Origin: Chelativorans sp. J32
GTDB taxonomy: Bacteria; Pseudomonadota; Alphaproteobacteria; Rhizobiales; Rhizobiaceae
Assembly (NCBI RefSeq): GCF_000518985.1
Contig: NZ_JAEQ01000003.1
Location: 1 to 64,000 of the forward strand
Direction of reading: 5' to 3'
Length of the DNA stretch: 64,000 bases
Below are positions 1 through 64,000 of the stretch, piece by piece. Every line of letters begins with the position of its first letter. The first letter of the stretch is position 1. The position numbers and the translations under genes were made by a program. Under the pieces are notes generated by a model. It had not been told where the DNA came from, searched no databases, and saw nothing but the letters and a program-made list of their open reading frames with translations.

Positions 1-67
1 GACGGCAGAAAGAACTGCTGTTGCCGTACTCGCCAGAACCCAGCTTCTCGAAAACATGCGCTTCGCC

Positions 68-186
68 GACCTGGTGGTCATGGCGGGGTGGCTGCACCCG
101 TTCCCATTCCGAACACGGCCGTGAAACGCCCCAGCGCCGATGGTACTTCGTCTTAAGACGCGGGAGAGTAGGTCGCTGCCAGGTCT
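68..186 (+). rRNA. rrf: 5S ribosomal RNA
   Basis: The sequence has the typical alphaproteobacterial 5S start (GACCTGGTGGTCATGGCGG) and the matching 3' arm (GTCGCTGCCAGGTC), which closes helix I. The conserved CCGTTCCCATTCCGAACACG block lies between them. The RNA is a component of the large ribosomal subunit. Its place just before tRNA-fMet fits the 3' end of an rRNA operon; the 16S and 23S genes would lie left of the window. The exact ends could be off by a few bases. Confidence 0.95.
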
Positions 187-326
187 GCAAAACGCATGCT
201 TCTCATCTTCTCTTCACGCTTCCTCCGCCCCGATCGCGGAGAACGGTCCCGGCCGACGCCGAAAACAAGCCAAAACAAGGCCCGTCGGCGCAAAACGCTT
301 CCCGCAGGCAACGCCTGCCATGGTGA

Positions 327-403
<77 letters not shown>

Positions 404-415
404 AACGATTAAGAC

Positions 416-450
416 ACTCCCGCGCGAAACCCGCCGGGAGTTTTTGTTTT
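416..450 (+). terminator. Rho-independent terminator after tRNA-fMet
   Basis: The arms ACTCCCG (416-422) and CGGGAGT (435-441) form a hairpin followed by a T-rich run (TTTTTGTTTTT). It probably ends the rRNA-tRNA transcript. It overlaps the last codons of the minus-strand recombinase remnant, so element and tRNA locus are tightly abutted. Confidence 0.85.
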
Positions 451-633
451 TGCAGCCTTCTCAACACCTTCCGCACCGAGCCACGCCAGGATCGCGCCAA
501 GCTCGCCGTGCAGCGTCACCTCCATCTCGCCCCACCTGGCACCGGGGATGAGCGTCACGCGCTCGATCAGGGCACGGATCGCCTCCGCCGCCTCGCGCCG
601 ATCCTCCGGGTGCCGCAGGGGCGTCCGCTAGCC

Positions 634-641
634 GCTCGATC
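634..641. repeat. left target-site duplication of IS66 (GCTCGATC)
   Basis: The octamer GCTCGATC directly precedes the left end of the IS66 element and is repeated exactly at 3198-3205 after the right end. Eight-base target duplications are characteristic of IS66-family transposition. The perfect match indicates a fairly recent insertion that has not been rearranged since. Confidence 0.95.
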
Positions 642-721
642 GTAAGCGCCAAGCTGACCCCGTGTTTCGCGGGTTGATGAAGGCAGCGACACTCTCGTGA
701 TGATTCTCGCGGGAGGTTTGT

Positions 722-1141
722 TTGCAGTCTGCACCCAAGTCCAGACACGGAACGTTTGCAGTCATCGAGGCGGTGCCGAACCGCCTTGATGCCAGCCCTG
801 CTGTCCCTCGCCGTCGCTGGTCGGACGACGCGAAGGCTCGGATACTGGAAGAGGCGATGACGCCGGGAGCGAATGTCTCGGCGGTTGCCCGTGCGCATGA
901 CGTGAGCCCGCAGCAGGTGTTTGCATGGCGGCGCAAGGCGATCCGTTCAGGCGCCATTGCTATGTTGCCGGAACGGCCGCTGGCAGAGGCGCAAAGCTTT
1001 GCGACGGTGGAGGTGGCGCATGGCGAAGATGATCGCGTGGGCCGCCTGGAGATCGTCATCGGCGATGCGACCATCCGCGTGGTTGCCAATGTGTCGTCAA
1101 GCCTTCTGGTCGAGGCGATCCGTGCGTTGCGATCGGCATGA
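722..1141 (+). CDS. tnpA: IS66 accessory protein TnpA (OrfA)
   Basis: First gene of the IS66 element, 139 residues. The middle contains a transposase-like helix-turn-helix (DDAKARILEEAMTPGANVS, then ARAHDVSPQQVFAWRRK), as expected for the family's small DNA-binding protein; its exact role in transposition is not well defined. The start used is a TTG at 722 preceded by a GGGAGG ribosome-binding site. Its TGA stop overlaps the ATG of tnpB (ATGA), suggesting translational coupling. Confidence 0.85.
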   Translation: MQSAPKSRHGTFAVIEAVPNRLDASPAVPRRRWSDDAKARILEEAMTPGANVSAVARAHDVSPQQVFAWRRKAIRSGAIAMLPERPLAEAQSFATVEVAHGEDDRVGRLEIVIGDATIRVVANVSSSLLVEAIRALRSA

Positions 1142-1482
1142 TCCCAGCGGGAGCCAAGGTCTATGTGGCAACGCGCCCGGTCGACTTCAGGAAAGGCCCG
1201 GACGGCCTGGCGGCACTGGTGCGCGACACCGGCGCCGATCCGTTCTCCGGCGCGCTCTACGTCTTCCGGGCCAAGCGGGCCGACAGGGTGAAGATCGTGT
1301 GGTGGGATGGGTCCGGGCTTTGCCTGTTCGCCAAGCGTCTGGACGAGGACAAGTTCCGCTGGCCGCGAGTGGAGAACGGGGTGATCCGCCTAGCTCCGCC
1401 GCAACTGATGGCGCTGGTGGAGGGCATGGACTGGACGCGCGTGCGGGCTGAACGAAGACGCCGCCCGACCTCAGCAGGATAG
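1138..1482 (+). CDS. tnpB: IS66 accessory protein TnpB (Orf2)
   Basis: A 114-residue protein with the family hallmarks: the N-terminal VDFRKGPDGLAALV motif and the central GALYVFRAKRADRVKIVWWD and GLCLFAKRL segments (usual form LFVFRGRRGDRLKILWWDG, then LCLYAKRLE). TnpB is required for IS66 transposition in studied members but has no known catalytic motif. It overlaps tnpA by four bases and lies 70 bp before tnpC. Confidence 0.9.
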   Translation: MIPAGAKVYVATRPVDFRKGPDGLAALVRDTGADPFSGALYVFRAKRADRVKIVWWDGSGLCLFAKRLDEDKFRWPRVENGVIRLAPPQLMALVEGMDWTRVRAERRRRPTSAG

Positions 1483-1552
1483 CCCGTGGCGAAGTGACTC
1501 AGGCAGCAAAAACCGGTGCCGGAATAGGCCCGGATGTGCTTGTCTCGAGGTC

Positions 1553-3175
1553 ATGACGCGCCATGCTTCGGCTCTTCCCGACGATATCGACACGCTGAAA
1601 GCGATGCTGATCGCTGCTGCGGCCCGGGAGGATGAGCTGCAATCACAGGCGGGGCAACTCCAGTCCGAAGCCGCCACCCTCAAAGCCGAGATCGTCCGCA
1701 TGGCCGCGATCAACGAGCGCGCCGAGGAGCGGATTGCCAATCTGCACATGATCATCAAGCAGCTGGAGCGCGCCCGCTTCGGCCGCAGCTCCGAGAAGCT
1801 CGACGGCGACCAGCAGGCCTTCGCCTTCGACGAGGTCCAGACCGGTCTTGGCATGATCGAGGCCGAACTCGCGGCGACCGGGCCGGCTGGCGAGCGCAGG
1901 CAGCGCGAAGCTCGTCCGCGCAAGGCGTTCCCGGCGCATCTTGAGCGCGTGGAGATCGTCATCGAGCCCGAGACCGTCGCCTGCGCCTGCGGCGGCTGCC
2001 AACCGGTCAGGATCGGCGAGGACGTCTCGGAACGCCTCGACGTGACGCCGGCGAAGTTCCGCGTGATCGTCACCCGCCGCCCCAAATATGGCTGCGCCCA
2101 GTGCAAGGAGGGTGTCAGTCAGGCGCCGGCTCCCGCTCACATCGTCGAGGCCGGGATGCCGAGCGATGCGTTGCTCGCCCATGTCGCCGTCTCCAAATAT
2201 GCCGATGGCCTGCCGCTCTATCGCCAGGAAGGCATCTATGCCCGCGATGGCGTCGAGATCAGCCGCAACACCATGGCCAACTGGATGGGGCATGTCGGCT
2301 TCCATCTCGCTCCGCTCGCCGAACGTGTCCTGGCGCTGATCAAGGAGGGCGAGCGGGTCTATGCCGACGAGACGACGCTGCCGACCTTGTCGCCGGGATC
2401 GGGCAAGACGAAGACGGCCTGGTTGTGGACCTATGCGCGCGACGATGGACCCTTCGGCGGCCAGGCGCCGCCTATGGTGGCCTATCGGTTCGAGGACAGC
2501 CGCGGCGGCGAGAACGTAGAGCGCCATCTCGCCGGCTACACCGGATTGCTCCAGGTCGATGGATGGGGAGCCTACAACCGTCTCGCCGATGCCAGGCGTG
2601 CCGATGGCCCACTGACGTTGGCTGCCTGCTGGTCGCATCTGAGGCGCAAGTTCTACGAACTGCACGTGTCCGGCGTCTCGCATGTGGCCAGCGAAACCGT
2701 TGAGCGGATGGCCGAGCTATGGAAGGTCGAGGAGCGCATTCGCGGGCAGAGACCTGCGGATCGCCGGGCCGCGCGACAGGAGCAGTCGGCCGCCATCATC
2801 GCCGATCTCTGGCCGTTCTGGGAAAAGGAATTGAGCCGCATCTCCGGCAAGTCGAAACTCGCCGAGGCGATCCGCTATGCCAGGAGCCGCCGCGAGGATC
2901 TCGAGCGCTTCCTGGACGATGGTCGCCTCGATATCGACTCCAATGCCGTCGAGCGGGCTATCCGGCTCCAGGCCATCACACGCAAGAACGCGCTGTTTGC
3001 CGGATCCGGCGGCGGCGGGAAGACATGGGCCACAATCGCGACCCTTCTGCAGACAGCCAAGATGAACGACGTCGATCCCTTCGCCTGGCTGACACTGACT
3101 CTCCAGCGCATCGCCGAAGGCTGGCCAAACCGCGATCTCGACCAACTCCTGCCGTTCAACCATCACCACGGCTGA
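1553..3175 (+). CDS. tnpC: IS66 transposase TnpC
   Basis: A 540-residue transposase that would cut and join the element ends. It has an N-terminal coiled coil (about 10-75), a cysteine-bearing zinc-binding segment (CACGGCQPVRIGEDVSERLD, then KYGCAQCKEG) and a C-terminal DDE domain with YADETTLPTL, LQVDGWGAYNRL, CWSHLRRKF and a late SNAVERAIR motif. The length fits the family and the frame is intact. The stop lies 22 bp before the right end of the element. Confidence 0.95.
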   Translation: MTRHASALPDDIDTLKAMLIAAAAREDELQSQAGQLQSEAATLKAEIVRMAAINERAEERIANLHMIIKQLERARFGRSSEKLDGDQQAFAFDEVQTGLGMIEAELAATGPAGERRQREARPRKAFPAHLERVEIVIEPETVACACGGCQPVRIGEDVSERLDVTPAKFRVIVTRRPKYGCAQCKEGVSQAPAPAHIVEAGMPSDALLAHVAVSKYADGLPLYRQEGIYARDGVEISRNTMANWMGHVGFHLAPLAERVLALIKEGERVYADETTLPTLSPGSGKTKTAWLWTYARDDGPFGGQAPPMVAYRFEDSRGGENVERHLAGYTGLLQVDGWGAYNRLADARRADGPLTLAACWSHLRRKFYELHVSGVSHVASETVERMAELWKVEERIRGQRPADRRAARQEQSAAIIADLWPFWEKELSRISGKSKLAEAIRYARSRREDLERFLDDGRLDIDSNAVERAIRLQAITRKNALFAGSGGGGKTWATIATLLQTAKMNDVDPFAWLTLTLQRIAEGWPNRDLDQLLPFNHHHG

Positions 3176-3197
3176 ACGGCCTCGGCTGGGCGCTTAC

Positions 3198-3205
3198 GCT
3201 CGATC
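3198..3205. repeat. right target-site duplication of IS66 (GCTCGATC)
   Basis: Exact copy of the octamer at 634-641, directly after the right IS66 end. Joining the two flanks at this octamer restores a continuous recombinase reading frame through the residues KIERLADA. Confidence 0.95.
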
Positions 3206-4645
3206 TTGCGCCGGTAGACCTGCGCCACATACGGGTGGATGTCGGGAAGGGGATGCCTGGCAGCCTCGATCTGCTCGCGCAGCATGTCTTGTTTGGCTTC
3301 AAGGTCGCGCAGGCGGTCCATCAGCGCGCGCAAGATGCCGCCGCCCTCCATGATGTCGACAATCTCCTTGATCGCACGGTCCACTTTGGTGAGTTCGGCG
3401 CGGTCGCGCTCCATGCCGGCGCGCCGCTCGCGGTTCAGCCGGTTGTTCTCCTCGGCATAGGCGCGCAGTGCCGCTTCGGCTGCCTCCGGCGCCATCATCC
3501 GCTCCTTCAGTCCCGTGAGCACGCGCTCCTCGAGTGTCTGGCGCGGCATCGTGCGGCCATTCGTGCAGGAGCCGTTGGCGTTATGCGCCGAGCAGACGAA
3601 ACGGCTCTGGCCGCGCAGCGAGCATGGGCCTCCACCAGACGCCACAATAGACGAGGCCGGAGAGAAGGCTTTTGGCGCGTTGCAGCGCGCTCAGCGGATT
3701 GGTGCGGTGATGCTCGCGGACGGCGGCGATGGCGTTGGCGTGCTTCTCGGAGATCTCCTTCTGCTTCGCCTTCACCTTCCGCCAGAGTTCGTCATCGACG
3801 ATCCTCAGCTCCGGGACCTCCGTCCTGATCCACTTCTCCGGCGGATTGAGGCGCGAAACGCGCTTGCCGGTCGCGGGATCCTTCACATAGCGCTGCCGGT
3901 TCCAGACCAGCCGGCCGATATAGAGCTCATTGTTGAGAAGGCCGGTGCCGCGCCGGACATGGCCGCGAATGGTGGTGTTGCTCCATAGCTTTCCGTCAGG
4001 GCCGGGGACGCCTTCATCGTTCAGCTTGCGGGCGATCTCGCGCGGCGACATGCCGCCTGCGAAGTCGCGGAAGATGCGGCGGACGATCTCTGCCTCTTCA
4101 GACACGATGGCACGGTCGCCACGGATCGGCTCGCCATTGGCATCGTGCCTGTGCACGACGCGATAGCCGTAGCAGATCCCGCCGCCGGACTTGCCGGCCT
4201 CGACCCTGCCACGCAGGCCGCGATGCGTCTTCATGGCGAGGTCCTTCAAAAACAGCGCGTTCATCGTGCCCTTGAGGCCGACATGCAGCTCCGAAATCTC
4301 ACCTTCCGCCAGCGTGACTATGGTCACGCCGGCGAATTTGAGGTGCTTGAAGAGCGTGGCGACGTCCGCCTGGTCGCGGCTGATCCGGTCGAGCGCTTCG
4401 GCGACGACGATCTGGAACTGGCCGCATTGCGCGTCGCGCACCAGCTTCTGGATGCCCGGCCGCAGGATTGTGCTTGCTCCTGAGATCGCCGCGTCGTGAT
4501 AGGATTCGGCGATCTGCCAGCCCTCGCGCGCTGCGTGCTCACGGCAGAGCCGTATCTGGTCCTCGATCGAAGCTTCACGCTGGTTGTCGGAGGAGCAGCG
4601 GGCGTAAAGGGCAGCGCGGGTCATGGTCGGGCTTCCTCTTCGTCG

Positions 4646-4873
4646 TCAACTCGTGTCGTGTGCGCGGTCGCCTGCGTTCATTCCTGGCGGACGCTCCTCC
4701 GCGTGCTGAGCCGCCCGGTTGTCATTCGTGGCGTCGAACTGCTCGCGCGCGATGCGGCGGCCGATCAGCCGCGCCAGCGACAGCACGACGCTCCTGATCT
4801 TCTCCGTGCGCGTGGCCTTGGTATTGTCGTCAGACCCACCTGTGTCACCTGCCGATTGTATCTCTCCTGCCAT
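4646..4873 (-). CDS. small protein upstream of the recombinase
   Basis: A 75-residue open frame starting MAGEIQSAGDTGG. The N-terminal half is acidic and polar; the middle has a basic amphipathic stretch (RSVVLSLARLIGRRIAREQF) and the C-terminus is charged. It ends 21 bp before the recombinase start in the same direction, so the two probably formed an operon. I know of no assigned function. The helix suggests DNA or protein binding, which is only inference. The frame is open although the recombinase is dead. Confidence 0.55.
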   Translation of the reverse strand: MAGEIQSAGDTGGSDDNTKATRTEKIRSVVLSLARLIGRRIAREQFDATNDNRAAQHAEERPPGMNAGDRAHDTS

Positions 4874-5340
4874 TGCGACCTCGCTTTCCGTTTCCCTGAA
4901 CGGAAATGAAGCCGCCAAACCTGCGTAGGGAAAAGAGCGAAAATCCCGCCATCCCGCAGCGGCCCGCAATGACCTGCGCGTTGCGGTTCGCGGTGACCAG
5001 GAAGGGTAGGGCGGGTGAGGAGAGGAGCGCGCTGCTTGCACGGGTGGCCTTGTCTGCCTCCCAAGCCTTCGCCGAACCGGAGGTGGCCGGTCAAGGCTGG
5101 CGCGGCAGGCGCCACCGCGAAGCGGCACCGGCCTTGACGGGCCGGCGCCGGTCCGGCCTCCTGAAAGAAAAGCAGACGCTCCCTTGCCGAAACGCATCGC
5201 TGTCAGCCGGAAGAGCGCGACCGAACGACAGCGCTCGTCTTCCCCGGCGCATCGCATTGAGGCGCCTGAAGGTGCATAAACACTCGGAACCAGAAGCGGT
5301 ACTCCTCCCTCCGCCCGTCACAGCGCGCCGACCATCCGTT
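4874..5340. other. no recognisable gene
   Basis: GC-rich stretch between the recombinase operon and the IclR remnant. Open frames here have no recognisable domain or good start signal. It probably contains the promoter of the small protein-recombinase operon and the right end of the old integrative element. I found no second copy of the tRNA-fMet 3' end here. Confidence 0.4.
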
Positions 5341-5613
5341 GTTCACTGGAGCACACGATTACCTACAAGGGCATTCTCGCGGAGATCGACAAGATCCGCC
5401 TCCAAGGCTTTGCCGTTGGCCGCCAGCTCATGCATGACGGTCATATATCCATAGCTGCCCCGACCATCGGCAACTTTCCGGGCGCGCGGTTGCAGCCATC
5501 GACCTGTCGGCGTCCATGGAGCGCTGGGGCAGGGCGAGGTGATCGCGACGCTGGTTCCAGCAGTGGTGGACGCCGCAAACTTCATCAGCGCGATTTTGAG
5601 ACACCAAGGCTAG
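5341..5613 (+). pseudogene. 3' remnant of an IclR-family regulator gene
   Basis: Reading across two one-base frameshifts gives the C-terminal part of an IclR effector domain: HTITYKGILAEIDKIR, then LQGFAVGRQLM and HISIAAP, then RAVAAIDLSASMERW, then EVIATLVPAVVDAANFISAIL. The pattern (AEI..I...GFAV, HISIAAPI, AVAAIDLS) is typical of PcaR/PobR-like IclR proteins. No N-terminal helix-turn-helix half is present. The frameshifts lie near 5487 and 5545. It is not a copy of the two main IclR genes of this window, whose C-termini differ. Confidence 0.65.
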
Positions 5614-5858
5614 ATCCCCCTGTCGCAACCACGGCTTGGGCAGTTTGGAGCCAAAGGCGCTCGGTTGATGCCAGAATTCCTGGTGGCTTGACTCCTTCCA
5701 GACCTTCGGCAAGCGTCAATCATCTACTCATGCTGAAGGTCAACGTACCGAGCGCCCGATTGTGCAGGATGGCATAGGGGATCGATACGCTGAACTCGTC
5801 GTTCATGGGATCGAACATCGAGAGCCGGAGATCCGTGCGAGCATGGCAATGGACCGGT

Positions 5859-7379
5859 TCAGGCTCGTCTGAGATCAACCGGCAGCAATTCGTCGGGCAT
5901 CTGCTGATAGCAGACAGGCCGCAGGAACCGCCGAATGGATAGCGTGCCGACGGATGTGGCGCCGAAGTTCGTCGAAGCGGGGTAGGGGCCCCCGTGCACC
6001 ATCGCATCGGCCACTTCGACACCCGTCGGGAAACCGTTCGCCAGAACGCGCCCGGCCTTCCGTTCGAGGATCGGCATCAGCCTCCGGGCAAGTCCGAGGT
6101 CGCCGTCCGCAAGTTGCAGGGTGCAGGTCAGTTGTCCCACGAGAGACCTCGCCACGGCGATCATCTGTGCAGCGTCGCGCACCTTCAGAACCAGGCCAAG
6201 CGGCCCGAAGACTTCCTCGTGGAGATCGGGGTGCGCCAGCCAGGTGTCACCGTCAACCTCATAGAGACCGGGGGTAACGTCGCGCGCGACGCAGGCCGGG
6301 CGCAGCAACTCGTGCACGGCGTTCTTCCCGGCAATGTGGGCGAAACCAGCGTCAAAGGCCGCCGCGATGCCGCGGGTAAGCATGGTCTGCGGTCCGATTT
6401 CGCCGAGAAGCGAGGTGGCGGTGTTCACGAAGGCCTCGGCGTTGGCGTCTGCGATCATGACGGCAACGCCGGGATTCGTGCAGAACTGGCCTGCGCCTGT
6501 GGTCAACGAGGCAACCCAGCCCTTGGCGATCTCGTCTCCCCGCTTTTCCAGTGCGTCCGGGAGGAAGAAGACCGGATTGACGGAGCCCAGCTCACCGAAG
6601 AACGGAATGGGCTCGGGACGTGCGGCGCAAAGATCGAACAACGCCCGTCCTCCAGCGAGCGAGCCGGTGAAGCCAACGGCCTTCACAAACGGGTGCTGTA
6701 CGAGCGCCTGTCCGACCTCGCGATTGCCGCCCTGAATCAATGAGAAGACGCCGGGGTGAAGACCAAGCCTGGTCCGTGCGGCCTGTACCGCATGGCCCAC
6801 GATCTCGCTCGTGCCGGGATGGGCTGAATGGCCCTTGACGATGACCGGGCAGCCGGCGGCCAGCGCGGCTGCCGTATCGCCACCAGCCGTCGAGAATGCG
6901 AGCGGGAAGTTCGAGGCGCCGAAAACGGCCACTGGACCCAGCGGACGCTGGACGAGCTTCAGATCCGGCCGCGGTGCGGGCTGCCGGGAGGGCAGGGCCT
7001 CGTCATGGCGGCGATCCAGATATTCGCCATCCAGGATGTGCTTGGCGAAAAGGCGCAACTGGTTGGTCGTCCGCCCGCGCTCGGAGGCGATGCGAGCTGG
7101 CGGCAGGCCGGTTTCCTGATGCCCGATTTCAGTGATGTCGTCCGAACGGGCGTCAATCTCTTCGGCAATGGCATTCAGAAAGCGCGCCCGCTCGTCACGG
7201 GTCGAGTACCCGTAGGACCAGAAGGCTTCTTCCGCTGCTTCCGCAGCGCGGTTTACGAGCGTCACTGACCCGCTTTGAAACTCGTGCGCCGGACCCACTG
7301 CCGGGTCGGAACGGAACGTACCTTCCCCGTCGAGCCAGTCTCCGGAAATTAGGTGCTTTCCAGTCGGTATAAAAGCCAT
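5859..7379 (-). CDS. 2-oxoglutarate semialdehyde dehydrogenase (KGSADH family)
   Basis: A 506-residue aldehyde dehydrogenase of the 2,5-dioxovalerate (2-oxoglutarate semialdehyde) branch, which oxidises the last intermediate of non-phosphorylating pentose and aldarate pathways to 2-oxoglutarate. Visible motifs are GPVAVFGASNFPLAFSTAGG (cofactor region), FFGELGSVNPVF (catalytic Glu) and GAGQFCTNPG (catalytic Cys). The start at 7379 has GAGGAG eight bases upstream; an upstream in-frame start is not favoured. It is the last gene of the minus-strand operon dehydratase-hydroxyacid dehydrogenase-KGSADH, which fits a Weimberg-type route. A decayed aldehyde dehydrogenase lies at 24624-26050. The substrate is inferred from family and context. 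Confidence 0.88.
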   Translation of the reverse strand: MAFIPTGKHLISGDWLDGEGTFRSDPAVGPAHEFQSGSVTLVNRAAEAAEEAFWSYGYSTRDERARFLNAIAEEIDARSDDITEIGHQETGLPPARIASERGRTTNQLRLFAKHILDGEYLDRRHDEALPSRQPAPRPDLKLVQRPLGPVAVFGASNFPLAFSTAGGDTAAALAAGCPVIVKGHSAHPGTSEIVGHAVQAARTRLGLHPGVFSLIQGGNREVGQALVQHPFVKAVGFTGSLAGGRALFDLCAARPEPIPFFGELGSVNPVFFLPDALEKRGDEIAKGWVASLTTGAGQFCTNPGVAVMIADANAEAFVNTATSLLGEIGPQTMLTRGIAAAFDAGFAHIAGKNAVHELLRPACVARDVTPGLYEVDGDTWLAHPDLHEEVFGPLGLVLKVRDAAQMIAVARSLVGQLTCTLQLADGDLGLARRLMPILERKAGRVLANGFPTGVEVADAMVHGGPYPASTNFGATSVGTLSIRRFLRPVCYQQMPDELLPVDLRRA

Positions 7380-7433
7380 TGCTTGACTCCTCGGGTCATC
7401 GTTTTTCTCTAAGGGGGGCAAGCTCGCTGACAA

Positions 7434-8375
7434 CTAGCGTACAGGGGTTATTGCGGCCCCGGTCTCGAACCAGGAGATGATGTTGTTGGCAACAAGCTCG
7501 GCCATCCTGGTGCGCGTGTGTTCTGACGCCGATCCGATGTGAGGCGTCAGGACGAGGTTATCGAGGGACAGAAGCTCGTAAGGGACATTCGGCTCGCTCT
7601 GGAGGACATCCAGTCCGGCTGCAGCTATCGTTCCCGTCCTCAGTGCGTCGGCCAGGGCGCGTTCATCCACAACAATGCCCCGGCCCATGTTGATGAGAAC
7701 ACCGTTTCCGCCCAGCGCCTTGAGGGTCTCGGCGTTTATGGTGTTCGCGGTGGTTGCTGTTCCCGGGACGATCGAGATGAGGGTGTCGACGGCCCGGGCA
7801 AGATCCACCAGCGTCTCGTAGTAGGGATACTGGATCCCCTCGACGGGCCTGCGGCTATGATAGGCGATCGGAAGGCCAAACGCTTCCAGCCTCCTGGCGA
7901 TCGCGCGGCCGATACGGCCCATCCCATAGATGCCTATGCTGCGGTCGCGCAGCGTGAGGCGTGTCAGGGGGTAGGGTGCCGCCATCCACTTCCCCGACCT
8001 GAGATACTGCTCAGCCTTTGACAGCTCGCGAACGACGTTGAGCAGCAGGCCAACCGTGGTATCGGCCACTTCCTCGGTGAGCACGTCGGGTGTGTTGGTT
8101 ACGACGACATTCTTCTTGTGGGCGTAGTCGGCATCGACCGCTTCGTATCCGACGCCGAAGTTTGCGATGATCTCGAGATTCGGCAACAAGTCTATGAAAT
8201 GCGCGTCGATCCTGGCGTGGCTGGCCACACCGCGAACCGCCAACCGCTCGCTCTCGGTGAGCTCGGCCAGCCGGCCTTCCTCAATTTCAACGACCCGGAA
8301 CTGCTGGGCGAGCATGGATTTGGCATGCTCGTGCATCCATCCAGGGATCAGAACTGTTACCGGCTGCCTCTGCAC
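7434..8375 (-). CDS. D-isomer-specific 2-hydroxyacid dehydrogenase (glyoxylate/hydroxypyruvate reductase-like)
   Basis: A 313-residue NAD(P)-dependent enzyme that interconverts 2-oxo and 2-hydroxy acids. It shows the Rossmann motif GIYGMGRIGRAIA (about 146-158), the substrate Arg in NMGRGIVVDERAL, the Glu in GLDVLQSEPNVP and the catalytic His in LTPHIGSAS. It starts at GTG with GGGGAGGG upstream. It is the middle gene of the operon, 48 bp after the dehydratase and 54 bp before the aldehyde dehydrogenase. A frameshifted paralogue at 30526-31407 has the same N-terminal GWMHEHA motif. The true substrate (glyoxylate, hydroxypyruvate or a sugar-derived 2-oxo acid) cannot be read from the sequence. 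Confidence 0.85.
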   Translation of the reverse strand: MQRQPVTVLIPGWMHEHAKSMLAQQFRVVEIEEGRLAELTESERLAVRGVASHARIDAHFIDLLPNLEIIANFGVGYEAVDADYAHKKNVVVTNTPDVLTEEVADTTVGLLLNVVRELSKAEQYLRSGKWMAAPYPLTRLTLRDRSIGIYGMGRIGRAIARRLEAFGLPIAYHSRRPVEGIQYPYYETLVDLARAVDTLISIVPGTATTANTINAETLKALGGNGVLINMGRGIVVDERALADALRTGTIAAAGLDVLQSEPNVPYELLSLDNLVLTPHIGSASEHTRTRMAELVANNIISWFETGAAITPVR

Positions 8376-8423
8376 GGCGCCCTCCCCTTTGCGCGTGAAC
8401 GAGCGGTGGCCCGTTTCCTTACC

Positions 8424-10208
8424 CTAGTGATTGTCCCTCGGGACGCCCCTGGTTTGCGCGATGCGCTGGTATTTGACGGCGGGCTTGAGCACCGCGCCAT
8501 CCCCCAGCTGGTCCACCATGGAGCGCTGAATCTCCTGCCAGGGCGTCTGGTGGTCCGGATAGGGGTAGCCGCCATTGGCTTCGAGATCGGCGCGGCGGCG
8601 CGCCAGTTCCTCGTCCGAAACCAGCATGTTGGCCGTCCCGGCGCGCAGGTCGATCCGCACGCGGTCGCCCGTCCTCAAGAGCGCCAGCCCACCGCCGGCC
8701 GCCGCTTCCGGGGAGGCGTTAAGGATCGAAGGCGAGCCGGACGTGCCGGATTGCCGCCCGTCACCAATGCAGGGAAGCGAATGCACACCCTTCTTGATGA
8801 GATAGTCAGGCGGCCGCATGTTGACCACTTCAGCCGCGCCCGGATAGCCGATTGGCCCGGCCCCGCGCATGAAGAGCAGCGTGTGTTCATCTATTTCCAG
8901 CGAGGGATCGTCGATGCGGTGGTGGTAGTCCTCGGGGCCGTCGAACACCACCGCCCGGCCCTCGAAGGCATCCGGATCGTCAGGATTGGAGAGATAGCGC
9001 TCACGGAACTCGGGGCTGATGACCGAGGTCTTCATGATCGCGTTGTCAAACAGGTTGCCGCGAAGGATGAGGAAGCCTGCCCTCAGCTTCATCGGCGCGT
9101 CGAACGGACGGATGACGTCTGTGTCCTCAATGGCCGTCGCGCGGCAATTCTCGCCAATCGTCTTGCCGTTGACCGTGGGCGCGTTCTCGTGGATCAGCCC
9201 GTGCTTCATCAGCTCGTTGATGACCGCTGGCACGCCACCAGCGCGGTGATAGTCCTCGCCGAGATACTCGCCGGCGGGCTGGAGGTTGACGAGAAGCGGC
9301 ACCTCGAAGCCGTGGGTCTGCCAATCGTCAATCGAGAGCTCCACACCCGCATGGCGCGCAATGGCATTGATGTGGATGGGGGCGTTCGTCGACCCGCCAA
9401 TGGCAGAATTAACCACGATGGCATTGAGGAAATTTTCGCGCGTGAGGATGTCGGAGGGCTTAAGGTCCTCGTGCACCATCTCGACGATGCGCTTGCCGGT
9501 GCGCCAGGCCATTGCCGCGCGGTCCTTGTGGGGTGCGGGGATCGCCGCCGAGCCGGGTAGTTGCATGCCCAGCGCTTCGGCCAGCGAATTCATCGTGGTG
9601 GCCGTGCCCATAGTGTTGCAATAGCCGACCGAGGGCGCAGACGAGGCAACGAGATCAATGAACTGTTCATAGCCGATCTCGCCGGCCGCCATCATCTCGC
9701 GGGCCTTCCAGATGATCGTGCCAGAACCGGTACGCTTGCCGTTGTACCAGCCGTTGAGCATCGGCCCCACCGAAAGCGCAATGGCGGGGATATTGACGGT
9801 GGCCGCCGCCATCAGCTGCGCGGGCGTGGTCTTGTCGCAGCCAATCGTCAGCACCACGCCATCAATAGGATAGCCATGGAGCACCTCAACAAGGCCGAGA
9901 TAGGCAAGGTTGCGATCCAGCCCCGCCGTGGGACGCTTGCCCGTCTCCTGGATCGGGTGGACCGGGAACTCAAAGGGGATGCCGCCGGCCTCGCGGATGC
10001 CCTCGCGCACGCGCTGGGCGAGCACCAGGTGGTGGCGATTGCAGGGGGAAAGGTCCGAGCCGGTCTGGGCAATGCCGATGATGGGCTTGCCCGATTGCAG
10101 CTCCTCCCGCGTGATGCCGTAGTTCATGTAGCGCTCGAGATAGAGTGCTGTCATGTCCGGGTTCTCGGGATTGTCAAACCAGGCGCGCGAGCGCAGTTTC
10201 GTTGCCAT
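8424..10208 (-). CDS. pentonate dehydratase, IlvD/Edd family (D-xylonate/L-arabinonate type)
   Basis: A 594-residue iron-sulfur dehydratase that removes water from a sugar acid to give a 2-keto-3-deoxy acid. It closely follows the pattern I recall for Caulobacter Xyl[21 protein letters not shown], then [14 protein letters not shown] (cluster Cys), [20 protein letters not shown] and [17 protein letters not shown] 10208 is preferred to ATG 10220 because the upstream ATG lies inside the operator (10215-10239) and very near the predicted transcription start. First gene of a three-gene operon. With the AraD1 protein (12346) and KGSADH (5859) it gives the route pentonate to 2-keto-3-deoxypentonate to 2-oxoglutarate semialdehyde to 2-oxoglutarate. 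Which pentonate is used is not determined. Confidence 0.88.
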
Positions 10209-10214
10209 AGCCGC

Positions 10215-10273
10215 ATCCATAACGTGGGCAAGTTGTCCACACTTTTAGTAGACGCGTTTGGATGTGCCGTCAA
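10215..10273 (-). promoter_or_regulatory. promoter and composite operator of the dehydratase operon (operator copy 1)
   Basis: On the minus strand: -35 TTGACG (10268-10273), 17-bp spacer, -10 TACTAA (10245-10250), then five bases to the 25-bp operator at 10215-10239. Read on the plus strand the operator is ATCCATAACGTGG followed by GCAAGTTGTCCA. It contains the near-palindrome TGGGCAAGTTGTCCA. A regulator bound here would sit on the transcription start and block the promoter. Seven other copies occur in the window with the same relation to a promoter. Confidence 0.75.
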
Positions 10274-10426
10274 GCATGAGCCGGCCGAGCGGTGTTTTCT
10301 ACCTGGCAGCAGACAAGCCTACTCCATGGCGCCGGCCGTGTCCGGGCGTAGGTGCTGCCACTTGGGGCTATTGGCAGTCCTCACGCCGACCGGTGCGTAG
10401 GGCGCCGCACCGATTGTCCGGGGTAG

Positions 10427-11239
10427 CTATGGAAGTAGAGAAAGTTCCTTCGAAATGGTGGCCGCAGTGTCCTTGACGAGCTTGGCAAACTGCCGGTGCC
10501 TTACCGAGTCATGGCGGTATGTGGGCATGCTCACGCTGACCGTGCCAACCGGCTCGCCATTCCTGTTGTATATCGGGCTGCCAATGCACAGGATATCCGG
10601 CTCGTTTTCCTCGTTATCGACCGCATAACCGCGTTCACGGCTCCGGCGAAGTTCTTCCAGCAGGGAGAATGGATCGGTAAACGTGTTGACGGTATGTTTT
10701 TTGAGATCAAGCGAGTGCAGGATTTCCTGCAGCTTGTCTTCGGGCAATCCTGATAGCCACGCCTTTCCTACGGAGGTGGAGTGCAGTTCCACCTGCGCGC
10801 CAATGCTCGTCTTCATCTGGACGCGGTTGGCGCCCTCGATCTTGTCGATATAGACCATCCGGTCGTTGTTGCTCGGCACCGCCAAGTGCACCACTTCATC
10901 TGTGGCATCCCGCAGCGCTACAAGATGACTGCGCGCAATGGTACGGAGATCCGAGCTTTCCCACGTTTTCGACGCGAGGGCCAGAAGGCGAGGCCCGGGC
11001 CGATACGTGCCGTCTTCCGCGTTCTGCGTCACGAGGCCCTCGGCCATAAGTGCGGCAACCAGACGATAAATCGTGGCGCGCGGATAGGGCGCCTGCTTTG
11101 TCAGCCGGGAAATATCAAGCTGCCCGGGGGCGTCTGCGATAAGCTGCAGTACCGCCATGAACTTCGAAAAAGAAGCTGCTCCCTGCACGTGAGGGGAGCG
11201 GTCCGTGGCTTCCTTCAAAACGCTCTTGGGTCGATTCAT
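10427..11239 (-). CDS. IclR-family regulator, predicted regulon regulator (paralogue A)
   Basis: A 270-residue IclR protein: an N-terminal winged helix (about 20-90, QGAASFSKFMAVLQLIADA then YPRATIYRLVAALMAEGLV) and a C-terminal effector domain (GKAWLSGLPEDKL, DNEENEPDILCIGSPIYN, GTVSVSMPTYR). GGAGAGG precedes the ATG. It is very similar over its length to the IclR at 41157-41966 (shared motifs VQGAASFSKFM, GLVTQ, LHSTSVGKAWLSGLP). Each gene starts about 52 bp from a copy of the 25-bp operator and is divergent from a DUF1330 gene. I infer that one or both bind the operator; the inducer is unknown. Confidence 0.88.
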   Translation of the reverse strand: MNRPKSVLKEATDRSPHVQGAASFSKFMAVLQLIADAPGQLDISRLTKQAPYPRATIYRLVAALMAEGLVTQNAEDGTYRPGPRLLALASKTWESSDLRTIARSHLVALRDATDEVVHLAVPSNNDRMVYIDKIEGANRVQMKTSIGAQVELHSTSVGKAWLSGLPEDKLQEILHSLDLKKHTVNTFTDPFSLLEELRRSRERGYAVDNEENEPDILCIGSPIYNRNGEPVGTVSVSMPTYRHDSVRHRQFAKLVKDTAATISKELSLLP

Positions 11240-11255
11240 ATCGCCTCTCCAGCCC

Positions 11256-11315
11256 TTGACAATGAACAGGACCTATCAGTAATCTATCTGTGGACTATTT
11301 GCCCACATTGTAGAC
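11256..11315 (+). promoter_or_regulatory. promoter and composite operator between IclR A and the DUF1330::dctP remnant (copy 2)
   Basis: Plus-strand promoter: -35 TTGACA (11256-11261), 18-bp spacer, -10 TAATCT (11280-11285), five bases, then the operator at 11291-11315 in reverse orientation (TGGACTATTTGCCCA then CATTGTAGAC). It drives the now-broken DUF1330::dctP gene and probably araD1 behind it. It lies 52 bp from the start of IclR A, so autoregulation is plausible. Confidence 0.75.
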
Positions 11316-11434
11316 GGTACTCGCGGGCGTCCGGGCACATGGGTGCGCCGGAATCACTGTGCCAGCGCGACACTAACGGATCGTAGTTGTTCCACAAGTG
11401 CTTCGCGTCGGATTGTGATATTTGAGGAGAGCAT

Positions 11435-12274
11435 ATGGCCAGGAAGGGCTATTGGGTCGCGATAGTCGATATCGACCACCAAGAGGGATACAAAGATTAC
11501 ATCGCGCTAAACCGCCATGCATTTGAGAAATACGGCGCTGGCCGATGTCGAACCTTGTGGGCGTTGTTCCCGAGTTCATGATCTACGACCTGCCGTTCTT
11601 CTACGACAGCTTCGAGGCAGCGGACGCGGTAATGGATGGCTCCGTTGGCGACCATCTGTTCGAGCGCCTCAAGGAGGGGCGGGTATCGTTGGACTGGCCT
11701 GGTGGGACAATGGCTTCCTCCACATGACCAACGCAATCCGGCCGATCAATACGATCGAGGACATGACGGGGCTGAATATCCGCATCATTCCGAGCCCGCT
11801 GTTCATCGCAACTTTTGAAGCACTTGGGACGAACCCCACGCCGTTTCGCTATCCCGAGCTCCCCGCCGCCCTGGAAAATGGTGAGGTTGACGCGCAGGAG
11901 GCGCCGGTTGGTCTCATTTGCACGAGCAGGTTCTACGAAGTTCAGGATCACCTCGCGCTGACGGGCCACGTCTATACTCCGTTCGTCCTGCTGGCGAGTG
12001 ACCGGTGGTTCAACAGCCTGTCCGATGAAGACAAGGCGCTGGTGCTCGAGGCGGTCGCTGAGACCGAGGAATTCCAGCGCATCCTCTCCCGCAACGACGC
12101 AGACCAGCTGACCGGCTTGCTAAGCAGGAGGGGATGGAGATCACCCGTCCGATACCGAAAGCGCTCGCGGTGCTGCGTGAACGGGTCGCCCTGGTGGTCG
12201 AGCAGTTCAACGAAACGATTGGTGTCGACCTCGTGAACAAGGCGAGATCCGACATGGCTGCCGCCGCTCAGTAA
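11435..12274 (+). pseudogene. deletion fusion of a DUF1330 gene to a TRAP solute-binding gene (dctP)
   Basis: The first 35 codons (MARKGYWVAIVDIDHQEGY, then KDYIALNRHAFEKYGA) are the N-terminus of a DUF1330 protein, paralogous to the intact gene at 40655. At about 11540 the sequence jumps into the middle of a TRAP DctP gene (NLVGVVPEFMIYDLPFFYD, then AWWDNGFLHMTN, then HVYTPFVLLASDRWFNSLS), paralogous to 33037-34032. Two more frameshifts occur near 11682 and 12125 before the terminal KARSDMAAAAQ. The ribosome-binding site (GAGGAG) and promoter survive. The deletion would have removed the rest of DUF1330, dctQ, dctM and the dctP start in one step. No functional product is expected. Confidence 0.85.
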
Positions 12275-12345
12275 CGTCCTGGAACAAGCATCCCTGCCAC
12301 GGCCATTCGCTGATTGGTCCTGGCATTTTTTACATGGAGAGTTCA

Positions 12346-13344
12346 ATGCGACTGATACAGTTTGAAAGCCGCGACGCCGGTCGCGCCGTAGGAGTTGTGG
12401 AGGATTCCGGGGTTCGCCGGCTTTCCCGGTTTCGCACGGTGAGAGATCTGGCCCTGGCGGCTATCGAAGCGGGGCAGAGCATCGTGGAGCTGGTCAGCGC
12501 GCATGTCACGGAGGAGGTCCTGGATTATGAAGCCCTGCTGAGCGAGGGCCGCGTGCTGCCTCCGATGGATCATCCGGATCCTGCGCACTGCATCATTGCC
12601 GGCACAGGTCTCACGCATATCGGCAGCGCCGCGTCGCGCGGAAGCATGCACGAGGAAGGGGCCCCGAAGCCGTCGATCGACATGAATGACTCCATGCGGA
12701 TGTTTGCCTGGGGGCTCAAGGGCGGCAAGCCGGCAGGTGGCGTTGTCGGCGTGCAGCCCGAGTGGTTCTACAAAGGCGACGGCTCAACCGCTGTGCGTCC
12801 GGGTGGGGTCATCCCCATTCCGGGTTTTGCGGAGGATACCGGCGATGAGCCGGAAGTTGTCGCGCTCTATGTGGTGGGCAACGATGGCCAGCCCTATCGC
12901 GTTGGCTTTGCCATCGGCAATGAGGTCACCGACCACAAGATGGAGAAGAAGAACTACCTGTACCTGGCGCACGCCAAGCTAAGGAACTGCTCCTTTGGCC
13001 CGGAGCTTCTGGTTGGCGACCTGCCGCGCGAGGTCAACGGCAGGGTGACCATCAGGCGCGATGGCAAGGTGCTTTGGACCAAGGAATTTGCCACGGGCGA
13101 AGAGAACATGTCCCATTCGCTCGACAACCTCGAATACCACCATTTCAAGTATGGGCAGTTCAGGCGGCCAGGGGACGTCCACGTGTTCTTCCTGGGCACC
13201 TCGGTGGCATCTTTTGCCGACGGCGTGGAGACCCGGAACGGTGACGTTTTCGAGGTGGACATCCCTGTCCTGGGACGGCCGTTGACCAACGAGATCCGCG
13301 AAACGGCCGACACCTTCACAATCGGCCAGGTGAGGGCGCTCTAG
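12346..13344 (+). CDS. AraD1-type 2-keto-3-deoxy-pentonate dehydratase (FAH superfamily)
   Basis: A 332-residue protein of the fumarylacetoacetate-hydrolase fold, AraD1/XylX subgroup. It is predicted to dehydrate a 2-keto-3-deoxy-pentonate to 2-oxoglutarate semialdehyde. Motifs include AHCIIAGTGLTHIGSAASR, DDEP-like GDEPEVVALYVV, VGFAIGNEVTDHKMEKKN and FFLGTSVASFADGVETRNGD. ATG 12346 is chosen over 12334 because GGAGAG lies seven bases upstream. It follows the broken dctP remnant by 71 bp in the same direction and probably shares promoter copy 2. A 22-codon remnant of a paralogue follows the intact dctP at 34089. It supplies the middle step between the dehydratase (8424) and KGSADH (5859). 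Confidence 0.85.
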   Translation: MRLIQFESRDAGRAVGVVEDSGVRRLSRFRTVRDLALAAIEAGQSIVELVSAHVTEEVLDYEALLSEGRVLPPMDHPDPAHCIIAGTGLTHIGSAASRGSMHEEGAPKPSIDMNDSMRMFAWGLKGGKPAGGVVGVQPEWFYKGDGSTAVRPGGVIPIPGFAEDTGDEPEVVALYVVGNDGQPYRVGFAIGNEVTDHKMEKKNYLYLAHAKLRNCSFGPELLVGDLPREVNGRVTIRRDGKVLWTKEFATGEENMSHSLDNLEYHHFKYGQFRRPGDVHVFFLGTSVASFADGVETRNGDVFEVDIPVLGRPLTNEIRETADTFTIGQVRAL

Positions 13345-13374
13345 AAGAGCTCGCCAGCACGAAAAAAGGGAGGG

Positions 13375-14121
13375 CTATAGCCCTCCCGCAACCGTAATCA
13401 ATGTGGCGGTCACGAAACCTGACCCGGGCGATGCCAACCACAGCGCCGCCTGGGCTATGTCGTCGGGCTCGGCAATTCTTCCCATCGGGGTAATCGCGGC
13501 AATCCTGGCCGGCCGCTCCGGATTGCCTTCGGTCGTGTGAATTCTGGTGTTGGTCGTGCCGACGCGAATGGCATTCACGCGAATGCCTTCTGGCGCCAGC
13601 TCTTTGCCAGCGCCAATTGAGATCGACTCGACCGCGCCCTTGGACGCCGCATAGTGAATGTATTCGTTTGGGCTTCCCAACACGGCCGCAAGGGACGACA
13701 TGTTCACGATAGTGCCGCCGCTGCCCCCGTGCTTGGTCGACATGCGCCGTGCGGCTTCCTGGATGCAATAGAAGACGCTGAACACGTTGACGCGGAATGT
13801 TTTTTCCAGCGCCTCCGGGGAAAGTTCCTCAAGTCTCGAGGCCTTTCCGATTATGCCTGCATTGTTGATGAGGCAGGACAGGCGACCCAATTCTTCGTCG
13901 CAACGCCGGAAGAGGAAAGCTATTTCGTCCTTGTCACCAACGTCCGCCTTGACGGCAATCGCCCTCGCGCCGGCGGCCTCGCAGTCCGCTACGACCCCGG
14001 CGGCCGCCTCGTCGTCGGAGAGATAGTTTACACAGACATCGTACCCGTTTGCCGCGAAGAGGCACGCGGTTGTGGCTCCGATACCATGGCTTGCGCCCGT
14101 TATTAGAACGATAGGTCTCAT
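13375..14121 (-). CDS. short-chain dehydrogenase/reductase (SDR)
   Basis: A 248-residue classical SDR. It has the NAD(P)-binding TGASHGIG (about 7-14), the NNAG motif, the catalytic Ser (NMSSLAAVLGS), the YxxxK pair (HYAASKGAV) and a C-terminal ITVAGGL. It probably oxidises an alcohol or sugar to the carbonyl form; the substrate is unknown. It lies 71 bp downstream of alcohol dehydrogenase 1 in one operon. The same ADH-SDR order recurs at 20.0-21.5 kb and 28.7-29.9 kb, but there the SDR is deleted or truncated, so this is the only intact copy. Confidence 0.88.
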   Translation of the reverse strand: MRPIVLITGASHGIGATTACLFAANGYDVCVNYLSDDEAAAGVVADCEAAGARAIAVKADVGDKDEIAFLFRRCDEELGRLSCLINNAGIIGKASRLEELSPEALEKTFRVNVFSVFYCIQEAARRMSTKHGGSGGTIVNMSSLAAVLGSPNEYIHYAASKGAVESISIGAGKELAPEGIRVNAIRVGTTNTRIHTTEGNPERPARIAAITPMGRIAEPDDIAQAALWLASPGSGFVTATLITVAGGL

Positions 14122-14192
14122 GATATGCTTTGTCTAACCCCGCTTGATATTGCTGTCTCTAACCCCGCTGGTTGATGGTGGCCGGGAGAGCC

Positions 14193-15317
14193 CTAGAAAA
14201 CCGCCTCCAGGATTTCTGCGTAATCCGACCTGCTGAGCGGGAGCGGGTTGGTCCCATGGCTGTGATCGGCGACCGCACGCTCACAGGTCCAGTCAAACAC
14301 CTCCCTGGTCACGCCAAGTTCGGACAGCCGTGCAGTAATGCCTAGCGAACGGTTGAGCTCGTCGAGAGCGTCTGCCAACATTCCCGGCGCCAATCCGGCA
14401 AGCGCTTCGAGGTTCGCGATCTTCCGGCCCGCGGTAGGGTCCTGTGAATTCCAGCGTATCACCGTCGGCATCAAGATCGCATTCAGCGTCCCATGGTGCA
14501 ACTTTAGGTCCTTGAGGCCGCCAAGCGCATGGCTCAGGGCGTGAACCGCCCCAAGACCCTTCTGGAAGGTCATGCCGCCTTCAAGTGCACCCATCATAAG
14601 GTCCGTTCTGGCATCGAGGTCCGCGCCGTTGTTGAACGCGCTGGGAAGCGCACCCCAGATGCGCTTGAACCCATCGAGGGCAATCGCCTCTGCAGGTGGG
14701 TTGTAGCGGGGCGACAGATAGGTCTCGATGCAGTGGGAAAGGGCATCCAGGCCGGTGGCAGCTGTGAGGAATGGCGGAAGCCCGAGCGTGAGTTCGGGAT
14801 CGCAGATTGCCCGTTTTGGGATGAGATGAGGGCTGATGAAGCCCAGCTTCCGCCCATCGTTCAGCGTCAGCAGCGCGGCGCGCCCAACTTCCGACCCGGT
14901 CCCTGCCGTCGTTGGCACTGCCACGACCGGTGCGACCGATGGCTTGATCCGGGCGACACCGCCAAGGATCGCCGCATATTGCTCGAGTTCTCCCTCATGA
15001 GTGGCCAGCAACGCCACGCCCTTGGCCAGGTCTATTGGGGAGCCTCCCCCGATGGCGACAACGCCATCGCACCTCGCTTCCCGGAACAGGCGCAGCCCGT
15101 CCAGTACGGCGGCTTCCGTGGGATTGGAGGGGACGTCAAGGAACCGGGGCGCATGCCGGATCGGTTCCATGCCCCGATCGAGCAATTCCGCTGCCTGGAC
15201 TCCGTAATCGCTGATGACCAGCGGGGCTCTGATGCCGAGGTCACGCAGCGCGTCCTCCAGTGAGTGGATGGATCCGGCACCGAAATGGATGGTGGTGAGA
15301 TAATTGATGATGTCCAT
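14193..15317 (-). CDS. iron-containing alcohol dehydrogenase, copy 1
   Basis: A 374-residue group III (iron-type) alcohol dehydrogenase. Motifs are [15 protein letters not shown] (nucleotide binding), [15 protein letters not shown], and the metal-ligand region [24 protein letters not shown] and HHGTLNA (Asp and three His). Such enzymes interconvert primary alcohols or hydroxy acids and aldehydes. It starts the ADH-SDR operon behind operator copy 3. Two intact paralogues (20374 and 28765) share the start sequence NYLTT. The substrate is unknown. Confidence 0.9.
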   Translation of the reverse strand: MDIINYLTTIHFGAGSIHSLEDALRDLGIRAPLVISDYGVQAAELLDRGMEPIRHAPRFLDVPSNPTEAAVLDGLRLFREARCDGVVAIGGGSPIDLAKGVALLATHEGELEQYAAILGGVARIKPSVAPVVAVPTTAGTGSEVGRAALLTLNDGRKLGFISPHLIPKRAICDPELTLGLPPFLTAATGLDALSHCIETYLSPRYNPPAEAIALDGFKRIWGALPSAFNNGADLDARTDLMMGALEGGMTFQKGLGAVHALSHALGGLKDLKLHHGTLNAILMPTVIRWNSQDPTAGRKIANLEALAGLAPGMLADALDELNRSLGITARLSELGVTREVFDWTCERAVADHSHGTNPLPLSRSDYAEILEAVF

Positions 15318-15402
15318 GGGAAAACTACGTGTTGGGTTTAGTCAGCAGCGAAGTCATCAGGTGAGGCGGGCCAAGCTCCTTCGGTGCGGCCTCCCGATGT
15401 CT

Positions 15403-15457
15403 ATCCACAATATGGATATACTGTCCATACGTTCGCCCCTAGTGGAGTTCTTGTCAA
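15403..15457 (-). promoter_or_regulatory. promoter and composite operator of the ADH1-SDR operon (copy 3)
   Basis: Minus-strand -35 TTGACA (15452-15457), 17-bp spacer, weak -10 GAACGT (15429-15434), then after one base the operator at 15403-15427. On the plus strand it reads ATCCACAATATGG followed by ATATACTGTCCA. The -10 is far from consensus, so the promoter may need an activator or be weak. The transcript leader to ATG 15317 would be about 100 nt. Confidence 0.7.
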
Positions 15458-15541
15458 GGCGCTCCTTGCCGAAAGAAGCCATCTGGCCCAAGCGAAATCC
15501 GCCTTACGGTCAAGATGCATCCCGGTCCTGCATTCCATAAT

Positions 15542-15745
15542 ATGGTCAGATTGAGTAAAGCCGCACTGGCACTCTTGGCTGCGGTTGCGATTGGTGTTGG
15601 TGCTTCCACTGTCGCCTGCGCACAGGAGCATCCTGTGCTGGCCTGGACGCCGAAGCCGGCTGAGCCAGCGCGCTATATTGCGTGCATCAGCCGCACACGA
15701 AGTTAAGCGCAGTGCTGGCGAGCCATGAGGGAGAGGCTACGGGCG
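15542..15745 (+). pseudogene. 5' remnant of an exported cupin gene
   Basis: It starts MVRLSKAALALLAAVAIG, a signal peptide ending ACAQ, followed by VLAWTPKPAEPARY. After a one-base frameshift it continues as HQPHTKLSAVLAS. This matches the intact cupin gene at 31716 (VNAWTPKPLEPAPY, then HKPHTKLSEVLAD). Homology stops near 15745. The copy retains only about 60 codons and cannot make the two cupin domains. It is divergent from ADH1, with operator copy 3 between them. Confidence 0.8.
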
Positions 15746-16594
15746 GCGTCTCGCTCGTGCGATGGGCCTTTCGGGGTCTTCCGGCCCTTTTGCCATCCCC
15801 CGTAAAGTTCGACAGGGCACGACGACAACAGAAGCGCGACCGTGGTGATGTGATCGGCTGTGGCATCGCCTCGTCGTGAAAAACGCAATGCGATCAACGC
15901 AAAGCTGTCATTTTCCGGCTGTTTGGCAGATCACCACCAGCCCGACCGCGGAGGCTGCGCCGGCGATGTAGGGCATCGCCAGCCAGAGGTCTGTTCGGCT
16001 ACAAGCTCGACTGACCGCGCCTTCGACCTCGACAGCACGTGCGGCCTCTTCGCCAGCGACAAGGGCACGGTCGTCGTCGCCTGCGCCGCAAGATGGGCGA
16101 ACTGCTCTCGGACTACAGCGAGAGCAATTACGACATGTTCGGCGAGCGCCATTCGCTCACCCAGACCGATGGCGTCGTCTATACGCCCGACGCCATGTGG
16201 ATGGTCGATTGGGGGCTTGAGATCGGCCGCGTGCGCGACGACACGGTGGACGAGGACATCGAACTGTAGCGGGAGGACTTCGACTGCTACGCCCCCGCTG
16301 GCCATCGGCTACAAGGACGAGGAGCGCGGCATCAACGCCCGCGTGCGAGGCGAGGTCAGGATCGAGCGCTCCGATGAGGAGACACGCGACCAGAACACCT
16401 TCTCTTCGCCGCCGGCCTCGGCTGTAGACCAGCCCCTACTGGCTGCTTCTCGTCTCCATATCGACGCGGTTGTCTCGGACACCGAATCCTGGGAGACCTC
16501 CTTTGCCGGCACTGATTATGTCGAGGCCTCGCTCGGCTATGCCTATGGGCCGGTCGACAATGAGCGCCTCAACGCGCTCTCTTCCGGTCAGGCC
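15746..16594. other. decayed region with coding-like stretches, not identified
   Basis: Short plus-strand frames such as SLTQTDGVVYTPDAMWMVDW (about 16150-16210) and IGYKDEERGINARV (about 16307-16350), then SFAGTDYVEASLGYAYG (about 16500-16550), look like protein sequence but are broken by frameshifts. I do not recognise the family. The region separates the cupin remnant from an IS3-type orfA remnant, so it may be passenger DNA brought or disrupted by that element. Confidence 0.35.
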
Positions 16595-16860
16595 TCAGAG
16601 CTTTCGCTTGATGAGGTTCTGCAGCATCTCACAATCGAGCGTCAGGTCCGCCACGATCTACTTCAGCCGGATATTCTCCTGTTCAAGCTTGCGCAGCCGC
16701 TTCATCTCCGACGGCATCATGCCGGCCTTCTTCTTCTTCCAATTGGAGTAGGTCGCCCGGCTATCCCCGTCTTCCGGCAGATCTCCGCCACCCTCATCCC
16801 ATCTTCACCCTGCTTGATGATGAACGCCTTCTGAGTATCCGTGAACTGCGATGCCTTCAT
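16595..16860 (-). pseudogene. IS3-family transposase OrfA remnant
   Basis: Read on the minus strand from ATG 16860: MKASQFTDTQKAFIIKQGED, then MRVAEICRKTGIA and WKKKKAGMMPSEMKRLRKLE, an in-frame TAG, then IVADLTLDCEMLQNLI and a stop at 16595. This is the N-terminal helix-turn-helix and leucine-rich OrfA of IS3-group elements. A base change or frameshift breaks the helix region and a TAG breaks the end. No OrfB (DDE domain) follows, so the element is a fragment. Confidence 0.75.
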
Positions 16861-16994
16861 CGCTTCTGCTCCTCTCAGTCAGCGCGACCTTATTCTGTCG
16901 ACAGAGTTCCACGGTACTGTCCGGTGACGCCATTTGGCCGACATCGAAGTTCGTTGCAATCCTTCTTGAGGCTTCTTGGATCAAGCTTGGCGCA

Positions 16995-18488
16995 TTACTC
17001 GCTTACTTCTTCATTTCGGGGTCGAATCCAGGAATATACGATTGATATCCATATGAGGCAGGACAACGCGAACAACGCCAGAGCGATCGGGCGATTGATG
17101 AAGTCAATCAGGCTTCCCTGGAATTTAATAAGCGTCGTAATCAGGTTTTCTTCCAAAATAGGCCCGATCACGATCCCCAGAACACATGGCGCTACAGGAA
17201 AGTCGTTCTCTTCCATCAGATAACCGACGATACCGAAGATCAGCATAATGGTGACGCCGTAAACAGAATTGTTAGATGCAAACGCTCCGACGATGCAAAA
17301 GATCAGGATCAATGGCATCAGCACGGATTTTGATACCCGCAGAATATTCTTTGCAAACTTGATAAGCACCCAGCCGAGCGGGATCATGATCAGGTTGGCC
17401 AGGATGAAGATCAGGAATACGGCGTAGATCGTCTGGGGATTGAACAGGAAGAGCGTCGGCCCGGGATTCATGCCCTTGACATACAGCACGCCGACCACGA
17501 TGGCCGTGATCGTGTCGCCCGGAATGCCGAACACTAATGCCGGGACCCAGGCGCTTGAAAGCGACGCGTTATTCGACGAGGTGGCTTCCACGACGCCTTC
17601 CGCATGACCGGTCTCGTACTTTTCCGGTGTGCGGGAGAAGCGTCGACTGATCGCATAGCTGACATACGCGGCTACATCGGAGCCCGCGCCAGGCAAGATG
17701 CCGATTACGGTGCCGGTGAGATTGCCGCGCAACATCTGACGCCAATAGGTTTTCAGCATGAATCCCCAATGACGAAAAATATTGCCTACGGTTTTCGGAA
17801 CCGCTTCCTTTTCACCACCGCCGTTCATCGCGGCCCGCAGCACCATGGAAATGGCAAAGATTCCGATCATAACGGGAATGAAATCGATGCCGCCCAACAT
17901 GTCGGTCGAGCCAAAGGTAAGACGCGGCACGCCGGCGGGATTATCGAGGCCTACGCTACCAATCGTCAGGCCCATCAACAGGCTCAAAAAGCCTCTTTCT
18001 AAACTTCCGGACCCCATGAAGACCGCACAGGTCAGCCCGAGTAGAGCCATCCAGAAATATTCCTGCGAGGAAAAACTCATGGCGAATTCGGCCAGCGACG
18101 GCGCGGCGAAGATCAGGACCAGCGTCCCAAAAAGTCCGCCGATTGCTGAAAACAGAACGCAGGCTCCAAGCCCGAGTTCGGCCTGCCCTTTCTGCGTCAA
18201 CTGGTACGTGTCTTCGACATAGGCAGCTGATGAGGGCGTGCCGGGGATGCGCAACAGCGCGCCGGGAATGTCTCCGGCAAAAATTGCCATGGCCGAGCAC
18301 GCAACCATCGCGCCAACAGCCGCGACCGGCTCCATGAAAAATGTCAGCGGCACGAGCATGGCGGTGGCCATGGTCGCTGTGAGACCGGGAATCGCTCCCA
18401 CGAAGAGCCCAAATATGGAAGCAGCGATTACCGCCAGCAACACGTTCCAAGTTGCGACGAGATTTAACGCTTGGATTAAGACGTCCAT
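16995..18488 (-). CDS. tctA: TTT transporter large membrane subunit TctA
   Basis: A 497-residue integral membrane protein with about 11-12 predicted segments, the main channel subunit of a tripartite tricarboxylate-type importer. The two internal TctA signatures are visible: FGLFVGAIPGLTATMATAML near the N-terminus and NLTGTVIGILPGAGSDVAAY in the second half. ATG 18488 follows an AAGGAG site. It lies 13 bp after tctB and is the last gene of tctCBA. It imports an anionic solute using an ion gradient; the substrate is presumably a carboxylate. Confidence 0.93.
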   Translation of the reverse strand: MDVLIQALNLVATWNVLLAVIAASIFGLFVGAIPGLTATMATAMLVPLTFFMEPVAAVGAMVACSAMAIFAGDIPGALLRIPGTPSSAAYVEDTYQLTQKGQAELGLGACVLFSAIGGLFGTLVLIFAAPSLAEFAMSFSSQEYFWMALLGLTCAVFMGSGSLERGFLSLLMGLTIGSVGLDNPAGVPRLTFGSTDMLGGIDFIPVMIGIFAISMVLRAAMNGGGEKEAVPKTVGNIFRHWGFMLKTYWRQMLRGNLTGTVIGILPGAGSDVAAYVSYAISRRFSRTPEKYETGHAEGVVEATSSNNASLSSAWVPALVFGIPGDTITAIVVGVLYVKGMNPGPTLFLFNPQTIYAVFLIFILANLIMIPLGWVLIKFAKNILRVSKSVLMPLILIFCIVGAFASNNSVYGVTIMLIFGIVGYLMEENDFPVAPCVLGIVIGPILEENLITTLIKFQGSLIDFINRPIALALFALSCLIWISIVYSWIRPRNEEVSE

Positions 18489-18501
18489 CGCGCTGTACTC
18501 C

Positions 18502-18972
18502 TTACCAAGGCAGTCGCGGCATGATGCCGATAGGCAGCGACACGAGAAGCATCGTCCTGAAAATGAAGTCACAGGCGAATGCTGCGATCACGGTGAGTAT
18601 CAAAGCCTTCACCGGGTGAACTTTCAGAATCAGGAACATTGAAAAAATAATGATACTGGCGGTCGGGATAAAACCGAGGCGGCCCGCGAAGTAGATGTAA
18701 AAGACGATCAAAAGAACTGTAGCTGCCACGCTCAGCACCGCGCGAACGCTTTTCACCTCGGTTGCCAGATAGACGAACGGTACGCCGCGTTGCCGGATTC
18801 CAGTGTAAAGCAGCCTTGCCGAGCAACCGATAATGCCGACCGATATAAGCAGCGGAAATGTCGCCGCCCCATAGTTTTGGCCGGGTATCGAGGGCAGACT
18901 GTAGGAATACAAGGCTAGAGAAATGCCCGTCACAAGGAAAATTAGTCCAAGAGCCGCATCGCTAAACCGCAT
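18502..18972 (-). CDS. tctB: TTT transporter small membrane subunit TctB
   Basis: A 156-residue protein with four hydrophobic segments (LGLIFLVTGISLALYSY; FPLLISVGIIGCSARLL; AVLSVAATVLLIVFYIYFAG; then about 110-150), the usual topology and length of TctB. The N-terminal AALGLIFLVTG and the LPSIPGQNYGAATFP loop are typical. It lies between tctC and tctA in the same operon with short spacings. TctB helps the large subunit; no catalytic residues are known. Confidence 0.88.
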   Translation of the reverse strand: MRFSDAALGLIFLVTGISLALYSYSLPSIPGQNYGAATFPLLISVGIIGCSARLLYTGIRQRGVPFVYLATEVKSVRAVLSVAATVLLIVFYIYFAGRLGFIPTASIIIFSMFLILKVHPVKALILTVIAAFACDFIFRTMLLVSLPIGIMPRLPW

Positions 18973-19044
18973 GAGATGAACCTCGATAGCGCCAGAGCTA
19001 AAACAGGCCGCAGCACTGCAACGGCCTGTCCAGGAGCCATATCG

Positions 19045-20010
19045 TTATTTCGCGAGCCCGATGGCTTTCATCGTCTCGCCGAAGCTGGCATCTGTCGTTT
19101 CAAGGAATGTTCCGAACTCTTCACCGCCGAGATAGCGCGTGCCGAACCCCTGTGAGCTCATGAACTCCTGGTACTCTTCGCTCTGGTAGACGGCATCGAG
19201 AGCGGCAATCAGACGATCCCTGACATCATCTGGAAGGTCTGCCGGCGCCACAATACCGCGCCATGCGCCAAACTGCCAATCCGAACCGGTCTCTTCTTTC
19301 AGTGTTGGCACGTCCGGAAACAGTTTCGAGCGTTCGCTGCTCATATAGGCCAGGGATTTCACCCGTCCGGCTTCAATCAGACCGCGCGCTTCAACAAGTG
19401 AGGATGGAACGATATGGGTTCCGCCCGACAGCAGTTCCTGAAGACCACTCGCCGCGCCGTCGCTGGGAACCCACGTAACTTTGGAGGGATCTATATCGGC
19501 ATCATTAAGCAGTCCTGCGATGGCGACATGCCAGCTCGATCCCTGACCGCTTCCCGTTGCGCGGAACGTTCCCGGGGGCGAATCCTTGATTGCCTGAAGC
19601 AGGTCGTTGACATTATCAAATTCAGAGTTTGCCGCGACCTGAACGCCTGCCGGGTCCACGTTCATAAGAGCGAGCGGCGTGTAGACGGTGTAGTTCAGAT
19701 CCGTCAGACCCAACCAATGCATCAAATTGACCTCGGTGGTGGCTAGCCCGATCGTGTATCCATCCGGTTCGGCATCTGCCATGGCCGAATGCCCCACCAC
19801 GCCCGACCCGCCAGTGCGGTTCACGACGTTTACTGGTTGGCCCAGTTCCTTCTCAAGTCCTACGGCGATAATGCGCGCCACAGCATCCGTACCACCGCCG
19901 GCACCCCACGCGACGTATAAGGTGATTGGACGATCAGGAAAGTCGGCCATTGCTGGGAAGGCGGCAGTAGAAAGCAGAACCGCAGCGGCCAAGCTCTTAG
20001 CAAATCTCAT
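19045..20010 (-). CDS. tctC: TTT transporter periplasmic binding protein TctC (Bug family)
   Basis: A 321-residue exported protein: signal peptide MRFAKSLAAAVLLSTAAFPA with cleavage after AMA, then the Bug-family start FPDRPITLYVAWGAGGGTDA and the GGSGVVGHSAMADAEPDGYT region that lines the ligand site. It captures the solute for TctAB in the periplasm. GGAGGAG precedes the ATG. It lies 28 bp after the SDR remnant and 363 bp after ADH2 in the same direction, so the operon ADH2-(SDR remnant)-tctCBA under operator copy 4 is likely. The ligand is unknown. Confidence 0.92.
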   Translation of the reverse strand: MRFAKSLAAAVLLSTAAFPAMADFPDRPITLYVAWGAGGGTDAVARIIAVGLEKELGQPVNVVNRTGGSGVVGHSAMADAEPDGYTIGLATTEVNLMHWLGLTDLNYTVYTPLALMNVDPAGVQVAANSEFDNVNDLLQAIKDSPPGTFRATGSGQGSSWHVAIAGLLNDADIDPSKVTWVPSDGAASGLQELLSGGTHIVPSSLVEARGLIEAGRVKSLAYMSSERSKLFPDVPTLKEETGSDWQFGAWRGIVAPADLPDDVRDRLIAALDAVYQSEEYQEFMSSQGFGTRYLGGEEFGTFLETTDASFGETMKAIGLAK

Positions 20011-20037
20011 CTTTTTCTCCTCCAGATAATTTTTAAC

Positions 20038-20328
20038 CTAGACAAAAGCCTCGGGTGACGGTGACTTTTTTATCAGTTTCCCCAATTCTCCCACTTTTCG
20101 TTGCCGGCAACCCTGTAACCCGCCTGCGACAGTAATGATTGTACCCGTTGCGAACGCGGATCTTGGCGAGGCGAGCCACAAAGCAGCGCGGGCGATGTCA
20201 TTCGGCCCGGCTATCTTCCCATAGGGGTATTGCGGCTTGATGCAGACGTCGTAACCCTCAGTAAAAAGCCGTGCGGTTGCGGCACCGATACCGTGGCCTG
20301 TCTCCCGTGATGACGGCGATTGGCTCAT
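20038..20328 (-). pseudogene. SDR gene with large internal deletion
   Basis: The N-terminal piece (GHGIGAATARLFTEGYDVCI) and the C-terminal piece (YGKIAGPNDIARAALWLASP, then TIITVAGGL) of an SDR are joined with about 160 residues missing between them. The missing part contains the catalytic Ser-Tyr-Lys region, so the product is inactive. It lies directly downstream of ADH2, just as the intact SDR follows ADH1. The open frame was kept by chance or because the following tctC is translated after it. Confidence 0.85.
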
Positions 20329-20373
20329 GAGAATTTTCCGTAAGAGAGTATGGTATGCAACTTGTTCTCTCCG

Positions 20374-21501
20374 CTACATCACGCTTTCAAGGATCGCGGC
20401 ATAATCGTCCGCGTTAAGGCTGCGGGGGTTCGTTTGATGACTGTGATCGGCAAGCGCACGCTCGCATGTCAAAGGGAAGACGTTCCGTGTGACGCCCAGA
20501 TCGGAAAGTTTCGCTGGAATTCCCAGCTCACGGTTCAGCCTATCGAGCGCATCAGCCAATGACGTCCCGGACAGCGAGGCCAGCGCCTCCAGGTGCGCAA
20601 TCTTTTTCGCGGCAGCAGGCACGTTGGCATTCAGGCGCAGGACCGGCGGCATCAGGATCGCGTTGAGCGTTCCATGATGCAGTTTGAGTTCTTTCAATCC
20701 GCCAAGCGCATGACTTAGCGCATGGACCGCGCCGAGCCCTTTCTGGAATGTCAGCCCGCCCTGGAGCGCGCCCATCATCAACTCGGTTCGCGCATGGATA
20801 TCCGACCCGTTCGAGAATGCCACGGGCAACGCGTTCCAGATGCGAACGAAGCCATCGGTTGCGATCGCCTCCGCAGGCGAGTTGAAGCGCGGTGAAAGAT
20901 AGGTCTCAATGCAGTGCGACAAGGCATCGAGACCGGTCGCGGCCGTCAGGCTCGGAGGCAGACCGAGCGTCAGCTCCGGGTCACAGATGGCGCGACGGGG
21001 AATGATATATGGGCTGATGAAACCCAGCTTGCGGCCGTCGTCCAGCGTAATGAGGGCGGCGCGCCCCACTTCGGATCCGGTTCCGGCCGTCGTAGGCACC
21101 GCCACCAACGGTGCCACCGCGCTGGTAATCTTCGGAATGCCACCGAGGATGGCGGCATATTGCTCAAGCCTGCCATTGTGGGTCGCGAGAAGCGCGACAC
21201 CTTTGGCAAGATCGATCGGTGAGCCGCCTCCGATTGCGACGACACCGTTGCATCCAAACCGGCGATAGACATCCACCGCTGCCATAACGGCGCTTTCGGT
21301 GGGGTTTGTCGGAACATCGAGGAAGGTCGGAGCGGAACCGAGAAACTGTATGCTCGGCGTGTCAAGCAGCCCAGCGGCCCTGATGCCATGGTCGCTGATC
21401 ACCAATGGTCGCGTTACGCCAAGCTCGCCAAGGGCATCCGGTAAGGAACTGAGAGCTCCCGGTCCAAAATTGATCGTGGTGAGATAGTTGATGATGTGCA
21501 T
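20374..21501 (-). CDS. iron-containing alcohol dehydrogenase, copy 2
   Basis: A 375-residue iron-type alcohol dehydrogenase, intact. It has [60 protein letters not shown] and HHGTLNA. ATG 21501 (MHIINYLTT) aligns with the start of copy 1 and is preferred to ATG 21513. First gene of a probable operon with the SDR remnant and tctCBA, behind operator copy 4. Because its SDR partner is dead, the pathway step must rely on the intact SDR elsewhere or no longer need it. Confidence 0.88.
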   Translation of the reverse strand: MHIINYLTTINFGPGALSSLPDALGELGVTRPLVISDHGIRAAGLLDTPSIQFLGSAPTFLDVPTNPTESAVMAAVDVYRRFGCNGVVAIGGGSPIDLAKGVALLATHNGRLEQYAAILGGIPKITSAVAPLVAVPTTAGTGSEVGRAALITLDDGRKLGFISPYIIPRRAICDPELTLGLPPSLTAATGLDALSHCIETYLSPRFNSPAEAIATDGFVRIWNALPVAFSNGSDIHARTELMMGALQGGLTFQKGLGAVHALSHALGGLKELKLHHGTLNAILMPPVLRLNANVPAAAKKIAHLEALASLSGTSLADALDRLNRELGIPAKLSDLGVTRNVFPLTCERALADHSHQTNPRSLNADDYAAILESVM

Positions 21502-21768
21502 GTATATTTCCACGTGATGTAATCATTTTGCAGACGTGACGGCCGTTCGAAGCATCCGCTACTGCCGCGGAATCTATCCACAACGACCGCATAGCAACTT
21601 CTTCATGGCATTAGATGCAGCCTGCCGCTGAATGTTCGCGGCCAAAGGCACCCGCCACAGCGGAACGTGGCATTTCAAAGCCCACAAGATTTCCTCCCTT
21701 TTCGACCACGGCCAACTGAGCACTCGCCCGGTGATTTCCTCCTAACCGCACGAAGATGATCGTTATTG

Positions 21769-21827
21769 TTCAGCATGTGGTCTATATGTCCATATATGAT
21801 GGTTGCCTGTCGTGGACGGCTTGTCAA
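21769..21827 (-). promoter_or_regulatory. promoter and composite operator of the ADH2-tctCBA operon (copy 4)
   Basis: Minus-strand -35 TTGACA (21822-21827), 17-bp spacer, weak -10 AACCAT (21799-21804), five bases, operator 21769-21793. On the plus strand it reads GTTCAGCATGTGG followed by TCTATATGTCCA. This is the most diverged of the eight copies, but its orientation and spacing match the others. The leader to ATG 21501 would be about 280 nt. No gene is recognised in the rest of 21502-22084. Confidence 0.55.
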
Positions 21828-22084
21828 CCCGTCCGCGATCAGCAGCCCCATGGCTGGATATCGCGATGCGGCGTTTGCGCGAGCGATCCGAAGGGATTGC
21901 GCTTGAAGATGAGCAGCCGTCGCACGTTCGAAGGAACAACATACCGCCATTCGCGCTATCGCATCCTGCATCAATCCATAATGTGAACAGTGTGAGGCCG
22001 TTTGCGTAGACAACGCCTGCACGGTTCGGCGAGCCTGCTAAGGGGAGACATTGCGATGAAGGAACGATGCCCTCGGTGACGCCA

Positions 22085-22277
22085 GGTCGTCTCGATTTCC
22101 TGCAATGCCTTGCTCGCCCGGTTGCGTCAACGCGACCTGCTGCGAGGCCTTCAGGATGAGAGCCCGCGCTCGCCCAGCGCGACTAGGAGCGCAGCCGTTT
22201 CAGGTGGAGCCTGGAAATGATCGCGTGGAGCGGTCGGTAATGCTTGGGTTGCGTAAATGTTATACCGAGATCACATC
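22085..22277 (-). pseudogene. 5' remnant of a LysR gene and its promoter (direct repeat copy 1)
   Basis: About 193 bp closely match 28090-28284, the first about 53 codons plus upstream region of the intact LysR gene at 27322. Recognisable pieces are ISRLHLK and the TGCAATGCCTTGCTCGC block. The start codon is mutated (complement ATG to ATT) and an indel shifts the frame, so no product is expected. Together with the intact copy it forms a direct repeat that brackets about 6.2 kb (22085-28284). Confidence 0.85.
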
Positions 22278-22434
22278 TTCTCAGTTGTCGCGCGAGCGAA
22301 TACCGCAATACTGCGGTCGACCAAGTCTCTACGGCGATCACGATTAATAAGTTTTGCTGTTCAGGCCCAGATCCACAAGCCCGAATGATTGGCCAGGGCT
22401 GGGCGTGCGCTGATTTAAACGGGAGGAGAACGTA

Positions 22435-24174
22435 ATGACAGTCAGCCGACGCTCGTTGTTGAAGGCCGGTGCCGGAATCGCCGCCGCAGGGGTGGCCAGC
22501 AGCATGTTGCAGCCGAGCATCGCCAATGCCGCCGACCCGCGTGTAGCCGATGTCGTCGTTTTGGGTTGCGGCTCGGCGGGCCTCGCCGCCGCAGTCGCCG
22601 CCGCAGAGGCAGGCGCGTCGGTTATTGTCCTCGAGGCGCAACCGCACATTGGGGGACGTGGCATCGTCAGCTCAGGCAACATTCCCCTGGGAGGCGGAAC
22701 CGCTGCCCAGATGGCGGCCGGCATCGTGGATACGCCAGATCTCCTGTTTCGCGACCTTACCGACTGGTCCATCGTCCAGGCGAACGGCTTTCCGAGCTAC
22801 CGCTATAACGATCGCGAGGTCATCCGGGCATTTGCCGACATCAACGTCACCATTTACAACTTTCTGGTTCGCCATGGCGTCGTGTGGACGAGAAGCACGC
22901 CCGACAATGTCGGCGGCAATGAGGTCGGCAACTCCGTCAACCGCATGATGCACACGGCGATCATGGACTACCCCTCGGTCCGGACCGGCTTGCAGGTACC
23001 CGAGAACCAACGGCGCACGACGTCTCAAGGGCCCGGCTTCATATATCCGCTGGAGGCCGCAGCAAAAGCGCGTGGCGTGAGGATCCTGCTGAATCACCGT
23101 TTGGAGTCGCTGCACCGTATGCGACAGGGCGTGACCGGGGTCAAAGCCACTTATCAAGGCCGCACCGTTAACATTCAGGCACGCAAGGGCATAGTGATCG
23201 CGACCGGCGGCGGAAACGGGAATGTGGAATACCGCCGAATGTTCGACCCACGGCTCACCGCTGAGTACTGCGGCGTCGCTGGCGAGCCCTATTCCTTCCA
23301 AGACGCCAGCGGCATACTCGCAGGGCTGAATGTGGGCGCGGCCCTCGCGGGAATGTACAACCAGACCGGAGAGTTCGGCACTAACATCACCAAGCCAACC
23401 GCCATCGGAACGCGGTACAACTACTCGTTCCTGCAGTGGGGGCCCAATAGCCCTGTCTTCCACCTTGCGAAAGCTACGGGACTTTCCAACGTCAACTTCC
23501 AGAACATTATCCATGTAAACATGATCGGGAAGCGGTTTTACGACGAAACGGGAGGTCAGTTCGGGACGAACAGCGCTCGCTCGGTCAACCCGTACACTCC
23601 CAACAGCTACCTGAACGCCAAGAACATCACATACAACCCACAAAACTGGATCAACGCCGCTATGGCTGGAATCGGCGACGGCCACAACGGCGGTGGCCCG
23701 ATCTGGGCCATCTTCGATGCAGATGCCGTGGCGCGCCAGAGGTGGAATCCGGCGCCCCCCAATGTCGATCCTGACGGATTCTTCTTCCAGGCAAACTCGC
23801 TGGAGGAACTCGCACAGAAGATCGTCATGCCGTATCAGCGGGTTCCCATGCCGCCAAGCAACCTGGTCGAGACGGTGGCGCGGTACAACAGCTTTGTTGA
23901 CGCGGGTGCCGACGCCGACTTCGGCAAACCGACACCTCAATACAAGATCCAGAAGGCGCCCTTCTATGCCGCATGGTCGACGCCGGTGCTCCACGACCCC
24001 CGGTCCGGCCTGCGCATCAACGCCGCAAGCCAGGTCCTCGACTTTGCCGGCCAGGTAATTCCCGGCCTCTACGCCGCCGGCGAAGCTGCTGGCGGGTTCA
24101 GTCAGCACGGGAACGGTCGAGCTCTCGCTCAGGGCTACATTGCAGGAAGGCACGCAGCTCTCCGTTCCGTATAG
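22435..24174 (+). CDS. Tat-exported FAD-dependent oxidoreductase (fumarate reductase/ketosteroid dehydrogenase-like)
   Basis: A 579-residue flavoprotein. The N-terminus has a twin-arginine signal (SRRSLLKAGAGIAAAGVAS) ending near SIANA, so it is folded in the cytoplasm and exported to the periplasm. An FAD dinucleotide motif follows (VVVLGCGSAGLAAAVAAAEA, about 40-60, then VIVLEA), and the C-terminus has the typical GLYAAGEAAGGFSQHGNGRA flavin motif. The family includes fumarate reductases, tricarballylate dehydrogenase and ketosteroid dehydrogenases. No heme or cytochrome domain is attached, so the electron partner is unknown. GGGAGGAG lies before the ATG. It sits inside the LysR direct repeat but has no neighbouring intact enzyme. 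Confidence 0.85.
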   Translation: MTVSRRSLLKAGAGIAAAGVASSMLQPSIANAADPRVADVVVLGCGSAGLAAAVAAAEAGASVIVLEAQPHIGGRGIVSSGNIPLGGGTAAQMAAGIVDTPDLLFRDLTDWSIVQANGFPSYRYNDREVIRAFADINVTIYNFLVRHGVVWTRSTPDNVGGNEVGNSVNRMMHTAIMDYPSVRTGLQVPENQRRTTSQGPGFIYPLEAAAKARGVRILLNHRLESLHRMRQGVTGVKATYQGRTVNIQARKGIVIATGGGNGNVEYRRMFDPRLTAEYCGVAGEPYSFQDASGILAGLNVGAALAGMYNQTGEFGTNITKPTAIGTRYNYSFLQWGPNSPVFHLAKATGLSNVNFQNIIHVNMIGKRFYDETGGQFGTNSARSVNPYTPNSYLNAKNITYNPQNWINAAMAGIGDGHNGGGPIWAIFDADAVARQRWNPAPPNVDPDGFFFQANSLEELAQKIVMPYQRVPMPPSNLVETVARYNSFVDAGADADFGKPTPQYKIQKAPFYAAWSTPVLHDPRSGLRINAASQVLDFAGQVIPGLYAAGEAAGGFSQHGNGRALAQGYIAGRHAALRSV

Positions 24175-24198
24175 CTAGGACTGCAACTCTCTACAACG

Positions 24199-24232
24199 AT
24201 CCCGCCAGGCCTCTCGGTCCGGCGGGATTATC
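24199..24232 (+). terminator. terminator-like hairpin after the flavoprotein gene
   Basis: The arms ATCCCGCC (24199-24206) and GGCGGGAT (24221-24228) form a strong stem with a 14-nt loop, 25 bp after the stop. The T tail is poor (TATCTGTTCC), so termination may be partial. Confidence 0.6.
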
Positions 24233-24394
24233 TGTTCCTCGGGCCCGAGGCCGTTGATTCCAGCGCGTGCGGCCGGCCATCAGCGCCGTCCAATCACACG
24301 GTCATGATTGCGCGTCACCTAGGCACGCACCGGAGTAGCTTCCAGTGCACCCACTCCGACCGCTTCTATCGGCAACATCAGGTTCTCGTATCCC

Positions 24395-24565
24395 CGGGTG
24401 GTCCGGCCACCGCGAGGGCGAGGACCCGGTGGCGCAGGGCAACCGCCTGGTGGGCCCGGAAACCCTGGATGCCACCATGGCCGCATTCGCCAACCATACC
24501 GACCGTGACCTGGCCGAGCGGCTGCTGCTCGCCCTGAGGGCCGTGAGTCCACGGGCGCGGACGCC
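24395..24565 (+). pseudogene. remnant of a DUF1028 gene (C-terminal part)
   Basis: The plus-strand frame reads EDPVAQGNRLVGPETLDATM, then AFANHTDRDLAERLLLALRA, the pattern of DUF1028 proteins (Ntn-hydrolase-like fold, function uncertain; often near amidase and amino-acid genes). Only the segment around the conserved QGN motif is left, with no start and no intact C-terminus. It is the first piece of a 2.8-kb block of decayed genes with unusually high GC. Confidence 0.5.
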
Positions 24566-24623
24566 GAGGGCGCCTTGTCGGGCGCCAAGGAGCCTTTTGC
24601 TCCACTACTGCGCGCGGAGCAGA

Positions 24624-26050
24624 TCAGGCGGCCGTAAACGCCGTCTTGACCGTCGTGTAGTACTCCGCGGCGTACCGGCCCTGCTCGCGCGGCCCGTAGC
24701 TGGAGCCTTTGCGATCGCCGAGGGGCACGTGGTAGTCCACGCCCGCGGTCGGCAGCTTCACCATCACCACACCGGCCTCTACGTGGCGCTTGAAATGCGT
24801 CGCGTACTTGTGGGAGGTCGTGGGTAATGCCGGAGCAGAGACCGAACTCGGAGTTATTGGCCACGGCCAGTGCCTCCTCGTCGTTCTTTGCGCGGATGAC
24901 GCTCACCACGGGGCCGAACACTTCTTCGCGGCTGATGCGCATCGCCGCCGTCGTCTCCGCGAACAGGGCGGGACGCATGTAGTAGCCGAGTGCCCCATCG
25001 CCATTTCTGTGGATCGCCTCGCCGCCGTCACCAGCTTGGCGCCTTCGGCCGTGGCGATCGCCACGTATTGGAGGTTCTACGCGAGCTGCTTATCGTCGAC
25101 CACGGGACCGATGTAGGTGCCCTTCTTGCGCCCGTCGTCGAGCTTCAGCGCCTTCATCTTTTCCGCCATTGCAGCGATGAAGCGGTCGTAGATGCCTTCA
25201 GTGACGATCAGCCGCGAGGAGGCCGCCGCGCTGGCCGGTGGAGAAGAAGCCGCTGTTCAACGCCCCGTTCACCGCGACGTCCAGGCAGGCGTTGTCGAGC
25301 ACCACCATCGGATTCTTGCCGCCCATCTCCAGCTGGAACTTGGCCCCCGCGCGACACAGGCCTGCGGGATGCGATAGCCGGTGGCCACCAAGCCGGTGAA
25401 GCTGATCGCGTTGGCGCGTTTGTCGTCCAGCGACATCTGGCCCACTTCGGAGCCGGCGGCCCATCACCGGTTGAACACTTCCGCGGGCAGGCCCACGCGG
25501 CGCAGGATATCGGCGATGGTCCAGGCGCTGCCGGGCACGAGATCGGTCGGCGAGCCGGCTTGAGTACCACGGCGTTGCCGCAGGCCAGGGCCGGGGCGGT
25601 CTTCCAGGCGAGGAGCGCGATGGGGAAGTTCCAGGGCGTGATCAGGCCCGCGGCGCCTGTAGGCCCGCGGGTGACTTCCACGCCGACGCCTGGGCGCGCG
25701 GAAGGCACCACGTCGCACCCGACAGGCAGGGCTTCGCCGGCAAAGAACTCGAAGATGTTGCCGGCCATGCTACCTCGTCGATGGCCTCGGGCATGGTCTT
25801 GCCTTCCTTGCGGGCGAGCAGGTCGCCCAGTTCGGCCTTGCGCGCCAGGATCTCGGCGCCGGCGGCGTCGAGGATGTCGAAGCGCTGTTGCGGGTTGGAC
25901 AGGTCCTAGGCGCTGCGGCGGTGGCCTGCCTGGCCGGGGCCGCGTCGGCTTGTGCGAACTCGCCATTGACGTGCGCGTGTTCAAGGGATTGATGTCGCGG
26001 GAGACGCGAGGGCCTTCGACCCACCCGCCGCCGATCAGGTTGTTGAACAT
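24624..26050 (-). pseudogene. aldehyde dehydrogenase gene with many frameshifts
   Basis: Pieces in several frames follow the aldehyde dehydrogenase order: [48 protein letters not shown] (cofactor region), [26 protein letters not shown] (catalytic Glu region), EEVFGPVVSVIRAKNDEEAL, EFGLCSGI and a final TTVKTAFTAA. At least five frame changes occur. The high GC and the protein pattern differ from KGSADH at 5859, so it is not a recent copy of that gene. It lies 14 bp after the decayed alcohol dehydrogenase in the same direction. If the frameshifts were assembly errors the gene could be real, but neighbouring genes are clean, which argues for decay. Confidence 0.8.
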
Positions 26051-26064
26051 AGTGTGCTTGCTTC

Positions 26065-27192
26065 TTACAGGCTTGCTTCGAGCATCGCTTCGTAATCGGT
26101 GTCGATGCAACGCGCGGGTTGGTCCGGTGGCTGTGGTCCTTCAGGGCGCCCCGGACGATGCCGGGGAACATCGCGCGCGTCACGCCCAGTTGGGCCAAGC
26201 CTGTCGGCAAGCCGAGCCCGTTCAGTCATGGCGCGCGCGGACGGCCCCACCTGGGCACCCGCAGGCCAGGTCCATCGCCTTGCCATGCGGTCGAGCTTGT
26301 CCTCCTCGCGCACCGACGCGGCCGCCTCGTTGAGACGATCACAGTCGGCAGGAACATCGCGTTCAGCGTGCCGTGATACAGCCGCGGATCGATGCCGCCG
26401 AGCGATTGGCTCAGGTTGCGCACGCACCCGAGCCCCTTCTGGAACGCCAGCGCGCCTTGCATCGACGCGCTCATCATGTTCAGCCGCGCGTCGCGGTTGC
26501 CGGGCTGCCGCGTTGCGCGCTCGATGTGGCGCCAGGCGCGCCGCAGCCCATCGAGAGCGATGCCGTCCGCGGGCGGTTTTGAAGGCGGGCGACAGGAAGG
26601 TCTCGATGCAGTGTGCGATCGCATCCATCCCCGTGGCCGCCGTCAGCGGGGCGGTAGGCCCACGGTCAGTGCCGGGGCGCAGATCGCGACCTTGGGCACG
26701 ACGAAAGGCGAGATCACACCGACCTCGCGGCCATTGTCGAGGATGAGGATCGCCTCCCGGCCCACTTCACTGCCGGTGCCGGCGGTCGTCGGGACGGCGA
26801 TGACGGGGCCGTGCGGGAGGTGATGCGATCGGCCTCGCCTTCGATCACGGCAAAGCTTTGCAGCGGGGCGTCGTGTGCCGCGCAGACGGGACGCCTTTGA
26901 CGAGATCGATGGACGAGCCGCCGCCCAAGGCAACGATGCCATTGCGATCGCCCTCCTTGTACGCGCGCGCACCGCCCGCGCACGGCAGCCTCGTTCGGGT
27001 TCGGCGGAGTGCCGTCATAGAGGGCAACGGTGTCCGCGTGCGCGAGCGCGTCGAGGGTGTCGATGATGCCGGCCGCCTTCACGCCTGGTCCGTCACGATC
27101 AGCGGACGGCGGATGCCTGCCCCTTCGCATTGCTGCCTAGGTGATGGCGCCGAACTCGAACTGGATCTGGGTAATGTCGTTGAGAGAGCCAT
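26065..27192 (-). pseudogene. iron-type alcohol dehydrogenase gene with many frameshifts (copy 4)
   Basis: Fragments in all three frames keep the family order: [112 protein letters not shown] and a terminal YEAMLEASL. It is clearly more distant from the three intact copies than they are from each other and has higher GC. With the decayed aldehyde dehydrogenase it forms a two-gene remnant operon inside the LysR repeat, probably the former targets of that LysR protein. Confidence 0.82.
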
Positions 27193-27321
27193 GGCAATAA
27201 GCACTGATTATTGCACACGCGCCGGCCGAGATCACCGCCACAGGGCCGCTTCCGATGCTTTTTTAGGGCGACGCCCTGGCGGGATACAGCGCTGACCGGC
27301 GCGGTCGCGCCGACCTGATGC

Positions 27322-28248
27322 TCAGGACTGGCGATGGACCAATTCGTCGATCAGCAGTTTGGCGGCCGGCGGGACCTGCGCCCCCTTGCGGGTGACGAGC
27401 TCATAGGGCTCGCTTCGCGACGTCAGGGCCAGGGGCAGGATGCGCGTCATCTGCCGGTGCGCGAAGAACTGCGCGACTTCGATCGATACCAGGGCTACGA
27501 AGGACGGGTTGGCCTGCAGCAGCGCCAGCGTCGCAAAAGCGGAGGTCGTCTCGAGCAGGTGCTGCGGGAACCGGATCCCGCAATCGCGGTATTCGCGTTC
27601 GAGCAAGAGCCGCATCGGCATGTTCGCGCGGTATACCACCCATCTGTATGGCGCCAGCTCCTGCAGGGTGAGCTTCTTCGCGTGCCGCAGCGGATGGCCG
27701 ACGTTCGCGATCACCGCGAGCGTTTCATCCTGCAGCTTCACGCTGTCGTAGACCTGCGGCGCCTGGCTGATGGTCGTGCGGCAGATCGCCAGGTCGAGCC
27801 GGCCGGCGTCGAGCTGGGCCAGGAGCGCGGCGCTGGTGTCCTCGACGATCTCGACGGACAAGTCCGCCTGCCGCGCAACGAGCGCGGAGACGGCATCGGT
27901 GAGCAGCGGCACCGCGCCCATGATGACGCCGGCCGCCACCCGCCCGCCCTGGCCGCGCATGATTCCGACGATCTCGTCGCGCAAGTGCGCGAGATCCGTC
28001 TGGATCAGGCGCGCATAGCGGATCACGCAATGGCCGACGGCATTGGGCTCCAGGCCTCGGTTGGTGCGAACGAACAGCGGCGTGCCGAAGGTCGTCTCGA
28101 TCTCCTGCAATGCCTTGCTCGCGCCTGGTTGCGTCAACGCGACCTGCTGCGAGGCCTTCAGGAGCGAGCCATGCTCGCCCAGCGCGACTAGGAGCCGCAG
28201 CTGTTTCAGGTGGAGCCTGGAAATGATCGAGTGGAGCGGTGGGGTCAT
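27322..28248 (-). CDS. LysR-family transcriptional regulator (GbpR-like)
   Basis: A 308-residue LysR protein. The N-terminal winged helix-turn-helix (about 12-70) contains HLKQLRLLVALGEHGSLLKA and LTQPGASKALQEIE; the rest is a periplasmic-binding-fold effector domain (GAVPLLTDAVSAL, LAICRTTISQAP, ETLAVIANVGHPL). The frame is complete. The pattern resembles GbpR-type regulators of sugar metabolism. A short start of a divergent gene lies at 28302. The gene faces away from ADH3 and lies beside the decayed ADH and aldehyde dehydrogenase, so it may have lost its targets. Its 5' end is duplicated at 22085. Confidence 0.88.
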   Translation of the reverse strand: MTPPLHSIISRLHLKQLRLLVALGEHGSLLKASQQVALTQPGASKALQEIETTFGTPLFVRTNRGLEPNAVGHCVIRYARLIQTDLAHLRDEIVGIMRGQGGRVAAGVIMGAVPLLTDAVSALVARQADLSVEIVEDTSAALLAQLDAGRLDLAICRTTISQAPQVYDSVKLQDETLAVIANVGHPLRHAKKLTLQELAPYRWVVYRANMPMRLLLEREYRDCGIRFPQHLLETTSAFATLALLQANPSFVALVSIEVAQFFAHRQMTRILPLALTSRSEPYELVTRKGAQVPPAAKLLIDELVHRQS

Positions 28249-28284
28249 GCCTGGGTTGCGTAAGTGTTATACCGAGGTCACATC
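28090..28284. repeat. direct repeat copy 2 (5' part of the LysR gene and promoter)
   Basis: About 195 bp matching 22085-22277 in the same orientation, with few differences until both end at the shared CGAGNTCACATC. Homology ends in the LysR promoter on one side and about 53 codons into the gene on the other. Such a repeat can arise by unequal crossing-over or as a scar of a duplicated segment, and could still recombine to delete the 6 kb between the copies. Confidence 0.85.
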
Positions 28285-28301
28285 GACCGCAAGGATTTCA
28301 A

Positions 28302-28397
28302 ATGAAGATCATTGGCGGTCCTCCGCCAGATTGGGTCCCACACTACAGAGAGATCGCGGCTGCTGCCGATGAGGCCAGGACAGCGATAACCACCTAG
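28302..28397 (+). pseudogene. short frame divergent from lysR, probably a truncated gene start
   Basis: A 31-codon frame, MKIIGGPPPDWVPHYREIAA then AADEARTAITT, with AAGGA upstream. It starts 54 bp from the LysR ATG in the opposite direction, where a LysR target gene usually begins. The sequence looks protein-like but is too short to assign. The next 260 bp hold no recognisable gene. Confidence 0.35.
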
Positions 28398-28659
28398 AGC
28401 CATAACTCATCTAAGGCCGCTCCGTTCAGATACGGCGACGAATGACCGGGAATCGTGAATATGACTCTCTGCGGTGGATAACGCGACCGGCGTTGCGCTA
28501 AGTTGGCCACAACGACAGGAGGGATCACATCTTTGGTCGAACTAGTGCGGGTTGTCATCACCGCGGCGCCGGTCACCGGTTGCATGCGGAGGGACCCGAG
28601 GCTATCGCCGGTTGCGAGGAACTTTCGCTTGGATTGCAAGGCTTTTTCGAGAAAACCAC

Positions 28660-28724
28660 TGCAGCTGAGCCGTTGCGGCACCGATGCCGTGGCTTGCGCT
28701 CGTTACGATCACATTCGGTCTCAC
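28660..28724 (-). pseudogene. N-terminal SDR fragment after ADH3
   Basis: From a GTG at 28724 the minus strand reads VRPNVIVTSASHGIGAATAQ, the nucleotide-binding start of an SDR (compare MRPIVLITGASHGIGATTAC of the intact gene). The first Gly of the TGxxxGxG motif has become Ser and homology is lost after about 20 codons. It lies 41 bp after ADH3, repeating the ADH-SDR order of the other two copies. Confidence 0.7.
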
Positions 28725-28764
28725 TGAATTGCCTCCTCGCTCCTTATCTGAGGGCGTTTGCAGC

Positions 28765-29892
28765 TTAGAAAACGGTCTCAAGGATCGCGGCGTAGTCTTC
28801 CTTGCTCAGCGAACGTGGATTTGTGGGATGACTGTGGTCTGCGATGGCTCGCTCACACACCCAATCGATGACGTGCCGGGGGACCCCCAGTTCGGACAAT
28901 CTGGGCGTGATGCCCAGACTACGATTCAACCCGTCCAGCGCATCTGCGAGCGTTGTATGTTCAAGCCCCGCCAGGCGCTCGAGGTGGCCGACCTTCTGAG
29001 CCACGGCTTCAACTTCCACGTTCCACCGAAGGACGGTCGGCATCAAAATGGCGTTGAGCGTCCCATGATGGAGCTTAGCCTCCTTGAGGCCGCCCAATGC
29101 ATGGCTAAGCGCATGGACGGCTCCAAGCCCCTTCTGGAATGTCATGCCCCCTTCGAGGGCACCCATCATGAGTTCGGTCCGCGCCTCTGCGTTCGCGCCA
29201 TCTGCGTAGGCGACAGGCAAAGCCTTCCAGATGCGTTGGAAGCCGTCGGTGGCAATTGCCTCTGCAGGCGGATTATAACGGGGGGAAAGGTACGTCTCGA
29301 TACAATGCGACAGTGCGTCGAGTCCTGTCGAGGCCGTCAGAGCCGGGGGGAGCCCCATTGTCAACCCTGGGTCGCAGATCGCCCTGCGCGGGATGAGGTA
29401 GGGGCTGATAAATCCGAGCTTGCGGCCGTCATCCAGTGTGATCAGTGCCGCGCGCCCAACTTCGGACCCGGTGCCGGCCGTGGTCGGGATGGCCACGAGC
29501 GGCGCCACCGCGCTAGTGATGCGTGCCACCCCGCCCAGGATCGCTGCATAGTGCTCAAGTGCACCATCATGCGTGGCGAGCAGCGCCACGCCCTTGGCCA
29601 AGTCGATCGGAGAGCCCCCGCCAATCGCCACCACCCCATCGCAGTCGCCTTGCCTGTAGAGCTCGAGACCAGCAGCAACCGCGCTCTCAGTCGGGTTGGA
29701 GGGAACGTCCAGAAAGACTGGCGCCGTTTTCAGAAACTGGAAATCCAGGCGTTCAAGCAGACCAGCAGATTTGATACCGTGATCACTGATCACAAGAGGG
29801 CGCGATACGCCGAGTTCGCGCAAAATTCCCGCTAATGACCCGGCCGCTCCAAACCCGAAAGTGATGTTTGTAAGGTAGTTTATATTGTTCAC
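28765..29892 (-). CDS. iron-containing alcohol dehydrogenase, copy 3
   Basis: A 375-residue intact iron-type alcohol dehydrogenase with [68 protein letters not shown] and HHGTLNA. The start is taken as GTG 29892 (NNINYLTN) because AAGGAG lies nine bases upstream and this matches the N-terminus of copies 1 and 2; a longer frame to 30030 would run through the operator. The gene stands behind operator copy 5. Three intact near-identical enzymes in one window suggest gene dosage or divergent substrates. Confidence 0.88.
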
Positions 29893-30004
29893 GCTGGTAC
29901 GCTCCTTGATATTCGCCCACATGCATCGCTGCAACCACCGGCTGTCATCAGGCACGTTCGCGCCGCCGGTGGGTACCAACGAGCGAGCTCCTTGGAACCA
30001 TTGA

Positions 30005-30058
30005 GTCCATAATATGGACATTTTGCCCAAGCATTAGGCGGAACTCCGCAATTGTCAA
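30005..30058 (-). promoter_or_regulatory. promoter and composite operator of ADH3 (copy 5)
   Basis: Minus-strand -35 TTGACA (30053-30058), 17-bp spacer, -10 AATGCT (30030-30035), directly followed by the operator at 30005-30029. On the plus strand it reads GTCCATAATATGG followed by ACATTTTGCCCA. It holds three half-sites (GTCCA, TGGAC, GCCCA), the first two forming a perfect palindrome around ATAAT. Confidence 0.75.
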
Positions 30059-30525
30059 GCTCCGCCTTGTGATTGCGGCAAGGTCATTCGATTCATCGCA
30101 AGCCGATTTGATTGTGGCTTTGCTGCATCTGCAGACTGGAACGTACGGATGGGAAATTGTGGGGCGACCTGGTCGCCGTCTTGACAACGACACTGCAGGC
30201 GGCCTTCCTGGATTTGGACGAGTTGACCCCTTTACGGCCACTTAGACGACCGCCCTGGAAGAGATGGTACTGGAACCACCGACATGCTGATTTCGTCGAA
30301 GGCCAGCTGACGCCGCGAACTCGGGACATGGGGGATCTTCCTCTCCCCGCACCAAACGCCTTGGCAGGAGATCCATCGCGCGACCGTCGACCAGTCCGGG
30401 AAGAGCCGCATCAAGTCGGCGGTTCACTATAGCGCATTGCCCAATTCAAAGGCCTCCCGCGCGGCAACCATGATGGTTGCAGCAATTCGCGCCGGCAGTG
30501 ACACCCCGAACCGGAAGGAAAACCG
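30059..30525. other. no recognisable gene
   Basis: The stretch between ADH3's promoter and the hydroxyacid dehydrogenase remnant has no convincing frame. A minus-strand frame with LFPDWSTVARWISCQGVWCG and ARQLAFDEI-like segments looks faintly protein-like but I cannot name it. Confidence 0.35.
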
Positions 30526-31407
30526 TTGTCGAAACCCGCTCCCATCGTGCTGATATCAGGCTGGATGCACGAGCATGCCGGGTGCATGCTCAGAACATTT
30601 CAACCTGGTCGAAACTCCTGACTGTGACATTCATGCCCATCTGTCGCCGGAGGTACGAACTTCGATTCGTGGCGTGGCCTGTCGTGCCAGAATCGATCGG
30701 CAGTTCATCGACTCCCTTCCCAAGTTCGAGATCATCGCTAGCTACGGCGTCGGCTACGACGCCGTGGATGCTGCCTACGCACGCAGCAAGAATATCATCG
30801 TCACAAACACGCCTGATGTCCTGAATGAGGAGGTCGCCGATCTCACCTGGGCTCCTTATCAGCGTCGTGCGTGAGATACCCAAGGCGGAAGCCTTCGTGC
30901 GCGAGGGCCGGTGGAAAGCCTCGGACTACCCGCCGTCTGACGCTACGGAACCGCAGGGTCGGCATCTACGGAATGGGGCGGATCGGTCGCTGCATCGCCT
31001 GACGAATTGAAGCATTTGGGCTTCCGTTGCCTATGACAGCCGGCACCCGGCGGACGGAGTCGCGTACGACTACTTTCCTTCGCTGCTGCAACTTGCCAGC
31101 GCCGTCGATGTGCTCTCTCCATCGTGCCGGGGGATCGGCCGACCGCAAACAGCGTGAATGCTGAGGTGCAGCGTGTTCATCAATGTGGGCCGCGGAAGCG
31201 TCGTGGACGAGGATGCGCCGTCAGCGTCCTGCGCGCAGAGGCCATTGCGGCGGCCGGCCTCGACGTGCTCGCGGACGAACCCAATGTCTCCGACGACCGC
31301 TGGCGCTCGATAACCTGACGATCCTGCCCCATATCGGACCCGCGTCGGTCAGTACGCGCACCGCCATGGCGGACCTCGTGGCGCAGAACGTGATCGCCTG
31401 GTTCTAG
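30526..31407 (+). pseudogene. 2-hydroxyacid dehydrogenase gene with several frameshifts
   Basis: Paralogue of the intact enzyme at 7434. Pieces in changing frames are VLISGWMHEHAGCML, IRGVACRARIDRQFIDSLPK, FEIIASYGVGYDAVDAAYAR, NIIVTNTPDVLNEEVADL, ISVVREIPKAEAFVREGRWK, FINVGRGSVVDE, AIAAAGLDVLADEPNV and LTILPHIGPASVSTRTAMAD. At least four frame changes occur and the nucleotide-binding GMGRIG segment is interrupted. A GGAAGG site before TTG 30526 survives. It probably once lay in the same operon as the cupin and dctP downstream. Confidence 0.85.
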
Positions 31408-31578
31408 GTTGGAGCGGCGCTCACACCCGTGACCTGGGGGCTGAACCCTCGACAGCATCCGATCGGCTGCCGAGGCGCATCCTCCCAATCAGAATGCAGC
31501 GATGCCACCATCAAAGCCAATCGGCGATGCGGTGAATCGAGTCCCTGTCTCTGGGCTCTGAAGCGCGGCGGCGAGGCG

Positions 31579-31640
31579 TTGACAATCTGCCAATAGTCTG
31601 CCCATTATGAGTTGTTGGACATCGTGTCTATATTATGGAC
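31579..31640 (+). promoter_or_regulatory. promoter and composite operator of the cupin-dctP operon (copy 6)
   Basis: Plus-strand -35 TTGACA (31579-31584), 18-bp spacer, -10 CATTAT (31603-31608), seven bases, operator 31616-31640 in reverse orientation: TGGACATCGTGTCTA then TATTATGGAC. Its reverse complement lines up with copy 5 at most positions, including GTCCATAATAT. The cupin GTG start lies 76 bp further on. Confidence 0.72.
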
Positions 31641-31715
31641 GCTCTCTCAGTTCGGTGCTTGGGGGGTTGAGCGGTTGGCGATGTCGGCAACGGTCAAGTA
31701 GATAAGGAGGAGAGC

Positions 31716-32705
31716 GTGAGAAATTTATGGAAAGGCGGATTGGCTATCGCGGGTGCGATAGCGATAAGCGCGATGGGGATGACGGGGGCTCTTGCACAAA
31801 CCGTGAATGCTTGGACGCCAAAGCCGTTAGAACCGGCGCCATACGTGAAAGGGCATAAGCCGCATACGAAGCTGAGTGAGGTACTCGCCGATAAAGACCC
31901 CTTCAAAAGTTGGACCCACAAAGTTGTCGATGATAAACACCTGAGAGCTGAATATGTGGGTTTGAAGGTAGGCGATGCGACGAGGCCCGTACTGGTCGCG
32001 GATCACCAAACCGCCTTTATTGTCTGGGAGGGTGAGATTGAAGTCACCATCCAGGGTGTGGAACCGTTTGTAGCCACCAAGGGTTTCATGGTGCGGGTTC
32101 CCTTCCGCCGGGAGTTCTCACTGAAGAACGTGGGTTCGACGCCGTCGCTGCACTTTGCAATCTGGAATGCAAACGCTACCATTCTTTACCCGCAAGCATC
32201 AGCAACTTTGCCAAAGCCACCGAAGGCTCAAGGGTGGTACCTGAGTCGACTTGATGCCCCCGATAGCTTAACCCGACAGCCTGAGCCTATTTTCTACGAC
32301 TTCCTTGCTCAGCCCGCAGCCGGTGCATTCGTAAGCGATGATCGCATGTTCGTTAACCGCATCCGCGGCCAAGCGCGCAATTGTGACCCTCAGCCCGCCA
32401 CGAACATCGGACATTTCCACGTCGATTATGCTGAGTTCTGGTTCATCATGGAAGGTCAGATCAGCTACAACATCGAAGGCTTGCCCTTCTTTGTCGCAGA
32501 GCCCGGCGATATCGTCTATGTCCCGGCCGGCCGCTGGCACTCGGCGGCGAACCATTGTCCGGGGTTCGACACGCGGATTGCCATCAACGGCTATCCGAGG
32601 GGTTCGCATCACTGGCCTGTTGCCGCCCAACCGCCAGTACCCCCAATCGAAGGAGGGCGTCCTCCCCACGCAGGTCGTCCTCCCCAGCACGCCCAAAACC
32701 CCTGA
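31716..32705 (+). CDS. exported double-cupin protein
   Basis: A 329-residue protein with signal peptide MRNLWKGGLAIAGAIAISAM, cleaved after ALAQ. Two cupin-like halves follow: about 85-150 (AFIVWEGEIEVTIQG, then MVRVPFRREFSLKN) and about 225-290 (IGHFHVDYAEFWFIMEGQIS, then VAEPGDIVYVPAGRWHSAAN). The second half has the metal-ligand pattern HxH...E...H; the first lacks clear histidines. It is probably periplasmic and may be a metal-dependent isomerase, oxygenase or binding protein; the reaction is unknown. GTG start with AAGGAGGAGA. A truncated paralogue is at 15542. Followed by a dctM remnant and dctP. Confidence 0.8.
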   Translation: MRNLWKGGLAIAGAIAISAMGMTGALAQTVNAWTPKPLEPAPYVKGHKPHTKLSEVLADKDPFKSWTHKVVDDKHLRAEYVGLKVGDATRPVLVADHQTAFIVWEGEIEVTIQGVEPFVATKGFMVRVPFRREFSLKNVGSTPSLHFAIWNANATILYPQASATLPKPPKAQGWYLSRLDAPDSLTRQPEPIFYDFLAQPAAGAFVSDDRMFVNRIRGQARNCDPQPATNIGHFHVDYAEFWFIMEGQISYNIEGLPFFVAEPGDIVYVPAGRWHSAANHCPGFDTRIAINGYPRGSHHWPVAAQPPVPPIEGGRPPHAGRPPQHAQNP

Positions 32706-32774
32706 TCTCAAACTGGTCTAGTGGTGGCCCGCCCGCATCGCGAGAGCGGGCCGCTCAGGTGTCGCACACCTTTG

Positions 32775-32987
32775 GTGAAGACGGCAGGCATCGACCCGGT
32801 GTTTTGGGGTTCTGTTCATCCTGACTGCAACGATCGGCATGATCACACACCGCCAGTGGGCGCCGTCCTCGACACGATGATCAGTACAGGCAACATGCCC
32901 TTCGCTTCAGTGGACAGGGGTGCGATGCAGTTCCTCTTGGCCGAACCGGCCATTCTCGTACTGCCGGTCCTGTTTCCTCATTCGTGA
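32775..32987 (+). pseudogene. 3' remnant of a TRAP large membrane subunit gene (dctM)
   Basis: After a frame change the plus strand reads AGIDPVFWG, ATIGMITPPVGAVLDT and GAMQFLLAEPAILVLPVLFP, matching the end of the intact DctM at 38612 (AGIDPVYFGVIFM, VGMITPPVGTVLNT). Only about 70 codons are left. It lies directly upstream of dctP, preserving the ancestral order dctM-dctP. Confidence 0.78.
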
Positions 32988-33036
32988 CAGGACCGGTGTC
33001 CTGGTTCCCGTGAACCGATTTCTGGGAGGTTAAACT

Positions 33037-34032
33037 ATGAAAGTATTGCTTCTAACGGCGGCAGTTCTAGGAGGGCTTCTGGCTGCCGCTCCGGCCATGG
33101 CTCAGAATGCGCGCTTGGGCTACGTGCCTACGGAAGACCATCCGGTCGGACAGGCTTCGCGCCATTTTGCGGAGCTGGTGGAAGAAAAGACGGGCGGGCG
33201 CATCAAGATCGACACGTTCGGCAATGGCGTGCTCGGCAGCGAGCCCGAGATGCAGGCGTCGGTTCAGGCCGGCTTCATCGATATCATGGTTGGCCCCACG
33301 CCCAACCTGGTCGGCGTCGTTCCGCAATTCATGATCTTCGACCTTCCGTTCTTCTATAAGGACTTCGCTGCGGCCGATGCCGTCATGGACGGCGAGGTCG
33401 GCGAGCAGCTGTTTGCGCAGCTCAAGGAAAAGACCGGCATCGTCGGACTGGCTTGGTGGGATAACGGCTTCCGCCACATGACCAACAAGATTCGCCCCGT
33501 CAACACCGTGGAGGATATGGCTGGGCTCAACATCCGGGTTATACCTAACCCGTTGTTCATTGCGACCTGGACGGCCTTGGGCACCAATCCGACGCCGCTC
33601 CCTTGGCCTGAGCTTTACAGTGCCCTCGAAAACGGCGCCGTCGACGGCCAAGAGACGCCGTACGCCCTTATCTACACCGCCAGGTTCTATGAGGTGCAGT
33701 CCCATTTGGCTAAGACAGGGCACGTCTATACGCCCTTTGTTCTTCTTGCCAGCCAGAAATGGTTTGGAAGCCTCTCCGAGGAAGACAAGGCAGCCGTCAT
33801 GGAAGCTGCGAAGGAATCGGCAGCCTTCCAACGGGAGCTTTCTCGCAAGGACGCAGAGAATTTGGAGGCGGAGCTTGAGGCGAAGGGTTTCAAGATTACC
33901 CGACCCACGCCTGAAGCGCTCGCAGCCATGAGCGAACGCGTTGCGCCTGTCGTGAAAGAGTTCAGCGAAAAGATCGGGGTCGATCTGGTCGAGAAGGCGC
34001 GCGCCGATATGGCCGCGGTTGCCAAGCCGTAA
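33037..34032 (+). CDS. dctP: TRAP transporter solute-binding protein DctP
   Basis: A 331-residue periplasmic binding protein with signal peptide MKVLLLTAAVLGGLLAAAPA (cleavage after AMAQ). DctP features are HPVGQASRHFAELVEEKTGG, FIDIMVGPTPNLVGVVPQFM, LNIRVIPNPLFIATW (usual ligand Arg) and ENGAVDGQETPYALI. It delivers an organic acid, probably a sugar acid, to DctQM. Its membrane partners are 4.6 kb away on the other strand (38612-40431); the local dctM is a remnant. GGGAGG precedes the ATG. It is followed by a 22-codon remnant of araD1. A fused remnant of a paralogue lies at 11435. Confidence 0.93.
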   Translation: MKVLLLTAAVLGGLLAAAPAMAQNARLGYVPTEDHPVGQASRHFAELVEEKTGGRIKIDTFGNGVLGSEPEMQASVQAGFIDIMVGPTPNLVGVVPQFMIFDLPFFYKDFAAADAVMDGEVGEQLFAQLKEKTGIVGLAWWDNGFRHMTNKIRPVNTVEDMAGLNIRVIPNPLFIATWTALGTNPTPLPWPELYSALENGAVDGQETPYALIYTARFYEVQSHLAKTGHVYTPFVLLASQKWFGSLSEEDKAAVMEAAKESAAFQRELSRKDAENLEAELEAKGFKITRPTPEALAAMSERVAPVVKEFSEKIGVDLVEKARADMAAVAKP

Positions 34033-34088
34033 AGGTCTTGTCGCGCCGGAGCCGTTTGCCTGCTCCGGCGTCCATTGGCAGAAGCATG

Positions 34089-34157
34089 ATGCATCTGGTT
34101 CAGTTTGAAGTGGCAGGCAGTGTGTGCGGTGGACGGGCCGTCGCAGACACCAAGTAG
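34089..34157 (+). pseudogene. 5' remnant of an AraD1-type dehydratase gene
   Basis: A 22-codon frame MHLVQFEVAGSVCGGRAVAD-TK ends in TAG. It resembles the start of the AraD1 gene at 12346 (MRLIQFESRDAGRAVGVVED). It lies 56 bp after dctP, the same position araD1 holds after the dctP remnant at 12274. The rest of the gene is missing. Confidence 0.6.
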
Positions 34158-34580
34158 TTGGGGAGCAAGAGGATTTGTGTGGCAGCTAGTCGCCTGTGAT
34201 CAATTTGCAGGCGGTTGAGATTGCGGTGTTTTCGGCGGGCTTTCGAAGTCTCGGTTTGCAGGCTTGTGACGATCTGGCGGCAATTCCTTGCGTTCGTGGG
34301 TATACGCGAAGGGACTTGGCATTCCGGGCACGCTCTGCGGAGATCGAAGACGGAGCTTCGCCTTTGCGCCCCGAAAGCCCGAACCGACGCCGGACATAGT
34401 TGCGGACGGAGCAGCACCGGGCGGCGGATCTCGTTCAGCAGGGCCGCCGGCCCGGCGATCCAGTCGGCCTGGCGCGCTCCGCGGCGGCGAAAGTGGAAGC
34501 GATGCTCAGGTCCTCAGGCCCAGGCCGTATTTACGATCGTTCAGCCCTGACCGGTGCGATGACAATGCATCCCCGGGCAT
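34158..34580. other. no recognisable gene between the catabolic and secretion regions
   Basis: Open frames in both directions have no known domain. This is the junction between the eroded catabolic block and gspK; its plain appearance and lack of IS ends leave the cause of the junction open. Confidence 0.35.
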
Positions 34581-35459
34581 TCATTCCAGCTCGATTGCCG
34601 CGCGGCGCCAGTCAAGCACCCGGTAGGGTGCCTCGTCCGCGTTCGACACAAGCATCAATACCTCGAAAGATTCGCTGTAGCCCGATTGCAGGGTCGTCCT
34701 GAGATCGACACGCCAGCTCGGTGCCTGCTCCAGCGTGTTGAAGGTGACCCCCGCCAGCGACTGGTCGAGCTGCTCGCGCGACAGCCTGCCGGCGTGGAAA
34801 TCCCTGATCGCCTTTCGAATCGAAGGCGGCAGGCCGGGAATGTCGCCCAGCAGTCCATCGTCGAGCGCTTCCAGGCGAACGCCGGCCAAGCCGGAGGAGA
34901 CGGTGACATAGGGTTCGATGGCGATGGCCATGGCGGGCGTTATTCCCGGGAAGGCGGCAAGTTCGGAGACGGTCTGAAACAGCTTTGTGTCGCTTCCGGC
35001 CTGCTGCGGAGCGGAACCGGCCGGCTGTCCGCCCGGCGAAGGCGGCGCGGCGCGGAGGCCGATGATCTTCGTCGCCAGATCGTCCGCGGTTGCGGGAGCA
35101 GCGCCGGCGGCTCGCAACGCGCCAACGATCAGCGGCCGCTCGGCGGTGTTGAGATCGATCCGCAAGGCTTCGTTCCTCGCAGAGACGGAGGCGACCCCGG
35201 CCGGCAGGGTGATCGTGGACGATATCTGATCGCTCAGCGCGTCCATACCGTCAGGCGGGCCCGCGCGGATCTCGGCCGCCGCCTGCGACAGCCCGGCTTC
35301 CGCCAGAATGCGAGCCGACGCCTTGTCTTCCGTGACGCGCACGCTGGCCACGACCCCGGTCATCTGCATGCGAAGGATGACGGCAAGGAATCCCAGGAAA
35401 ACGATGATCCACAGGACGCTGACGAGGATTGTACCCCGCCGGCGCCTTGTCGAGTTCAT
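34581..35459 (-). CDS. gspK: type II secretion minor pseudopilin GspK
   Basis: A 292-residue pseudopilin. The basic leader and hydrophobic stretch (RRRRGTILVSVLWIIVFLGF) replace the usual Glu5 by another residue, as is normal for GspK. The large globular part with RIDLNTAERPLIVGAL and ELAAFPGITPAMAIAIEPYV (saposin-like helical region) is typical. It sits at the tip of the pseudopilus with GspI and GspJ. ATG 35459 is chosen; ATG 35480 is possible and has a slightly better upstream purine run. Last gene of the minus-strand set gspD-peptidase-gspK. Confidence 0.85.
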   Translation of the reverse strand: MNSTRRRRGTILVSVLWIIVFLGFLAVILRMQMTGVVASVRVTEDKASARILAEAGLSQAAAEIRAGPPDGMDALSDQISSTITLPAGVASVSARNEALRIDLNTAERPLIVGALRAAGAAPATADDLATKIIGLRAAPPSPGGQPAGSAPQQAGSDTKLFQTVSELAAFPGITPAMAIAIEPYVTVSSGLAGVRLEALDDGLLGDIPGLPPSIRKAIRDFHAGRLSREQLDQSLAGVTFNTLEQAPSWRVDLRTTLQSGYSESFEVLMLVSNADEAPYRVLDWRRAAIELE

Positions 35460-35550
35460 GCCCACTGCCGCACCAGCCATTTCCGCCCCATGCTTCGCCA
35501 CGATCCCGGCGAAATCAAGACTTGACCTCCCCCGGCTCAAGCAATGCGGA

Positions 35551-36111
35551 TCACCATGCGGCGGGCAGCCACGCCCAGACGATGACCAGTGCCGGCGCGA
35601 GGAACGTTCCGAACGGAACTCGCGCCGCGGCCCGGAGAGGGCGGCGTAAGCGAACCGCGCGGATGACGCTGAAGATGAAAGCCGCGACCGAAGCAAGTAC
35701 GATCTGGGTGCCGACGCCGGCCAGCCCGACCAGGACGGCGGACACAGCGATCAGCTTGATGTCGCCGAAGCCGATGCCGTCGCGGCCGCGCAGCCTCCCA
35801 TACGCGGTGTCGAACAGACACAGCAGGAGCATCAGCGTGACCCCCGACCCGATGCGCCAGACCAGCGCGGCGAAATCGCCCGCCTCGAACCACCAGTCGG
35901 CGAGCGCGACGACCAGGATGCCGGCCGTGTAGCGGTCAGGAATGAGCAAAGACGCAAGATCATGGACCGCGATTGCCGCCGCCAGAAGGCATAGCGCAAG
36001 CGTCGAGGCGGCGAAGAATGCGGGGCTTCCCATGACAGCGGGCAGGGTACCGACGGCGAGCGCGAATGCGGCGGCGGCAGCAGACCGGTGCCGCGCCCTC
36101 ATAAGCTTCAT
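35551..36111 (-). CDS. prepilin leader peptidase, A24 family (GspO-like, short form)
   Basis: A 186-residue membrane aspartic protease that cleaves pseudopilin leaders. About six hydrophobic segments are visible; the two active-site Asp are in SLLIPDRYTAG (about 59) and the GxGD motif GIGFGDIKL (about 121). The N-terminal cysteine-rich methylase domain of full-length GspO/PilD is absent, as in CpaA-like short peptidases. Its ATG overlaps the TGA of gspD (ATGA). It would process the five pseudopilins encoded nearby. Confidence 0.88.
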   Translation of the reverse strand: MKLMRARHRSAAAAAFALAVGTLPAVMGSPAFFAASTLALCLLAAAIAVHDLASLLIPDRYTAGILVVALADWWFEAGDFAALVWRIGSGVTLMLLLCLFDTAYGRLRGRDGIGFGDIKLIAVSAVLVGLAGVGTQIVLASVAAFIFSVIRAVRLRRPLRAAARVPFGTFLAPALVIVWAWLPAAW

Positions 36112-38306
36112 TCGATCACCGTCTTGGCCGGCCGCCGCAGCGGGACGTTCGGGGACGGTTCGTTCATCAGCCGCAATTGCGACCGCATCTGCTCAGCCAC
36201 ATATTGCGCATCCAGGCTGTCGCGGATGACCTGCGGCCGGATCAGGATGATGAGTTCGGTGCGCGTCGCGGAATTCTGGTTGGACCGGAACGCCTCGCCG
36301 ATCAGCGGAAGCTCGCCGAGAACCGGAACGCCGTCGCGGCCGCGTTGCTGGCGTTCGCTGATCAGGCCGCCGAGCATCACGGTCTGGCCGCTGGTCACAG
36401 ACACGGTCGAGCTGACGCGCCTCTGGGAGATCGTCGGCGTCAGCGACTGGGCCTGGCTGCGCTGGACCGAGCTGATCTCCTGCTCGATGGCCAGGCTGAT
36501 CGTGCCGTTACCCGTGATGCGCGGGAGGACGTTCAGGATGACGCCGGTATTGCGGAACTCGACATTGTTGACGATCGGCGCCTGTGGGTCGGTCACCGAC
36601 TGCGCCGTGCGCGTCACGATGGGGATCTCGTCGCCGACCTGTAGCACGGCCGGCTTGTTGTCGAGCACCACCACCGACGGCGAGGAAAGCACCTTGACCT
36701 CGGTAACGCCGCGCAGGGCGTCAATGACGACGCGCGGCTCGGTGTCAGGGCCGAGCAGCAGGTTGAAGCCCGGAAGCGTTTGCGACAGCACGGCCCTGCT
36801 GGCTTCCTTGAACAGACCGGCCGATCCATTGTTATCGCCCAGGCCGATATCGCTGGATTTCAGGAAGAACTGCACGCCATAGCGCAGCTCGTTGGTCAGG
36901 GTGACCTCGGCTATCATCGCCTCGATAGCGACCTGCTCTTGCGGCCGGTCGAGTGCCGTGATCGCCTGTTCGATCAGCCGTTGCTGGTCGGGCCGCGCAA
37001 AGATGAGAATGGTGTTGTTTTCCGGGTTCGCGGTGATGCGCACGCCGCTTTGCGACCCACCACCGCCCGCGATGGGCATTTCATCCGTCATGGGCTGATC
37101 CGGCGCCGCACTGGCCGACTGCGAACCATCTGCGCCCTGACTCTGGTCGTCGACCAACGAGTCGGGCGGAAACTGCGAGGCCGGGTCTTCCGAAGCCGAC
37201 GATGCCGAGGCGCCGTTGAACAACTCGTTGACCATCGATGCAAGGCGCCGTGCCTGCAGGTGCTGGACCTTGTACACCCGCAAATTGGAGGCAGACGCTT
37301 GGATCCGGTCGAGACGCTCGATCCAGCTCGCCGCGCGCTGCAACTGGTTGCGCGTCTTCGCCACCACCAGAATCGCATTGCTGCGCTCGATCGGCTGGAC
37401 CCTGATCGTGTTGCGTCCGCGACCGCCCTCACCGAGGTCGAGCACGCGCGTAAGCTCGGGCATCATGGTGGCCGCACTGGAATTGTTGACGGGGAAAATA
37501 CCGACCGACTGGTCCGCCAGCCAATCCTGGTCGAACGAGCGCGCTGCTTCGATGGCCGTGGTCCGCTCCGCCGCCGTCCCCTGGAAGATCAGCGCGTTGC
37601 GGCTGGGATCCTCGCGCACCATGCCGGGACGGGCGACGAAGTTTTCGAGCAGCGGCAGGATCGTGCTGGCGGAAACGTTTTTCAGGGGAAACACCGTGAC
37701 GGCGTAGCCGGGCTGGATGGTGGTGCCCTGATCGAGTTGGGCGGTTCCGAACACTTCGCCCGCAGGCACCAGCCGCAGACGGTCGCTCTCGCGCGCCATG
37801 GCCACGCCGTTACTGCGCAGCGCGGACTCGAACATGGTGAGGATTTCCGCGGCCGGCGTAGGCCTCGACGTCGTGATCGAAACCCTGCCCGTGACCCGCG
37901 GGTCGATCGAGTAGCTGATACCCAATACCTCCCCCAGCACCGTGCGGGCTGCGACCTTGATCTCGGCCTCCTCGAGGTTGACCTCGAATTCTTCGCTGCT
38001 CAGTCGCTCGAGCGAGCGGCGCTCGCCGGCAGTCAGCTGCTGTTCGTAGCCGTAGTATACTTCACCCTGCCGGTTGCTCTGCGAGCGGCCGAAGCCGCTC
38101 GACAGAAAACCGCCGCCGGCAGGCCTGCGCGCGCTCAAATCTGCGTTCGCGACCTTGTCCAGTGGATCCGGCCGCGCGGCAACGTCCCCAAGATAATCAC
38201 CAGTGGAGGTACACGCGGCCACTAACGACAAGGCGCAGGCCGTGGAGGCTCTGCGAAGCCACAGGATGTAGGCAGTTGCAGCGCCGCCTTGCCGACCTAC
38301 CCTCAC
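36108..38306 (-). CDS. gspD: type II secretion outer-membrane secretin GspD
   Basis: A 732-residue secretin forming the outer-membrane gate. It has a lipoprotein-type signal (ALSLVAAC) and an N0 domain (about 105-180, SSEEFEVNLEEAEIKVAART). The N1-N3 repeats follow (about 200-470) with a Ser/Gly-rich insert near 365-415. The C-terminal secretin domain carries VPVLGELPLIGEAFRS near the end. The lipobox may allow self-targeting without a pilotin. GTG start. First gene of the minus-strand set. The rest of the secretion genes are at 45.6-53.4 kb. Confidence 0.93.
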   Translation of the reverse strand: MRVGRQGGAATAYILWLRRASTACALSLVAACTSTGDYLGDVAARPDPLDKVANADLSARRPAGGGFLSSGFGRSQSNRQGEVYYGYEQQLTAGERRSLERLSSEEFEVNLEEAEIKVAARTVLGEVLGISYSIDPRVTGRVSITTSRPTPAAEILTMFESALRSNGVAMARESDRLRLVPAGEVFGTAQLDQGTTIQPGYAVTVFPLKNVSASTILPLLENFVARPGMVREDPSRNALIFQGTAAERTTAIEAARSFDQDWLADQSVGIFPVNNSSAATMMPELTRVLDLGEGGRGRNTIRVQPIERSNAILVVAKTRNQLQRAASWIERLDRIQASASNLRVYKVQHLQARRLASMVNELFNGASASSASEDPASQFPPDSLVDDQSQGADGSQSASAAPDQPMTDEMPIAGGGGSQSGVRITANPENNTILIFARPDQQRLIEQAITALDRPQEQVAIEAMIAEVTLTNELRYGVQFFLKSSDIGLGDNNGSAGLFKEASRAVLSQTLPGFNLLLGPDTEPRVVIDALRGVTEVKVLSSPSVVVLDNKPAVLQVGDEIPIVTRTAQSVTDPQAPIVNNVEFRNTGVILNVLPRITGNGTISLAIEQEISSVQRSQAQSLTPTISQRRVSSTVSVTSGQTVMLGGLISERQQRGRDGVPVLGELPLIGEAFRSNQNSATRTELIILIRPQVIRDSLDAQYVAEQMRSQLRLMNEPSPNVPLRRPAKTVIE

Positions 38307-38611
38307 TTACACACCCCACCCAAGCTTGCATCCGGCGCCCTATACTCGGAAAAGTACTGGTCTAAGAGGCGCTTACCAACCATAAAGCACTGCTTTCTGC
38401 TGCCCGCTTTGGGGACCGTACACCTCGTCGACGTCGGTCAGCCCGAGGAAGGTGAAGAACTCGAACGTGTGCAGCGATTCGACATTGACCTGCGCCAGCG
38501 GCTGCAACTCCCCCGCGTCAGGGCCCCGCCGACATCGTCGTCGAGGCCCTGCTCGCATGCGCGGAAAAGCCATCGCCGAATGTTCGGTCTAACTACTCCA
38601 CAGTTCGGATC
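38307..38611. other. gap between gspD and dctM, one unassigned frame
   Basis: A minus-strand frame (about 38373-38573) contains GELQPLAQVNVESLHTFEFF and TFLGLTDVDEVYG, which looks like the end of a real protein, but no start or family is recognised. The stretch must also hold the gspD promoter. No 25-bp operator copy is visible upstream of gspD. Confidence 0.3.
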
Positions 38612-39889
38612 TCAATGGAACCAGCCCGCCGGCACGGTCACCAATGCCGGGAACAGAACCAGCAGCAAAATGAGGATCATCTGGGCCACAAGGTACGGCA
38701 TGGCACCCTTTGTGGCCGCCTCCATTGAAACCCCGCTGATTCCGCACACTGTGTTGAGGACCGTCCCGACAGGGGGCGTGATCATGCCGACCGCGTTGAC
38801 CATCATGAAAATGACCCCGAAATAAACCGGGTCGATCCCGGCCGCATTGACGAGCGGGATGAGGATGGGCACGAGAATGGTGATGCAGGGCGCGAAATCG
38901 AGCGCCGTGCCGACGACGAAGACTGCCAGAACGATCATACTCATCAACAGAATCGGCGAGTCGATGAATGGATCGAGGAGACTGACGAGTTGGGCGGGCA
39001 TATTGGAGATCGTCAGCATGAAGCCGGAGATCATGGAAGCCGCGACCAACAGCATGATCACTGCTGTCAAGCGCCCGGCGGCGAGTAGCGCGTCGTAGAG
39101 CAGCCGCGGTGTCAGCTCGCGATAGACGAACACCCCCACGAACAGTGCATAGGCGGCGGCAACGACGCCGGCCTCCGTGGGGGTGAAGATGCCGAACCGC
39201 AGTCCTGCCAGGATAATCACTGGCATCATCAACGCCCAGCCCGCGGTCATGATGGTTTTCGGGAGGTCCCTGCGCGGCAGTTTGGGCCGGACCGTCGCCG
39301 TTTCCTTTTTGGCGAGGAACCACCAGGCGATCATGAGGCTCAACCCCATCATGAACCCTGGCACGATTCCGGCGAAGAACAGGCCGACGATGGAAATGTT
39401 TGCGGTGACGCCCAGAATGATGAACCCGACAGACGGCGGGATCACAGGAGCGATAATGCCTGTCGCTGCCATCAAGCCCGAAGCTCGACCCATGTGGTGG
39501 CCCGCTTCCCGCATCAGGGGGACCAGCATGACCGCTAGTGTCGCAGTGTCCGCAATTGCGGATCCGGAGACGCTGGCAAGCACCAGGCCCGTGCCGATGA
39601 CCACGTAACCGAGGCCGCCACGTACGTGCCCGACGATCGCTAGGGCCACGTTCACGATGCGGCGGGAAAGGCCGCCGGCGTTCATGAGCTCGCCCGCAAT
39701 GAGAAAGAACGGGATCGCCATCAGCGGATAGCTGTCCGCGCCATTGACCAGCCGCTGCGCGAGGATCTGAGCATCCAGATTTCCCATCAGCAACATCATC
39801 GCAACGCCTGACAGCATCAGAGCGAAGGCAATGGGAATCCCGATGCTCATTGCGCCGAGGAGGGAACCTATGAAGACCAAGCCGCTCAC
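38612..39889 (-). CDS. dctM: TRAP transporter large membrane subunit DctM
   Basis: A 425-residue membrane protein with about 12 segments, the sodium-coupled transport subunit. Family motifs are IPFFLIAGELMNAGGLSRRI, LVLASVSGSAIADTATLAVM, GLMAATGIIAPVIPPSVGFI and, near the end, GMITPPVGTVLNTV. The start is a GTG at 39889 overlapping the TGA of dctQ (GTGA), with CGGAGA upstream. It forms an operon with dctQ and the DUF1330 gene. No binding protein follows; the intact dctP at 33037 is the likely partner. Confidence 0.93.
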   Translation of the reverse strand: MSGLVFIGSLLGAMSIGIPIAFALMLSGVAMMLLMGNLDAQILAQRLVNGADSYPLMAIPFFLIAGELMNAGGLSRRIVNVALAIVGHVRGGLGYVVIGTGLVLASVSGSAIADTATLAVMLVPLMREAGHHMGRASGLMAATGIIAPVIPPSVGFIILGVTANISIVGLFFAGIVPGFMMGLSLMIAWWFLAKKETATVRPKLPRRDLPKTIMTAGWALMMPVIILAGLRFGIFTPTEAGVVAAAYALFVGVFVYRELTPRLLYDALLAAGRLTAVIMLLVAASMISGFMLTISNMPAQLVSLLDPFIDSPILLMSMIVLAVFVVGTALDFAPCITILVPILIPLVNAAGIDPVYFGVIFMMVNAVGMITPPVGTVLNTVCGISGVSMEAATKGAMPYLVAQMILILLLVLFPALVTVPAGWFH

Positions 39890-40431
39890 GGTGCTTTCTC
39901 CGAAATGAGCTCGGGGGAAACGACCGGTAGCGGCTCGACGTGCTCTACTCCCGACCAGGGTGCCGGCAGGACGCCACGCAGCGAGCGCCACAGATCAAGA
40001 AGGAGAACCAGAGCCATCAGGATGGCAGCGGCGAGCCCCGCGGCGTAGATGGCGCCGACGGGAATTCCCGACAGTGCTTGGACGTTGTCCCATTCGATCA
40101 CGGTGAGTGACCAGCTGCCTTGTGCCAGGAGCCAGCAGCACCAAAGCATCAGGCCGTATGAGACAAGAAAGCAGGCGAAGCGCGCCGTGCGGGGCAGTCG
40201 GACAACCAGCGCCTCGACGCCGAGATGCGCGCCCTTGGCCAAGGCCACCACCGATCCCAGAAAGATGACCCAGACAAGGACCACTCGCGAGACTTCAACG
40301 GCAAAGGGGATGCCTGAACTGAAGCCATACCGCAGCACGACATTTGTGAAGACCAGTAGGCTCATGACGGCCATGCCGACGACTACGAAGATGTCAAAAG
40401 CCTTGAAAAGCCACTGCAACGGTGTGGTCAT
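39886..40431 (-). CDS. dctQ: TRAP transporter small membrane subunit DctQ
   Basis: A 181-residue protein with four hydrophobic segments (FDIFVVVGMAVMSLLVFTNV; VVLVWVIFLGSVVALAKG; FACFLVSYGLMLWCCWLLAQ; IYAAGLAAAILMALVLLLDL) and the typical VNVVLRYGF-like NVVLRYGFSSGIPF and KGAHLGVEALV motifs. ATG 40431 has GGGAG upstream; a longer frame from 40545 has no signal. Its stop overlaps the start of dctM. It is required for TRAP complex formation. Confidence 0.9.
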   Translation of the reverse strand: MTTPLQWLFKAFDIFVVVGMAVMSLLVFTNVVLRYGFSSGIPFAVEVSRVVLVWVIFLGSVVALAKGAHLGVEALVVRLPRTARFACFLVSYGLMLWCCWLLAQGSWSLTVIEWDNVQALSGIPVGAIYAAGLAAAILMALVLLLDLWRSLRGVLPAPWSGVEHVEPLPVVSPELISEKAP

Positions 40432-40654
40432 AACCGCTCCCAAAAAGGCTATGCGCGCATGCAACAACCCGCGCCCCATTTTGACGAGGATTCTGAGGCC
40501 GTGAGCGGGGCGCTTCCAGTATGCTGGCCGCGCATAAACACCCAATCGCTTGATGAATGCCTGTTTTGCTCAGCCGGTCGAACAGCACGCAAGGGATGAA
40601 CGTAATGATCCCTCCGATCAGTTTGATAGGAGGTCTCAAGCGATGCTTTCGGCG

Positions 40655-40945
40655 TCAGATACCTTCCACCACGGCCAGATGTGCCTTGGAATACTTCTCT
40701 CGGACTTTGATCGCCTTCTGATACTCGGGAGAGTTGTAGCAGGCGAGGGCAGTCTCGTAGTCCTTGAACTCGATTACCGCCAGGCGGTTCGCGTCAGGGC
40801 CCTCCATAACCTGGCTCGTTCCCGCGCGAACGACAAAGGTCGCCCCATATTTGTCGAACGCCGCCTTGTTCAAGGCAATGTACTCCTTGTACCCCTCCTG
40901 GTCTGCAATATCGACCATCGCAACCCAGTATCCCTTTTTGGTCAT
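40655..40945 (-). CDS. DUF1330 protein
   Basis: A 96-residue single-domain protein of the dimeric ferredoxin-like (alpha-beta barrel) fold: KKGYWVAMVDIADQEGYKEY, then YGATFVVRAGTSQVMEG, NRLAVIEFKDYETALACYNS and KAIKVREKYSKAHLAVVEG. DUF1330 members have no generally proven reaction. AGGAAG precedes the ATG. It is the first gene of the DUF1330-dctQ-dctM operon (224 bp gap to dctQ) behind operator copy 7, so it probably acts on the imported substrate. Its first 35 codons recur in the fusion at 11435. Confidence 0.87.
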   Translation of the reverse strand: MTKKGYWVAMVDIADQEGYKEYIALNKAAFDKYGATFVVRAGTSQVMEGPDANRLAVIEFKDYETALACYNSPEYQKAIKVREKYSKAHLAVVEGI

Positions 40946-41079
40946 TTGCTTCCTCTCCCTACATAAATTCCCGCGCCCTCTCGCGGAGGATACGGGAGGT
41001 CCTTTCGTTCACCTTCGGTGCACGAGCGTTGCCGTTGATCCTGCTCGATCACACGACTAGGACCGAAACAAGAACGCCT

Positions 41080-41137
41080 GACTACAATATGGACAACTTG
41101 TCCAAGGACGTGTAATCCCACCATGTCCCGTTGTCAA
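41080..41137 (-). promoter_or_regulatory. promoter and composite operator between DUF1330-dctQM and IclR B (copy 7)
   Basis: Minus-strand -35 TTGACA (41132-41137), 17-bp spacer, -10 TACACG (41109-41114), four bases, operator 41080-41104. On the plus strand it reads GACTACAATATGG followed by ACAACTTGTCCA. It contains TGGACAACTTGTCCA, a perfect palindrome except for the central base. IclR B starts 52 bp to the right, the same distance as IclR A from copy 2. Confidence 0.78.
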
Positions 41138-41156
41138 GCTTGCAAGGAGATGTGCC

Positions 41157-41966
41157 ATGAGCCTGAGCGACCTCCAGGACGGAGCCGATGCAAGGGCTCC
41201 TATTCACGTACAGGGAGCCGCCTCGTTCTCGAAGTTCATGACGGTGCTGCGGATCATCGCGGATGCCCCCGGAACACTGGACATCGCCCAACTGACAAAG
41301 CGCGCGCCATTTCCCCGAGGGACGGTCTACCGCCTCGTTTCGGCGCTCATCGCGGAGGGACTCGTCACGCAATCAGGAGAGGGCGGAACGTTTCGCCTGG
41401 GGCCGAGCCTCCTCCAGCTTGCTTCCAAGACCTGGGAGGACTTCGACTTGCGGACGATCGCGAGGGATTTTCTGGTATCGCTCCGCGACGCAACGGATGA
41501 AGCCGTGCACCTTGCGGTGCCCAGCCACAACCGGATGGTCTACATAGACAAGTTGGTGGGCACCAGCAGGGTTCAGATGAAAACCAGTATCGGCGGCCAG
41601 GTTGAACTTCACTCCACATCCGTGGGTAAGGCGTGGCTGTCGGGACTGCCGGACCAGCGGCTGTTGGAAGTCATCAAAAGCCTGGATATGACGCGCCACA
41701 CGGCCAAGACGTTCACGACCCTCGAAACGCTGTTCGATGAATTGAAGCGGACGCGCGAACAAGGGTTCGCATTCGATGACGAGGAGAACGAGCCGGATAT
41801 CCGCTGTCTAGGCAGCCCGATCTTCAATCGTTCGGGGGAACCGATTGGAGCGGTAAGCATCAGTATGCCCGTGTATCGGCACGACGAGCGGCGCCACGAG
41901 CTCTGCGGAAGGCTGGTGCGTCAAACGGCGAAACTGATCAGTGCCGAATTGTCCAGGATGGTGTAG
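41157..41966 (+). CDS. IclR-family regulator, predicted regulon regulator (paralogue B)
   Basis: A 269-residue IclR protein with an N-terminal winged helix (QGAASFSKFMTVLRIIADAP, then FPRGTVYRLVSALIAEGLVT) and an effector domain (LHSTSVGKAWLSGLPDQRL, DDEENEPDIRCLGSPIFNRS, GAVSISMPVYRHDERR). It is a close paralogue of IclR A (10427). It is divergent from DUF1330-dctQM with operator copy 7 between them. The two paralogues may recognise the same operator and cross-regulate; which is dominant cannot be told. Confidence 0.9.
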   Translation: MSLSDLQDGADARAPIHVQGAASFSKFMTVLRIIADAPGTLDIAQLTKRAPFPRGTVYRLVSALIAEGLVTQSGEGGTFRLGPSLLQLASKTWEDFDLRTIARDFLVSLRDATDEAVHLAVPSHNRMVYIDKLVGTSRVQMKTSIGGQVELHSTSVGKAWLSGLPDQRLLEVIKSLDMTRHTAKTFTTLETLFDELKRTREQGFAFDDEENEPDIRCLGSPIFNRSGEPIGAVSISMPVYRHDERRHELCGRLVRQTAKLISAELSRMV

Positions 41967-42057
41967 CGCCCGCGCGCGCCACCGCGTACGGCGGGTCGCG
42001 CCACGCGCCGGCACTATTCGATGACGGTACCGAGCAAATCGATTTGGAGAGACAGAG

Positions 42058-42639
42058 ATGGGATTGCATCAGCACGCCGGGCGATTGTTTGCCGCTGGCA
42101 TGTTTATTGTTGTTTCGGCGGCGCACGCAGAGGAAGGTCGGCGAGAACTTGGTCCACATGTCCATGGACACGGCACATTGGCGATCGCTTTCGAGGGCGA
42201 CAATGTTCAGATGGAGCTCGTTGCCCCTGGCATGGATATTGTCGGGTTTGAACACGAAGCTGAAACCGCCAGGCAGAAGAACGCTGTCGAGACCGCGCTC
42301 GCCGACCTGAAGGACCCGCTGAAACTCTTCATATTGCCCGAGTCCGCAGGTTGCACTGTGACCTCAGCAGACGTCAGAGTCATCGCCGAAGACCACGAGC
42401 ACCATGATGCTGTGGCAGAGGCCGACGATACCGCGGGTTCTGAAGAGCACGAGGATAATCACACCGAGTTCCGAGCGACCTACGTTCTCGCCTGCGCGGA
42501 TGCGGCCAAGGTCACTTCGATCGGCTTCCCTTTCTTCGACCGCTTCGCCGGGCCCAGGGCACTCGCCGTGACGGTCATCGATGCCAATGGGCAGACCTCC
42601 TCAGACGTGACCCGCGAGTACCGTGTGCTGGAAAGATGA
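42058..42639 (+). CDS. DUF2796 periplasmic protein, ZrgA-like (putative zinc binding)
   Basis: A 193-residue exported protein with signal peptide ending AAHA and the DUF2796 opening RELGPHVHGHGTLAIAFEGD. A central loop is very rich in His, Asp and Glu (AEDHEHHDAVAEADD, then SEEHEDNHTE), well suited to bind zinc, and the C-terminal half has TYVLACADAAKV and IGFPFFDRF. In Vibrio cholerae ZrgA belongs to a zinc-regulated ABC system; by analogy this is the binding component. First gene of a four-gene operon, one base before the ABC ATPase gene. No Zur box is evident in the 90 bp upstream. Confidence 0.8.
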   Translation: MGLHQHAGRLFAAGMFIVVSAAHAEEGRRELGPHVHGHGTLAIAFEGDNVQMELVAPGMDIVGFEHEAETARQKNAVETALADLKDPLKLFILPESAGCTVTSADVRVIAEDHEHHDAVAEADDTAGSEEHEDNHTEFRATYVLACADAAKVTSIGFPFFDRFAGPRALAVTVIDANGQTSSDVTREYRVLER

Positions 42640-42640
42640 G

Positions 42641-43363
42641 ATGAACGCGGAAGCAGCGACGGACGCCGTGCGCTTGCACGGCGTCGAATACAAATGGAGA
42701 GCGCGGGACGCGTTTGGCCTCTCAATCGGCGAATTTGAGGTTTCCCGTGGGGAGCGCCTCCTGCTGCTTGGCGCATCCGGTAGCGGAAAATCGACACTGC
42801 TCAGCCTGCTGACCGGCCTCGTTTCGTCGCAATCTGGAACCCTCGAGATCCTGGGGACGCGCCTCGACAAGTTAAGCGGCGGTGCACGCGATCAGTTCCG
42901 CGCCGAGCACTTCGGCATCATCTTCCAGATGTTCAATCTTCTTCCCTACGGCGCCGTCATCGACAATGTGATGTTGCCGCTCAGCTTCGCGCCGGAACGT
43001 CGCGCCCGCGCTATGGCTGCGGGCGGCACGGAGAACGAGGCCCGGCGCCTCTTGTCGGCCCTTGGGCTTCCGGCGGATATCGGGCGGCAAACGGCGGCCA
43101 CGTTGAGCGTCGGTCAGCAGCAACGCGTCGCGACGGCGCGGGCGCTCATCGGCTCTCCCGAGATTGTTGTCGCCGACGAGCCGACATCGGCTCTCGACGA
43201 CGGCCGGCAGCAGGATTTCCTCGACCTGCTGTTCGGTCAGATCGATGCCACGAAGGCAACCCTGATCATGGTAAGTCACGACCGGCGATTGGCGCAGCAT
43301 TTCACGCGGGTGATCGAGCTCAACGACATCCTGGCAACGTCGAAAAGCGGAGCCCCGGCATGA
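42641..43363 (+). CDS. ABC transporter ATP-binding protein (LolD/MacB type, Zrg operon)
   Basis: A 240-residue ATPase with Walker A LLGASGSGKSTLLSL, Q-loop FGIIFQMFNLLPYG, signature LSVGQQQRVATARA (Val in place of the second Gly) and Walker B VVADEPTSALD. It energises the FtsX-type permease encoded next, whose ATG overlaps its stop. The class is normally used for mechanotransmission or lipoprotein/efflux work rather than classical uptake, so zinc import is an inference from the DUF2796 and DUF3299 partners. Confidence 0.88.
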   Translation: MNAEAATDAVRLHGVEYKWRARDAFGLSIGEFEVSRGERLLLLGASGSGKSTLLSLLTGLVSSQSGTLEILGTRLDKLSGGARDQFRAEHFGIIFQMFNLLPYGAVIDNVMLPLSFAPERRARAMAAGGTENEARRLLSALGLPADIGRQTAATLSVGQQQRVATARALIGSPEIVVADEPTSALDDGRQQDFLDLLFGQIDATKATLIMVSHDRRLAQHFTRVIELNDILATSKSGAPA

Positions 43364-44616
43364 TCGTCGCACGCCTTGCCTTGCAATCCCTGCGCAACCG
43401 CTGGGCCACGGTGCTGCTGACGATCCTTGCGATCTCCGTCAGCGTCATGCTGCTGCTCGGTGTCGAAAAGGTGCGCAGCGGGGCAAGAGACAGCTTTGCC
43501 GGCACGGTGTCGGGCGCGGATCTGGTCATTGGCGCCCGGTCGGGTGCCATGCAGCTCCTCCTCTACTCGGTGTTCCGCATCGGCAACGCGTCCAACAATG
43601 TCACCTGGCGCAGCTACGAGGATATTGTTTCGCGCCCGGAAGTAGCCTGGGCAATACCGCTCTCCCTCGGAGACAGTCACCGTGGCTTTCGCGTCATCGG
43701 GACGACTCCGGATTACTTCGAGCACTTACGATATCGCGGCGGCCAAGCCTTAAAGTTTGCTGCAGGCGCACCCTTTGATGACCTCTTCGATGTCGTCCTG
43801 GGCTCGGACGTTGCGAGCCGGCTTGGCTATGCCATCGGGGACAAGATCATCATCGCGCACGGTGCGGGGTCCCTTGGGCCACGGCATGACGATCTTCCGT
43901 TTCGCGTCTCCGGCATTTTGGCGCGTACCGGCACGCCGGTGGACAAATCCCTCCATGTCAGTCTCAAGGCTATCGAGGCCATTCATGTCGACTGGCGGTC
44001 CGGTTCACGGATCCCGGGTCAAGTTACGCCGGCCGATCGTCTGCGGCAGATGTCCCTTCCGCCGAGGGCGATAACCGCGGCCATCATCGGCTTGAAGTCG
44101 CGCCTGCAAGTCATCGGATTTCAGCGCGTGGTGAACGAATACAGGGCCGAGCCCCTTTCAGCCGTCCTGCCCGGCGTAGCTTTACAGGAGATGTGGGGCC
44201 TGGTCGGCACCGCCGAGACCGCGTTGCTGGGCGTTTCTGCCATGGTCGTGGTGACATCGATGCTCGGATTGTCGGCAATGATATTGTCAACGCTCAACGA
44301 GCGACGTCGTGAGATCGCGATATTGCGCTCGCTAGGGGCGAGACCCGGCACGGTTGCGGGCCTTCTTGTCGGAGAGGCGACGCTGCTGACCGTGGCGGGA
44401 ATTGTGATCGGCTCGGCCTCGCTTTATGCGGTCCTGGTGGTGGCCCGCCCTCTGATTGACAGACGATTCGGCATCGACATCGGTGTTCAACCCCCTTCCA
44501 CGACCGATGCGCTGCTACTCCTGGCAATTTTTATCGGCGGAATGGCAGCAGGATTCCTGCCGGCCTATCGGGCCTACAGAATGTCCCTCGCAAATGGAAT
44601 GATGGTGAGAACATGA
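43360..44616 (+). CDS. FtsX/MacB-type ABC permease (Zrg operon)
   Basis: A 418-residue membrane protein: one N-terminal segment (TVLLTILAISVSVMLLLGVE), a periplasmic domain of about 230 residues, and a C-terminal FtsX domain with three segments (VSAMVVVTSMLGLSAMIL; ATLLTVAGIVIGSASLYAVL; LLLLAIFIGGMAAGFLPAYR) and the NERRREIAILRSLGARPG motif. It pairs with the ATPase at 42641. Its stop overlaps the ATG of the DUF3299 gene. Confidence 0.88.
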   Translation: MIVARLALQSLRNRWATVLLTILAISVSVMLLLGVEKVRSGARDSFAGTVSGADLVIGARSGAMQLLLYSVFRIGNASNNVTWRSYEDIVSRPEVAWAIPLSLGDSHRGFRVIGTTPDYFEHLRYRGGQALKFAAGAPFDDLFDVVLGSDVASRLGYAIGDKIIIAHGAGSLGPRHDDLPFRVSGILARTGTPVDKSLHVSLKAIEAIHVDWRSGSRIPGQVTPADRLRQMSLPPRAITAAIIGLKSRLQVIGFQRVVNEYRAEPLSAVLPGVALQEMWGLVGTAETALLGVSAMVVVTSMLGLSAMILSTLNERRREIAILRSLGARPGTVAGLLVGEATLLTVAGIVIGSASLYAVLVVARPLIDRRFGIDIGVQPPSTTDALLLLAIFIGGMAAGFLPAYRAYRMSLANGMMVRT

Positions 44617-45341
44617 AGACTCCCGGATTCTCCTTCGGCAACGCGAGATCAGTGTTCCACTGCATCACTCTCGCTCTGACTGTTTTGGGCCTTGGCTGCG
44701 GCGCGGCATTCAGTGAGCGCGCCACCCAGCTAACTTGGGAAATGCTGATCCCGCCGACAGAACCGCTGGCAAATTTCCTGGAAGATGTTCCCCTGGAGCA
44801 GCAGGAGGCGTTGCGAGATTTCAGTTACTGGAAAGGTTACCTGGCGCACGAGGCGGCCGAACAGCTTGCTGATCAGATCGACGAAGCCAAAAGGAGAGTC
44901 GACGCCAACAGGGAGAAATTTTCAAAGCAAGGCGTCGACATTGACGCGCTTTACGAACGATACCTGGACTGGGTTGGAGAGATTGAGAGGCGTGGAACCC
45001 TCACCGAGAAGAAGTTGGACGGCAAGCAGGTAGCCATCGCCGGTTATCTGCTGCCCCTGGATTTCAATCCAGGCGGGACGACCGAGTTCCTGCTTGTCCC
45101 CTATTTCGGTGCGTGCATCCACGAGCCGCCACCGCCGCCGAACCAGATAGTCTATGTAAAATCATCCGCTCCATTCGCGCTTACGAGTCTGTTTGAGGGC
45201 GTTATGATAACGGGCACAATGCGAGTACAGTCTGAAAAGAAAGACCTCTCCTTCGTAGACGGTTCGAGCGAGATTGCATTGGGCTACGTTTTGGAGGACG
45301 GAAACATCGAGCCCTATCAATACGGGGAAGCCGGGCAATAG
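44613..45341 (+). CDS. DUF3299 exported protein (Zrg operon)
   Basis: A 242-residue protein with an N-terminal hydrophobic export segment ending near GAAFS. A helical middle (about 65-130) follows, and then the conserved DUF3299 core: LDGKQVAIAGYLLPLDFN, TEFLLVPYFGACIHEPPPPP, ALTSLFEGVMITGTMRV. The Cys-His pair in GACIH suggests metal binding. It is the last gene of the DUF2796-ATPase-permease-DUF3299 operon, all overlapping or nearly so. Its role is unknown beyond linkage to Zrg-type systems. Confidence 0.85.
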   Translation: MKTPGFSFGNARSVFHCITLALTVLGLGCGAAFSERATQLTWEMLIPPTEPLANFLEDVPLEQQEALRDFSYWKGYLAHEAAEQLADQIDEAKRRVDANREKFSKQGVDIDALYERYLDWVGEIERRGTLTEKKLDGKQVAIAGYLLPLDFNPGGTTEFLLVPYFGACIHEPPPPPNQIVYVKSSAPFALTSLFEGVMITGTMRVQSEKKDLSFVDGSSEIALGYVLEDGNIEPYQYGEAGQ

Positions 45342-45367
45342 GCCAAGTCGTGCAGAGGGGGATTCTG

Positions 45368-45470
45368 GATCATTTCACTATTTCACGGAAACACTGAAAT
45401 GATCTAAGCCTTGTTCCTACGCATTCCCGACGGAAACCGGTCCCCACTTTTCCTGGAATTGCTCTAACCG
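45368..45470. repeat. palindromic intergenic repeat of rhizobial type
   Basis: The perfect 10-bp inverted repeat GATCATTTCA / TGAAATGATC (45368-45377 and 45395-45404) with a 17-nt loop is followed by GCATTCCCGACGG and CTTTTCCTGGAATTGCTCTA. I recall this combination from intergenic regions of Mesorhizobium-like genomes. It lies between the convergent DUF3299 and gspE genes and may help end both transcripts. No gene is recognised in the rest of 45471-45618. Confidence 0.6.
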
Positions 45471-45618
45471 CCTGGCCGCGGGTCAGAGGCTCGCACGAGC
45501 GGCGAACTGATGGTGTATCCACTTTCGACGTCTCTGCGCCGTCACCATCACGAGCTGCACCTTCCGGTCGCCAGCAAAAAGCATTCCGGTTACGCTTGCC
45601 GACTGACAGATGATGCGC

Positions 45619-47304
45619 TCAGCGAAACCCGGTGACCCTGAGCACCTCCGCCGGGGAGGTGAGACCTTGCCCTGCCTTCCTGGCGCCGTCATGCGACATC
45701 GTGCTCATGCCCCGCTGCAGCGCGAGCGCTTCGATCCTGGAGTGGTCTGCCCCTTGTGAAGCGAGCTCGGTGATAGCCTCATCGAAGACCAGGATCTCGA
45801 ACACTGCGATGCGGCCTCGATACCCCGTGCCGTTGCAACGGCCGCAGCCAACTGCGTTGAACACTTTCTGGCCTGGGGAGAACCCCACGGCCTGGTAGCG
45901 CAGGTCGGAGGAGAACGTCTCGGCCGAAAGAATTCCTTCCTGCTTGCAGTGATCGCAGAGCCTACGCAACAGGCGCTGGGAGATGATGCCGCGTACTGCG
46001 CCGACCAGCAGATAGGTCTCGACACCCAGGTCGCGCATACGGGTGAAGGCTGCCGCCGCGGTGTTCGCGTGGACGGTGGTGAGGACGAGGTGTCCGGTGA
46101 GCGCTGCCTGGACGGCGGCCCGCGCCGTCTCGCCGTCGCGTATCTCACCGACCAGAATCACGTCGGGATCCTGGCGCACGAACGTCCGGATCGCGGACGA
46201 GAAGGTGATGCCGATCGCCGGGTTGATCTGCGACTGCACGATGCCGGGAATCTGGTATTCGACGGGATCCTCGATGGTCACGATCTTGCGGCCGGGATCG
46301 TTGAGCTTCGAGAGGGCGGCCGCGAGCGTCGTCGTCTTGCCGCTGCCAGTCGGGCCAGCGACGGCGATCATTCCGTGGGTGTGCTCAAGGAGCCGGTTCA
46401 GCGTCCGCCGTTCTTCCTCATCCAGGCCCACGCCCGCGAAATCCAGCAGGACGCTGTCGCGGTGCAGGATGCGCATGACGACGGTCTCGCCATGGATGGA
46501 GGAGAGAGTGGCAACGCGCAGTTCGACTTCGCGGTCCCCGATGGGAAGGCGCATAGCACCATCCTGAGGCTTGCGGCGCTCGGTGATGTCGAGGCCGGCG
46601 AGAACCTTGATGCGCGACACGATCGCATCGGCTATTTCGTGCGGCGGCGCAGGCATGATCCGCAAGACGCCGTCGATGCGGAACCGCATCACGAGTCTTC
46701 CGCGCATCGGTTCCAGGTGGATGTCGGTCGCCCTCAGGTCGAGCGCGCGCCTGAAGATGTCGTCTACGACAACCACGACCGGCGCGCCGCTCGCGAGATC
46801 CCTAAGGCTTGCGATAGCCGCTTCGGAGGTTGCTCCTTCGCCGGTGGCCTGGGCAACGTCCTGGGTGCCGGAAAGGCGTTCCAGGCAGGATTCCAGATCG
46901 GGTGCGGGAACCACGCAGACCTCAGCGTCACCGTCGAGAACGGATCGCAGCGCCTCTATCGGGTCCGCATCTCCGGGGTGGAGAACCCCTATGACCGCGC
47001 TCCCGTCCGGTGCCGTGAGCGGCGCGATCCAGTTCTCCGCAAGAAATCGGTTTGAGAGATTCTGCGCGACGGGCCTGTAGTCCGCGAGCTGCTGCCGGTC
47101 CAGAAGTCGCACGCCATAATAGGACGACAGGAAGCCTGCGAGAGCATCGGCGTCGACGATCTGCGCTTCGATCAGGCGGTGCAGGTCGGAGGCTCGCGAG
47201 GCCGTAGCTTCACCGAAAAGGCTCCGTATAGCCTCGCGGCTCGCCAGACCGGCATCCGCCATGGACGACAAGAGTGAGTGAATTTCTGTATGCTGTAGGT
47301 TCAT
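45619..47304 (-). CDS. gspE: type II secretion ATPase GspE
   Basis: A 561-residue cytoplasmic ATPase that powers pseudopilus assembly. It has an N-terminal MshEN-like domain (about 40-150), then DIHLEPMRGRLVMRFRIDG (Asp box region), Walker A VAGPTGSGKTTTLAA, IVTIEDPVEYQIPG, Walker B VILVGEIRDGETA, the LTTVHAN His box and a zinc tetracysteine motif (CDHC ... CGRC). The gene is alone on the minus strand, apart from gspDOK and divergent from gspL-J. Operator copy 8 lies in the divergent region and points toward this gene. A small upstream frame overlaps its ATG. Confidence 0.94.
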   Translation of the reverse strand: MNLQHTEIHSLLSSMADAGLASREAIRSLFGEATASRASDLHRLIEAQIVDADALAGFLSSYYGVRLLDRQQLADYRPVAQNLSNRFLAENWIAPLTAPDGSAVIGVLHPGDADPIEALRSVLDGDAEVCVVPAPDLESCLERLSGTQDVAQATGEGATSEAAIASLRDLASGAPVVVVVDDIFRRALDLRATDIHLEPMRGRLVMRFRIDGVLRIMPAPPHEIADAIVSRIKVLAGLDITERRKPQDGAMRLPIGDREVELRVATLSSIHGETVVMRILHRDSVLLDFAGVGLDEEERRTLNRLLEHTHGMIAVAGPTGSGKTTTLAAALSKLNDPGRKIVTIEDPVEYQIPGIVQSQINPAIGITFSSAIRTFVRQDPDVILVGEIRDGETARAAVQAALTGHLVLTTVHANTAAAAFTRMRDLGVETYLLVGAVRGIISQRLLRRLCDHCKQEGILSAETFSSDLRYQAVGFSPGQKVFNAVGCGRCNGTGYRGRIAVFEILVFDEAITELASQGADHSRIEALALQRGMSTMSHDGARKAGQGLTSPAEVLRVTGFR

Positions 47305-47513
47305 CGAATGTATCTGTCGGAGTTGACCCTGAGCACAATGGATGCCGGCTTGCGTATGCCAACTCCGGCTATGGGTTCAACGCGCAAAGCGGTCTGCCTG
47401 ATGTGACGTTCAGCCACCGGCGGTTCCTTCGAAAGCTGCTCCAGAGCAGAAGGCAGTGCTGTATAGTTGTCAAGCGCCACTGCCCTTCTCTTGGCGTCGC
47501 CGAGCAGCATCAT
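47301..47513 (-). CDS. small hypothetical frame upstream of gspE
   Basis: A 70-codon frame (MMLLGDAKRRAVALDNYTAL, then VAERHIRQTALRVEP, ending NSDRYIR) whose TGA overlaps the gspE ATG (ATGA), a sign of translational coupling. No domain is recognised and the ribosome-binding site is poor (GAGCCAG). It could be a short leader peptide or a decayed gene end whose stop happens to touch gspE. Confidence 0.35.
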   Translation of the reverse strand: MMLLGDAKRRAVALDNYTALPSALEQLSKEPPVAERHIRQTALRVEPIAGVGIRKPASIVLRVNSDRYIR

Positions 47514-47589
47514 CTGGCTCACGCTCGGCTCCCCCACCCCCGCACGCGGCGCATCTGCGTGCCTGCCGTATCGTTCAGATCCTGCTATA

Positions 47590-47643
47590 ATCCACAAAAT
47601 GGGCAATTTGTCCACATTTCTAACTGAGGGACTTGTCCGACAA
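47590..47643 (-). promoter_or_regulatory. composite operator in the gspE/gspL divergent region (copy 8)
   Basis: Operator 47590-47614 reads ATCCACAAAATGG followed by GCAATTTGTCCA on the plus strand. In the orientation used by the other copies it belongs to a minus-strand promoter: -35 TTGTCG (47638-47643), 17-bp spacer, -10 GAAATG (47615-47620), directly abutting the operator. That promoter would serve gspE. A perfect TATAAT (47586-47591) on the plus strand overlaps the operator and could serve gspL-J, but has no good -35. Confidence 0.62.
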
Positions 47644-47719
47644 TTGCCGATGTGATTTGTTTTCACGCGGCAACGGACTCCGGACCCTGTGCCGGCTTCC
47701 GCTCTAAGGTTTGACCGGA

Positions 47720-48787
47720 ATGGCTTCTCATTTCACCGCGGCGATCCGCGGCATGGATGACTGGATCGCGGGACCGGCCTCCCTGCTGGATGAATTCGTG
47801 CGCGCCAAATCCAGCGGCGTGGTTGCGCGGGTCGCGGACGACGACGGGAGCGCGCTTGAAATCGAGCAGGCGACCGGCCGAAAGCCGTCAGCACCCCTGT
47901 TGGTACCGATTTCTCCGGACATGCAGGCGTCGGGCGCACTGCGCACCGCGTTGAATGGAAAGACGGTCCTTCTCGGCATCCCGGCGCGCTGGGTTATCGC
48001 GCGCCGGATCGAAATGCCGATAGAGGCTGCCAGCCACCTCGAAGGCATCGTCGCGTCGCGGATGGGCGCGCTTTCGCCATTGCCTGCTTCCGATATCTAT
48101 TTCGGCCACAGGGTCCTCGGGATCAGCCGTGAGGCGCGGCAGATCACCGTCGCCGTCGCGATCGTTGCGAAGTCGCGTGTCGCTGCTGCCTTGGCCTGCC
48201 TGAACGCGGCCGAGGCCCGCCAGGTCGTGATCTCGGCGCCGTTTCCGGAAGGGGAGGCCGTGCAAGTATCGACACAGCGGCAGCGGGTCGCCAGCACGCG
48301 CGGCCGTATAAAGTTCGTCCTTGCCGGAGTTCTGGGCGTAAGCCTGGTCGCTGCAGTCACGGCTCTGGCGGCGCGGCCGATGGTCCAGAACAGCTATGCC
48401 GAGCGCCGCGCCGCCGTGGAGATCCGGGCCGAGAAGGCGCGCCAGGCAATCGCGCTGGCGGCGACTCCGGACAAGGCTGATACAGCGCCGGAGCAGGAGG
48501 CTCTGAATATCAAGGACGACGCGATAAGCGCGCTGGGAGCATTGGACGACCTGGCTGAGGCTTTGCCGACGCATTCCTATGCCATCGAGGTGTCCTTCGC
48601 CAATGGCCGCATGCGTCTCTCGGGCCGGACCATGGATTTACCCGAAGTGCTGACTGCGCTGGAATCGTCGGGTCGCTTCGAAGACAGCAAGCTTGTCGGA
48701 CCGGCCCTCCGCGGGGAGGATGGCGTTACCTCGGAGTTCGAGATCGACACCCGCCCGCTCATCCGCACGGGAGGTTCGCTGCGATGA
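47720..48787 (+). CDS. gspL: type II secretion inner-membrane protein GspL
   Basis: A 355-residue bitopic protein. The cytoplasmic actin-like part (about 1-190) contains LLGIPARWVIARRIEMPIEA and ISREARQITVAVAIVAKSRV; one membrane segment follows (FVLAGVLGVSLVAAVTALAA, about 200-220), then a coiled coil and a ferredoxin-like periplasmic domain. GspL recruits the GspE ATPase to the membrane. ATG 47720 is preferred over a TTG at 47711. First gene of the eight-gene plus-strand operon. Confidence 0.82.
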   Translation: MASHFTAAIRGMDDWIAGPASLLDEFVRAKSSGVVARVADDDGSALEIEQATGRKPSAPLLVPISPDMQASGALRTALNGKTVLLGIPARWVIARRIEMPIEAASHLEGIVASRMGALSPLPASDIYFGHRVLGISREARQITVAVAIVAKSRVAAALACLNAAEARQVVISAPFPEGEAVQVSTQRQRVASTRGRIKFVLAGVLGVSLVAAVTALAARPMVQNSYAERRAAVEIRAEKARQAIALAATPDKADTAPEQEALNIKDDAISALGALDDLAEALPTHSYAIEVSFANGRMRLSGRTMDLPEVLTALESSGRFEDSKLVGPALRGEDGVTSEFEIDTRPLIRTGGSLR

Positions 48788-49392
48788 GGACGACACCGCT
48801 GTGGCGCGACACGCGGCTTCAATCGCTGGTCGTCATGGCCCTGCTGGTCGTCGGAGCGCTTGTACTCGTTGCTGATACGCTGCTGTCCTGGCGCGCGGAG
48901 GTGAGGGCGCTGGCGCTCTATGAGGAACGTACCGCCTTGCTCGAAAGCAGGGCGTCCACTTCCCCGGTTCCCCAAGGGACGGACCAGGCTCTGGCCGGCG
49001 AGGGCAAGATTCTTCTCGATGCGCAAACCAGCGGGCTCGTCTCGGCTGAATTCCAGCGTCTGCTCTCCAATCGCGTGGAAAGCGTGGGTGCCGTTATCCA
49101 GCGCGTCGATGTTCCCGCAGACGGTCAGGGCGCCGATATAGGCGATCCTCAGTTGGAGTCTTTAGAGCGCATTCGTTTGACTGCCGATATCGAGGTTATG
49201 GAGCAATCGCTGCCCGATCTCATGTATGCCATCGAGGCAGGTTCGCCCGTCATGGTGGTCGATAGCTTCAGGCTTCGGTTGAACCGAAAGGTCGATCTGT
49301 TGTGGGGAGATCAGACCTCGAGTTCCATGGATCGACCGCTGTCGCTGAACGTCACGTTGTCGGCCTTCTGGGAGAAGGGGCCACAGTCATGA
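48784..49392 (+). CDS. gspM: type II secretion protein GspM
   Basis: A 202-residue protein with one N-terminal membrane segment (SLVVMALLVVGALVLVADTL), a coiled coil (VRALALYEERTALLES) and a ferredoxin-like periplasmic domain (VESVGAVIQRVDVPADGQ, then TADIEVMEQSLPDLMYAIEA). It partners GspL in the inner-membrane platform. Its start overlaps the gspL stop and its stop overlaps the next gene. Confidence 0.8.
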   Translation: MRTTPLWRDTRLQSLVVMALLVVGALVLVADTLLSWRAEVRALALYEERTALLESRASTSPVPQGTDQALAGEGKILLDAQTSGLVSAEFQRLLSNRVESVGAVIQRVDVPADGQGADIGDPQLESLERIRLTADIEVMEQSLPDLMYAIEAGSPVMVVDSFRLRLNRKVDLLWGDQTSSSMDRPLSLNVTLSAFWEKGPQS

Positions 49393-49922
49393 TGACCACG
49401 CTGCGCGTGACAATGATGCTCGCCGCCATCGCGGCCTCTTCGAGCCTGTCTTTTGGCATGGAAACGCTATCGGTCAGAGAACGCCCGCTGAGCGACTATG
49501 CGGCGCTTCGGGATCGGCCCCTGTTCTCGCCGGACCGGAGTGCTCCGGTCGCGTTCGTTGCCGCCGAGCCGGAACCTGTCGTCGTGCAGCCCGAGCCGGA
49601 ACCTGAGCCGCCGCCGCCTGCCGCGGCGCCCGATTGGCAATTGGTTGGCATCGTGCGGTCGTCGAAGCTCAACAGCGCGACCTTCACAGCCCCGACCGAG
49701 ATAGCGGCATTCACGCTGCGCACGGGGGAGAGCCGCGAAGGTTGGACCCTGACGGCAGTCGGCCAGTTTGAAGTCAAGCTCGATGGAGCGGGAGGACGCG
49801 CCTCGCTGCGTTTTTCCGATCAGGGAGGCGGTGAACAAATGTTTCCGCCGGAGCAGCCGATGAACATGGATTCCGGGGTTGATCCATATGAAGCAGGCAA
49901 TGATTATTTGCCCGGGGGTTGA
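49389..49922 (+). CDS. GspC/GspN-like type II secretion protein
   Basis: A 177-residue protein with an N-terminal export or anchor segment and a Pro/Glu-rich linker (PEPVVVQPEPEPEPPPPA). A small beta domain like the homology region of GspC follows: WQLVGIVRSSKLNSATFTAP, then FTLRTGESREGWTLTAVGQF. In GspC this domain touches the secretin. No PDZ or coiled-coil C-terminus is present. It overlaps gspM by four bases. Whether it is best named GspC or GspN is unclear. Confidence 0.72.
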   Translation: MMTTLRVTMMLAAIAASSSLSFGMETLSVRERPLSDYAALRDRPLFSPDRSAPVAFVAAEPEPVVVQPEPEPEPPPPAAAPDWQLVGIVRSSKLNSATFTAPTEIAAFTLRTGESREGWTLTAVGQFEVKLDGAGGRASLRFSDQGGGEQMFPPEQPMNMDSGVDPYEAGNDYLPGG

Positions 49923-49964
49923 ACAAATCGAGCGGTCGCACCTTCCGAGGCACCGGCAGAGATT

Positions 49965-50270
49965 TTGATGGAGGGATTTCCTCACAGACGCAGATCGGGA
50001 ACGAACTCTCCAGTGGATCGGCCTCGCCCGTTTCGGGAGTGTGAACTGCTCACGAACATGACAAACGATCCATGCGTTGATGTTTCCGATCTGGCATTTG
50101 CGTGCGCGAGTCTGCATCGTTACGCCAGGGTGGACACCCATTTCGGATATGATTTCGCCAAGGAACCGCTAGGGGTAAAGATCCGACCTCGCGATTGGCG
50201 CATGTTCGGACGCAGAACGTTGCAACAACGCGATGTCGCGCTTGCATCCGAACGACGGGCGTACAGATAG
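49965..50270 (+). CDS. hypothetical frame between the GspC/N-like gene and gspF
   Basis: A possible 101-residue protein (starts MMEGFPHRRRSG, ends ALASERRAYR) in a 361-bp gap inside an otherwise tightly packed operon. No domain, signal peptide or membrane segment is seen, and the start has only weak purines upstream. It may be non-coding; the gap may instead hold a second promoter for gspF-J. Confidence 0.3.
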   Translation: MMEGFPHRRRSGTNSPVDRPRPFRECELLTNMTNDPCVDVSDLAFACASLHRYARVDTHFGYDFAKEPLGVKIRPRDWRMFGRRTLQQRDVALASERRAYR

Positions 50271-50283
50271 AAAGTTCGGCTCC

Positions 50284-51492
50284 ATGGGCTCAACGGCATT
50301 CGCATACAAGGCTTTGAACGGCGAGGGGCGTATCGAACTCGGGCGGATAGATGCGTCTGATTCCGACGATGCCGTCCAGAAGCTCGGGGCGCGCGGGCTG
50401 ATCCCGGTAAGTGTCGAAGAGAGCGGGCAGTCCGCATCGCGCGCACCGCTGTTTTCGACACGTATACCGGCGGCGCAGGTCACGCGGCTGCTCTCCGACC
50501 TGTCGATCATGCTGAATGCGGGGATCCGGATCGACGAAGCGCTGGCGATCATGGAAAAGGAATTCGACAGCGGCAGGCTTCAGCCCGTCGTTGCCGGCAT
50601 TCGCACCGACCTGGCGTCGGGCGAGTCATTCTCCAGCGCGCTGGAAGCCTGGCCTGCTCTGTTCCCGACGTTCCAGGTCGCCATGGTTCGTGTCGCGGAG
50701 AGCTCCGGCAAGTTGCCCACCCTCCTGTCGCGCATCGTCCAGGAGCGCCAGCATTTCGAGGCATTGCAGACCAAGGTCAGCGAGGCGCTGCGGTATCCGG
50801 CAGTCCTGTTTGCCGGCACGGTCTGCGTACTGGTCTTCTTCCTGGTGGGGGTCGTTCCTCAGTTCGAACCGATGATCATGCAGAGCGGCAAGGAGGACAC
50901 GCTTATGGTGGTGATGTTCGCGGTCTCGAATTTCCTGCGCGCCCACGGACTGGTCCTTTTGCTTGCGGCTTCGCTACTCGTTTTGCTGGGATTGGTGGCG
51001 GCGCGGCGAGGCCTTCTTTCGGCATGGCTCTGGGGTTTCGCCAAAAAACTTCCGCTTCTGTCGGAGATACCGGGAAGCTATCGGACGGGGCGCTTTGCCC
51101 GTCTCCTGGGCATCATGGTCGAAACGGGCGTGGCGGTTCCTGTGGCCTTCAAGCTCATCAGCGATACCATCGACCACGGCGAGGTTGCCCGGGCACGCGC
51201 GCAGCAGGCCTCCGACGCGCTGAGGCAGGGAAATAGGCTTGGCCATGCGCTCGAGATTCTTCAGCTTCCCCCGCTGGCGGTGCGCATGTTGAGGCTCGGC
51301 GAGCAAAGTGGCGAACTCGCGGGGCTGGCCTATCGTGTCGCCGACTTCTATGAAGTGCGGCTGGAGCGTTCGCTGGCCCGTATCGTCGGGCTTGTCGGCC
51401 CTGCGGCGGTCGCAACGATCAGTGTCTTGATCGGTGGTATGATCGTGTCTATCATGTCTACTCTTATGTCCTTCAACGACATGGTCCGATAG
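50284..51492 (+). CDS. gspF: type II secretion inner-membrane protein GspF
   Basis: A 402-residue polytopic platform protein. An N-terminal segment (FAYKALNGEGRIELGRIDAS) is followed by two repeated GspF domains. The first has VARLLSDLS-like QVTRLLSDLSIMLNAGIRID and the second GRFARLLGIMVETGVAVPVA. Three membrane segments lie near 185-205, 225-250 and at the C-terminus (VATISVLIGGMIVSIMSTLM). ATG 50284 is chosen because the family starts near FAYKAL; the ribosome-binding site is weak. Confidence 0.9.
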   Translation: MGSTAFAYKALNGEGRIELGRIDASDSDDAVQKLGARGLIPVSVEESGQSASRAPLFSTRIPAAQVTRLLSDLSIMLNAGIRIDEALAIMEKEFDSGRLQPVVAGIRTDLASGESFSSALEAWPALFPTFQVAMVRVAESSGKLPTLLSRIVQERQHFEALQTKVSEALRYPAVLFAGTVCVLVFFLVGVVPQFEPMIMQSGKEDTLMVVMFAVSNFLRAHGLVLLLAASLLVLLGLVAARRGLLSAWLWGFAKKLPLLSEIPGSYRTGRFARLLGIMVETGVAVPVAFKLISDTIDHGEVARARAQQASDALRQGNRLGHALEILQLPPLAVRMLRLGEQSGELAGLAYRVADFYEVRLERSLARIVGLVGPAAVATISVLIGGMIVSIMSTLMSFNDMVR

Positions 51493-51501
51493 GAGCGCTG
51501 G

Positions 51502-51939
51502 TTGCAGAGCGTACATTTCGCATCCGGTCCCGACCTCATGCAGCGCAAGCGTACCCGGCGCCGCAGGGCGGGCTTTACGCTGATCGAGATGCTGGTCGTG
51601 CTGGCCATCATCGGCCTGATCTCGGCGCTCGTCGGTCCTCGTGTTCTCGCGCAATTGTCCGACTCGCGCGAGCGCGCGGCGAAGCTTCAGATCGAGGCGT
51701 TTTCGAGCGCGCTCGACATCTTCTACATCGATGTCGGCCGTTATCCGGTGCAGGCCGAGGGCCTGGGAGCCCTCGTGCGTAAGCCTTCGACCATCCAAGT
51801 CTGGAACGGGCCATACCTTCGCGGCGAGAACGTCCCGCTCGATCCGTGGGGCAATGAATACAAATATGTGAGCGACGGAAAGACGTTCAGCATTACCACC
51901 GAAGGGCCTGGTGGTTCCAATGTGTCGGGCCAGCCCTAG
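51502..51939 (+). CDS. gspG: type II secretion major pseudopilin GspG
   Basis: The main subunit of the pseudopilus. A basic leader ends at G, cleaved before FTLIEMLVVLAIIGLISALV. The C-terminal part has the conserved ALDIFYIDVGRYPVQAEGLG and GPYLRGENVPLDPWGNEYKY typical of GspG with its calcium site. TTG 51502 has AGGAG six bases upstream overlapping the gspF stop, giving 145 residues; an ATG at 51538 would give a leader of normal length but has no ribosome-binding site. Confidence 0.92.
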   Translation: MQSVHFASGPDLMQRKRTRRRRAGFTLIEMLVVLAIIGLISALVGPRVLAQLSDSRERAAKLQIEAFSSALDIFYIDVGRYPVQAEGLGALVRKPSTIQVWNGPYLRGENVPLDPWGNEYKYVSDGKTFSITTEGPGGSNVSGQP

Positions 51940-52396
51940 GGGCAACAGCATTCGAAAGAAGGCGCAGCGCGGTGTCGTGCTGCTCGACGTGGTCGCCGCG
52001 CTTGCAATCGTCGCGCTCGCGGCCTTCGTGCTGATGCCACGCCCGCGTTCCAGCATCGGGGCTGCCGAGCTTTCTGCCGCGGCGGTTCGCGTCAGCGGGG
52101 AATTCCGCAAAGGCAGGGCGAAGGCGCTGACCACGGGGAGCGTCGCCGACGTGACGGTCGATCCGGGAAGCAAACGCATCCAGGTGGATGGCGCCGATCC
52201 GATCTCGATCAGGGACGGGGTGGCCATGAACTGGGTCACATCGGACCGGTGTCCCATACGAGGCGGAACCAGAGCCCTGCGCTTCCTTGCCGACGGACGG
52301 TCCTGCGGGGGCGTCATGACGCTGTCCGCCAGCGGCCGGGAGATCGAACTGCGCGTCGACTGGTTGACCGGCCGCGTGGAAATGAGCCCGAAATGA
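51920..52396 (+). CDS. gspH: type II secretion minor pseudopilin GspH-like
   Basis: A 158-residue protein whose N-terminus has a pseudopilin-like leader and helix, RKKAQRGVVLLDVVAALAIV, with Asp instead of Glu at mature position 5. The beta-rich remainder (AEFRKGR-like SGEFRKGRAKALTTGSVADV, then LRFLADGRSCGGVMTLSASG) matches GspH, where the FxxDGxxxGG pattern is common. The start overlaps the end of gspG. The Asp5 variant could affect assembly order. Confidence 0.82.
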   Translation: MCRASPRGNSIRKKAQRGVVLLDVVAALAIVALAAFVLMPRPRSSIGAAELSAAAVRVSGEFRKGRAKALTTGSVADVTVDPGSKRIQVDGADPISIRDGVAMNWVTSDRCPIRGGTRALRFLADGRSCGGVMTLSASGREIELRVDWLTGRVEMSPK

Positions 52397-52761
52397 CAGC
52401 GCGGCGCAGACGCGGCTTCACGCTGATCGAGGTTCTGGCCTCGCTTGCCGTCGCCGTGCTGCTGATCATTCCGATCGCGCGCATCATCACGGGCACCGCA
52501 GGCGCATTCGCGGGTCTGGAACGGTCGACCGAACGCCGTGTCGGCATGCAGGCTGCCATGGCGGCCGCGATGACCCTCAACCCGTTGCGAACGGGCCGGA
52601 GCGTGATCGGGGATTTCACGGTCACCGTGGAGCCGTACCGCTTCGAACGCGACGCTGCGTTGGCGCAGACCGGATGGCAGCTTTACTCCGTCACCGTTCG
52701 CAGCACCGACAGATCGGACGACGACGTGATGCAGACGGTGCGCCTCGGCAAGCTGCAATGA
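52393..52761 (+). CDS. gspI: type II secretion minor pseudopilin GspI
   Basis: A 122-residue pseudopilin: leader MTARRRRG cleaved before FTLIEVLASLAVAVLLIIPI, then a short globular domain (TVTVEPYRFERD, WQLYSVTVRS). GspI forms the pseudopilus tip with GspJ and GspK. The ATG overlaps the gspH stop (ATGA). Confidence 0.85.
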   Translation: MTARRRRGFTLIEVLASLAVAVLLIIPIARIITGTAGAFAGLERSTERRVGMQAAMAAAMTLNPLRTGRSVIGDFTVTVEPYRFERDAALAQTGWQLYSVTVRSTDRSDDDVMQTVRLGKLQ

Positions 52762-53408
52762 CGAGGAAACGCAGCGTTCGGGACGGCTTCACGCTGATCG
52801 AGGCATTGGCTTCGCTGGTGCTCGCGACGATGCTGTTTGGTGGGCTGTCACTCTACACCGGAACCTGGCTGCGCCACTGGCAGGGGATGATCGCCAGAGG
52901 CGGGCAGGAGGATACGGTGGCAGTGATTCTCGACCGGATGGTCGAGGACCTGGAGGCGGCGCAGCCCGGCTATTCCAACTCGGGAGGGGCCACTGAAGTC
53001 CGCTTCACCGGCCATGCCGACAAGGTCACCTTCGTACGTCCGGCGCTCGGCTACGAGCGGCGTGCGGGACTCGATGACATCACCTATTCGATGGGTCGGG
53101 CCGGAGCTGACGCGGCCCTTATCCGTGCCCGCCGCGATCACATGATGGGCGAGGGCGGGGAGGATCTTCCACTGGTGCGCGGCGATCTGAAGCTTTCGTT
53201 CAGCTATGCCGGGCCGGACGGCGCGCTCAATCCCGAATGGACAAGCACCAACCGCATGCCGTCCCTCGTCCGCATCGAAATATCCGGCAGTTCTCCCCGT
53301 CCGTGGCGGCAATGGGCCTATGCGCGGTTGCGCGTCGAGCTGCCCGCGCGTTGCGGCGCGGCTCAAGCGCTCGCGCCGTGTCTGCAGCGCTACGGCAACG
53401 GCTTCTGA
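52758..53408 (+). CDS. gspJ: type II secretion minor pseudopilin GspJ
   Basis: A 216-residue pseudopilin: leader MTRKRSVRDG cleaved before FTLIEALASLVLATMLFGGL, then a globular domain with ILDRMVEDLEAAQPGY and LVRIEISGSSPRPWRQWA. The length and the VRIEI strand fit GspJ. Last gene of the secretion operon; the ATG overlaps the gspI stop. About 100 bp downstream a recombinase remnant begins, so the operon ends at a probable element border. Confidence 0.85.
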   Translation: MTRKRSVRDGFTLIEALASLVLATMLFGGLSLYTGTWLRHWQGMIARGGQEDTVAVILDRMVEDLEAAQPGYSNSGGATEVRFTGHADKVTFVRPALGYERRAGLDDITYSMGRAGADAALIRARRDHMMGEGGEDLPLVRGDLKLSFSYAGPDGALNPEWTSTNRMPSLVRIEISGSSPRPWRQWAYARLRVELPARCGAAQALAPCLQRYGNGF

Positions 53409-53504
53409 ACTCCGCAGGGTTGTACGATTGGCGCCGGTAATAGGCTTGCAAAACAGTGTGGCATGCAGACGGCGCAGGACTGCCGCTGATTATCGACATT
53501 CACG

Positions 53505-53740
53505 CCTCCATGATATCGACGATTTCCTTGATCGCACGGTCCATTTTGGTGCGTTCGCACGGTCGCGCTCCATGCCGGCGCGGCGCTCGCGGTTCAGCCG
53601 ATTGCTCTCCTCCGCATAGGGGGCGCGCAGTGCGGCCTCGGCTGCCTCCGGCGCCATCACCCGTTCCTTGTCGTGCAGGAGCCGTTGGCGTATGTGCCGA
53701 GCAGACGAAACGGCTCTGGCCGCGCAGTGAGCATGGCCCG
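53505..53740 (-). pseudogene. second remnant of the large serine recombinase gene (3' part)
   Basis: The minus strand reads RVMAPEAAEAALRAPYAEES, then NRLNRERRAGMERDRA, and after frame changes the DRAIKEIVDI segment. It matches the recombinase remnant near 3340-3640 (MMAPEAAEAALRAYAEENNR) at the DNA level, with an internal deletion of about 50 bp and several indels. Orientation is the same as the left copy. Neither the catalytic domain nor the C-terminus is present. The rest of 53409-53795 holds nothing else recognisable. Confidence 0.85.
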
Positions 53741-53795
53741 CCGACACTGCGACAGGCCGCCGGATATGATCGGACTAGAGAGGCAGTGCTCTAAA

Positions 53796-54605
53796 TTAGC
53801 TCCCGTGCATCCGCCGGGAGACTTCTTCGGCCGCCGCAAGGACCGCCGGCAGTAAAGACGAGCGCAGCTCTTCTGTAAAACGGAAGCGCGGGACCGATAC
53901 GCCAAGAGCGGCAATAATCTCGCCGCGGAGCCCGCAAACCGGCGCTACGATTCCGTATCCGCTATCAGGATATTGCTCCTGCGTGCCTTCGGCATACCCA
54001 TCCTTTCGGATCTGCATGATCGAGGATCGAAGCGCTGCAGGTTCCGTGATCGTCTGCGGTGCGAGCGGTTCTAGCTCGACGCGCTTGAGGTAATTCTCAA
54101 GCTCGGCCTCGGAAAAACCTGATAGCAACAGCCTGCCGGCAGCACCGGCATAAAGCGGCTTTTCTACCCCGAGTGCCACGACGCGGCGGATGGATTGGCG
54201 GCCGACCACTTGTTCTAGGTCGACTCGATAGTCGCCCGAGACCACGCTGAGAACGACCGTCTCGTTGAAGGCCCGGCAAAGATCGCGCATCACTGGGCGG
54301 GCGACCTCGACGAGACCGGCATTACCGCGAGCGTCTTCTGCCAGCGCAACCAGGCGATAGCCGAGGCGATAGCGCCCGCTGTCCTCGTCCTTGGTGACGA
54401 AACCATGATGGCGGAGATTGACGAGGAGCCGCATGCACGTGCTGACATGCAATCCGGTGAGCTTGGCCAGCTCGGTCTGGGTCAGGCTCGGACCATAGCG
54501 CGAGAGCGCATCGAGGATCGAAACCGCACGGTCGAGGACGTTGACCCGATATTGCCGTGCACCGGCCTCTACACCTTCTTCCTCCTCGACGTCCCCGGTC
54601 ATCAT
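53796..54605 (-). CDS. IclR-family regulator of the CoA-transferase/dehydratase operon
   Basis: A 269-residue IclR protein of a different subgroup from A and B: winged helix (RAVSILDALSRYGPSLTQTE, then LTGLHVSTCMRLLVNLRHHG) and effector domain (NETVVLSVVSGDYRVDLEQV, YGIVAPVCGLRGEIIAALGV). It is the last gene of the minus-strand operon, 12 bp after the quinone oxidoreductase gene. It may control its own operon and the divergent ABC importer through the inverted repeat at 59300. Confidence 0.88.
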   Translation of the reverse strand: MMTGDVEEEEGVEAGARQYRVNVLDRAVSILDALSRYGPSLTQTELAKLTGLHVSTCMRLLVNLRHHGFVTKDEDSGRYRLGYRLVALAEDARGNAGLVEVARPVMRDLCRAFNETVVLSVVSGDYRVDLEQVVGRQSIRRVVALGVEKPLYAGAAGRLLLSGFSEAELENYLKRVELEPLAPQTITEPAALRSSIMQIRKDGYAEGTQEQYPDSGYGIVAPVCGLRGEIIAALGVSVPRFRFTEELRSSLLPAVLAAAEEVSRRMHGS

Positions 54606-54617
54606 CGGCCCCGTCGC

Positions 54618-55601
54618 CTATTCCAGCGTCAGGATGATCTTACCGATGTGCGCGCCACTTTCCATCCGCTGATGGGCGGCAGTGGCATGGGCCAACGGGA
54701 AAACCTGATCGATAACGGGCCGGAACCGGTCGGTGCGGATCAGCGGCCACACCTTGTCGCGAACCTCCGCCACCAGCCGCGCCTTTTCTGCCAGCGGTCG
54801 GCTTCGCAAGGTCGAGCCCGTAACGGTCAGGCCGTTCATCATTACGCGGGCGATGTCGAGTTGACCCATGCGGCCATGGTTGAAGGCGATGAAGACCAGT
54901 CGGCCTTTGGGAGCCATGGCGCGAATATTGCCCTCCAGATATGGGCCACCGACAATGTCGAGAACGACGTTGGCCCCGCCGTGGCGCTCACGCAGGATCG
55001 ACGCAAAATTCTCGCTGCGATAGTTGATCGTGGTTTCTGCGCCGAGTTTGCGGCACATCTCCGCCTTCTCCTCGCTGCCGCAGGTGGCCGCCACACGGGC
55101 ACCGAATGCCTTGGCAAGCTGGATCGCGGTCGTACCGATACCACTTGTTCCACCATGCACCAGAAGCGTTTCGCCTTCCGCCAGTCCGGCAATGTCGAAG
55201 ACATTTGTCCAGACTGTGACGATGGTCTCCATGAGGCCGGCACCTTCGACAAAGGAAAGATGCACGGGCAGCGGGAGCACCTGGCTGGCGGGCACGGCGC
55301 AGTATGAAGCATAGCCGCCCCCGGCCAGAAGAGCGACGACGCGGTCACCGACGGCGAAGTTCTCGACGCCCTCGCCAAGGGCTTCGATCGTTCCCGAAAC
55401 TTCAAGCCCCGGAATGTCGGATGCGCCCTTTGGCGGGGGGTAGACGCCACGGCGCTGGGCGAGGTCGGCTCCGTTCAGGCCGGCCGCGGCGACCCTGATT
55501 AGGACTTCGCCGGCGCCGGCCTGCGGCGCGGGCCGCTCTACAAGCCGCAAGACCTCCGGTCCACCTGCTTCGGCGATCTCGATTGCCCTCATCATCGACA
55601 T
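54618..55601 (-). CDS. NAD(P)H:quinone oxidoreductase-like (zinc-free MDR family)
   Basis: A 327-residue medium-chain reductase: N-terminal GroES-like domain (AIEIAEAGGPEVLRLVERPA, then AAGLNGADLAQRRGVYPPP), nucleotide fold with LLVHGGTSGIGTTAIQLAKA, and C-terminal GKIILTLE. No zinc cysteines are present. Such enzymes reduce quinones or enones with NADPH. ATG 55601 has AAGGAG upstream. In this operon it may reduce an enoyl product of the dehydratase, which is inference. Confidence 0.88.
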   Translation of the reverse strand: MSMMRAIEIAEAGGPEVLRLVERPAPQAGAGEVLIRVAAAGLNGADLAQRRGVYPPPKGASDIPGLEVSGTIEALGEGVENFAVGDRVVALLAGGGYASYCAVPASQVLPLPVHLSFVEGAGLMETIVTVWTNVFDIAGLAEGETLLVHGGTSGIGTTAIQLAKAFGARVAATCGSEEKAEMCRKLGAETTINYRSENFASILRERHGGANVVLDIVGGPYLEGNIRAMAPKGRLVFIAFNHGRMGQLDIARVMMNGLTVTGSTLRSRPLAEKARLVAEVRDKVWPLIRTDRFRPVIDQVFPLAHATAAHQRMESGAHIGKIILTLE

Positions 55602-55627
55602 TTCGTTCTCCTTGCGCCGGACCGGGA

Positions 55628-56914
55628 TCAGGCTTTTATTCTCCGGTCGATGAAGTCGCCCACCTTGGCAATCATCGCATCGTTGTCCCACAAGCGCGCA
55701 TCAACCATGCTTGCGCTCACCTCGAGCACTGGCAGGCCCGCCCGCTCTAGCATGTCGATGCACGCGCGCGTGCCGTAAGAGGAGAGCCGGTCGCCGATTG
55801 GCGTCAGCATCACCGCGCCCGATGCGCGAAAATCCTCTGCCTGCTTGAGAATCCATCCCGCCATCCATGGCGGCAGATGCAGCTGCTCATTCATGGAGAT
55901 CGAGCGCGCAGCAAGCGCGCGCAGTGGATCGTCCTTAAAATACTTACGGTAGCCGTCCGAGAAATAATTCGAGTACATCGACCAGACGAACACCGCATTG
56001 TGGCTTTCCTCGAAAGCCCGGTAAAAGCCCGTGTTGAACCACAGACCGGTGTTGAGCCACAGAAGCCGGGTCTTCTCACCAGGGCAGATCGCCTGTCGTT
56101 CCGCAATGCGGGCCTCTATACAATCGGCATAGGCTGCCGTGTGATCGACGGACCATTGCGAGCCGCGGTTCCATGTCGCCGCCATCACGTTTGTCAGCTG
56201 GTCGGGAAGGCTGACCGGGCATTTTTCGGCCGAAGCGATCGCATCTCGCGCGCGTGCGACGTTTTCTCCGGCTTTGTTTATGCGATGCATCTCGCCTTCG
56301 AACTCGTCCATGTCGAAGCGGCGCCCACAGGTGCGTTCTGCAACCTCGATAAGAGCCTTGAGCTGCTCGACCTGGTAATCAAGACGGTGGCTCTCGTAGA
56401 GCGTTTCCCAATCGTGCTGGGCCAGTTCCCACCAATTGGGGATCAGCTTTTTCTGCGCCGGAACGTCGAGAAAGAAGGTTTCGGCATCGAAGGCCTTCGC
56501 CCACTTCGATGAGATGCGCTGTGCATAATCCCCGCGCAGCCGGTCTAGGATCAGCGCCGGTTTCGGCAACCCGCCATAGGGGGCACGCTCTGGATCATTG
56601 TCGAGCGTCGTCATCATCGGCAAGCTGAGGTAGCGAGGCAGGTCGGCGTGGAAGCCGAGCTTCTCCATCAGGTCGAAATAGTAGGGCGACTGGCGCTTCG
56701 CGGAAATGATCGACGAGTACCAGGTGTTGGTTACGACCGGTACGTCCATCGTATGGAATATCTCGTGCGGGCTCACCGCAGCCGCGATCACATAGGGCTC
56801 GCCCTGTTCCATCGAGCGGGTCCTAAAATCGACGAACCAGCCTTTCTGCTTTTCTTTGGCCAGCGCCGTCGTCGCCAACGGCTCGTTGGCTACCGATGTG
56901 AAAATCTCACCCAT
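55628..56914 (-). CDS. 2-hydroxyacyl-CoA dehydratase/benzoyl-CoA reductase-like subunit 1
   Basis: A 428-residue member of the HgdB/BadDE-like family (PHEIFHTMDVPVVTNTWYSS, RRFDMDEFEGEMHRINKAGE, VLEVSASMVDARLWDND). Classical members hold an iron-sulfur cluster through three Cys and dehydrate 2-hydroxyacyl-CoA after ATP-driven activation. Here the usual N-terminal cluster Cys (after the PVE-type motif) is not seen: the corresponding stretch NTWYSSIISAKRQSPYYFDL has none. Cys occur later (RTCGRRF, KCPVSLP, YADCIEA, AICPGEK). The start at 56914 overlaps the stop of subunit 2. No activator ATPase gene lies in the window. Confidence 0.75.
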   Translation of the reverse strand: MGEIFTSVANEPLATTALAKEKQKGWFVDFRTRSMEQGEPYVIAAAVSPHEIFHTMDVPVVTNTWYSSIISAKRQSPYYFDLMEKLGFHADLPRYLSLPMMTTLDNDPERAPYGGLPKPALILDRLRGDYAQRISSKWAKAFDAETFFLDVPAQKKLIPNWWELAQHDWETLYESHRLDYQVEQLKALIEVAERTCGRRFDMDEFEGEMHRINKAGENVARARDAIASAEKCPVSLPDQLTNVMAATWNRGSQWSVDHTAAYADCIEARIAERQAICPGEKTRLLWLNTGLWFNTGFYRAFEESHNAVFVWSMYSNYFSDGYRKYFKDDPLRALAARSISMNEQLHLPPWMAGWILKQAEDFRASGAVMLTPIGDRLSSYGTRACIDMLERAGLPVLEVSASMVDARLWDNDAMIAKVGDFIDRRIKA

Positions 56915-58046
56915 GAGCCGTTCCCCCGTTCTGCAGACGCGCCGCAAGATCGGCGATGCCACCCAGACAGGCTTCGCCGTTGACCGGACCACGCAGCATG
57001 GGTGCGGCTATTCCGAGCCTTTCGAGGCGCACCCTCTCGTCCGGGTACTCCCAGCCGAGCGTGTCGTCGTTCTCCTCGAAATAGAAAGCGACAGCCTTTA
57101 CGCGGGCCTCTTCACCATTGAGATCAAGCTCGGGATGCCGTCTCTGGAACTGGCGCATGCTGATGCCGTAAAGGCGGTAGCGGGTCTCCAGTGCCTCGAT
57201 CGGCTCGGCCGCCTCGCTTACGTCATGCTCGTAGATCGCACCACCCCAATCGTGATCCTCGACCGCTACATCCAACCCATGAGCCGCCAAAGCTTCATAA
57301 AGCGATGCGTTCTCGTGCGGAGAACCTGAAAGTCCGATGCGGACCGCAGACGGGCAGGGTGGGAGTTCTGCCAGGCCCTCGATGATTGAGCAGAAGTCCT
57401 CGATAGGTTCATGCTGGCCGAAGGCCGCAAGCTTGAGCCGTTGCACGCCGTCAAGTTTCCCGCCAACGCTGATGTTTCGAAATGCCGCCCGTCCAGCGTT
57501 GTAGCGCACTATCTGCTGCGAGATCGAAGCCGAGTCGGGTCGTGTGCCGGTAACTTCCTCAAGGCGATTTGCGAACTCGCACAGCATCGAATGATTGTAA
57601 CGGACGCTGTAGTCGTGTGGCGTCTGCAGAAAATCCAGCAAGTACACGGGTGGAAGGCGCTCGCCGTGCTCCAGGCTCTTGGCATAGTCCAGGAGATAGT
57701 AGAACTGCAGCAGGCCCTCGGACGTGCGAGGAATTACCAGAAGGTCGAGCCACTGAAATTCTCCCTTCAGCATGCGGTCGAAAAGATGCCGGAGGTAGGC
57801 TTCGCGAACCGGCTCCATCAGTCTATCGGCGAACTCGGTTGTCAGATCCTCCGTACCTGGCGCTGTTCCCTTGAGGCGAAAAGGATAAGCTCTGCTCGCC
57901 GCGATCATTTCCACCGGCGCAGTTGCGCCGAGAAAGCCCACAACGGGCTCACCCTCCGCCTTCTTTTGGCGCGCAGTCGCGTCCGGGGCCGACCAGGCGC
58001 CCCCAAGCCGGGCTAACGCCCGTGCTGCGTTGTTGCCCATGATCAT
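56907..58046 (-). CDS. 2-hydroxyacyl-CoA dehydratase/benzoyl-CoA reductase-like subunit 2
   Basis: A 379-residue partner subunit with the family layout: VGFLGATAPVEMIAASRAYP, then FRLKGTAP, LMEPVREAYLRHLFDRMLKG, LDLLVIPRTSEGLLQFYYLL and a C-terminal GLSGSPHENASLYEALAAHG. Where related proteins usually have Cys (MEPxxCPF and IPRxCD) this one has Val and Ser. Both subunits therefore look cluster-poor. ATG 58046 overlaps the TGA of the CoA-transferase gene. The two subunits and the CoA-transferase are clearly one translationally coupled unit. The substrate acyl group is unknown. Confidence 0.75.
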   Translation of the reverse strand: MIMGNNAARALARLGGAWSAPDATARQKKAEGEPVVGFLGATAPVEMIAASRAYPFRLKGTAPGTEDLTTEFADRLMEPVREAYLRHLFDRMLKGEFQWLDLLVIPRTSEGLLQFYYLLDYAKSLEHGERLPPVYLLDFLQTPHDYSVRYNHSMLCEFANRLEEVTGTRPDSASISQQIVRYNAGRAAFRNISVGGKLDGVQRLKLAAFGQHEPIEDFCSIIEGLAELPPCPSAVRIGLSGSPHENASLYEALAAHGLDVAVEDHDWGGAIYEHDVSEAAEPIEALETRYRLYGISMRQFQRRHPELDLNGEEARVKAVAFYFEENDDTLGWEYPDERVRLERLGIAAPMLRGPVNGEACLGGIADLAARLQNGGTAHG

Positions 58047-59245
58047 TGCATTTGGGCCCCTGCCAAAAGGCTTTCTAGCTTGTCGCCATCGAAGCCCAGC
58101 GCGCGCAGCACATCCTCAGTATGCTCACCGAGGTCCGGCGACGTCGCAGTTGATTCCGGGGAATCCTCGTTCGCAAGGAAACCGCCATTAAGCACCTTCA
58201 TCTCGCGCCCCCACGAGGGCACGTCGATCGTCTGGAAAGTCGGCCGATCATTAAAATGCGGGTGGGCCACGATGCCTTTGAGATCCCTAACCACCGCCGC
58301 TGGAACGCTCGCCTTGTTCAGGGCCACCTCAAGTTCTTCCGCTTCCCATTCGGCGATTCGGCTGCTGACCATCGGGCGAAGCGTAGCGGCATGCTCCCAG
58401 CGGCCTGACGCATCCTTGTAGCGCGGATCGTCAATCAGCTCCTCAACGCCGAGAACCTTGCACAGGGCGGCGAACTGCTTGTCAGTATTGGCTCCGATCG
58501 AGATCGGACGATCACGGGTCGGGAACATGTCTGCGGTGGCACTCAGGCTGAAGCCCTTGTTGCCCACCCGTTTGGGGACGACGCCAGTCGCATTGTATTT
58601 GAGTATCATCGACGACATCAGCACCATTGACGCGTCCAGCATCGAGACGTCGAGACGCTGGCCTTCGCCCGTCCGCTCGCGGCGTAGTACAGCCGAGACG
58701 ATGGCGAAAGCGGCCATATGTCCGGAAAAGGTGTCGACCAGCGGAAATCCAACCTTCATGGGTGGATCCTGCTCGCTGCCCTGCAGCGACATCAGGCCCG
58801 ACATGGCTTGTGCGATATGGTCATACGCGGGATTGTCGCGCAGGATCGATTCCTGGCCGTAGCCGGAGATCGAGCAATAGATGAGGTCCGGCTTTATGGC
58901 ACGGCAGGCTTCGTAACCGAAGCCACGTGCTTCGAGCACCCCTGGCCGAAAGTTCTCCACCAGTACATCAGCTTCGGCAACGAGGCGGCGAAGGGCTTCG
59001 GCTCCCAGCTCGGTCGTCCAGTCTAGCGCGACCGACTTCTTACCGGCGTTGTAGCCGACGAAGTTGGGGGAGTTGCGGCCGAAACGCGGATCGTGTCCGT
59101 AGTACCGCATCACGTCGCCGTCGCCGGGTTTCTCAATCTTGATGACATCCGCCCCAAGCAGAACCAGCTGCCGCGTGCAAAAAGGGCCAGCCATGACATG
59201 CGTCAAATCAAGCACCTTCATGCCCTGCATTGCTTTCGCCATCAA
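58043..59245 (-). CDS. class III CoA-transferase (CaiB/BaiF family)
   Basis: A 400-residue CoA-transferase that would activate a carboxylic acid to its CoA ester. It has GMKVLDLTHVMAGPFCTRQL at the start, LLGADVIKIEKPGDGDVMR, YNAGKKSVALD, LVENFRPGVLEARGFGYEA and the probable catalytic Asp in VGFPLVDTFSGHMAA. First gene of the operon CoA-transferase, two dehydratase-like subunits, quinone oxidoreductase, IclR. The order matches pathways in which a 2-hydroxy acid is activated and then dehydrated. Confidence 0.92.
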   Translation of the reverse strand: MMAKAMQGMKVLDLTHVMAGPFCTRQLVLLGADVIKIEKPGDGDVMRYYGHDPRFGRNSPNFVGYNAGKKSVALDWTTELGAEALRRLVAEADVLVENFRPGVLEARGFGYEACRAIKPDLIYCSISGYGQESILRDNPAYDHIAQAMSGLMSLQGSEQDPPMKVGFPLVDTFSGHMAAFAIVSAVLRRERTGEGQRLDVSMLDASMVLMSSMILKYNATGVVPKRVGNKGFSLSATADMFPTRDRPISIGANTDKQFAALCKVLGVEELIDDPRYKDASGRWEHAATLRPMVSSRIAEWEAEELEVALNKASVPAAVVRDLKGIVAHPHFNDRPTFQTIDVPSWGREMKVLNGGFLANEDSPESTATSPDLGEHTEDVLRALGFDGDKLESLLAGAQMQ

Positions 59246-59299
59246 ACTCCTCCGGATCCCGGCGTAGACACGTCGGCTTTTTCACGATGTGATTTTCTA

Positions 59300-59335
59300 T
59301 TGCATAACATGATACATTCTGAAAAACTTATGCAA
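59300..59335. promoter_or_regulatory. inverted repeat in the divergent promoter region
   Basis: The 137-bp gap between the CoA-transferase operon (left) and the ABC importer (right) contains TTGCATAA (59300-59307) and its exact inverse TTATGCAA (59328-59335), separated by 20 bp, in an AT-rich stretch. The spacing (28 bp, start to start) is near three helical turns. It is a plausible operator for the IclR protein at 53796, allowing joint control of both operons. It is unlike the 25-bp operator of the rest of the window. Confidence 0.6.
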
Positions 59336-59382
59336 GAGGAAATCTGGAACGGACCGCAAGGGCCGGGCGGGAGGGAGGGAGA

Positions 59383-60483
59383 ATGGTATCTGCCCCACGA
59401 GTTTCGGTGCGCAACCTGACCAAGGTCTATCGGACCCGCCGGGGGGCACACGTGGCGTTGGACAATGTCTCGCTCGATATCGACCCCGCCGAATTCGTCG
59501 TACTTCTCGGTCCAAGCGGATGTGGAAAGACCACGCTTCTGCGCTGCATTGCCGGGCTTGAAGAGCCGGATTCGGGAGAAATCCTGATCGACGGCAAGGT
59601 GGTCTTTTCTTCAAAGGCGGGCATCTATGTGCCGCCGGAGAAGCGCCATTTGTCGATGGTGTTCCAGTCCTATGCGCTATGGCCGCATATGAGCGTGCTT
59701 GAGAACGTGATTTATCCGATCCGCAACTCCGGGAAGCCACAGCGGGAGGCTGCACGACGTGCCCAGGACGCTCTCGACAAAGTCGGTCTCGGAAAATATG
59801 CGGCGGCATATCCCGGGCAGCTCAGCGGCGGCCAGCAGCAGCGTGTCGCATTGGCGCGCGCCATCGTCTCCGGTGACGGCCTCGTCCTGTTCGACGAACC
59901 ATTGTCGAACCTCGACGCCAAGGTTCGCGAACGGCTACGCCTTGAACTTCTTTCCCTTCAAAGCCAGATCGGCTTTGCCGCCGTCTATGTAACGCACGAC
60001 CAAACCGAAGCATTGGCCTTGGCCAACCGCATCGCCGTGATGGACGTTGGTACCGTTGCGCAGATCGGCGCGCCGGAAGAGATCTATGATCATCCTGTCT
60101 CGCGCTATGTTGCCGATTTCGTAGGATCGGCAAACGAGCTTGAAGGAACGGTCGTCGGAACTGGCGACGCGCTGCGCGTTCGCACCGCTTTCGGAGAACT
60201 GAAATCAGCAAACTTTCCGAAATCGATCGCTGAAGGACAGAAGGTCTCGGTGATGATCCGTCCCGAGCACTGCGATGTCGCGGCCGATGCCAACATCGAC
60301 AACCGCATCACCGGCCGCCTCGTGCGCTCGCTCTACCTGGGGGCGGTGCGCCAGCATTTCCTGGAAACGGAAGGCGGAGAACTGCTCATCACCACGCAAG
60401 CGCCTGTCACCGCAAACGCAGACGGAAACCTTACGGTGACCTGCCCGCCTTTGCGCGTCCACGTCTTTGCGCAGGGTACGTGA
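59383..60483 (+). CDS. ABC importer ATP-binding protein (FbpC/PotA type)
   Basis: A 366-residue ATPase: Walker A LLGPSGCGKTTLLRC, Q-loop MVFQSYALWPHMSV, signature LSGGQQQRVALARA, Walker B LVLFDEPLSNLDAK, His switch VYVTHDQTEALAL and a C-terminal TOBE domain (KVSVMIRPEHCDV). It powers the permease encoded two bases downstream. A run of GGGAGG repeats lies before the ATG. The class serves iron, polyamine, thiamine and phosphonate importers, so the name does not fix the substrate. Confidence 0.9.
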   Translation: MVSAPRVSVRNLTKVYRTRRGAHVALDNVSLDIDPAEFVVLLGPSGCGKTTLLRCIAGLEEPDSGEILIDGKVVFSSKAGIYVPPEKRHLSMVFQSYALWPHMSVLENVIYPIRNSGKPQREAARRAQDALDKVGLGKYAAAYPGQLSGGQQQRVALARAIVSGDGLVLFDEPLSNLDAKVRERLRLELLSLQSQIGFAAVYVTHDQTEALALANRIAVMDVGTVAQIGAPEEIYDHPVSRYVADFVGSANELEGTVVGTGDALRVRTAFGELKSANFPKSIAEGQKVSVMIRPEHCDVAADANIDNRITGRLVRSLYLGAVRQHFLETEGGELLITTQAPVTANADGNLTVTCPPLRVHVFAQGT

Positions 60484-60484
60484 C

Positions 60485-62218
60485 ATGAGCGTTGACAGCG
60501 CCGCGCCGAGCCAGAGCGGCTTCACCTGGTGGTCGCGATCTGGGCTGACGCCATTTTCCTTCGTGCTGTGGCTGACGCTCGGCTTGATGGCTCTCCTGAT
60601 CATCTACCCGCTCGGTCTCGCCATCGTCTATGAGTATGACAACATCGTCGCCAGTTTCCATTCGCTGGTCGACGGGCCGCTGTCGCGAACGGTGCCAACC
60701 GTCATTCTCAACACGTTGATCGTTGTCTTCGGCGCCACCGCCATTGCTCTCCTGATCGGGTCGATCCTCGCCTGGATCAATGAGCGCAGTGACGCGAGCC
60801 TCGGTTTTATCGGGCAATTGCTGCCGCTTTGCGCCCTGATCGTTCCGCCGGTAGCGGGCGTCATCGGCTGGGCAGTGCTGCTCGACCCGCGCGCCGGCCT
60901 CGCCAACTTTGCCCTGCGCAATTTGCTCGAGCACTTCGGCATCACGATGCGCACCGGCCCTTTTAACATCTATACGATGTGGGGCCTCGTGATCATCACC
61001 AGCCTCTACACGGTTCCGTACGTGTTTCTTGTCGTTTCCGCAGCCCTTCAGCGGGTCGATCCGGCGATGGAAGAAGCCTCGCGGACCGGCGGGGCGGGGC
61101 CGATCAAGACGATGATGCGTGTTACGCTGCCCGCCATCCGCCCAGCGCTTGCGGCATCGCTTCTCCTCGGCGTCATTTCCGGTCTCAGCCTTTTCTCTGT
61201 ACCGGCCGTCCTTGGTGGCGGTGCACGCATCGACGTCATCTCGGTTTATATTTTCCGCCTGCTGCAGTCCTATCCGGCGCAGACCGGCCCCGCAATCACG
61301 CTGTCGATCGGCCTGCTGGCGTTGGTTCAGATCCTGCTGGTCCTGCAGAACCTCGTTACTCGTCCTGGCCGCAACGCTGCAATCTCGGGCAAGGGCTTTC
61401 GCGCAACGCCGGTGCGCCTGGGAAAGCTGCGCTGGATCGCCTACGCGGTCGCGGTACTCTATCTTTTAGCGACTGCGGTGCTGCCGATCCTGGGCCTGCT
61501 GCTCGTCTCGCTCCAGCCCTTCTGGACGCCGGCCGTTAATTTCTCGACCTTGACGCTTGCAAACTTCAGCTTCGTCCTGTTTGAGAACCGGCAGACGGTG
61601 AGCGCGCTGATCAACAGCGTCACGCTTGGCTTCATCGTGGCTTCGTTCAACATGCTGGTCACGGGGGCGTTCGCGCTTCACTTCGCGCGCAATGGCAAGG
61701 CGCGCAAGCTCGCCGACATTCTGACCGGCATTCCGGCGACGATCCCGCACACGGTTATTGGCGTTGCCTTCATTCTTGCCTTCAGCCGCGAGCCGCTTCG
61801 CATCTACGGGACAACGGCGATCCTGTTGCTGGCCTATATCGTCATGACGCTCAGCTACGCCGCCCGTGCTGCCGCATCGGCCGCTGCCTCGATCGGCGGC
61901 GAATTGTCGGAAGCATCGCGTGTCTCCAAGGCCTCGGACATGAAAACCCTTTGGAGAATCTCGCTTCCGCTGGCAATGCCCGGGCTTGTTGCCGGCTGGA
62001 TCATGGTCTTCGTTCACACTGTCGGTGAAGTCACTGCCTCCGCATTCCTTTCCGGCACGCATAATCCGGTCATCGGCCGCGTCCTGCTCGACCTGTGGAA
62101 TTTCGGAAACTTCCCGCAGGTCGCCTCGCTTGCACTGGTCATCACCGCCATCTCCGCCTCGCTCGTCGGCCTGATGCTGTTCATCACCCGCCGCAGCCAG
62201 CGTCTGACAACGTCATGA
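60485..62218 (+). CDS. ABC importer permease, fused two-domain type (FbpB/ThiP-like)
   Basis: A 577-residue permease with about 12 segments in two homologous halves, each with an EAA loop: EEASRTGGAGPIKTMMRVTL and SEASRVSKASDMKTLWRISL. One polypeptide thus makes the whole channel, as in FbpB and ThiP. ATG 60485 is just after the ATPase stop. It forms one operon with the ATPase and the binding protein. Confidence 0.9.
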   Translation: MSVDSAAPSQSGFTWWSRSGLTPFSFVLWLTLGLMALLIIYPLGLAIVYEYDNIVASFHSLVDGPLSRTVPTVILNTLIVVFGATAIALLIGSILAWINERSDASLGFIGQLLPLCALIVPPVAGVIGWAVLLDPRAGLANFALRNLLEHFGITMRTGPFNIYTMWGLVIITSLYTVPYVFLVVSAALQRVDPAMEEASRTGGAGPIKTMMRVTLPAIRPALAASLLLGVISGLSLFSVPAVLGGGARIDVISVYIFRLLQSYPAQTGPAITLSIGLLALVQILLVLQNLVTRPGRNAAISGKGFRATPVRLGKLRWIAYAVAVLYLLATAVLPILGLLLVSLQPFWTPAVNFSTLTLANFSFVLFENRQTVSALINSVTLGFIVASFNMLVTGAFALHFARNGKARKLADILTGIPATIPHTVIGVAFILAFSREPLRIYGTTAILLLAYIVMTLSYAARAAASAAASIGGELSEASRVSKASDMKTLWRISLPLAMPGLVAGWIMVFVHTVGEVTASAFLSGTHNPVIGRVLLDLWNFGNFPQVASLALVITAISASLVGLMLFITRRSQRLTTS

Positions 62219-62263
62219 TTCCGCCAGGAACCGATCATCCGCAACACTTCAAGGGAGGAAGCA

Positions 62264-63268
62264 ATGAGTGAAATGAACACGTTCAGGACCCGCCTTGCCA
62301 CGCTCGCTTCGGCGGCAGCGCTGATGATAGCCGCGACCTCGGGCGCGGCAGCACAGGCCGAAATGCCTGCAGACCTTGTTGCCGCTGCGAAGGCCGAGGG
62401 TTCGCTAACGGTCTACACAAACGTCGACCCCTCGTTGATGGAGAAGCTGTCGGCTGCATTTACCGCCGCTCATGGCATCAAGGTCGACATTCAGCGGCAG
62501 GCGTCATCGGCGCTTGCGCAACGTTTCGTGGCCGAGAACGACACCGACAATACCATTGCTGATGTCTACTATTCCACTGACCGCGCCTTCCACGATGACC
62601 TCTTTGCGAAGGGATTGTTCTCGTCGGTCGAGACCGTTCCTGGTTATGCGGAATGGCCGCAGGAAGCAAAGTCCGAGGGCACGATCACCATCGGCTACAA
62701 TCCCTATTCCCTCGTATGGAACAAGGACCTTGTTCCGAACGGCCTGACGAGTTGGGAGCAACTGAACGATCCGGCCTATGAAGGACAGGTGATCCTCACC
62801 GACCCACGTTCCAGCGTAACGTCGAACCAGTTCTACAAGATGCTGCATGATCTCTACGGAGACGCGTTTCTCGAGAAGCTTGGCAGCCACGCAACCTACT
62901 CGCCGAGCGCGGTTCCGGGCATCCAGCAGGTTGCCGCAGGCGCTCAGGCGATCTATGCGCCTGGGATTCATCAGGTGGTGACGGGCCTCGTTGCGTCCGG
63001 CGCCCCGCTCGGCGAGAGTTTCCCCGAGCCGTCGATTTCTTCGAACAACGTAGCCAGCCTGGTCGCCAAGGCACCGCACGCCAATGCAGCCAAGCTTTTC
63101 GTAGCGTTCCTGATGACGAAGGAAGCGCAGGCAATCAATAATTTCGACGGCTTCTCTCCGATCGAGGGCATCGAAAACACTCGCACGATGCCGCAGATCG
63201 TCAATATCGAACCGACAGACGCCATGGCCGCGTCGGAAAAGATCTATCAGTTGATGGGACTGCAATAA
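62264..63268 (+). CDS. ABC importer periplasmic binding protein (FbpA-like fold)
   Basis: A 334-residue exported protein with signal peptide ending AAAQ, then LTVYTNVDPSLMEKLSAAFT, TDNTIADVYYSTDR, ITIGYNPYSLVWNKDLVPNG, QVILTDPRSSVTSNQFYKML and PHANAAKLFVAFLMTKEAQA. This is the type used by ferric, phosphonate and thiamine importers. The adjacent tyrosine pair that binds iron in FbpA is not seen near IYAPGIHQVVTG, so ferric binding is doubtful. It ends the importer operon. The ligand may be related to the divergent CoA-transferase pathway. Confidence 0.88.
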   Translation: MSEMNTFRTRLATLASAAALMIAATSGAAAQAEMPADLVAAAKAEGSLTVYTNVDPSLMEKLSAAFTAAHGIKVDIQRQASSALAQRFVAENDTDNTIADVYYSTDRAFHDDLFAKGLFSSVETVPGYAEWPQEAKSEGTITIGYNPYSLVWNKDLVPNGLTSWEQLNDPAYEGQVILTDPRSSVTSNQFYKMLHDLYGDAFLEKLGSHATYSPSAVPGIQQVAAGAQAIYAPGIHQVVTGLVASGAPLGESFPEPSISSNNVASLVAKAPHANAAKLFVAFLMTKEAQAINNFDGFSPIEGIENTRTMPQIVNIEPTDAMAASEKIYQLMGLQ

Positions 63269-63301
63269 GCTGCTTTCCCGAGCTCGACCAATTATGCCGA
63301 T

Positions 63302-63335
63302 GCCGCGGTTCGCAGGAACCGCGGCTCTTTTCTTC
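63302..63335 (+). terminator. Rho-independent terminator of the ABC importer operon
   Basis: A perfect 10-bp stem, GCCGCGGTTC (63302-63311) and GAACCGCGGC (63316-63325), with a 4-nt loop, followed by TCTTTTCTT. It lies 34 bp after the binding-protein stop. Confidence 0.88.
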
Positions 63336-63509
63336 CGCCATGAAGCAGTTTCCGCCCAAAGACGCTCAAGATTGATGAGCACGGCCGGGCGAAGGCCGTA
63401 GACGGGTGCCGTAGGCCGAAGCCGGACGGGTTCGCTCATCGACCCTCATCGGGCGAAAAGGGCGTGGGGGCGGCGTTCCCTAAGGCGCCTTATGCTTGCT
63501 GTTGCCGCC

Positions 63510-63690
63510 GGCTGGATGCGGCCACCCCTCAACCCGATCGAAGGCCTTCCAAAGATCAAACACTGGAAGCGGCGCGCCCACGGACGAGCGAGGGGGCTTT
63601 TGGCGCCACATCGGCCATCTTGTCTCAACAATCGAACCCGGCGGATGCGAAAACTACTTCGCGGACGCCGGACAGCTTCCATTTGAATGG
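63510..63690 (+). pseudogene. IS630-family transposase remnant (C-terminal end)
   Basis: Across a frameshift the plus strand reads PLNPIEGLPKIKHWKRRAHG and then GFWRHIGHLVSTIEPGGCEN-YFADAGQ. These match the end of IS630 transposases (PDLNPIEQ.FAKLKH, then W..IG.LL....P.EC.NYF...GY), including the last catalytic acidic residue in NPIE. No N-terminal part or terminal repeats are visible nearby. The stretch 63336-63509 before it contains nothing recognisable. Confidence 0.7.
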
Positions 63691-63721
63691 ATTATGGAAG
63701 CTTGCCTCATGGGCAAAGGTA

Positions 63722-64000
63722 TTAATTTGCGGGCAGTAAGCCCTCTTCTGGAAGGAAACGCAGCCCATCCCCGATCTGACATTCAAAAACGATTGGTTCA
63801 GACAGAGGTTTGTAGGTGACCGGAGAAAGCCTTCTCACGGTCAAGGTTCCGATATTATTCGATGCGACCCTATATTGGAGAAACTCAATAACAGGCGCTC
63901 CATCAGGCGTTACGGTGAAATGCTCATCGGCATAAGCAATGTGAGCGTTAGGCTCTGGAAGGATTTGAAACGCATCAATCCAGAACCCGCCGACAGATCT
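63722..64000 (-). CDS. hypothetical protein, 5' end beyond the window
   Basis: The last 92 codons of a minus-strand gene, including GGFWIDAFQILPEPNAHIAY, DEHFTVTPDGAPVIEFLQYR and PVTYKPLSEPIVFECQIGDG, ending GLLPAN. The codon pattern is less GC-rich than the neighbouring genes, suggesting separate acquisition. I do not recognise the family; beta-rich spacing is likely. The start lies right of the window. Confidence 0.6.
   Translation of the reverse strand, partial: RSVGGFWIDAFQILPEPNAHIAYADEHFTVTPDGAPVIEFLQYRVASNNIGTLTVRRLSPVTYKPLSEPIVFECQIGDGLRFLPEEGLLPAN

Follow-up and report, generated by a model that had tools for sequence, protein, structure and literature searches.

A stretch of 64,000 nucleotides from Chelativorans sp. 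J32, in the following called the window, contains eight similar elements of 25 bp in a catabolic cluster, which raises the question of which protein recognises them and what it does there. Judged by sequence comparison, they are very probably the landing sites of an IclR-type repressor encoded in the same region. All eight copies claimed in the first-pass annotation could be read in the sequence. Seven of them are strong, and the eighth is weak and lies at 21768–21792 rather than at 21769. The putative operator copies are:

10215–10239, minus strand: -35 TTGACG at 10268–10273, -10 candidate TACTAA at 10245–10250; behind it on the minus strand genes for an ilvD/edd-type dehydratase, a 2-hydroxyacid dehydrogenase and an aldehyde dehydrogenase
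11291–11315, plus strand: -35 TTGACA at 11256–11261; between iclR (10427, minus strand) and the DUF1330 remnant side; behind it on the plus strand the DUF1330 remnant, a truncated dctP and gguC
15403–15427, minus strand: -35 TTGACA at 15452–15457; before Fe-alcohol dehydrogenase 1 and an SDR gene
21768–21792, minus strand, weak copy: -35 TTGACA at 21822–21827; before Fe-alcohol dehydrogenase 2 and tctCBA
30005–30029, minus strand: -35 TTGACA at 30053–30058, 23 bp off the operator; before Fe-alcohol dehydrogenase 3
31616–31640, plus strand: -35 TTGACA at 31579–31584; before a cupin gene and dctP; orthologous sites occur in relatives
41080–41104, minus strand: -35 TTGACA at 41132–41137, -10 candidate TACACG at 41109–41114; between iclR (41157, plus strand) and DUF1330-dctQM (minus strand)
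47590–47614, minus strand: in the gspE/gspL gap

The literal pattern given in the first-pass annotation fits no site exactly, since at least one mismatch is present everywhere (one each at 15403, 30005 and 31616, two each at 41080 and 47590, three at 10215, four at 11291, and six at 21768). As the register 21769 yields 15 mismatches, the weak site was placed at 21768–21792. Six sites with up to three mismatches to this pattern were found versus 0.00 expected by chance, and a looser consensus gave seven sites versus 0.07 expected. A matrix derived from the seven strong sites scores these with 34–38 bits and the site at 21768 with 13.8 bits, which is indeed the weakest of the eight. The best non-overlapping other match in the window, at 15533–15557, reaches 14.2 bits (E 0.31) but has no TTGACA in reach and was left out as a ninth site. 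The weak copy itself is probably real. Order-1 random sequences of 64 kb contain 0.075 hits of its score each, and in 40 trials of random 64-kb sequences no hit of this score had a perfect TTGACA in reach. It is absent from the matches of a model built from 63 sites at E<=10, and the orthologous genes on a plasmid of Rhizobium sp. Q54 are preceded by a counterpart of 31.5 bits.

Read in the direction of transcription, the element is composed of three boxes alternating in direction, TGGACA-N3-TGTCCA-N5-TGGWCA. This arrangement, with each box conserved, was found on the 65 sites of the 69–100% identity clade to which the window belongs: at least five of six letters are kept in 64 sites for box 1, in 57 for box 2 and in 31 for box 3, the latter being present in all 65 at four of six letters, and the flank background at five of six letters was 4 of 1820. 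An alignment count gave 16 invariant operator columns out of 25; for the column profile identical 25-letter sites were counted once (66 kept of 70), and alignment A1 and the model comprise 63 of the 66 distinct sites, leaving out L051:3393 and both sites of locus L054. The first description of the element was that of a palindrome of 15 bp to which a third half-site is added. The three boxes stand, and the parse is better turned round, because distant homologues keep GTCCA-N5-TGGAC, which would then be the deep-rooted unit with TGGACA-N3 as an extra box on the promoter side. In the window's clade a fourth box is seldom present on the promoter side (five of six letters in 1 of the 65 sites, four of six in 6). 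Among nine sites of homologues with 51–57% identity it occurs at four or more of six letters in five on the promoter side, and in seven on either side. In homologues at 41–50% identity the palindromes come in pairs spaced by about 20 bp, as in TtgV and other tandem-palindrome IclR operators, where 18–22 bp separate the centres and the arrangement has been linked to binding of a tetramer (PMC8222616). The window's clade departs from this tandem arrangement, its fourth box being so infrequent. A tetramer on the three-box form, perhaps binding cooperatively as proposed in the first-pass annotation, is something we infer.

By the genome scan, the regulon proposed for these elements is a local one, restricted to this cluster, and not genome-wide. 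In the host's own genome of 4.7 Mb, where 150 of 1429 first-look candidates were scored, all 11 model matches at E<=10 fall within the cluster and none outside; a pattern hit with two mismatches at C2:405795 escaped the model and was put down to chance. Among 70 sites of related loci none is situated deeper than 150 nt within a gene that has a match among those of the window. The cluster with its sites recurs in Mesorhizobium, Bosea, Chelatococcus, Aminobacter, Devosia and others. Since the copies accumulate in one region, with an IS66 transposase and a recombinase nearby, they might be taken for a repeated element, mobile or structural, that plays no part in regulation, or else for a product of chance. 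This is extremely improbable in view of the chance expectation of 0.07, the confinement of model matches to the cluster among the candidates scored, and the register to TTGACA and to orthologous genes, which is kept across families.

Two proteins encoded in the cluster come into question as binders of the putative operator:

41157–41966, plus strand: IclR-family regulator of 269 aa with Pfam IclR_C and HTH_IclR; co-occurs with the sites; favoured binder
10427–11239, minus strand: second IclR-family regulator, 270 aa, with Pfam domains; 68–69% identical to IclR_41157

In both, HTH_IclR and IclR_C exceed the Pfam cut-offs. An IclR protein as binder, proposed already from the window, gained support from a sample of 247 genomes of the family: the 12 genomes in which IclR is matched at E<=1e-60 are the same 12 which have a site at E<=0.01, versus none of the 235 without, and in all of them the site is located 52–106 bp from the matched IclR frame. 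Five of these (G074, G109, G113, G139 and G248, at 52–56% identity) are without close kin in the training set of the model. With the seven-site window matrix alone, a site adjoining IclR was detected in 20 of 24 loci; no 14-bit site was found at L056, where the IclR match lacks the N-terminal part, or at L057–L059 (28–35% identity). In the host genus IclR occurs in 2 of 15 other genomes, and clustered sites occur only in those two; of the 13 genomes without IclR, 6 contain isolated pattern matches, one or two each, with up to two mismatches. Farther out, at the level of the order, 10 of the sampled genomes contain an IclR match at E<=1e-50 (41–47% identity), and 4 of these gave no site hit at E<=0.05; such a hit was obtained in 6 of the 387 genomes lacking this match, in two of them at E=0.006, the E-values being rough and about 19 such chance hits being allowed. 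The second IclR of genome G268 (L071) has no 13-bit site within 1.5 kb, the only one being about 1.8 kb off. The recognition helix is kept in homologues of at least 51% identity with a matched N-terminus and differs in those other IclR proteins of the genome that show it; at the 12 loci of these other IclR proteins no site of at least 11 bits was found. Ownership of the sites by another local regulator, such as the LysR protein at 27322, is very doubtful: this gene is situated within the cluster, yet its best match in 22 related loci is 27% identical, while sites are present in 21 of the 22 and IclR at each.

Of the two IclR paralogues only one might use the sites, while the other stands by or counteracts it in response to another effector, a reading compatible with the main one to which we give slightly less than an even chance. 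It would agree with their 68–69% identity, with the presence of an operator next to each of them in the divergent gap (41080 and 11291), and with the branching of IclR_10427 apart from the remaining 21 rows of the clade, at a weak support of 84/44 in a tree of 51 rows from which duplicate, partial, very distant and <200-residue rows were left out. Against it stand the recognition helices, FPRGTVYRLV and YPRATIYRLV, which are nearly identical, so shared sites are the simpler guess.

The position of the sites relative to the promoter bears on the mode of action. A perfect TTGACA is present at six of the eight window sites, with TTGACG at 10215 and only TTGTCG, four of six letters, at 47590. The fixed orientation to the promoter proposed for every site thus holds for seven, 47590 being weak in this respect with a TGnTATAAT on the opposite strand that points the other way, and a start of the operator 0–7 bp past -10 was borne out for the best -10 candidates with spacers restricted to 16–18. 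In related loci a perfect TTGACA lies 20–37 bp off on the promoter side in 61 of 70 sites and on the other side in none, TTGACA having been used to choose the strand in 12 of the 70 places where hits overlapped. At the promoter of Fe-alcohol dehydrogenase 3 the gap between TTGACA and operator is 23 in 8 of 12 relatives and 24–27 in the other four. The -10 hexamers are poor, with a mean of 3.3 of 6 letters over the 61 promoters; if spacers of 15–19 are allowed, the operator starts 0–8 bp past a -10 candidate in all 61 and overlaps the predicted transcription start in each. From the one-sided TTGACA it follows that the operator should cover the start, as with a repressor, and fixed side and distance to the predicted promoters support the repression suggested by the first-pass annotation. 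Alternatively IclR may bind these sites as an activator or dual regulator, like PcaU and PobR, which are activators. Both are named with three-box sites (PMC8222616), and the NCBIfam family PcaR/PcaU/PobR is among the matches of IclR_41157, with 133 bits against a cut-off of 284.75. This alternative is nevertheless improbable: the -35 elements of the 61 promoters are perfect, and their operators lie downstream of the usual positions of activators.

The reading which we consider most probable is that the element is the operator of a cluster-encoded IclR-family repressor, the product of 41157 perhaps sharing it with its paralogue 10427, and that an effector releases it. IclR would bind the three boxes and, since these begin just after -10, cover the transcription start and block initiation by RNA polymerase, keeping the cluster off until needed. 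A small molecule, probably a substrate or intermediate of the pathway, would release the repressor and turn on together the TRAP and Tct transporters, the dehydratase, the three Fe-alcohol dehydrogenases, the SDR and the cupin protein. The genes concerned include:

8424–10220, minus strand: dihydroxy-acid dehydratase family, by family match
14193–15317, minus strand: Fe-alcohol dehydrogenase 1, above the cut-off of the NCBIfam 4-hydroxybutyrate dehydrogenase family
20374–21513, minus strand: Fe-alcohol dehydrogenase 2, same NCBIfam family
28765–30030, minus strand: Fe-alcohol dehydrogenase 3, same NCBIfam family; called start too far upstream
31716–34032, plus strand: a cupin protein and the binding protein DctP, separated by a dctM fragment
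38612–40945, minus strand: DUF1330, dctQ and dctM (TRAP transporter)

The operator at 41080 is also faced from its other side by a proposed promoter of iclR:

41035–41063, plus strand: TTGATC at 41035–41040, 17 bp, TAGGAC at 41058–41063

Counted by eye in alignment A2, the TTGATC of this promoter is preserved in 15 of the 17 orthologous regions. As a promoter faces this operator from each side, a single bound repressor could shut off iclR and DUF1330-dctQM together, which would amount to autoregulation.

Three boxes alternating in direction have already been described for operators of the IclR family, those of PcaU, PobR and HmgR being listed by Suvorova and Gelfand in 2021 in a study with 32 predicted orthologous groups (PMC8222616); for PcaU the third box has been reported as needed for binding. 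Common to these and the putative operator described here are the alternating boxes and a third box on one side. Its box 2-3 pair TGTCCAYATTRTGGACA fits by letters the family consensus TGT-11-ACA, a subgroup of group 1 (PMC8222616), whereas the outer pair has N3 between ACA and TGT instead of the N1-2 of group 2, and, unlike the three-box operators of that study, it follows -10 at many promoters of one cluster. The E. coli IclR site TGGAAATNATTTCCA and the site of IphR, which has an extra downstream half-site ATGGAC (table 1 of PMC8222616), share with the window's element a 15-bp palindrome starting with TGGA, and IphR also an added half-site; they differ from it in their inner bases and orthologous group. 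BlcR of Agrobacterium, regulating blcABC for the use of gamma-butyrolactone and 4-hydroxybutyrate, is an IclR-family member like the window proteins and a relative with a solved structure (3mq0), and is described in PMC6402643 as a repressor that forms tetramers and is released by 4-hydroxybutyrate or its lactone. The window's putative targets include three genes above the 4-hydroxybutyrate dehydrogenase cut-off, but unlike the BlcR system also a dehydratase, GguC and two kinds of transporter; no lactonase was found among the window proteins scanned (part of the ORFs), and BlcR is too distant for orthology (E 1.5e-16, ninth solved relative by score). The open-licence literature yielded no earlier report of these operator letters, of the gene set or of the regulon in Mesorhizobium. 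While the three-box form as such is known, comparison gives good support to regarding this set of operator, regulator and cluster as a fresh and unusually clear example in the IclR family. An unannotated catabolic cluster would thereby become one testable regulon with known operator letters, whose effector and substrate can be sought by a simple reporter. The series from two-palindrome to three-box operators in one IclR lineage bears on the pairing of IclR on DNA, a question raised in PMC8222616.

The site at 47590 had been assigned to the gspE/gspL gap, and a role in a secretion promoter is doubtful. The TGnTATAAT at 47583–47591 on the other strand reaches into the operator with its last two bases (TATAAT at 47586–47591). 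In two relatives (L038 and L050) the counterpart site stands 67–68 bp before pntA, and the secretion genes were therefore set aside as unproven targets; in a third, ilvD follows on the other strand at a distance of about 80 bp. Both neighbours are gone in the window, where the site looks like an operator left over from pntAB/ilvD. When the window was searched at the protein level for fragments of pnt, no significant match was obtained, and the reading of a pnt remnant is derived from DNA alignment A3 and a few residues. The genome has a PntB homologue (88%) at C13:171174, with no model match near it among the 150 of 1429 first-look candidates scored.

Tentatively, and with somewhat less confidence than an even bet would need, the whole may be seen as a portable regulon, in which catabolic modules move between families together with their pair of regulators and about eight promoters, all sharing one private three-box operator, while modules (pntAB, ilvD, tctCBA, the type II secretion set) are lost or gained and operators remain as scars. 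The three-box form might then derive from a tandem four-box operator whose promoter-side box yielded to the -10 region, giving a compact operator-promoter cassette that is employed in a face-to-face arrangement between iclR and dctQM.

The gene assignments of the first-pass annotation generally hold apart from gspE/gspL, which is doubtful, and the DUF1330 gene at 11435, a remnant of which just a 35-residue match is left, overlapping a DctP without its N-terminal part. The true start of the dehydratase must be situated further in than called, because the operator overlaps the called start.

The eight operator copies of the window, named here by their starts (10215, 11291, 15403, 21768, 30005, 31616, 41080 and 47590), read on both strands and oriented by the adjoining TTGACA, share the consensus TGGACA-N3-TGTCCA-N5-TGGAY. 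Seven of them are strong, scoring 34-38 bits on their own matrix as compared with 14.2 bits for the best non-overlapping other match in the window. A search of the window with the consensus recovered these seven sites, where 0.07 are expected by chance, and with the literal pattern of the first-pass annotation six sites were found when as many as three mismatches were allowed, against an expectation of none. The coordinates in that annotation were exact for the seven strong sites; the weak eighth site lies at 21768-21792, upstream of the Fe-alcohol dehydrogenase 2/tctCBA genes. Its score of 13.8 bits is reached in random sequence 0.075 times per 64 kb, and together with a perfect TTGACA in reach it was not seen in 40 trials. 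As a 31.5-bit site is present upstream of the orthologous genes on a plasmid of Rhizobium sp. Q54, site 21768 looks like a decayed but true copy. The central claim of the annotation, an operator shared by these promoters, has been borne out by comparison within the own genome and with related genomes. The predicted targets which look intact are the following.

Predicted targets with apparently intact genes
ilvD/edd-type dehydratase, 2-hydroxyacid dehydrogenase and aldehyde dehydrogenase
three Fe-alcohol dehydrogenases, with SDR or tctCBA
GguC
cupin and DctP
DUF1330-DctQM

All three Fe-alcohol dehydrogenases exceed the NCBIfam cut-off for 4-hydroxybutyrate dehydrogenase. Judged from the family names, these enzymes would be suited to breaking down a sugar acid or hydroxy acid.

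Allowing one mismatch, the pattern occurs seven times in the 4,697,151 bases of the host genome, always inside the window. A model of 25 positions built from 63 sites of the window and of relatives matched the same genome 11 times at E<=10, site 21768 not being among the matches. Each of the 11 was at or overlapping operator sites or at 15533; within reach of this model the predicted regulon is therefore the cluster itself rather than genes dispersed throughout the genome.

Two regulators of the IclR family are encoded in the window.

41157-41966, plus strand, IclR_41157, the candidate binder
10427-11239, minus strand, its paralogue IclR_10427

Co-occurrence of IclR_41157 and the site was examined in 247 genomes of the host's family, host included, by searching the same set with the protein and with the site model. 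The protein was matched at E<=1e-60 in twelve genomes, and a site at E<=0.01 was found in the identical twelve, the next best genome being at 0.031. The chance of this agreement is about 1e-20 if genomes are assumed to be independent; they are not, but the twelve come from 10 of 109 genera. All twelve have a site at 52-106 bp from the matched IclR frame. Seven of these genomes, the host included, were represented in the training set, by themselves or by apparent near-twins in which the same IclR sequences recur, and five were not. With the matrix of the seven strong window sites alone, a site adjoins the IclR gene in 20 of 24 loci, which represent 13 or more named genera. Four loci have no site by this matrix: in L056 the IclR match lacks the N-terminal part, and in the other three the protein is distant, with 28-35% identity. 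Of the 15 other genomes of the host genus, 13 are without this IclR and show no more than two scattered pattern matches each, and the two that carry it (G013 and G015) have seven and four matches, respectively, in one region. At the level of the order 397 genomes were sampled, ten of which have an IclR match reaching E<=1e-50; six of these ten had a site at E<=0.05, and the other four (41-47% identity) had none. Six of the remaining 387 genomes also matched at this threshold, including two at 0.006, against about 19 that chance would allow. The recognition helix (F/Y)PR(G/A)TxYR(L/I)(V/A) is kept in homologues of at least 51% identity with matched N-terminus. It differs in those other IclR proteins of the host genome that show it, and no site of at least 11 bits was found near these other proteins (12 loci).

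The position relative to the promoter was surveyed in 23 sequences (the window, L001 and L036-L056; 475,083 bases), in which the seven-site matrix found 70 separate sites of at least 20 bits. A perfect TTGACA precedes box 1, the box nearest to the promoter, by 20-37 bp in 61 of the 70, and none has it at equal distance on the opposite side, where one site has five of six letters; the strand was chosen by TTGACA in 12 sites with overlapping hits, and 58 are free of that choice. No site lies more than 150 nt within genes matching window genes (224,214 bases), and three overlap the first bases of an over-long start of the dehydrogenase 3 gene. Within each set of orthologous promoters from relatives, TTGACA stands at an almost fixed distance from the operator.

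Distance from TTGACA to operator in promoters of relatives
DUF1330: 27 in 14 of 19, 25-28 in the rest
dehydrogenase 3: 23 in 8 of 12, 24-27 in the rest
dctP or cupin: 30-31 in 11 of 12, 28 in the other
2-hydroxyacid dehydrogenase: 27 in 6 of 11, 26-33 in the rest

In the 61 promoters the operator follows the best -10 candidate by 0-8 bp when spacers of 15-19 are allowed, these candidates matching on average just 3.3 of six letters. A protein on the operator would thus cover the predicted transcription start, and this placement supports repression over activation, as had been proposed from position.

The operator is the most conserved stretch of the gap between iclR_41157 and DUF1330-dctQM, with 16 of 25 columns invariant over 18 sequences, and TGTCAAG, which includes the -35 of the promoter of dctQM, is likewise invariant. 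On the other side of the operator a candidate promoter directed to iclR (TTGATC, 17 bp, TAGRAC) is kept in most orthologues (by eye, TTGATC in 15 of 17 and the -10 in fewer); this pattern is absent before iclR_10427. A single operator seems to lie between two promoters facing each other, an arrangement which would explain autoregulation with one shared site.

The clade with 69-100% IclR identity provides 65 sites, in which all three boxes are conserved. Conservation extends to the five-base spacer that separates box 2 from box 3 (YATTR) and hardly to the three-base spacer that separates box 1 from box 2. A fourth box was found before box 1 with five of six letters in one site and four of six in six, and after box 3 in one and four sites, respectively; since 4 and 47 of 1820 flank hexamers reach these levels, the excess is slight at most. 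Homologues at 51-57% identity have a fourth box (at least four of six letters) overlapping the -10 in five of nine sites, and in seven of nine when those after box 3 are included. At 41-50% identity (Caballeronia, Paraburkholderia, Cupriavidus, Variovorax, Pantoea, Neorhizobium) paired GTCCA-N5-TGGAC-like palindromes occur about 20 bp apart, recognized by eye in seven of the eight loci L074-L081, five of which have a matrix match of at least 10 bits there; no pair was seen by eye in L081 (40.6% identity). Because of these pairs, the predicted ancestral unit is the N5 palindrome, of which the window's clade retains one plus a half. The first-pass parse into a 15-bp TGGACA-N3-TGTCCA palindrome and a half-site would be the less likely history, as distant homologues carry paired N5 palindromes. 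The pair precedes a cupin gene in all four loci annotated there (L075, L077, L079, L080), and L074-L080 (Burkholderiales, Pantoea, Neorhizobium) apparently represent another regulon of the same IclR lineage.

For 32 orthologous groups of the IclR family, Suvorova and Gelfand 2021 (PMC8222616) predict sites with three boxes that alternate in direction, PcaU, PobR and HmgR being cited in this connection, and the window's box 2-3 pair fits their subgroup TGT-11-ACA. The predicted placement resembles the footprint from -21 to +23 of PheR, a recently described IclR-type repressor, and BlcR is described as a tetrameric repressor released by 4-hydroxybutyrate or its lactone (PMC13273656 and PMC6402643, respectively). 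The kind of operator is therefore already known; no description of this regulator, operator or regulon was found in the open-licence literature searched.

Site 47590, in the gap between gspE and gspL, has the top score among the window sites on their own matrix. Its assignment to these secretion genes as targets is doubtful: in Phyllobacterium sp. 21LDTY02-6 (L038) and Falsochrobactrum ovis (L050) pntA is located 67-68 bp downstream of its counterpart, and pntA and then pntB are placed between gspE and the site (with Pfam support for L038). In L037 pntB also adjoins gspE, the contig ending before the site. Nitratireductor aestuarii (L042) has no pnt; there ilvD is encoded on the opposite strand and starts about 80 bp from the site, and a remnant of ilvD occupies the matching position in L050. 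In the window both pnt and ilvD are gone from this gap, and a few codons resembling the start of pntA joined to the end of pntB remain, too short for a significant protein match. Site 47590 is thus best read as a leftover from catabolic genes once set among secretion genes. It may act on gspL even now; TGnTATAAT occurs on the gspL side, at 47583-47591. The type II secretion genes (34581-53408; GspK-, D-, E-, M- and F-type by Pfam, L and G by position and sequence), together with zrgA, ABC/MacB and DUF3299, are interleaved with TRAP and iclR genes. The Chelatococcus and Bosea loci compared, which carry the same cluster, showed no match to these secretion, zrgA, ABC/MacB and DUF3299 genes within their 10-kb flanks, ABC paralogues apart.

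Between 20116 and 33000 broken fragments of SDR, alcohol dehydrogenase, ilvD, 2-hydroxyacid dehydrogenase and dctM, and also of aldehyde dehydrogenase (named by eye), stand beside the intact dehydrogenases; these broken neighbours mark the cluster as being in flux. At 11435-12236 a 35-residue DUF1330 match overlaps a DctP without N-terminal part, a second TRAP operon being broken with its operator intact. The IclR tree mixes families, with Bosea and Chelatococcus among Mesorhizobium, which suggests that the cluster was passed between families by transfer. An IS66 transposase and a serine recombinase (Resolvase and Recombinase domains) adjoin the cluster at 1553-4624, in keeping with a mobile history.
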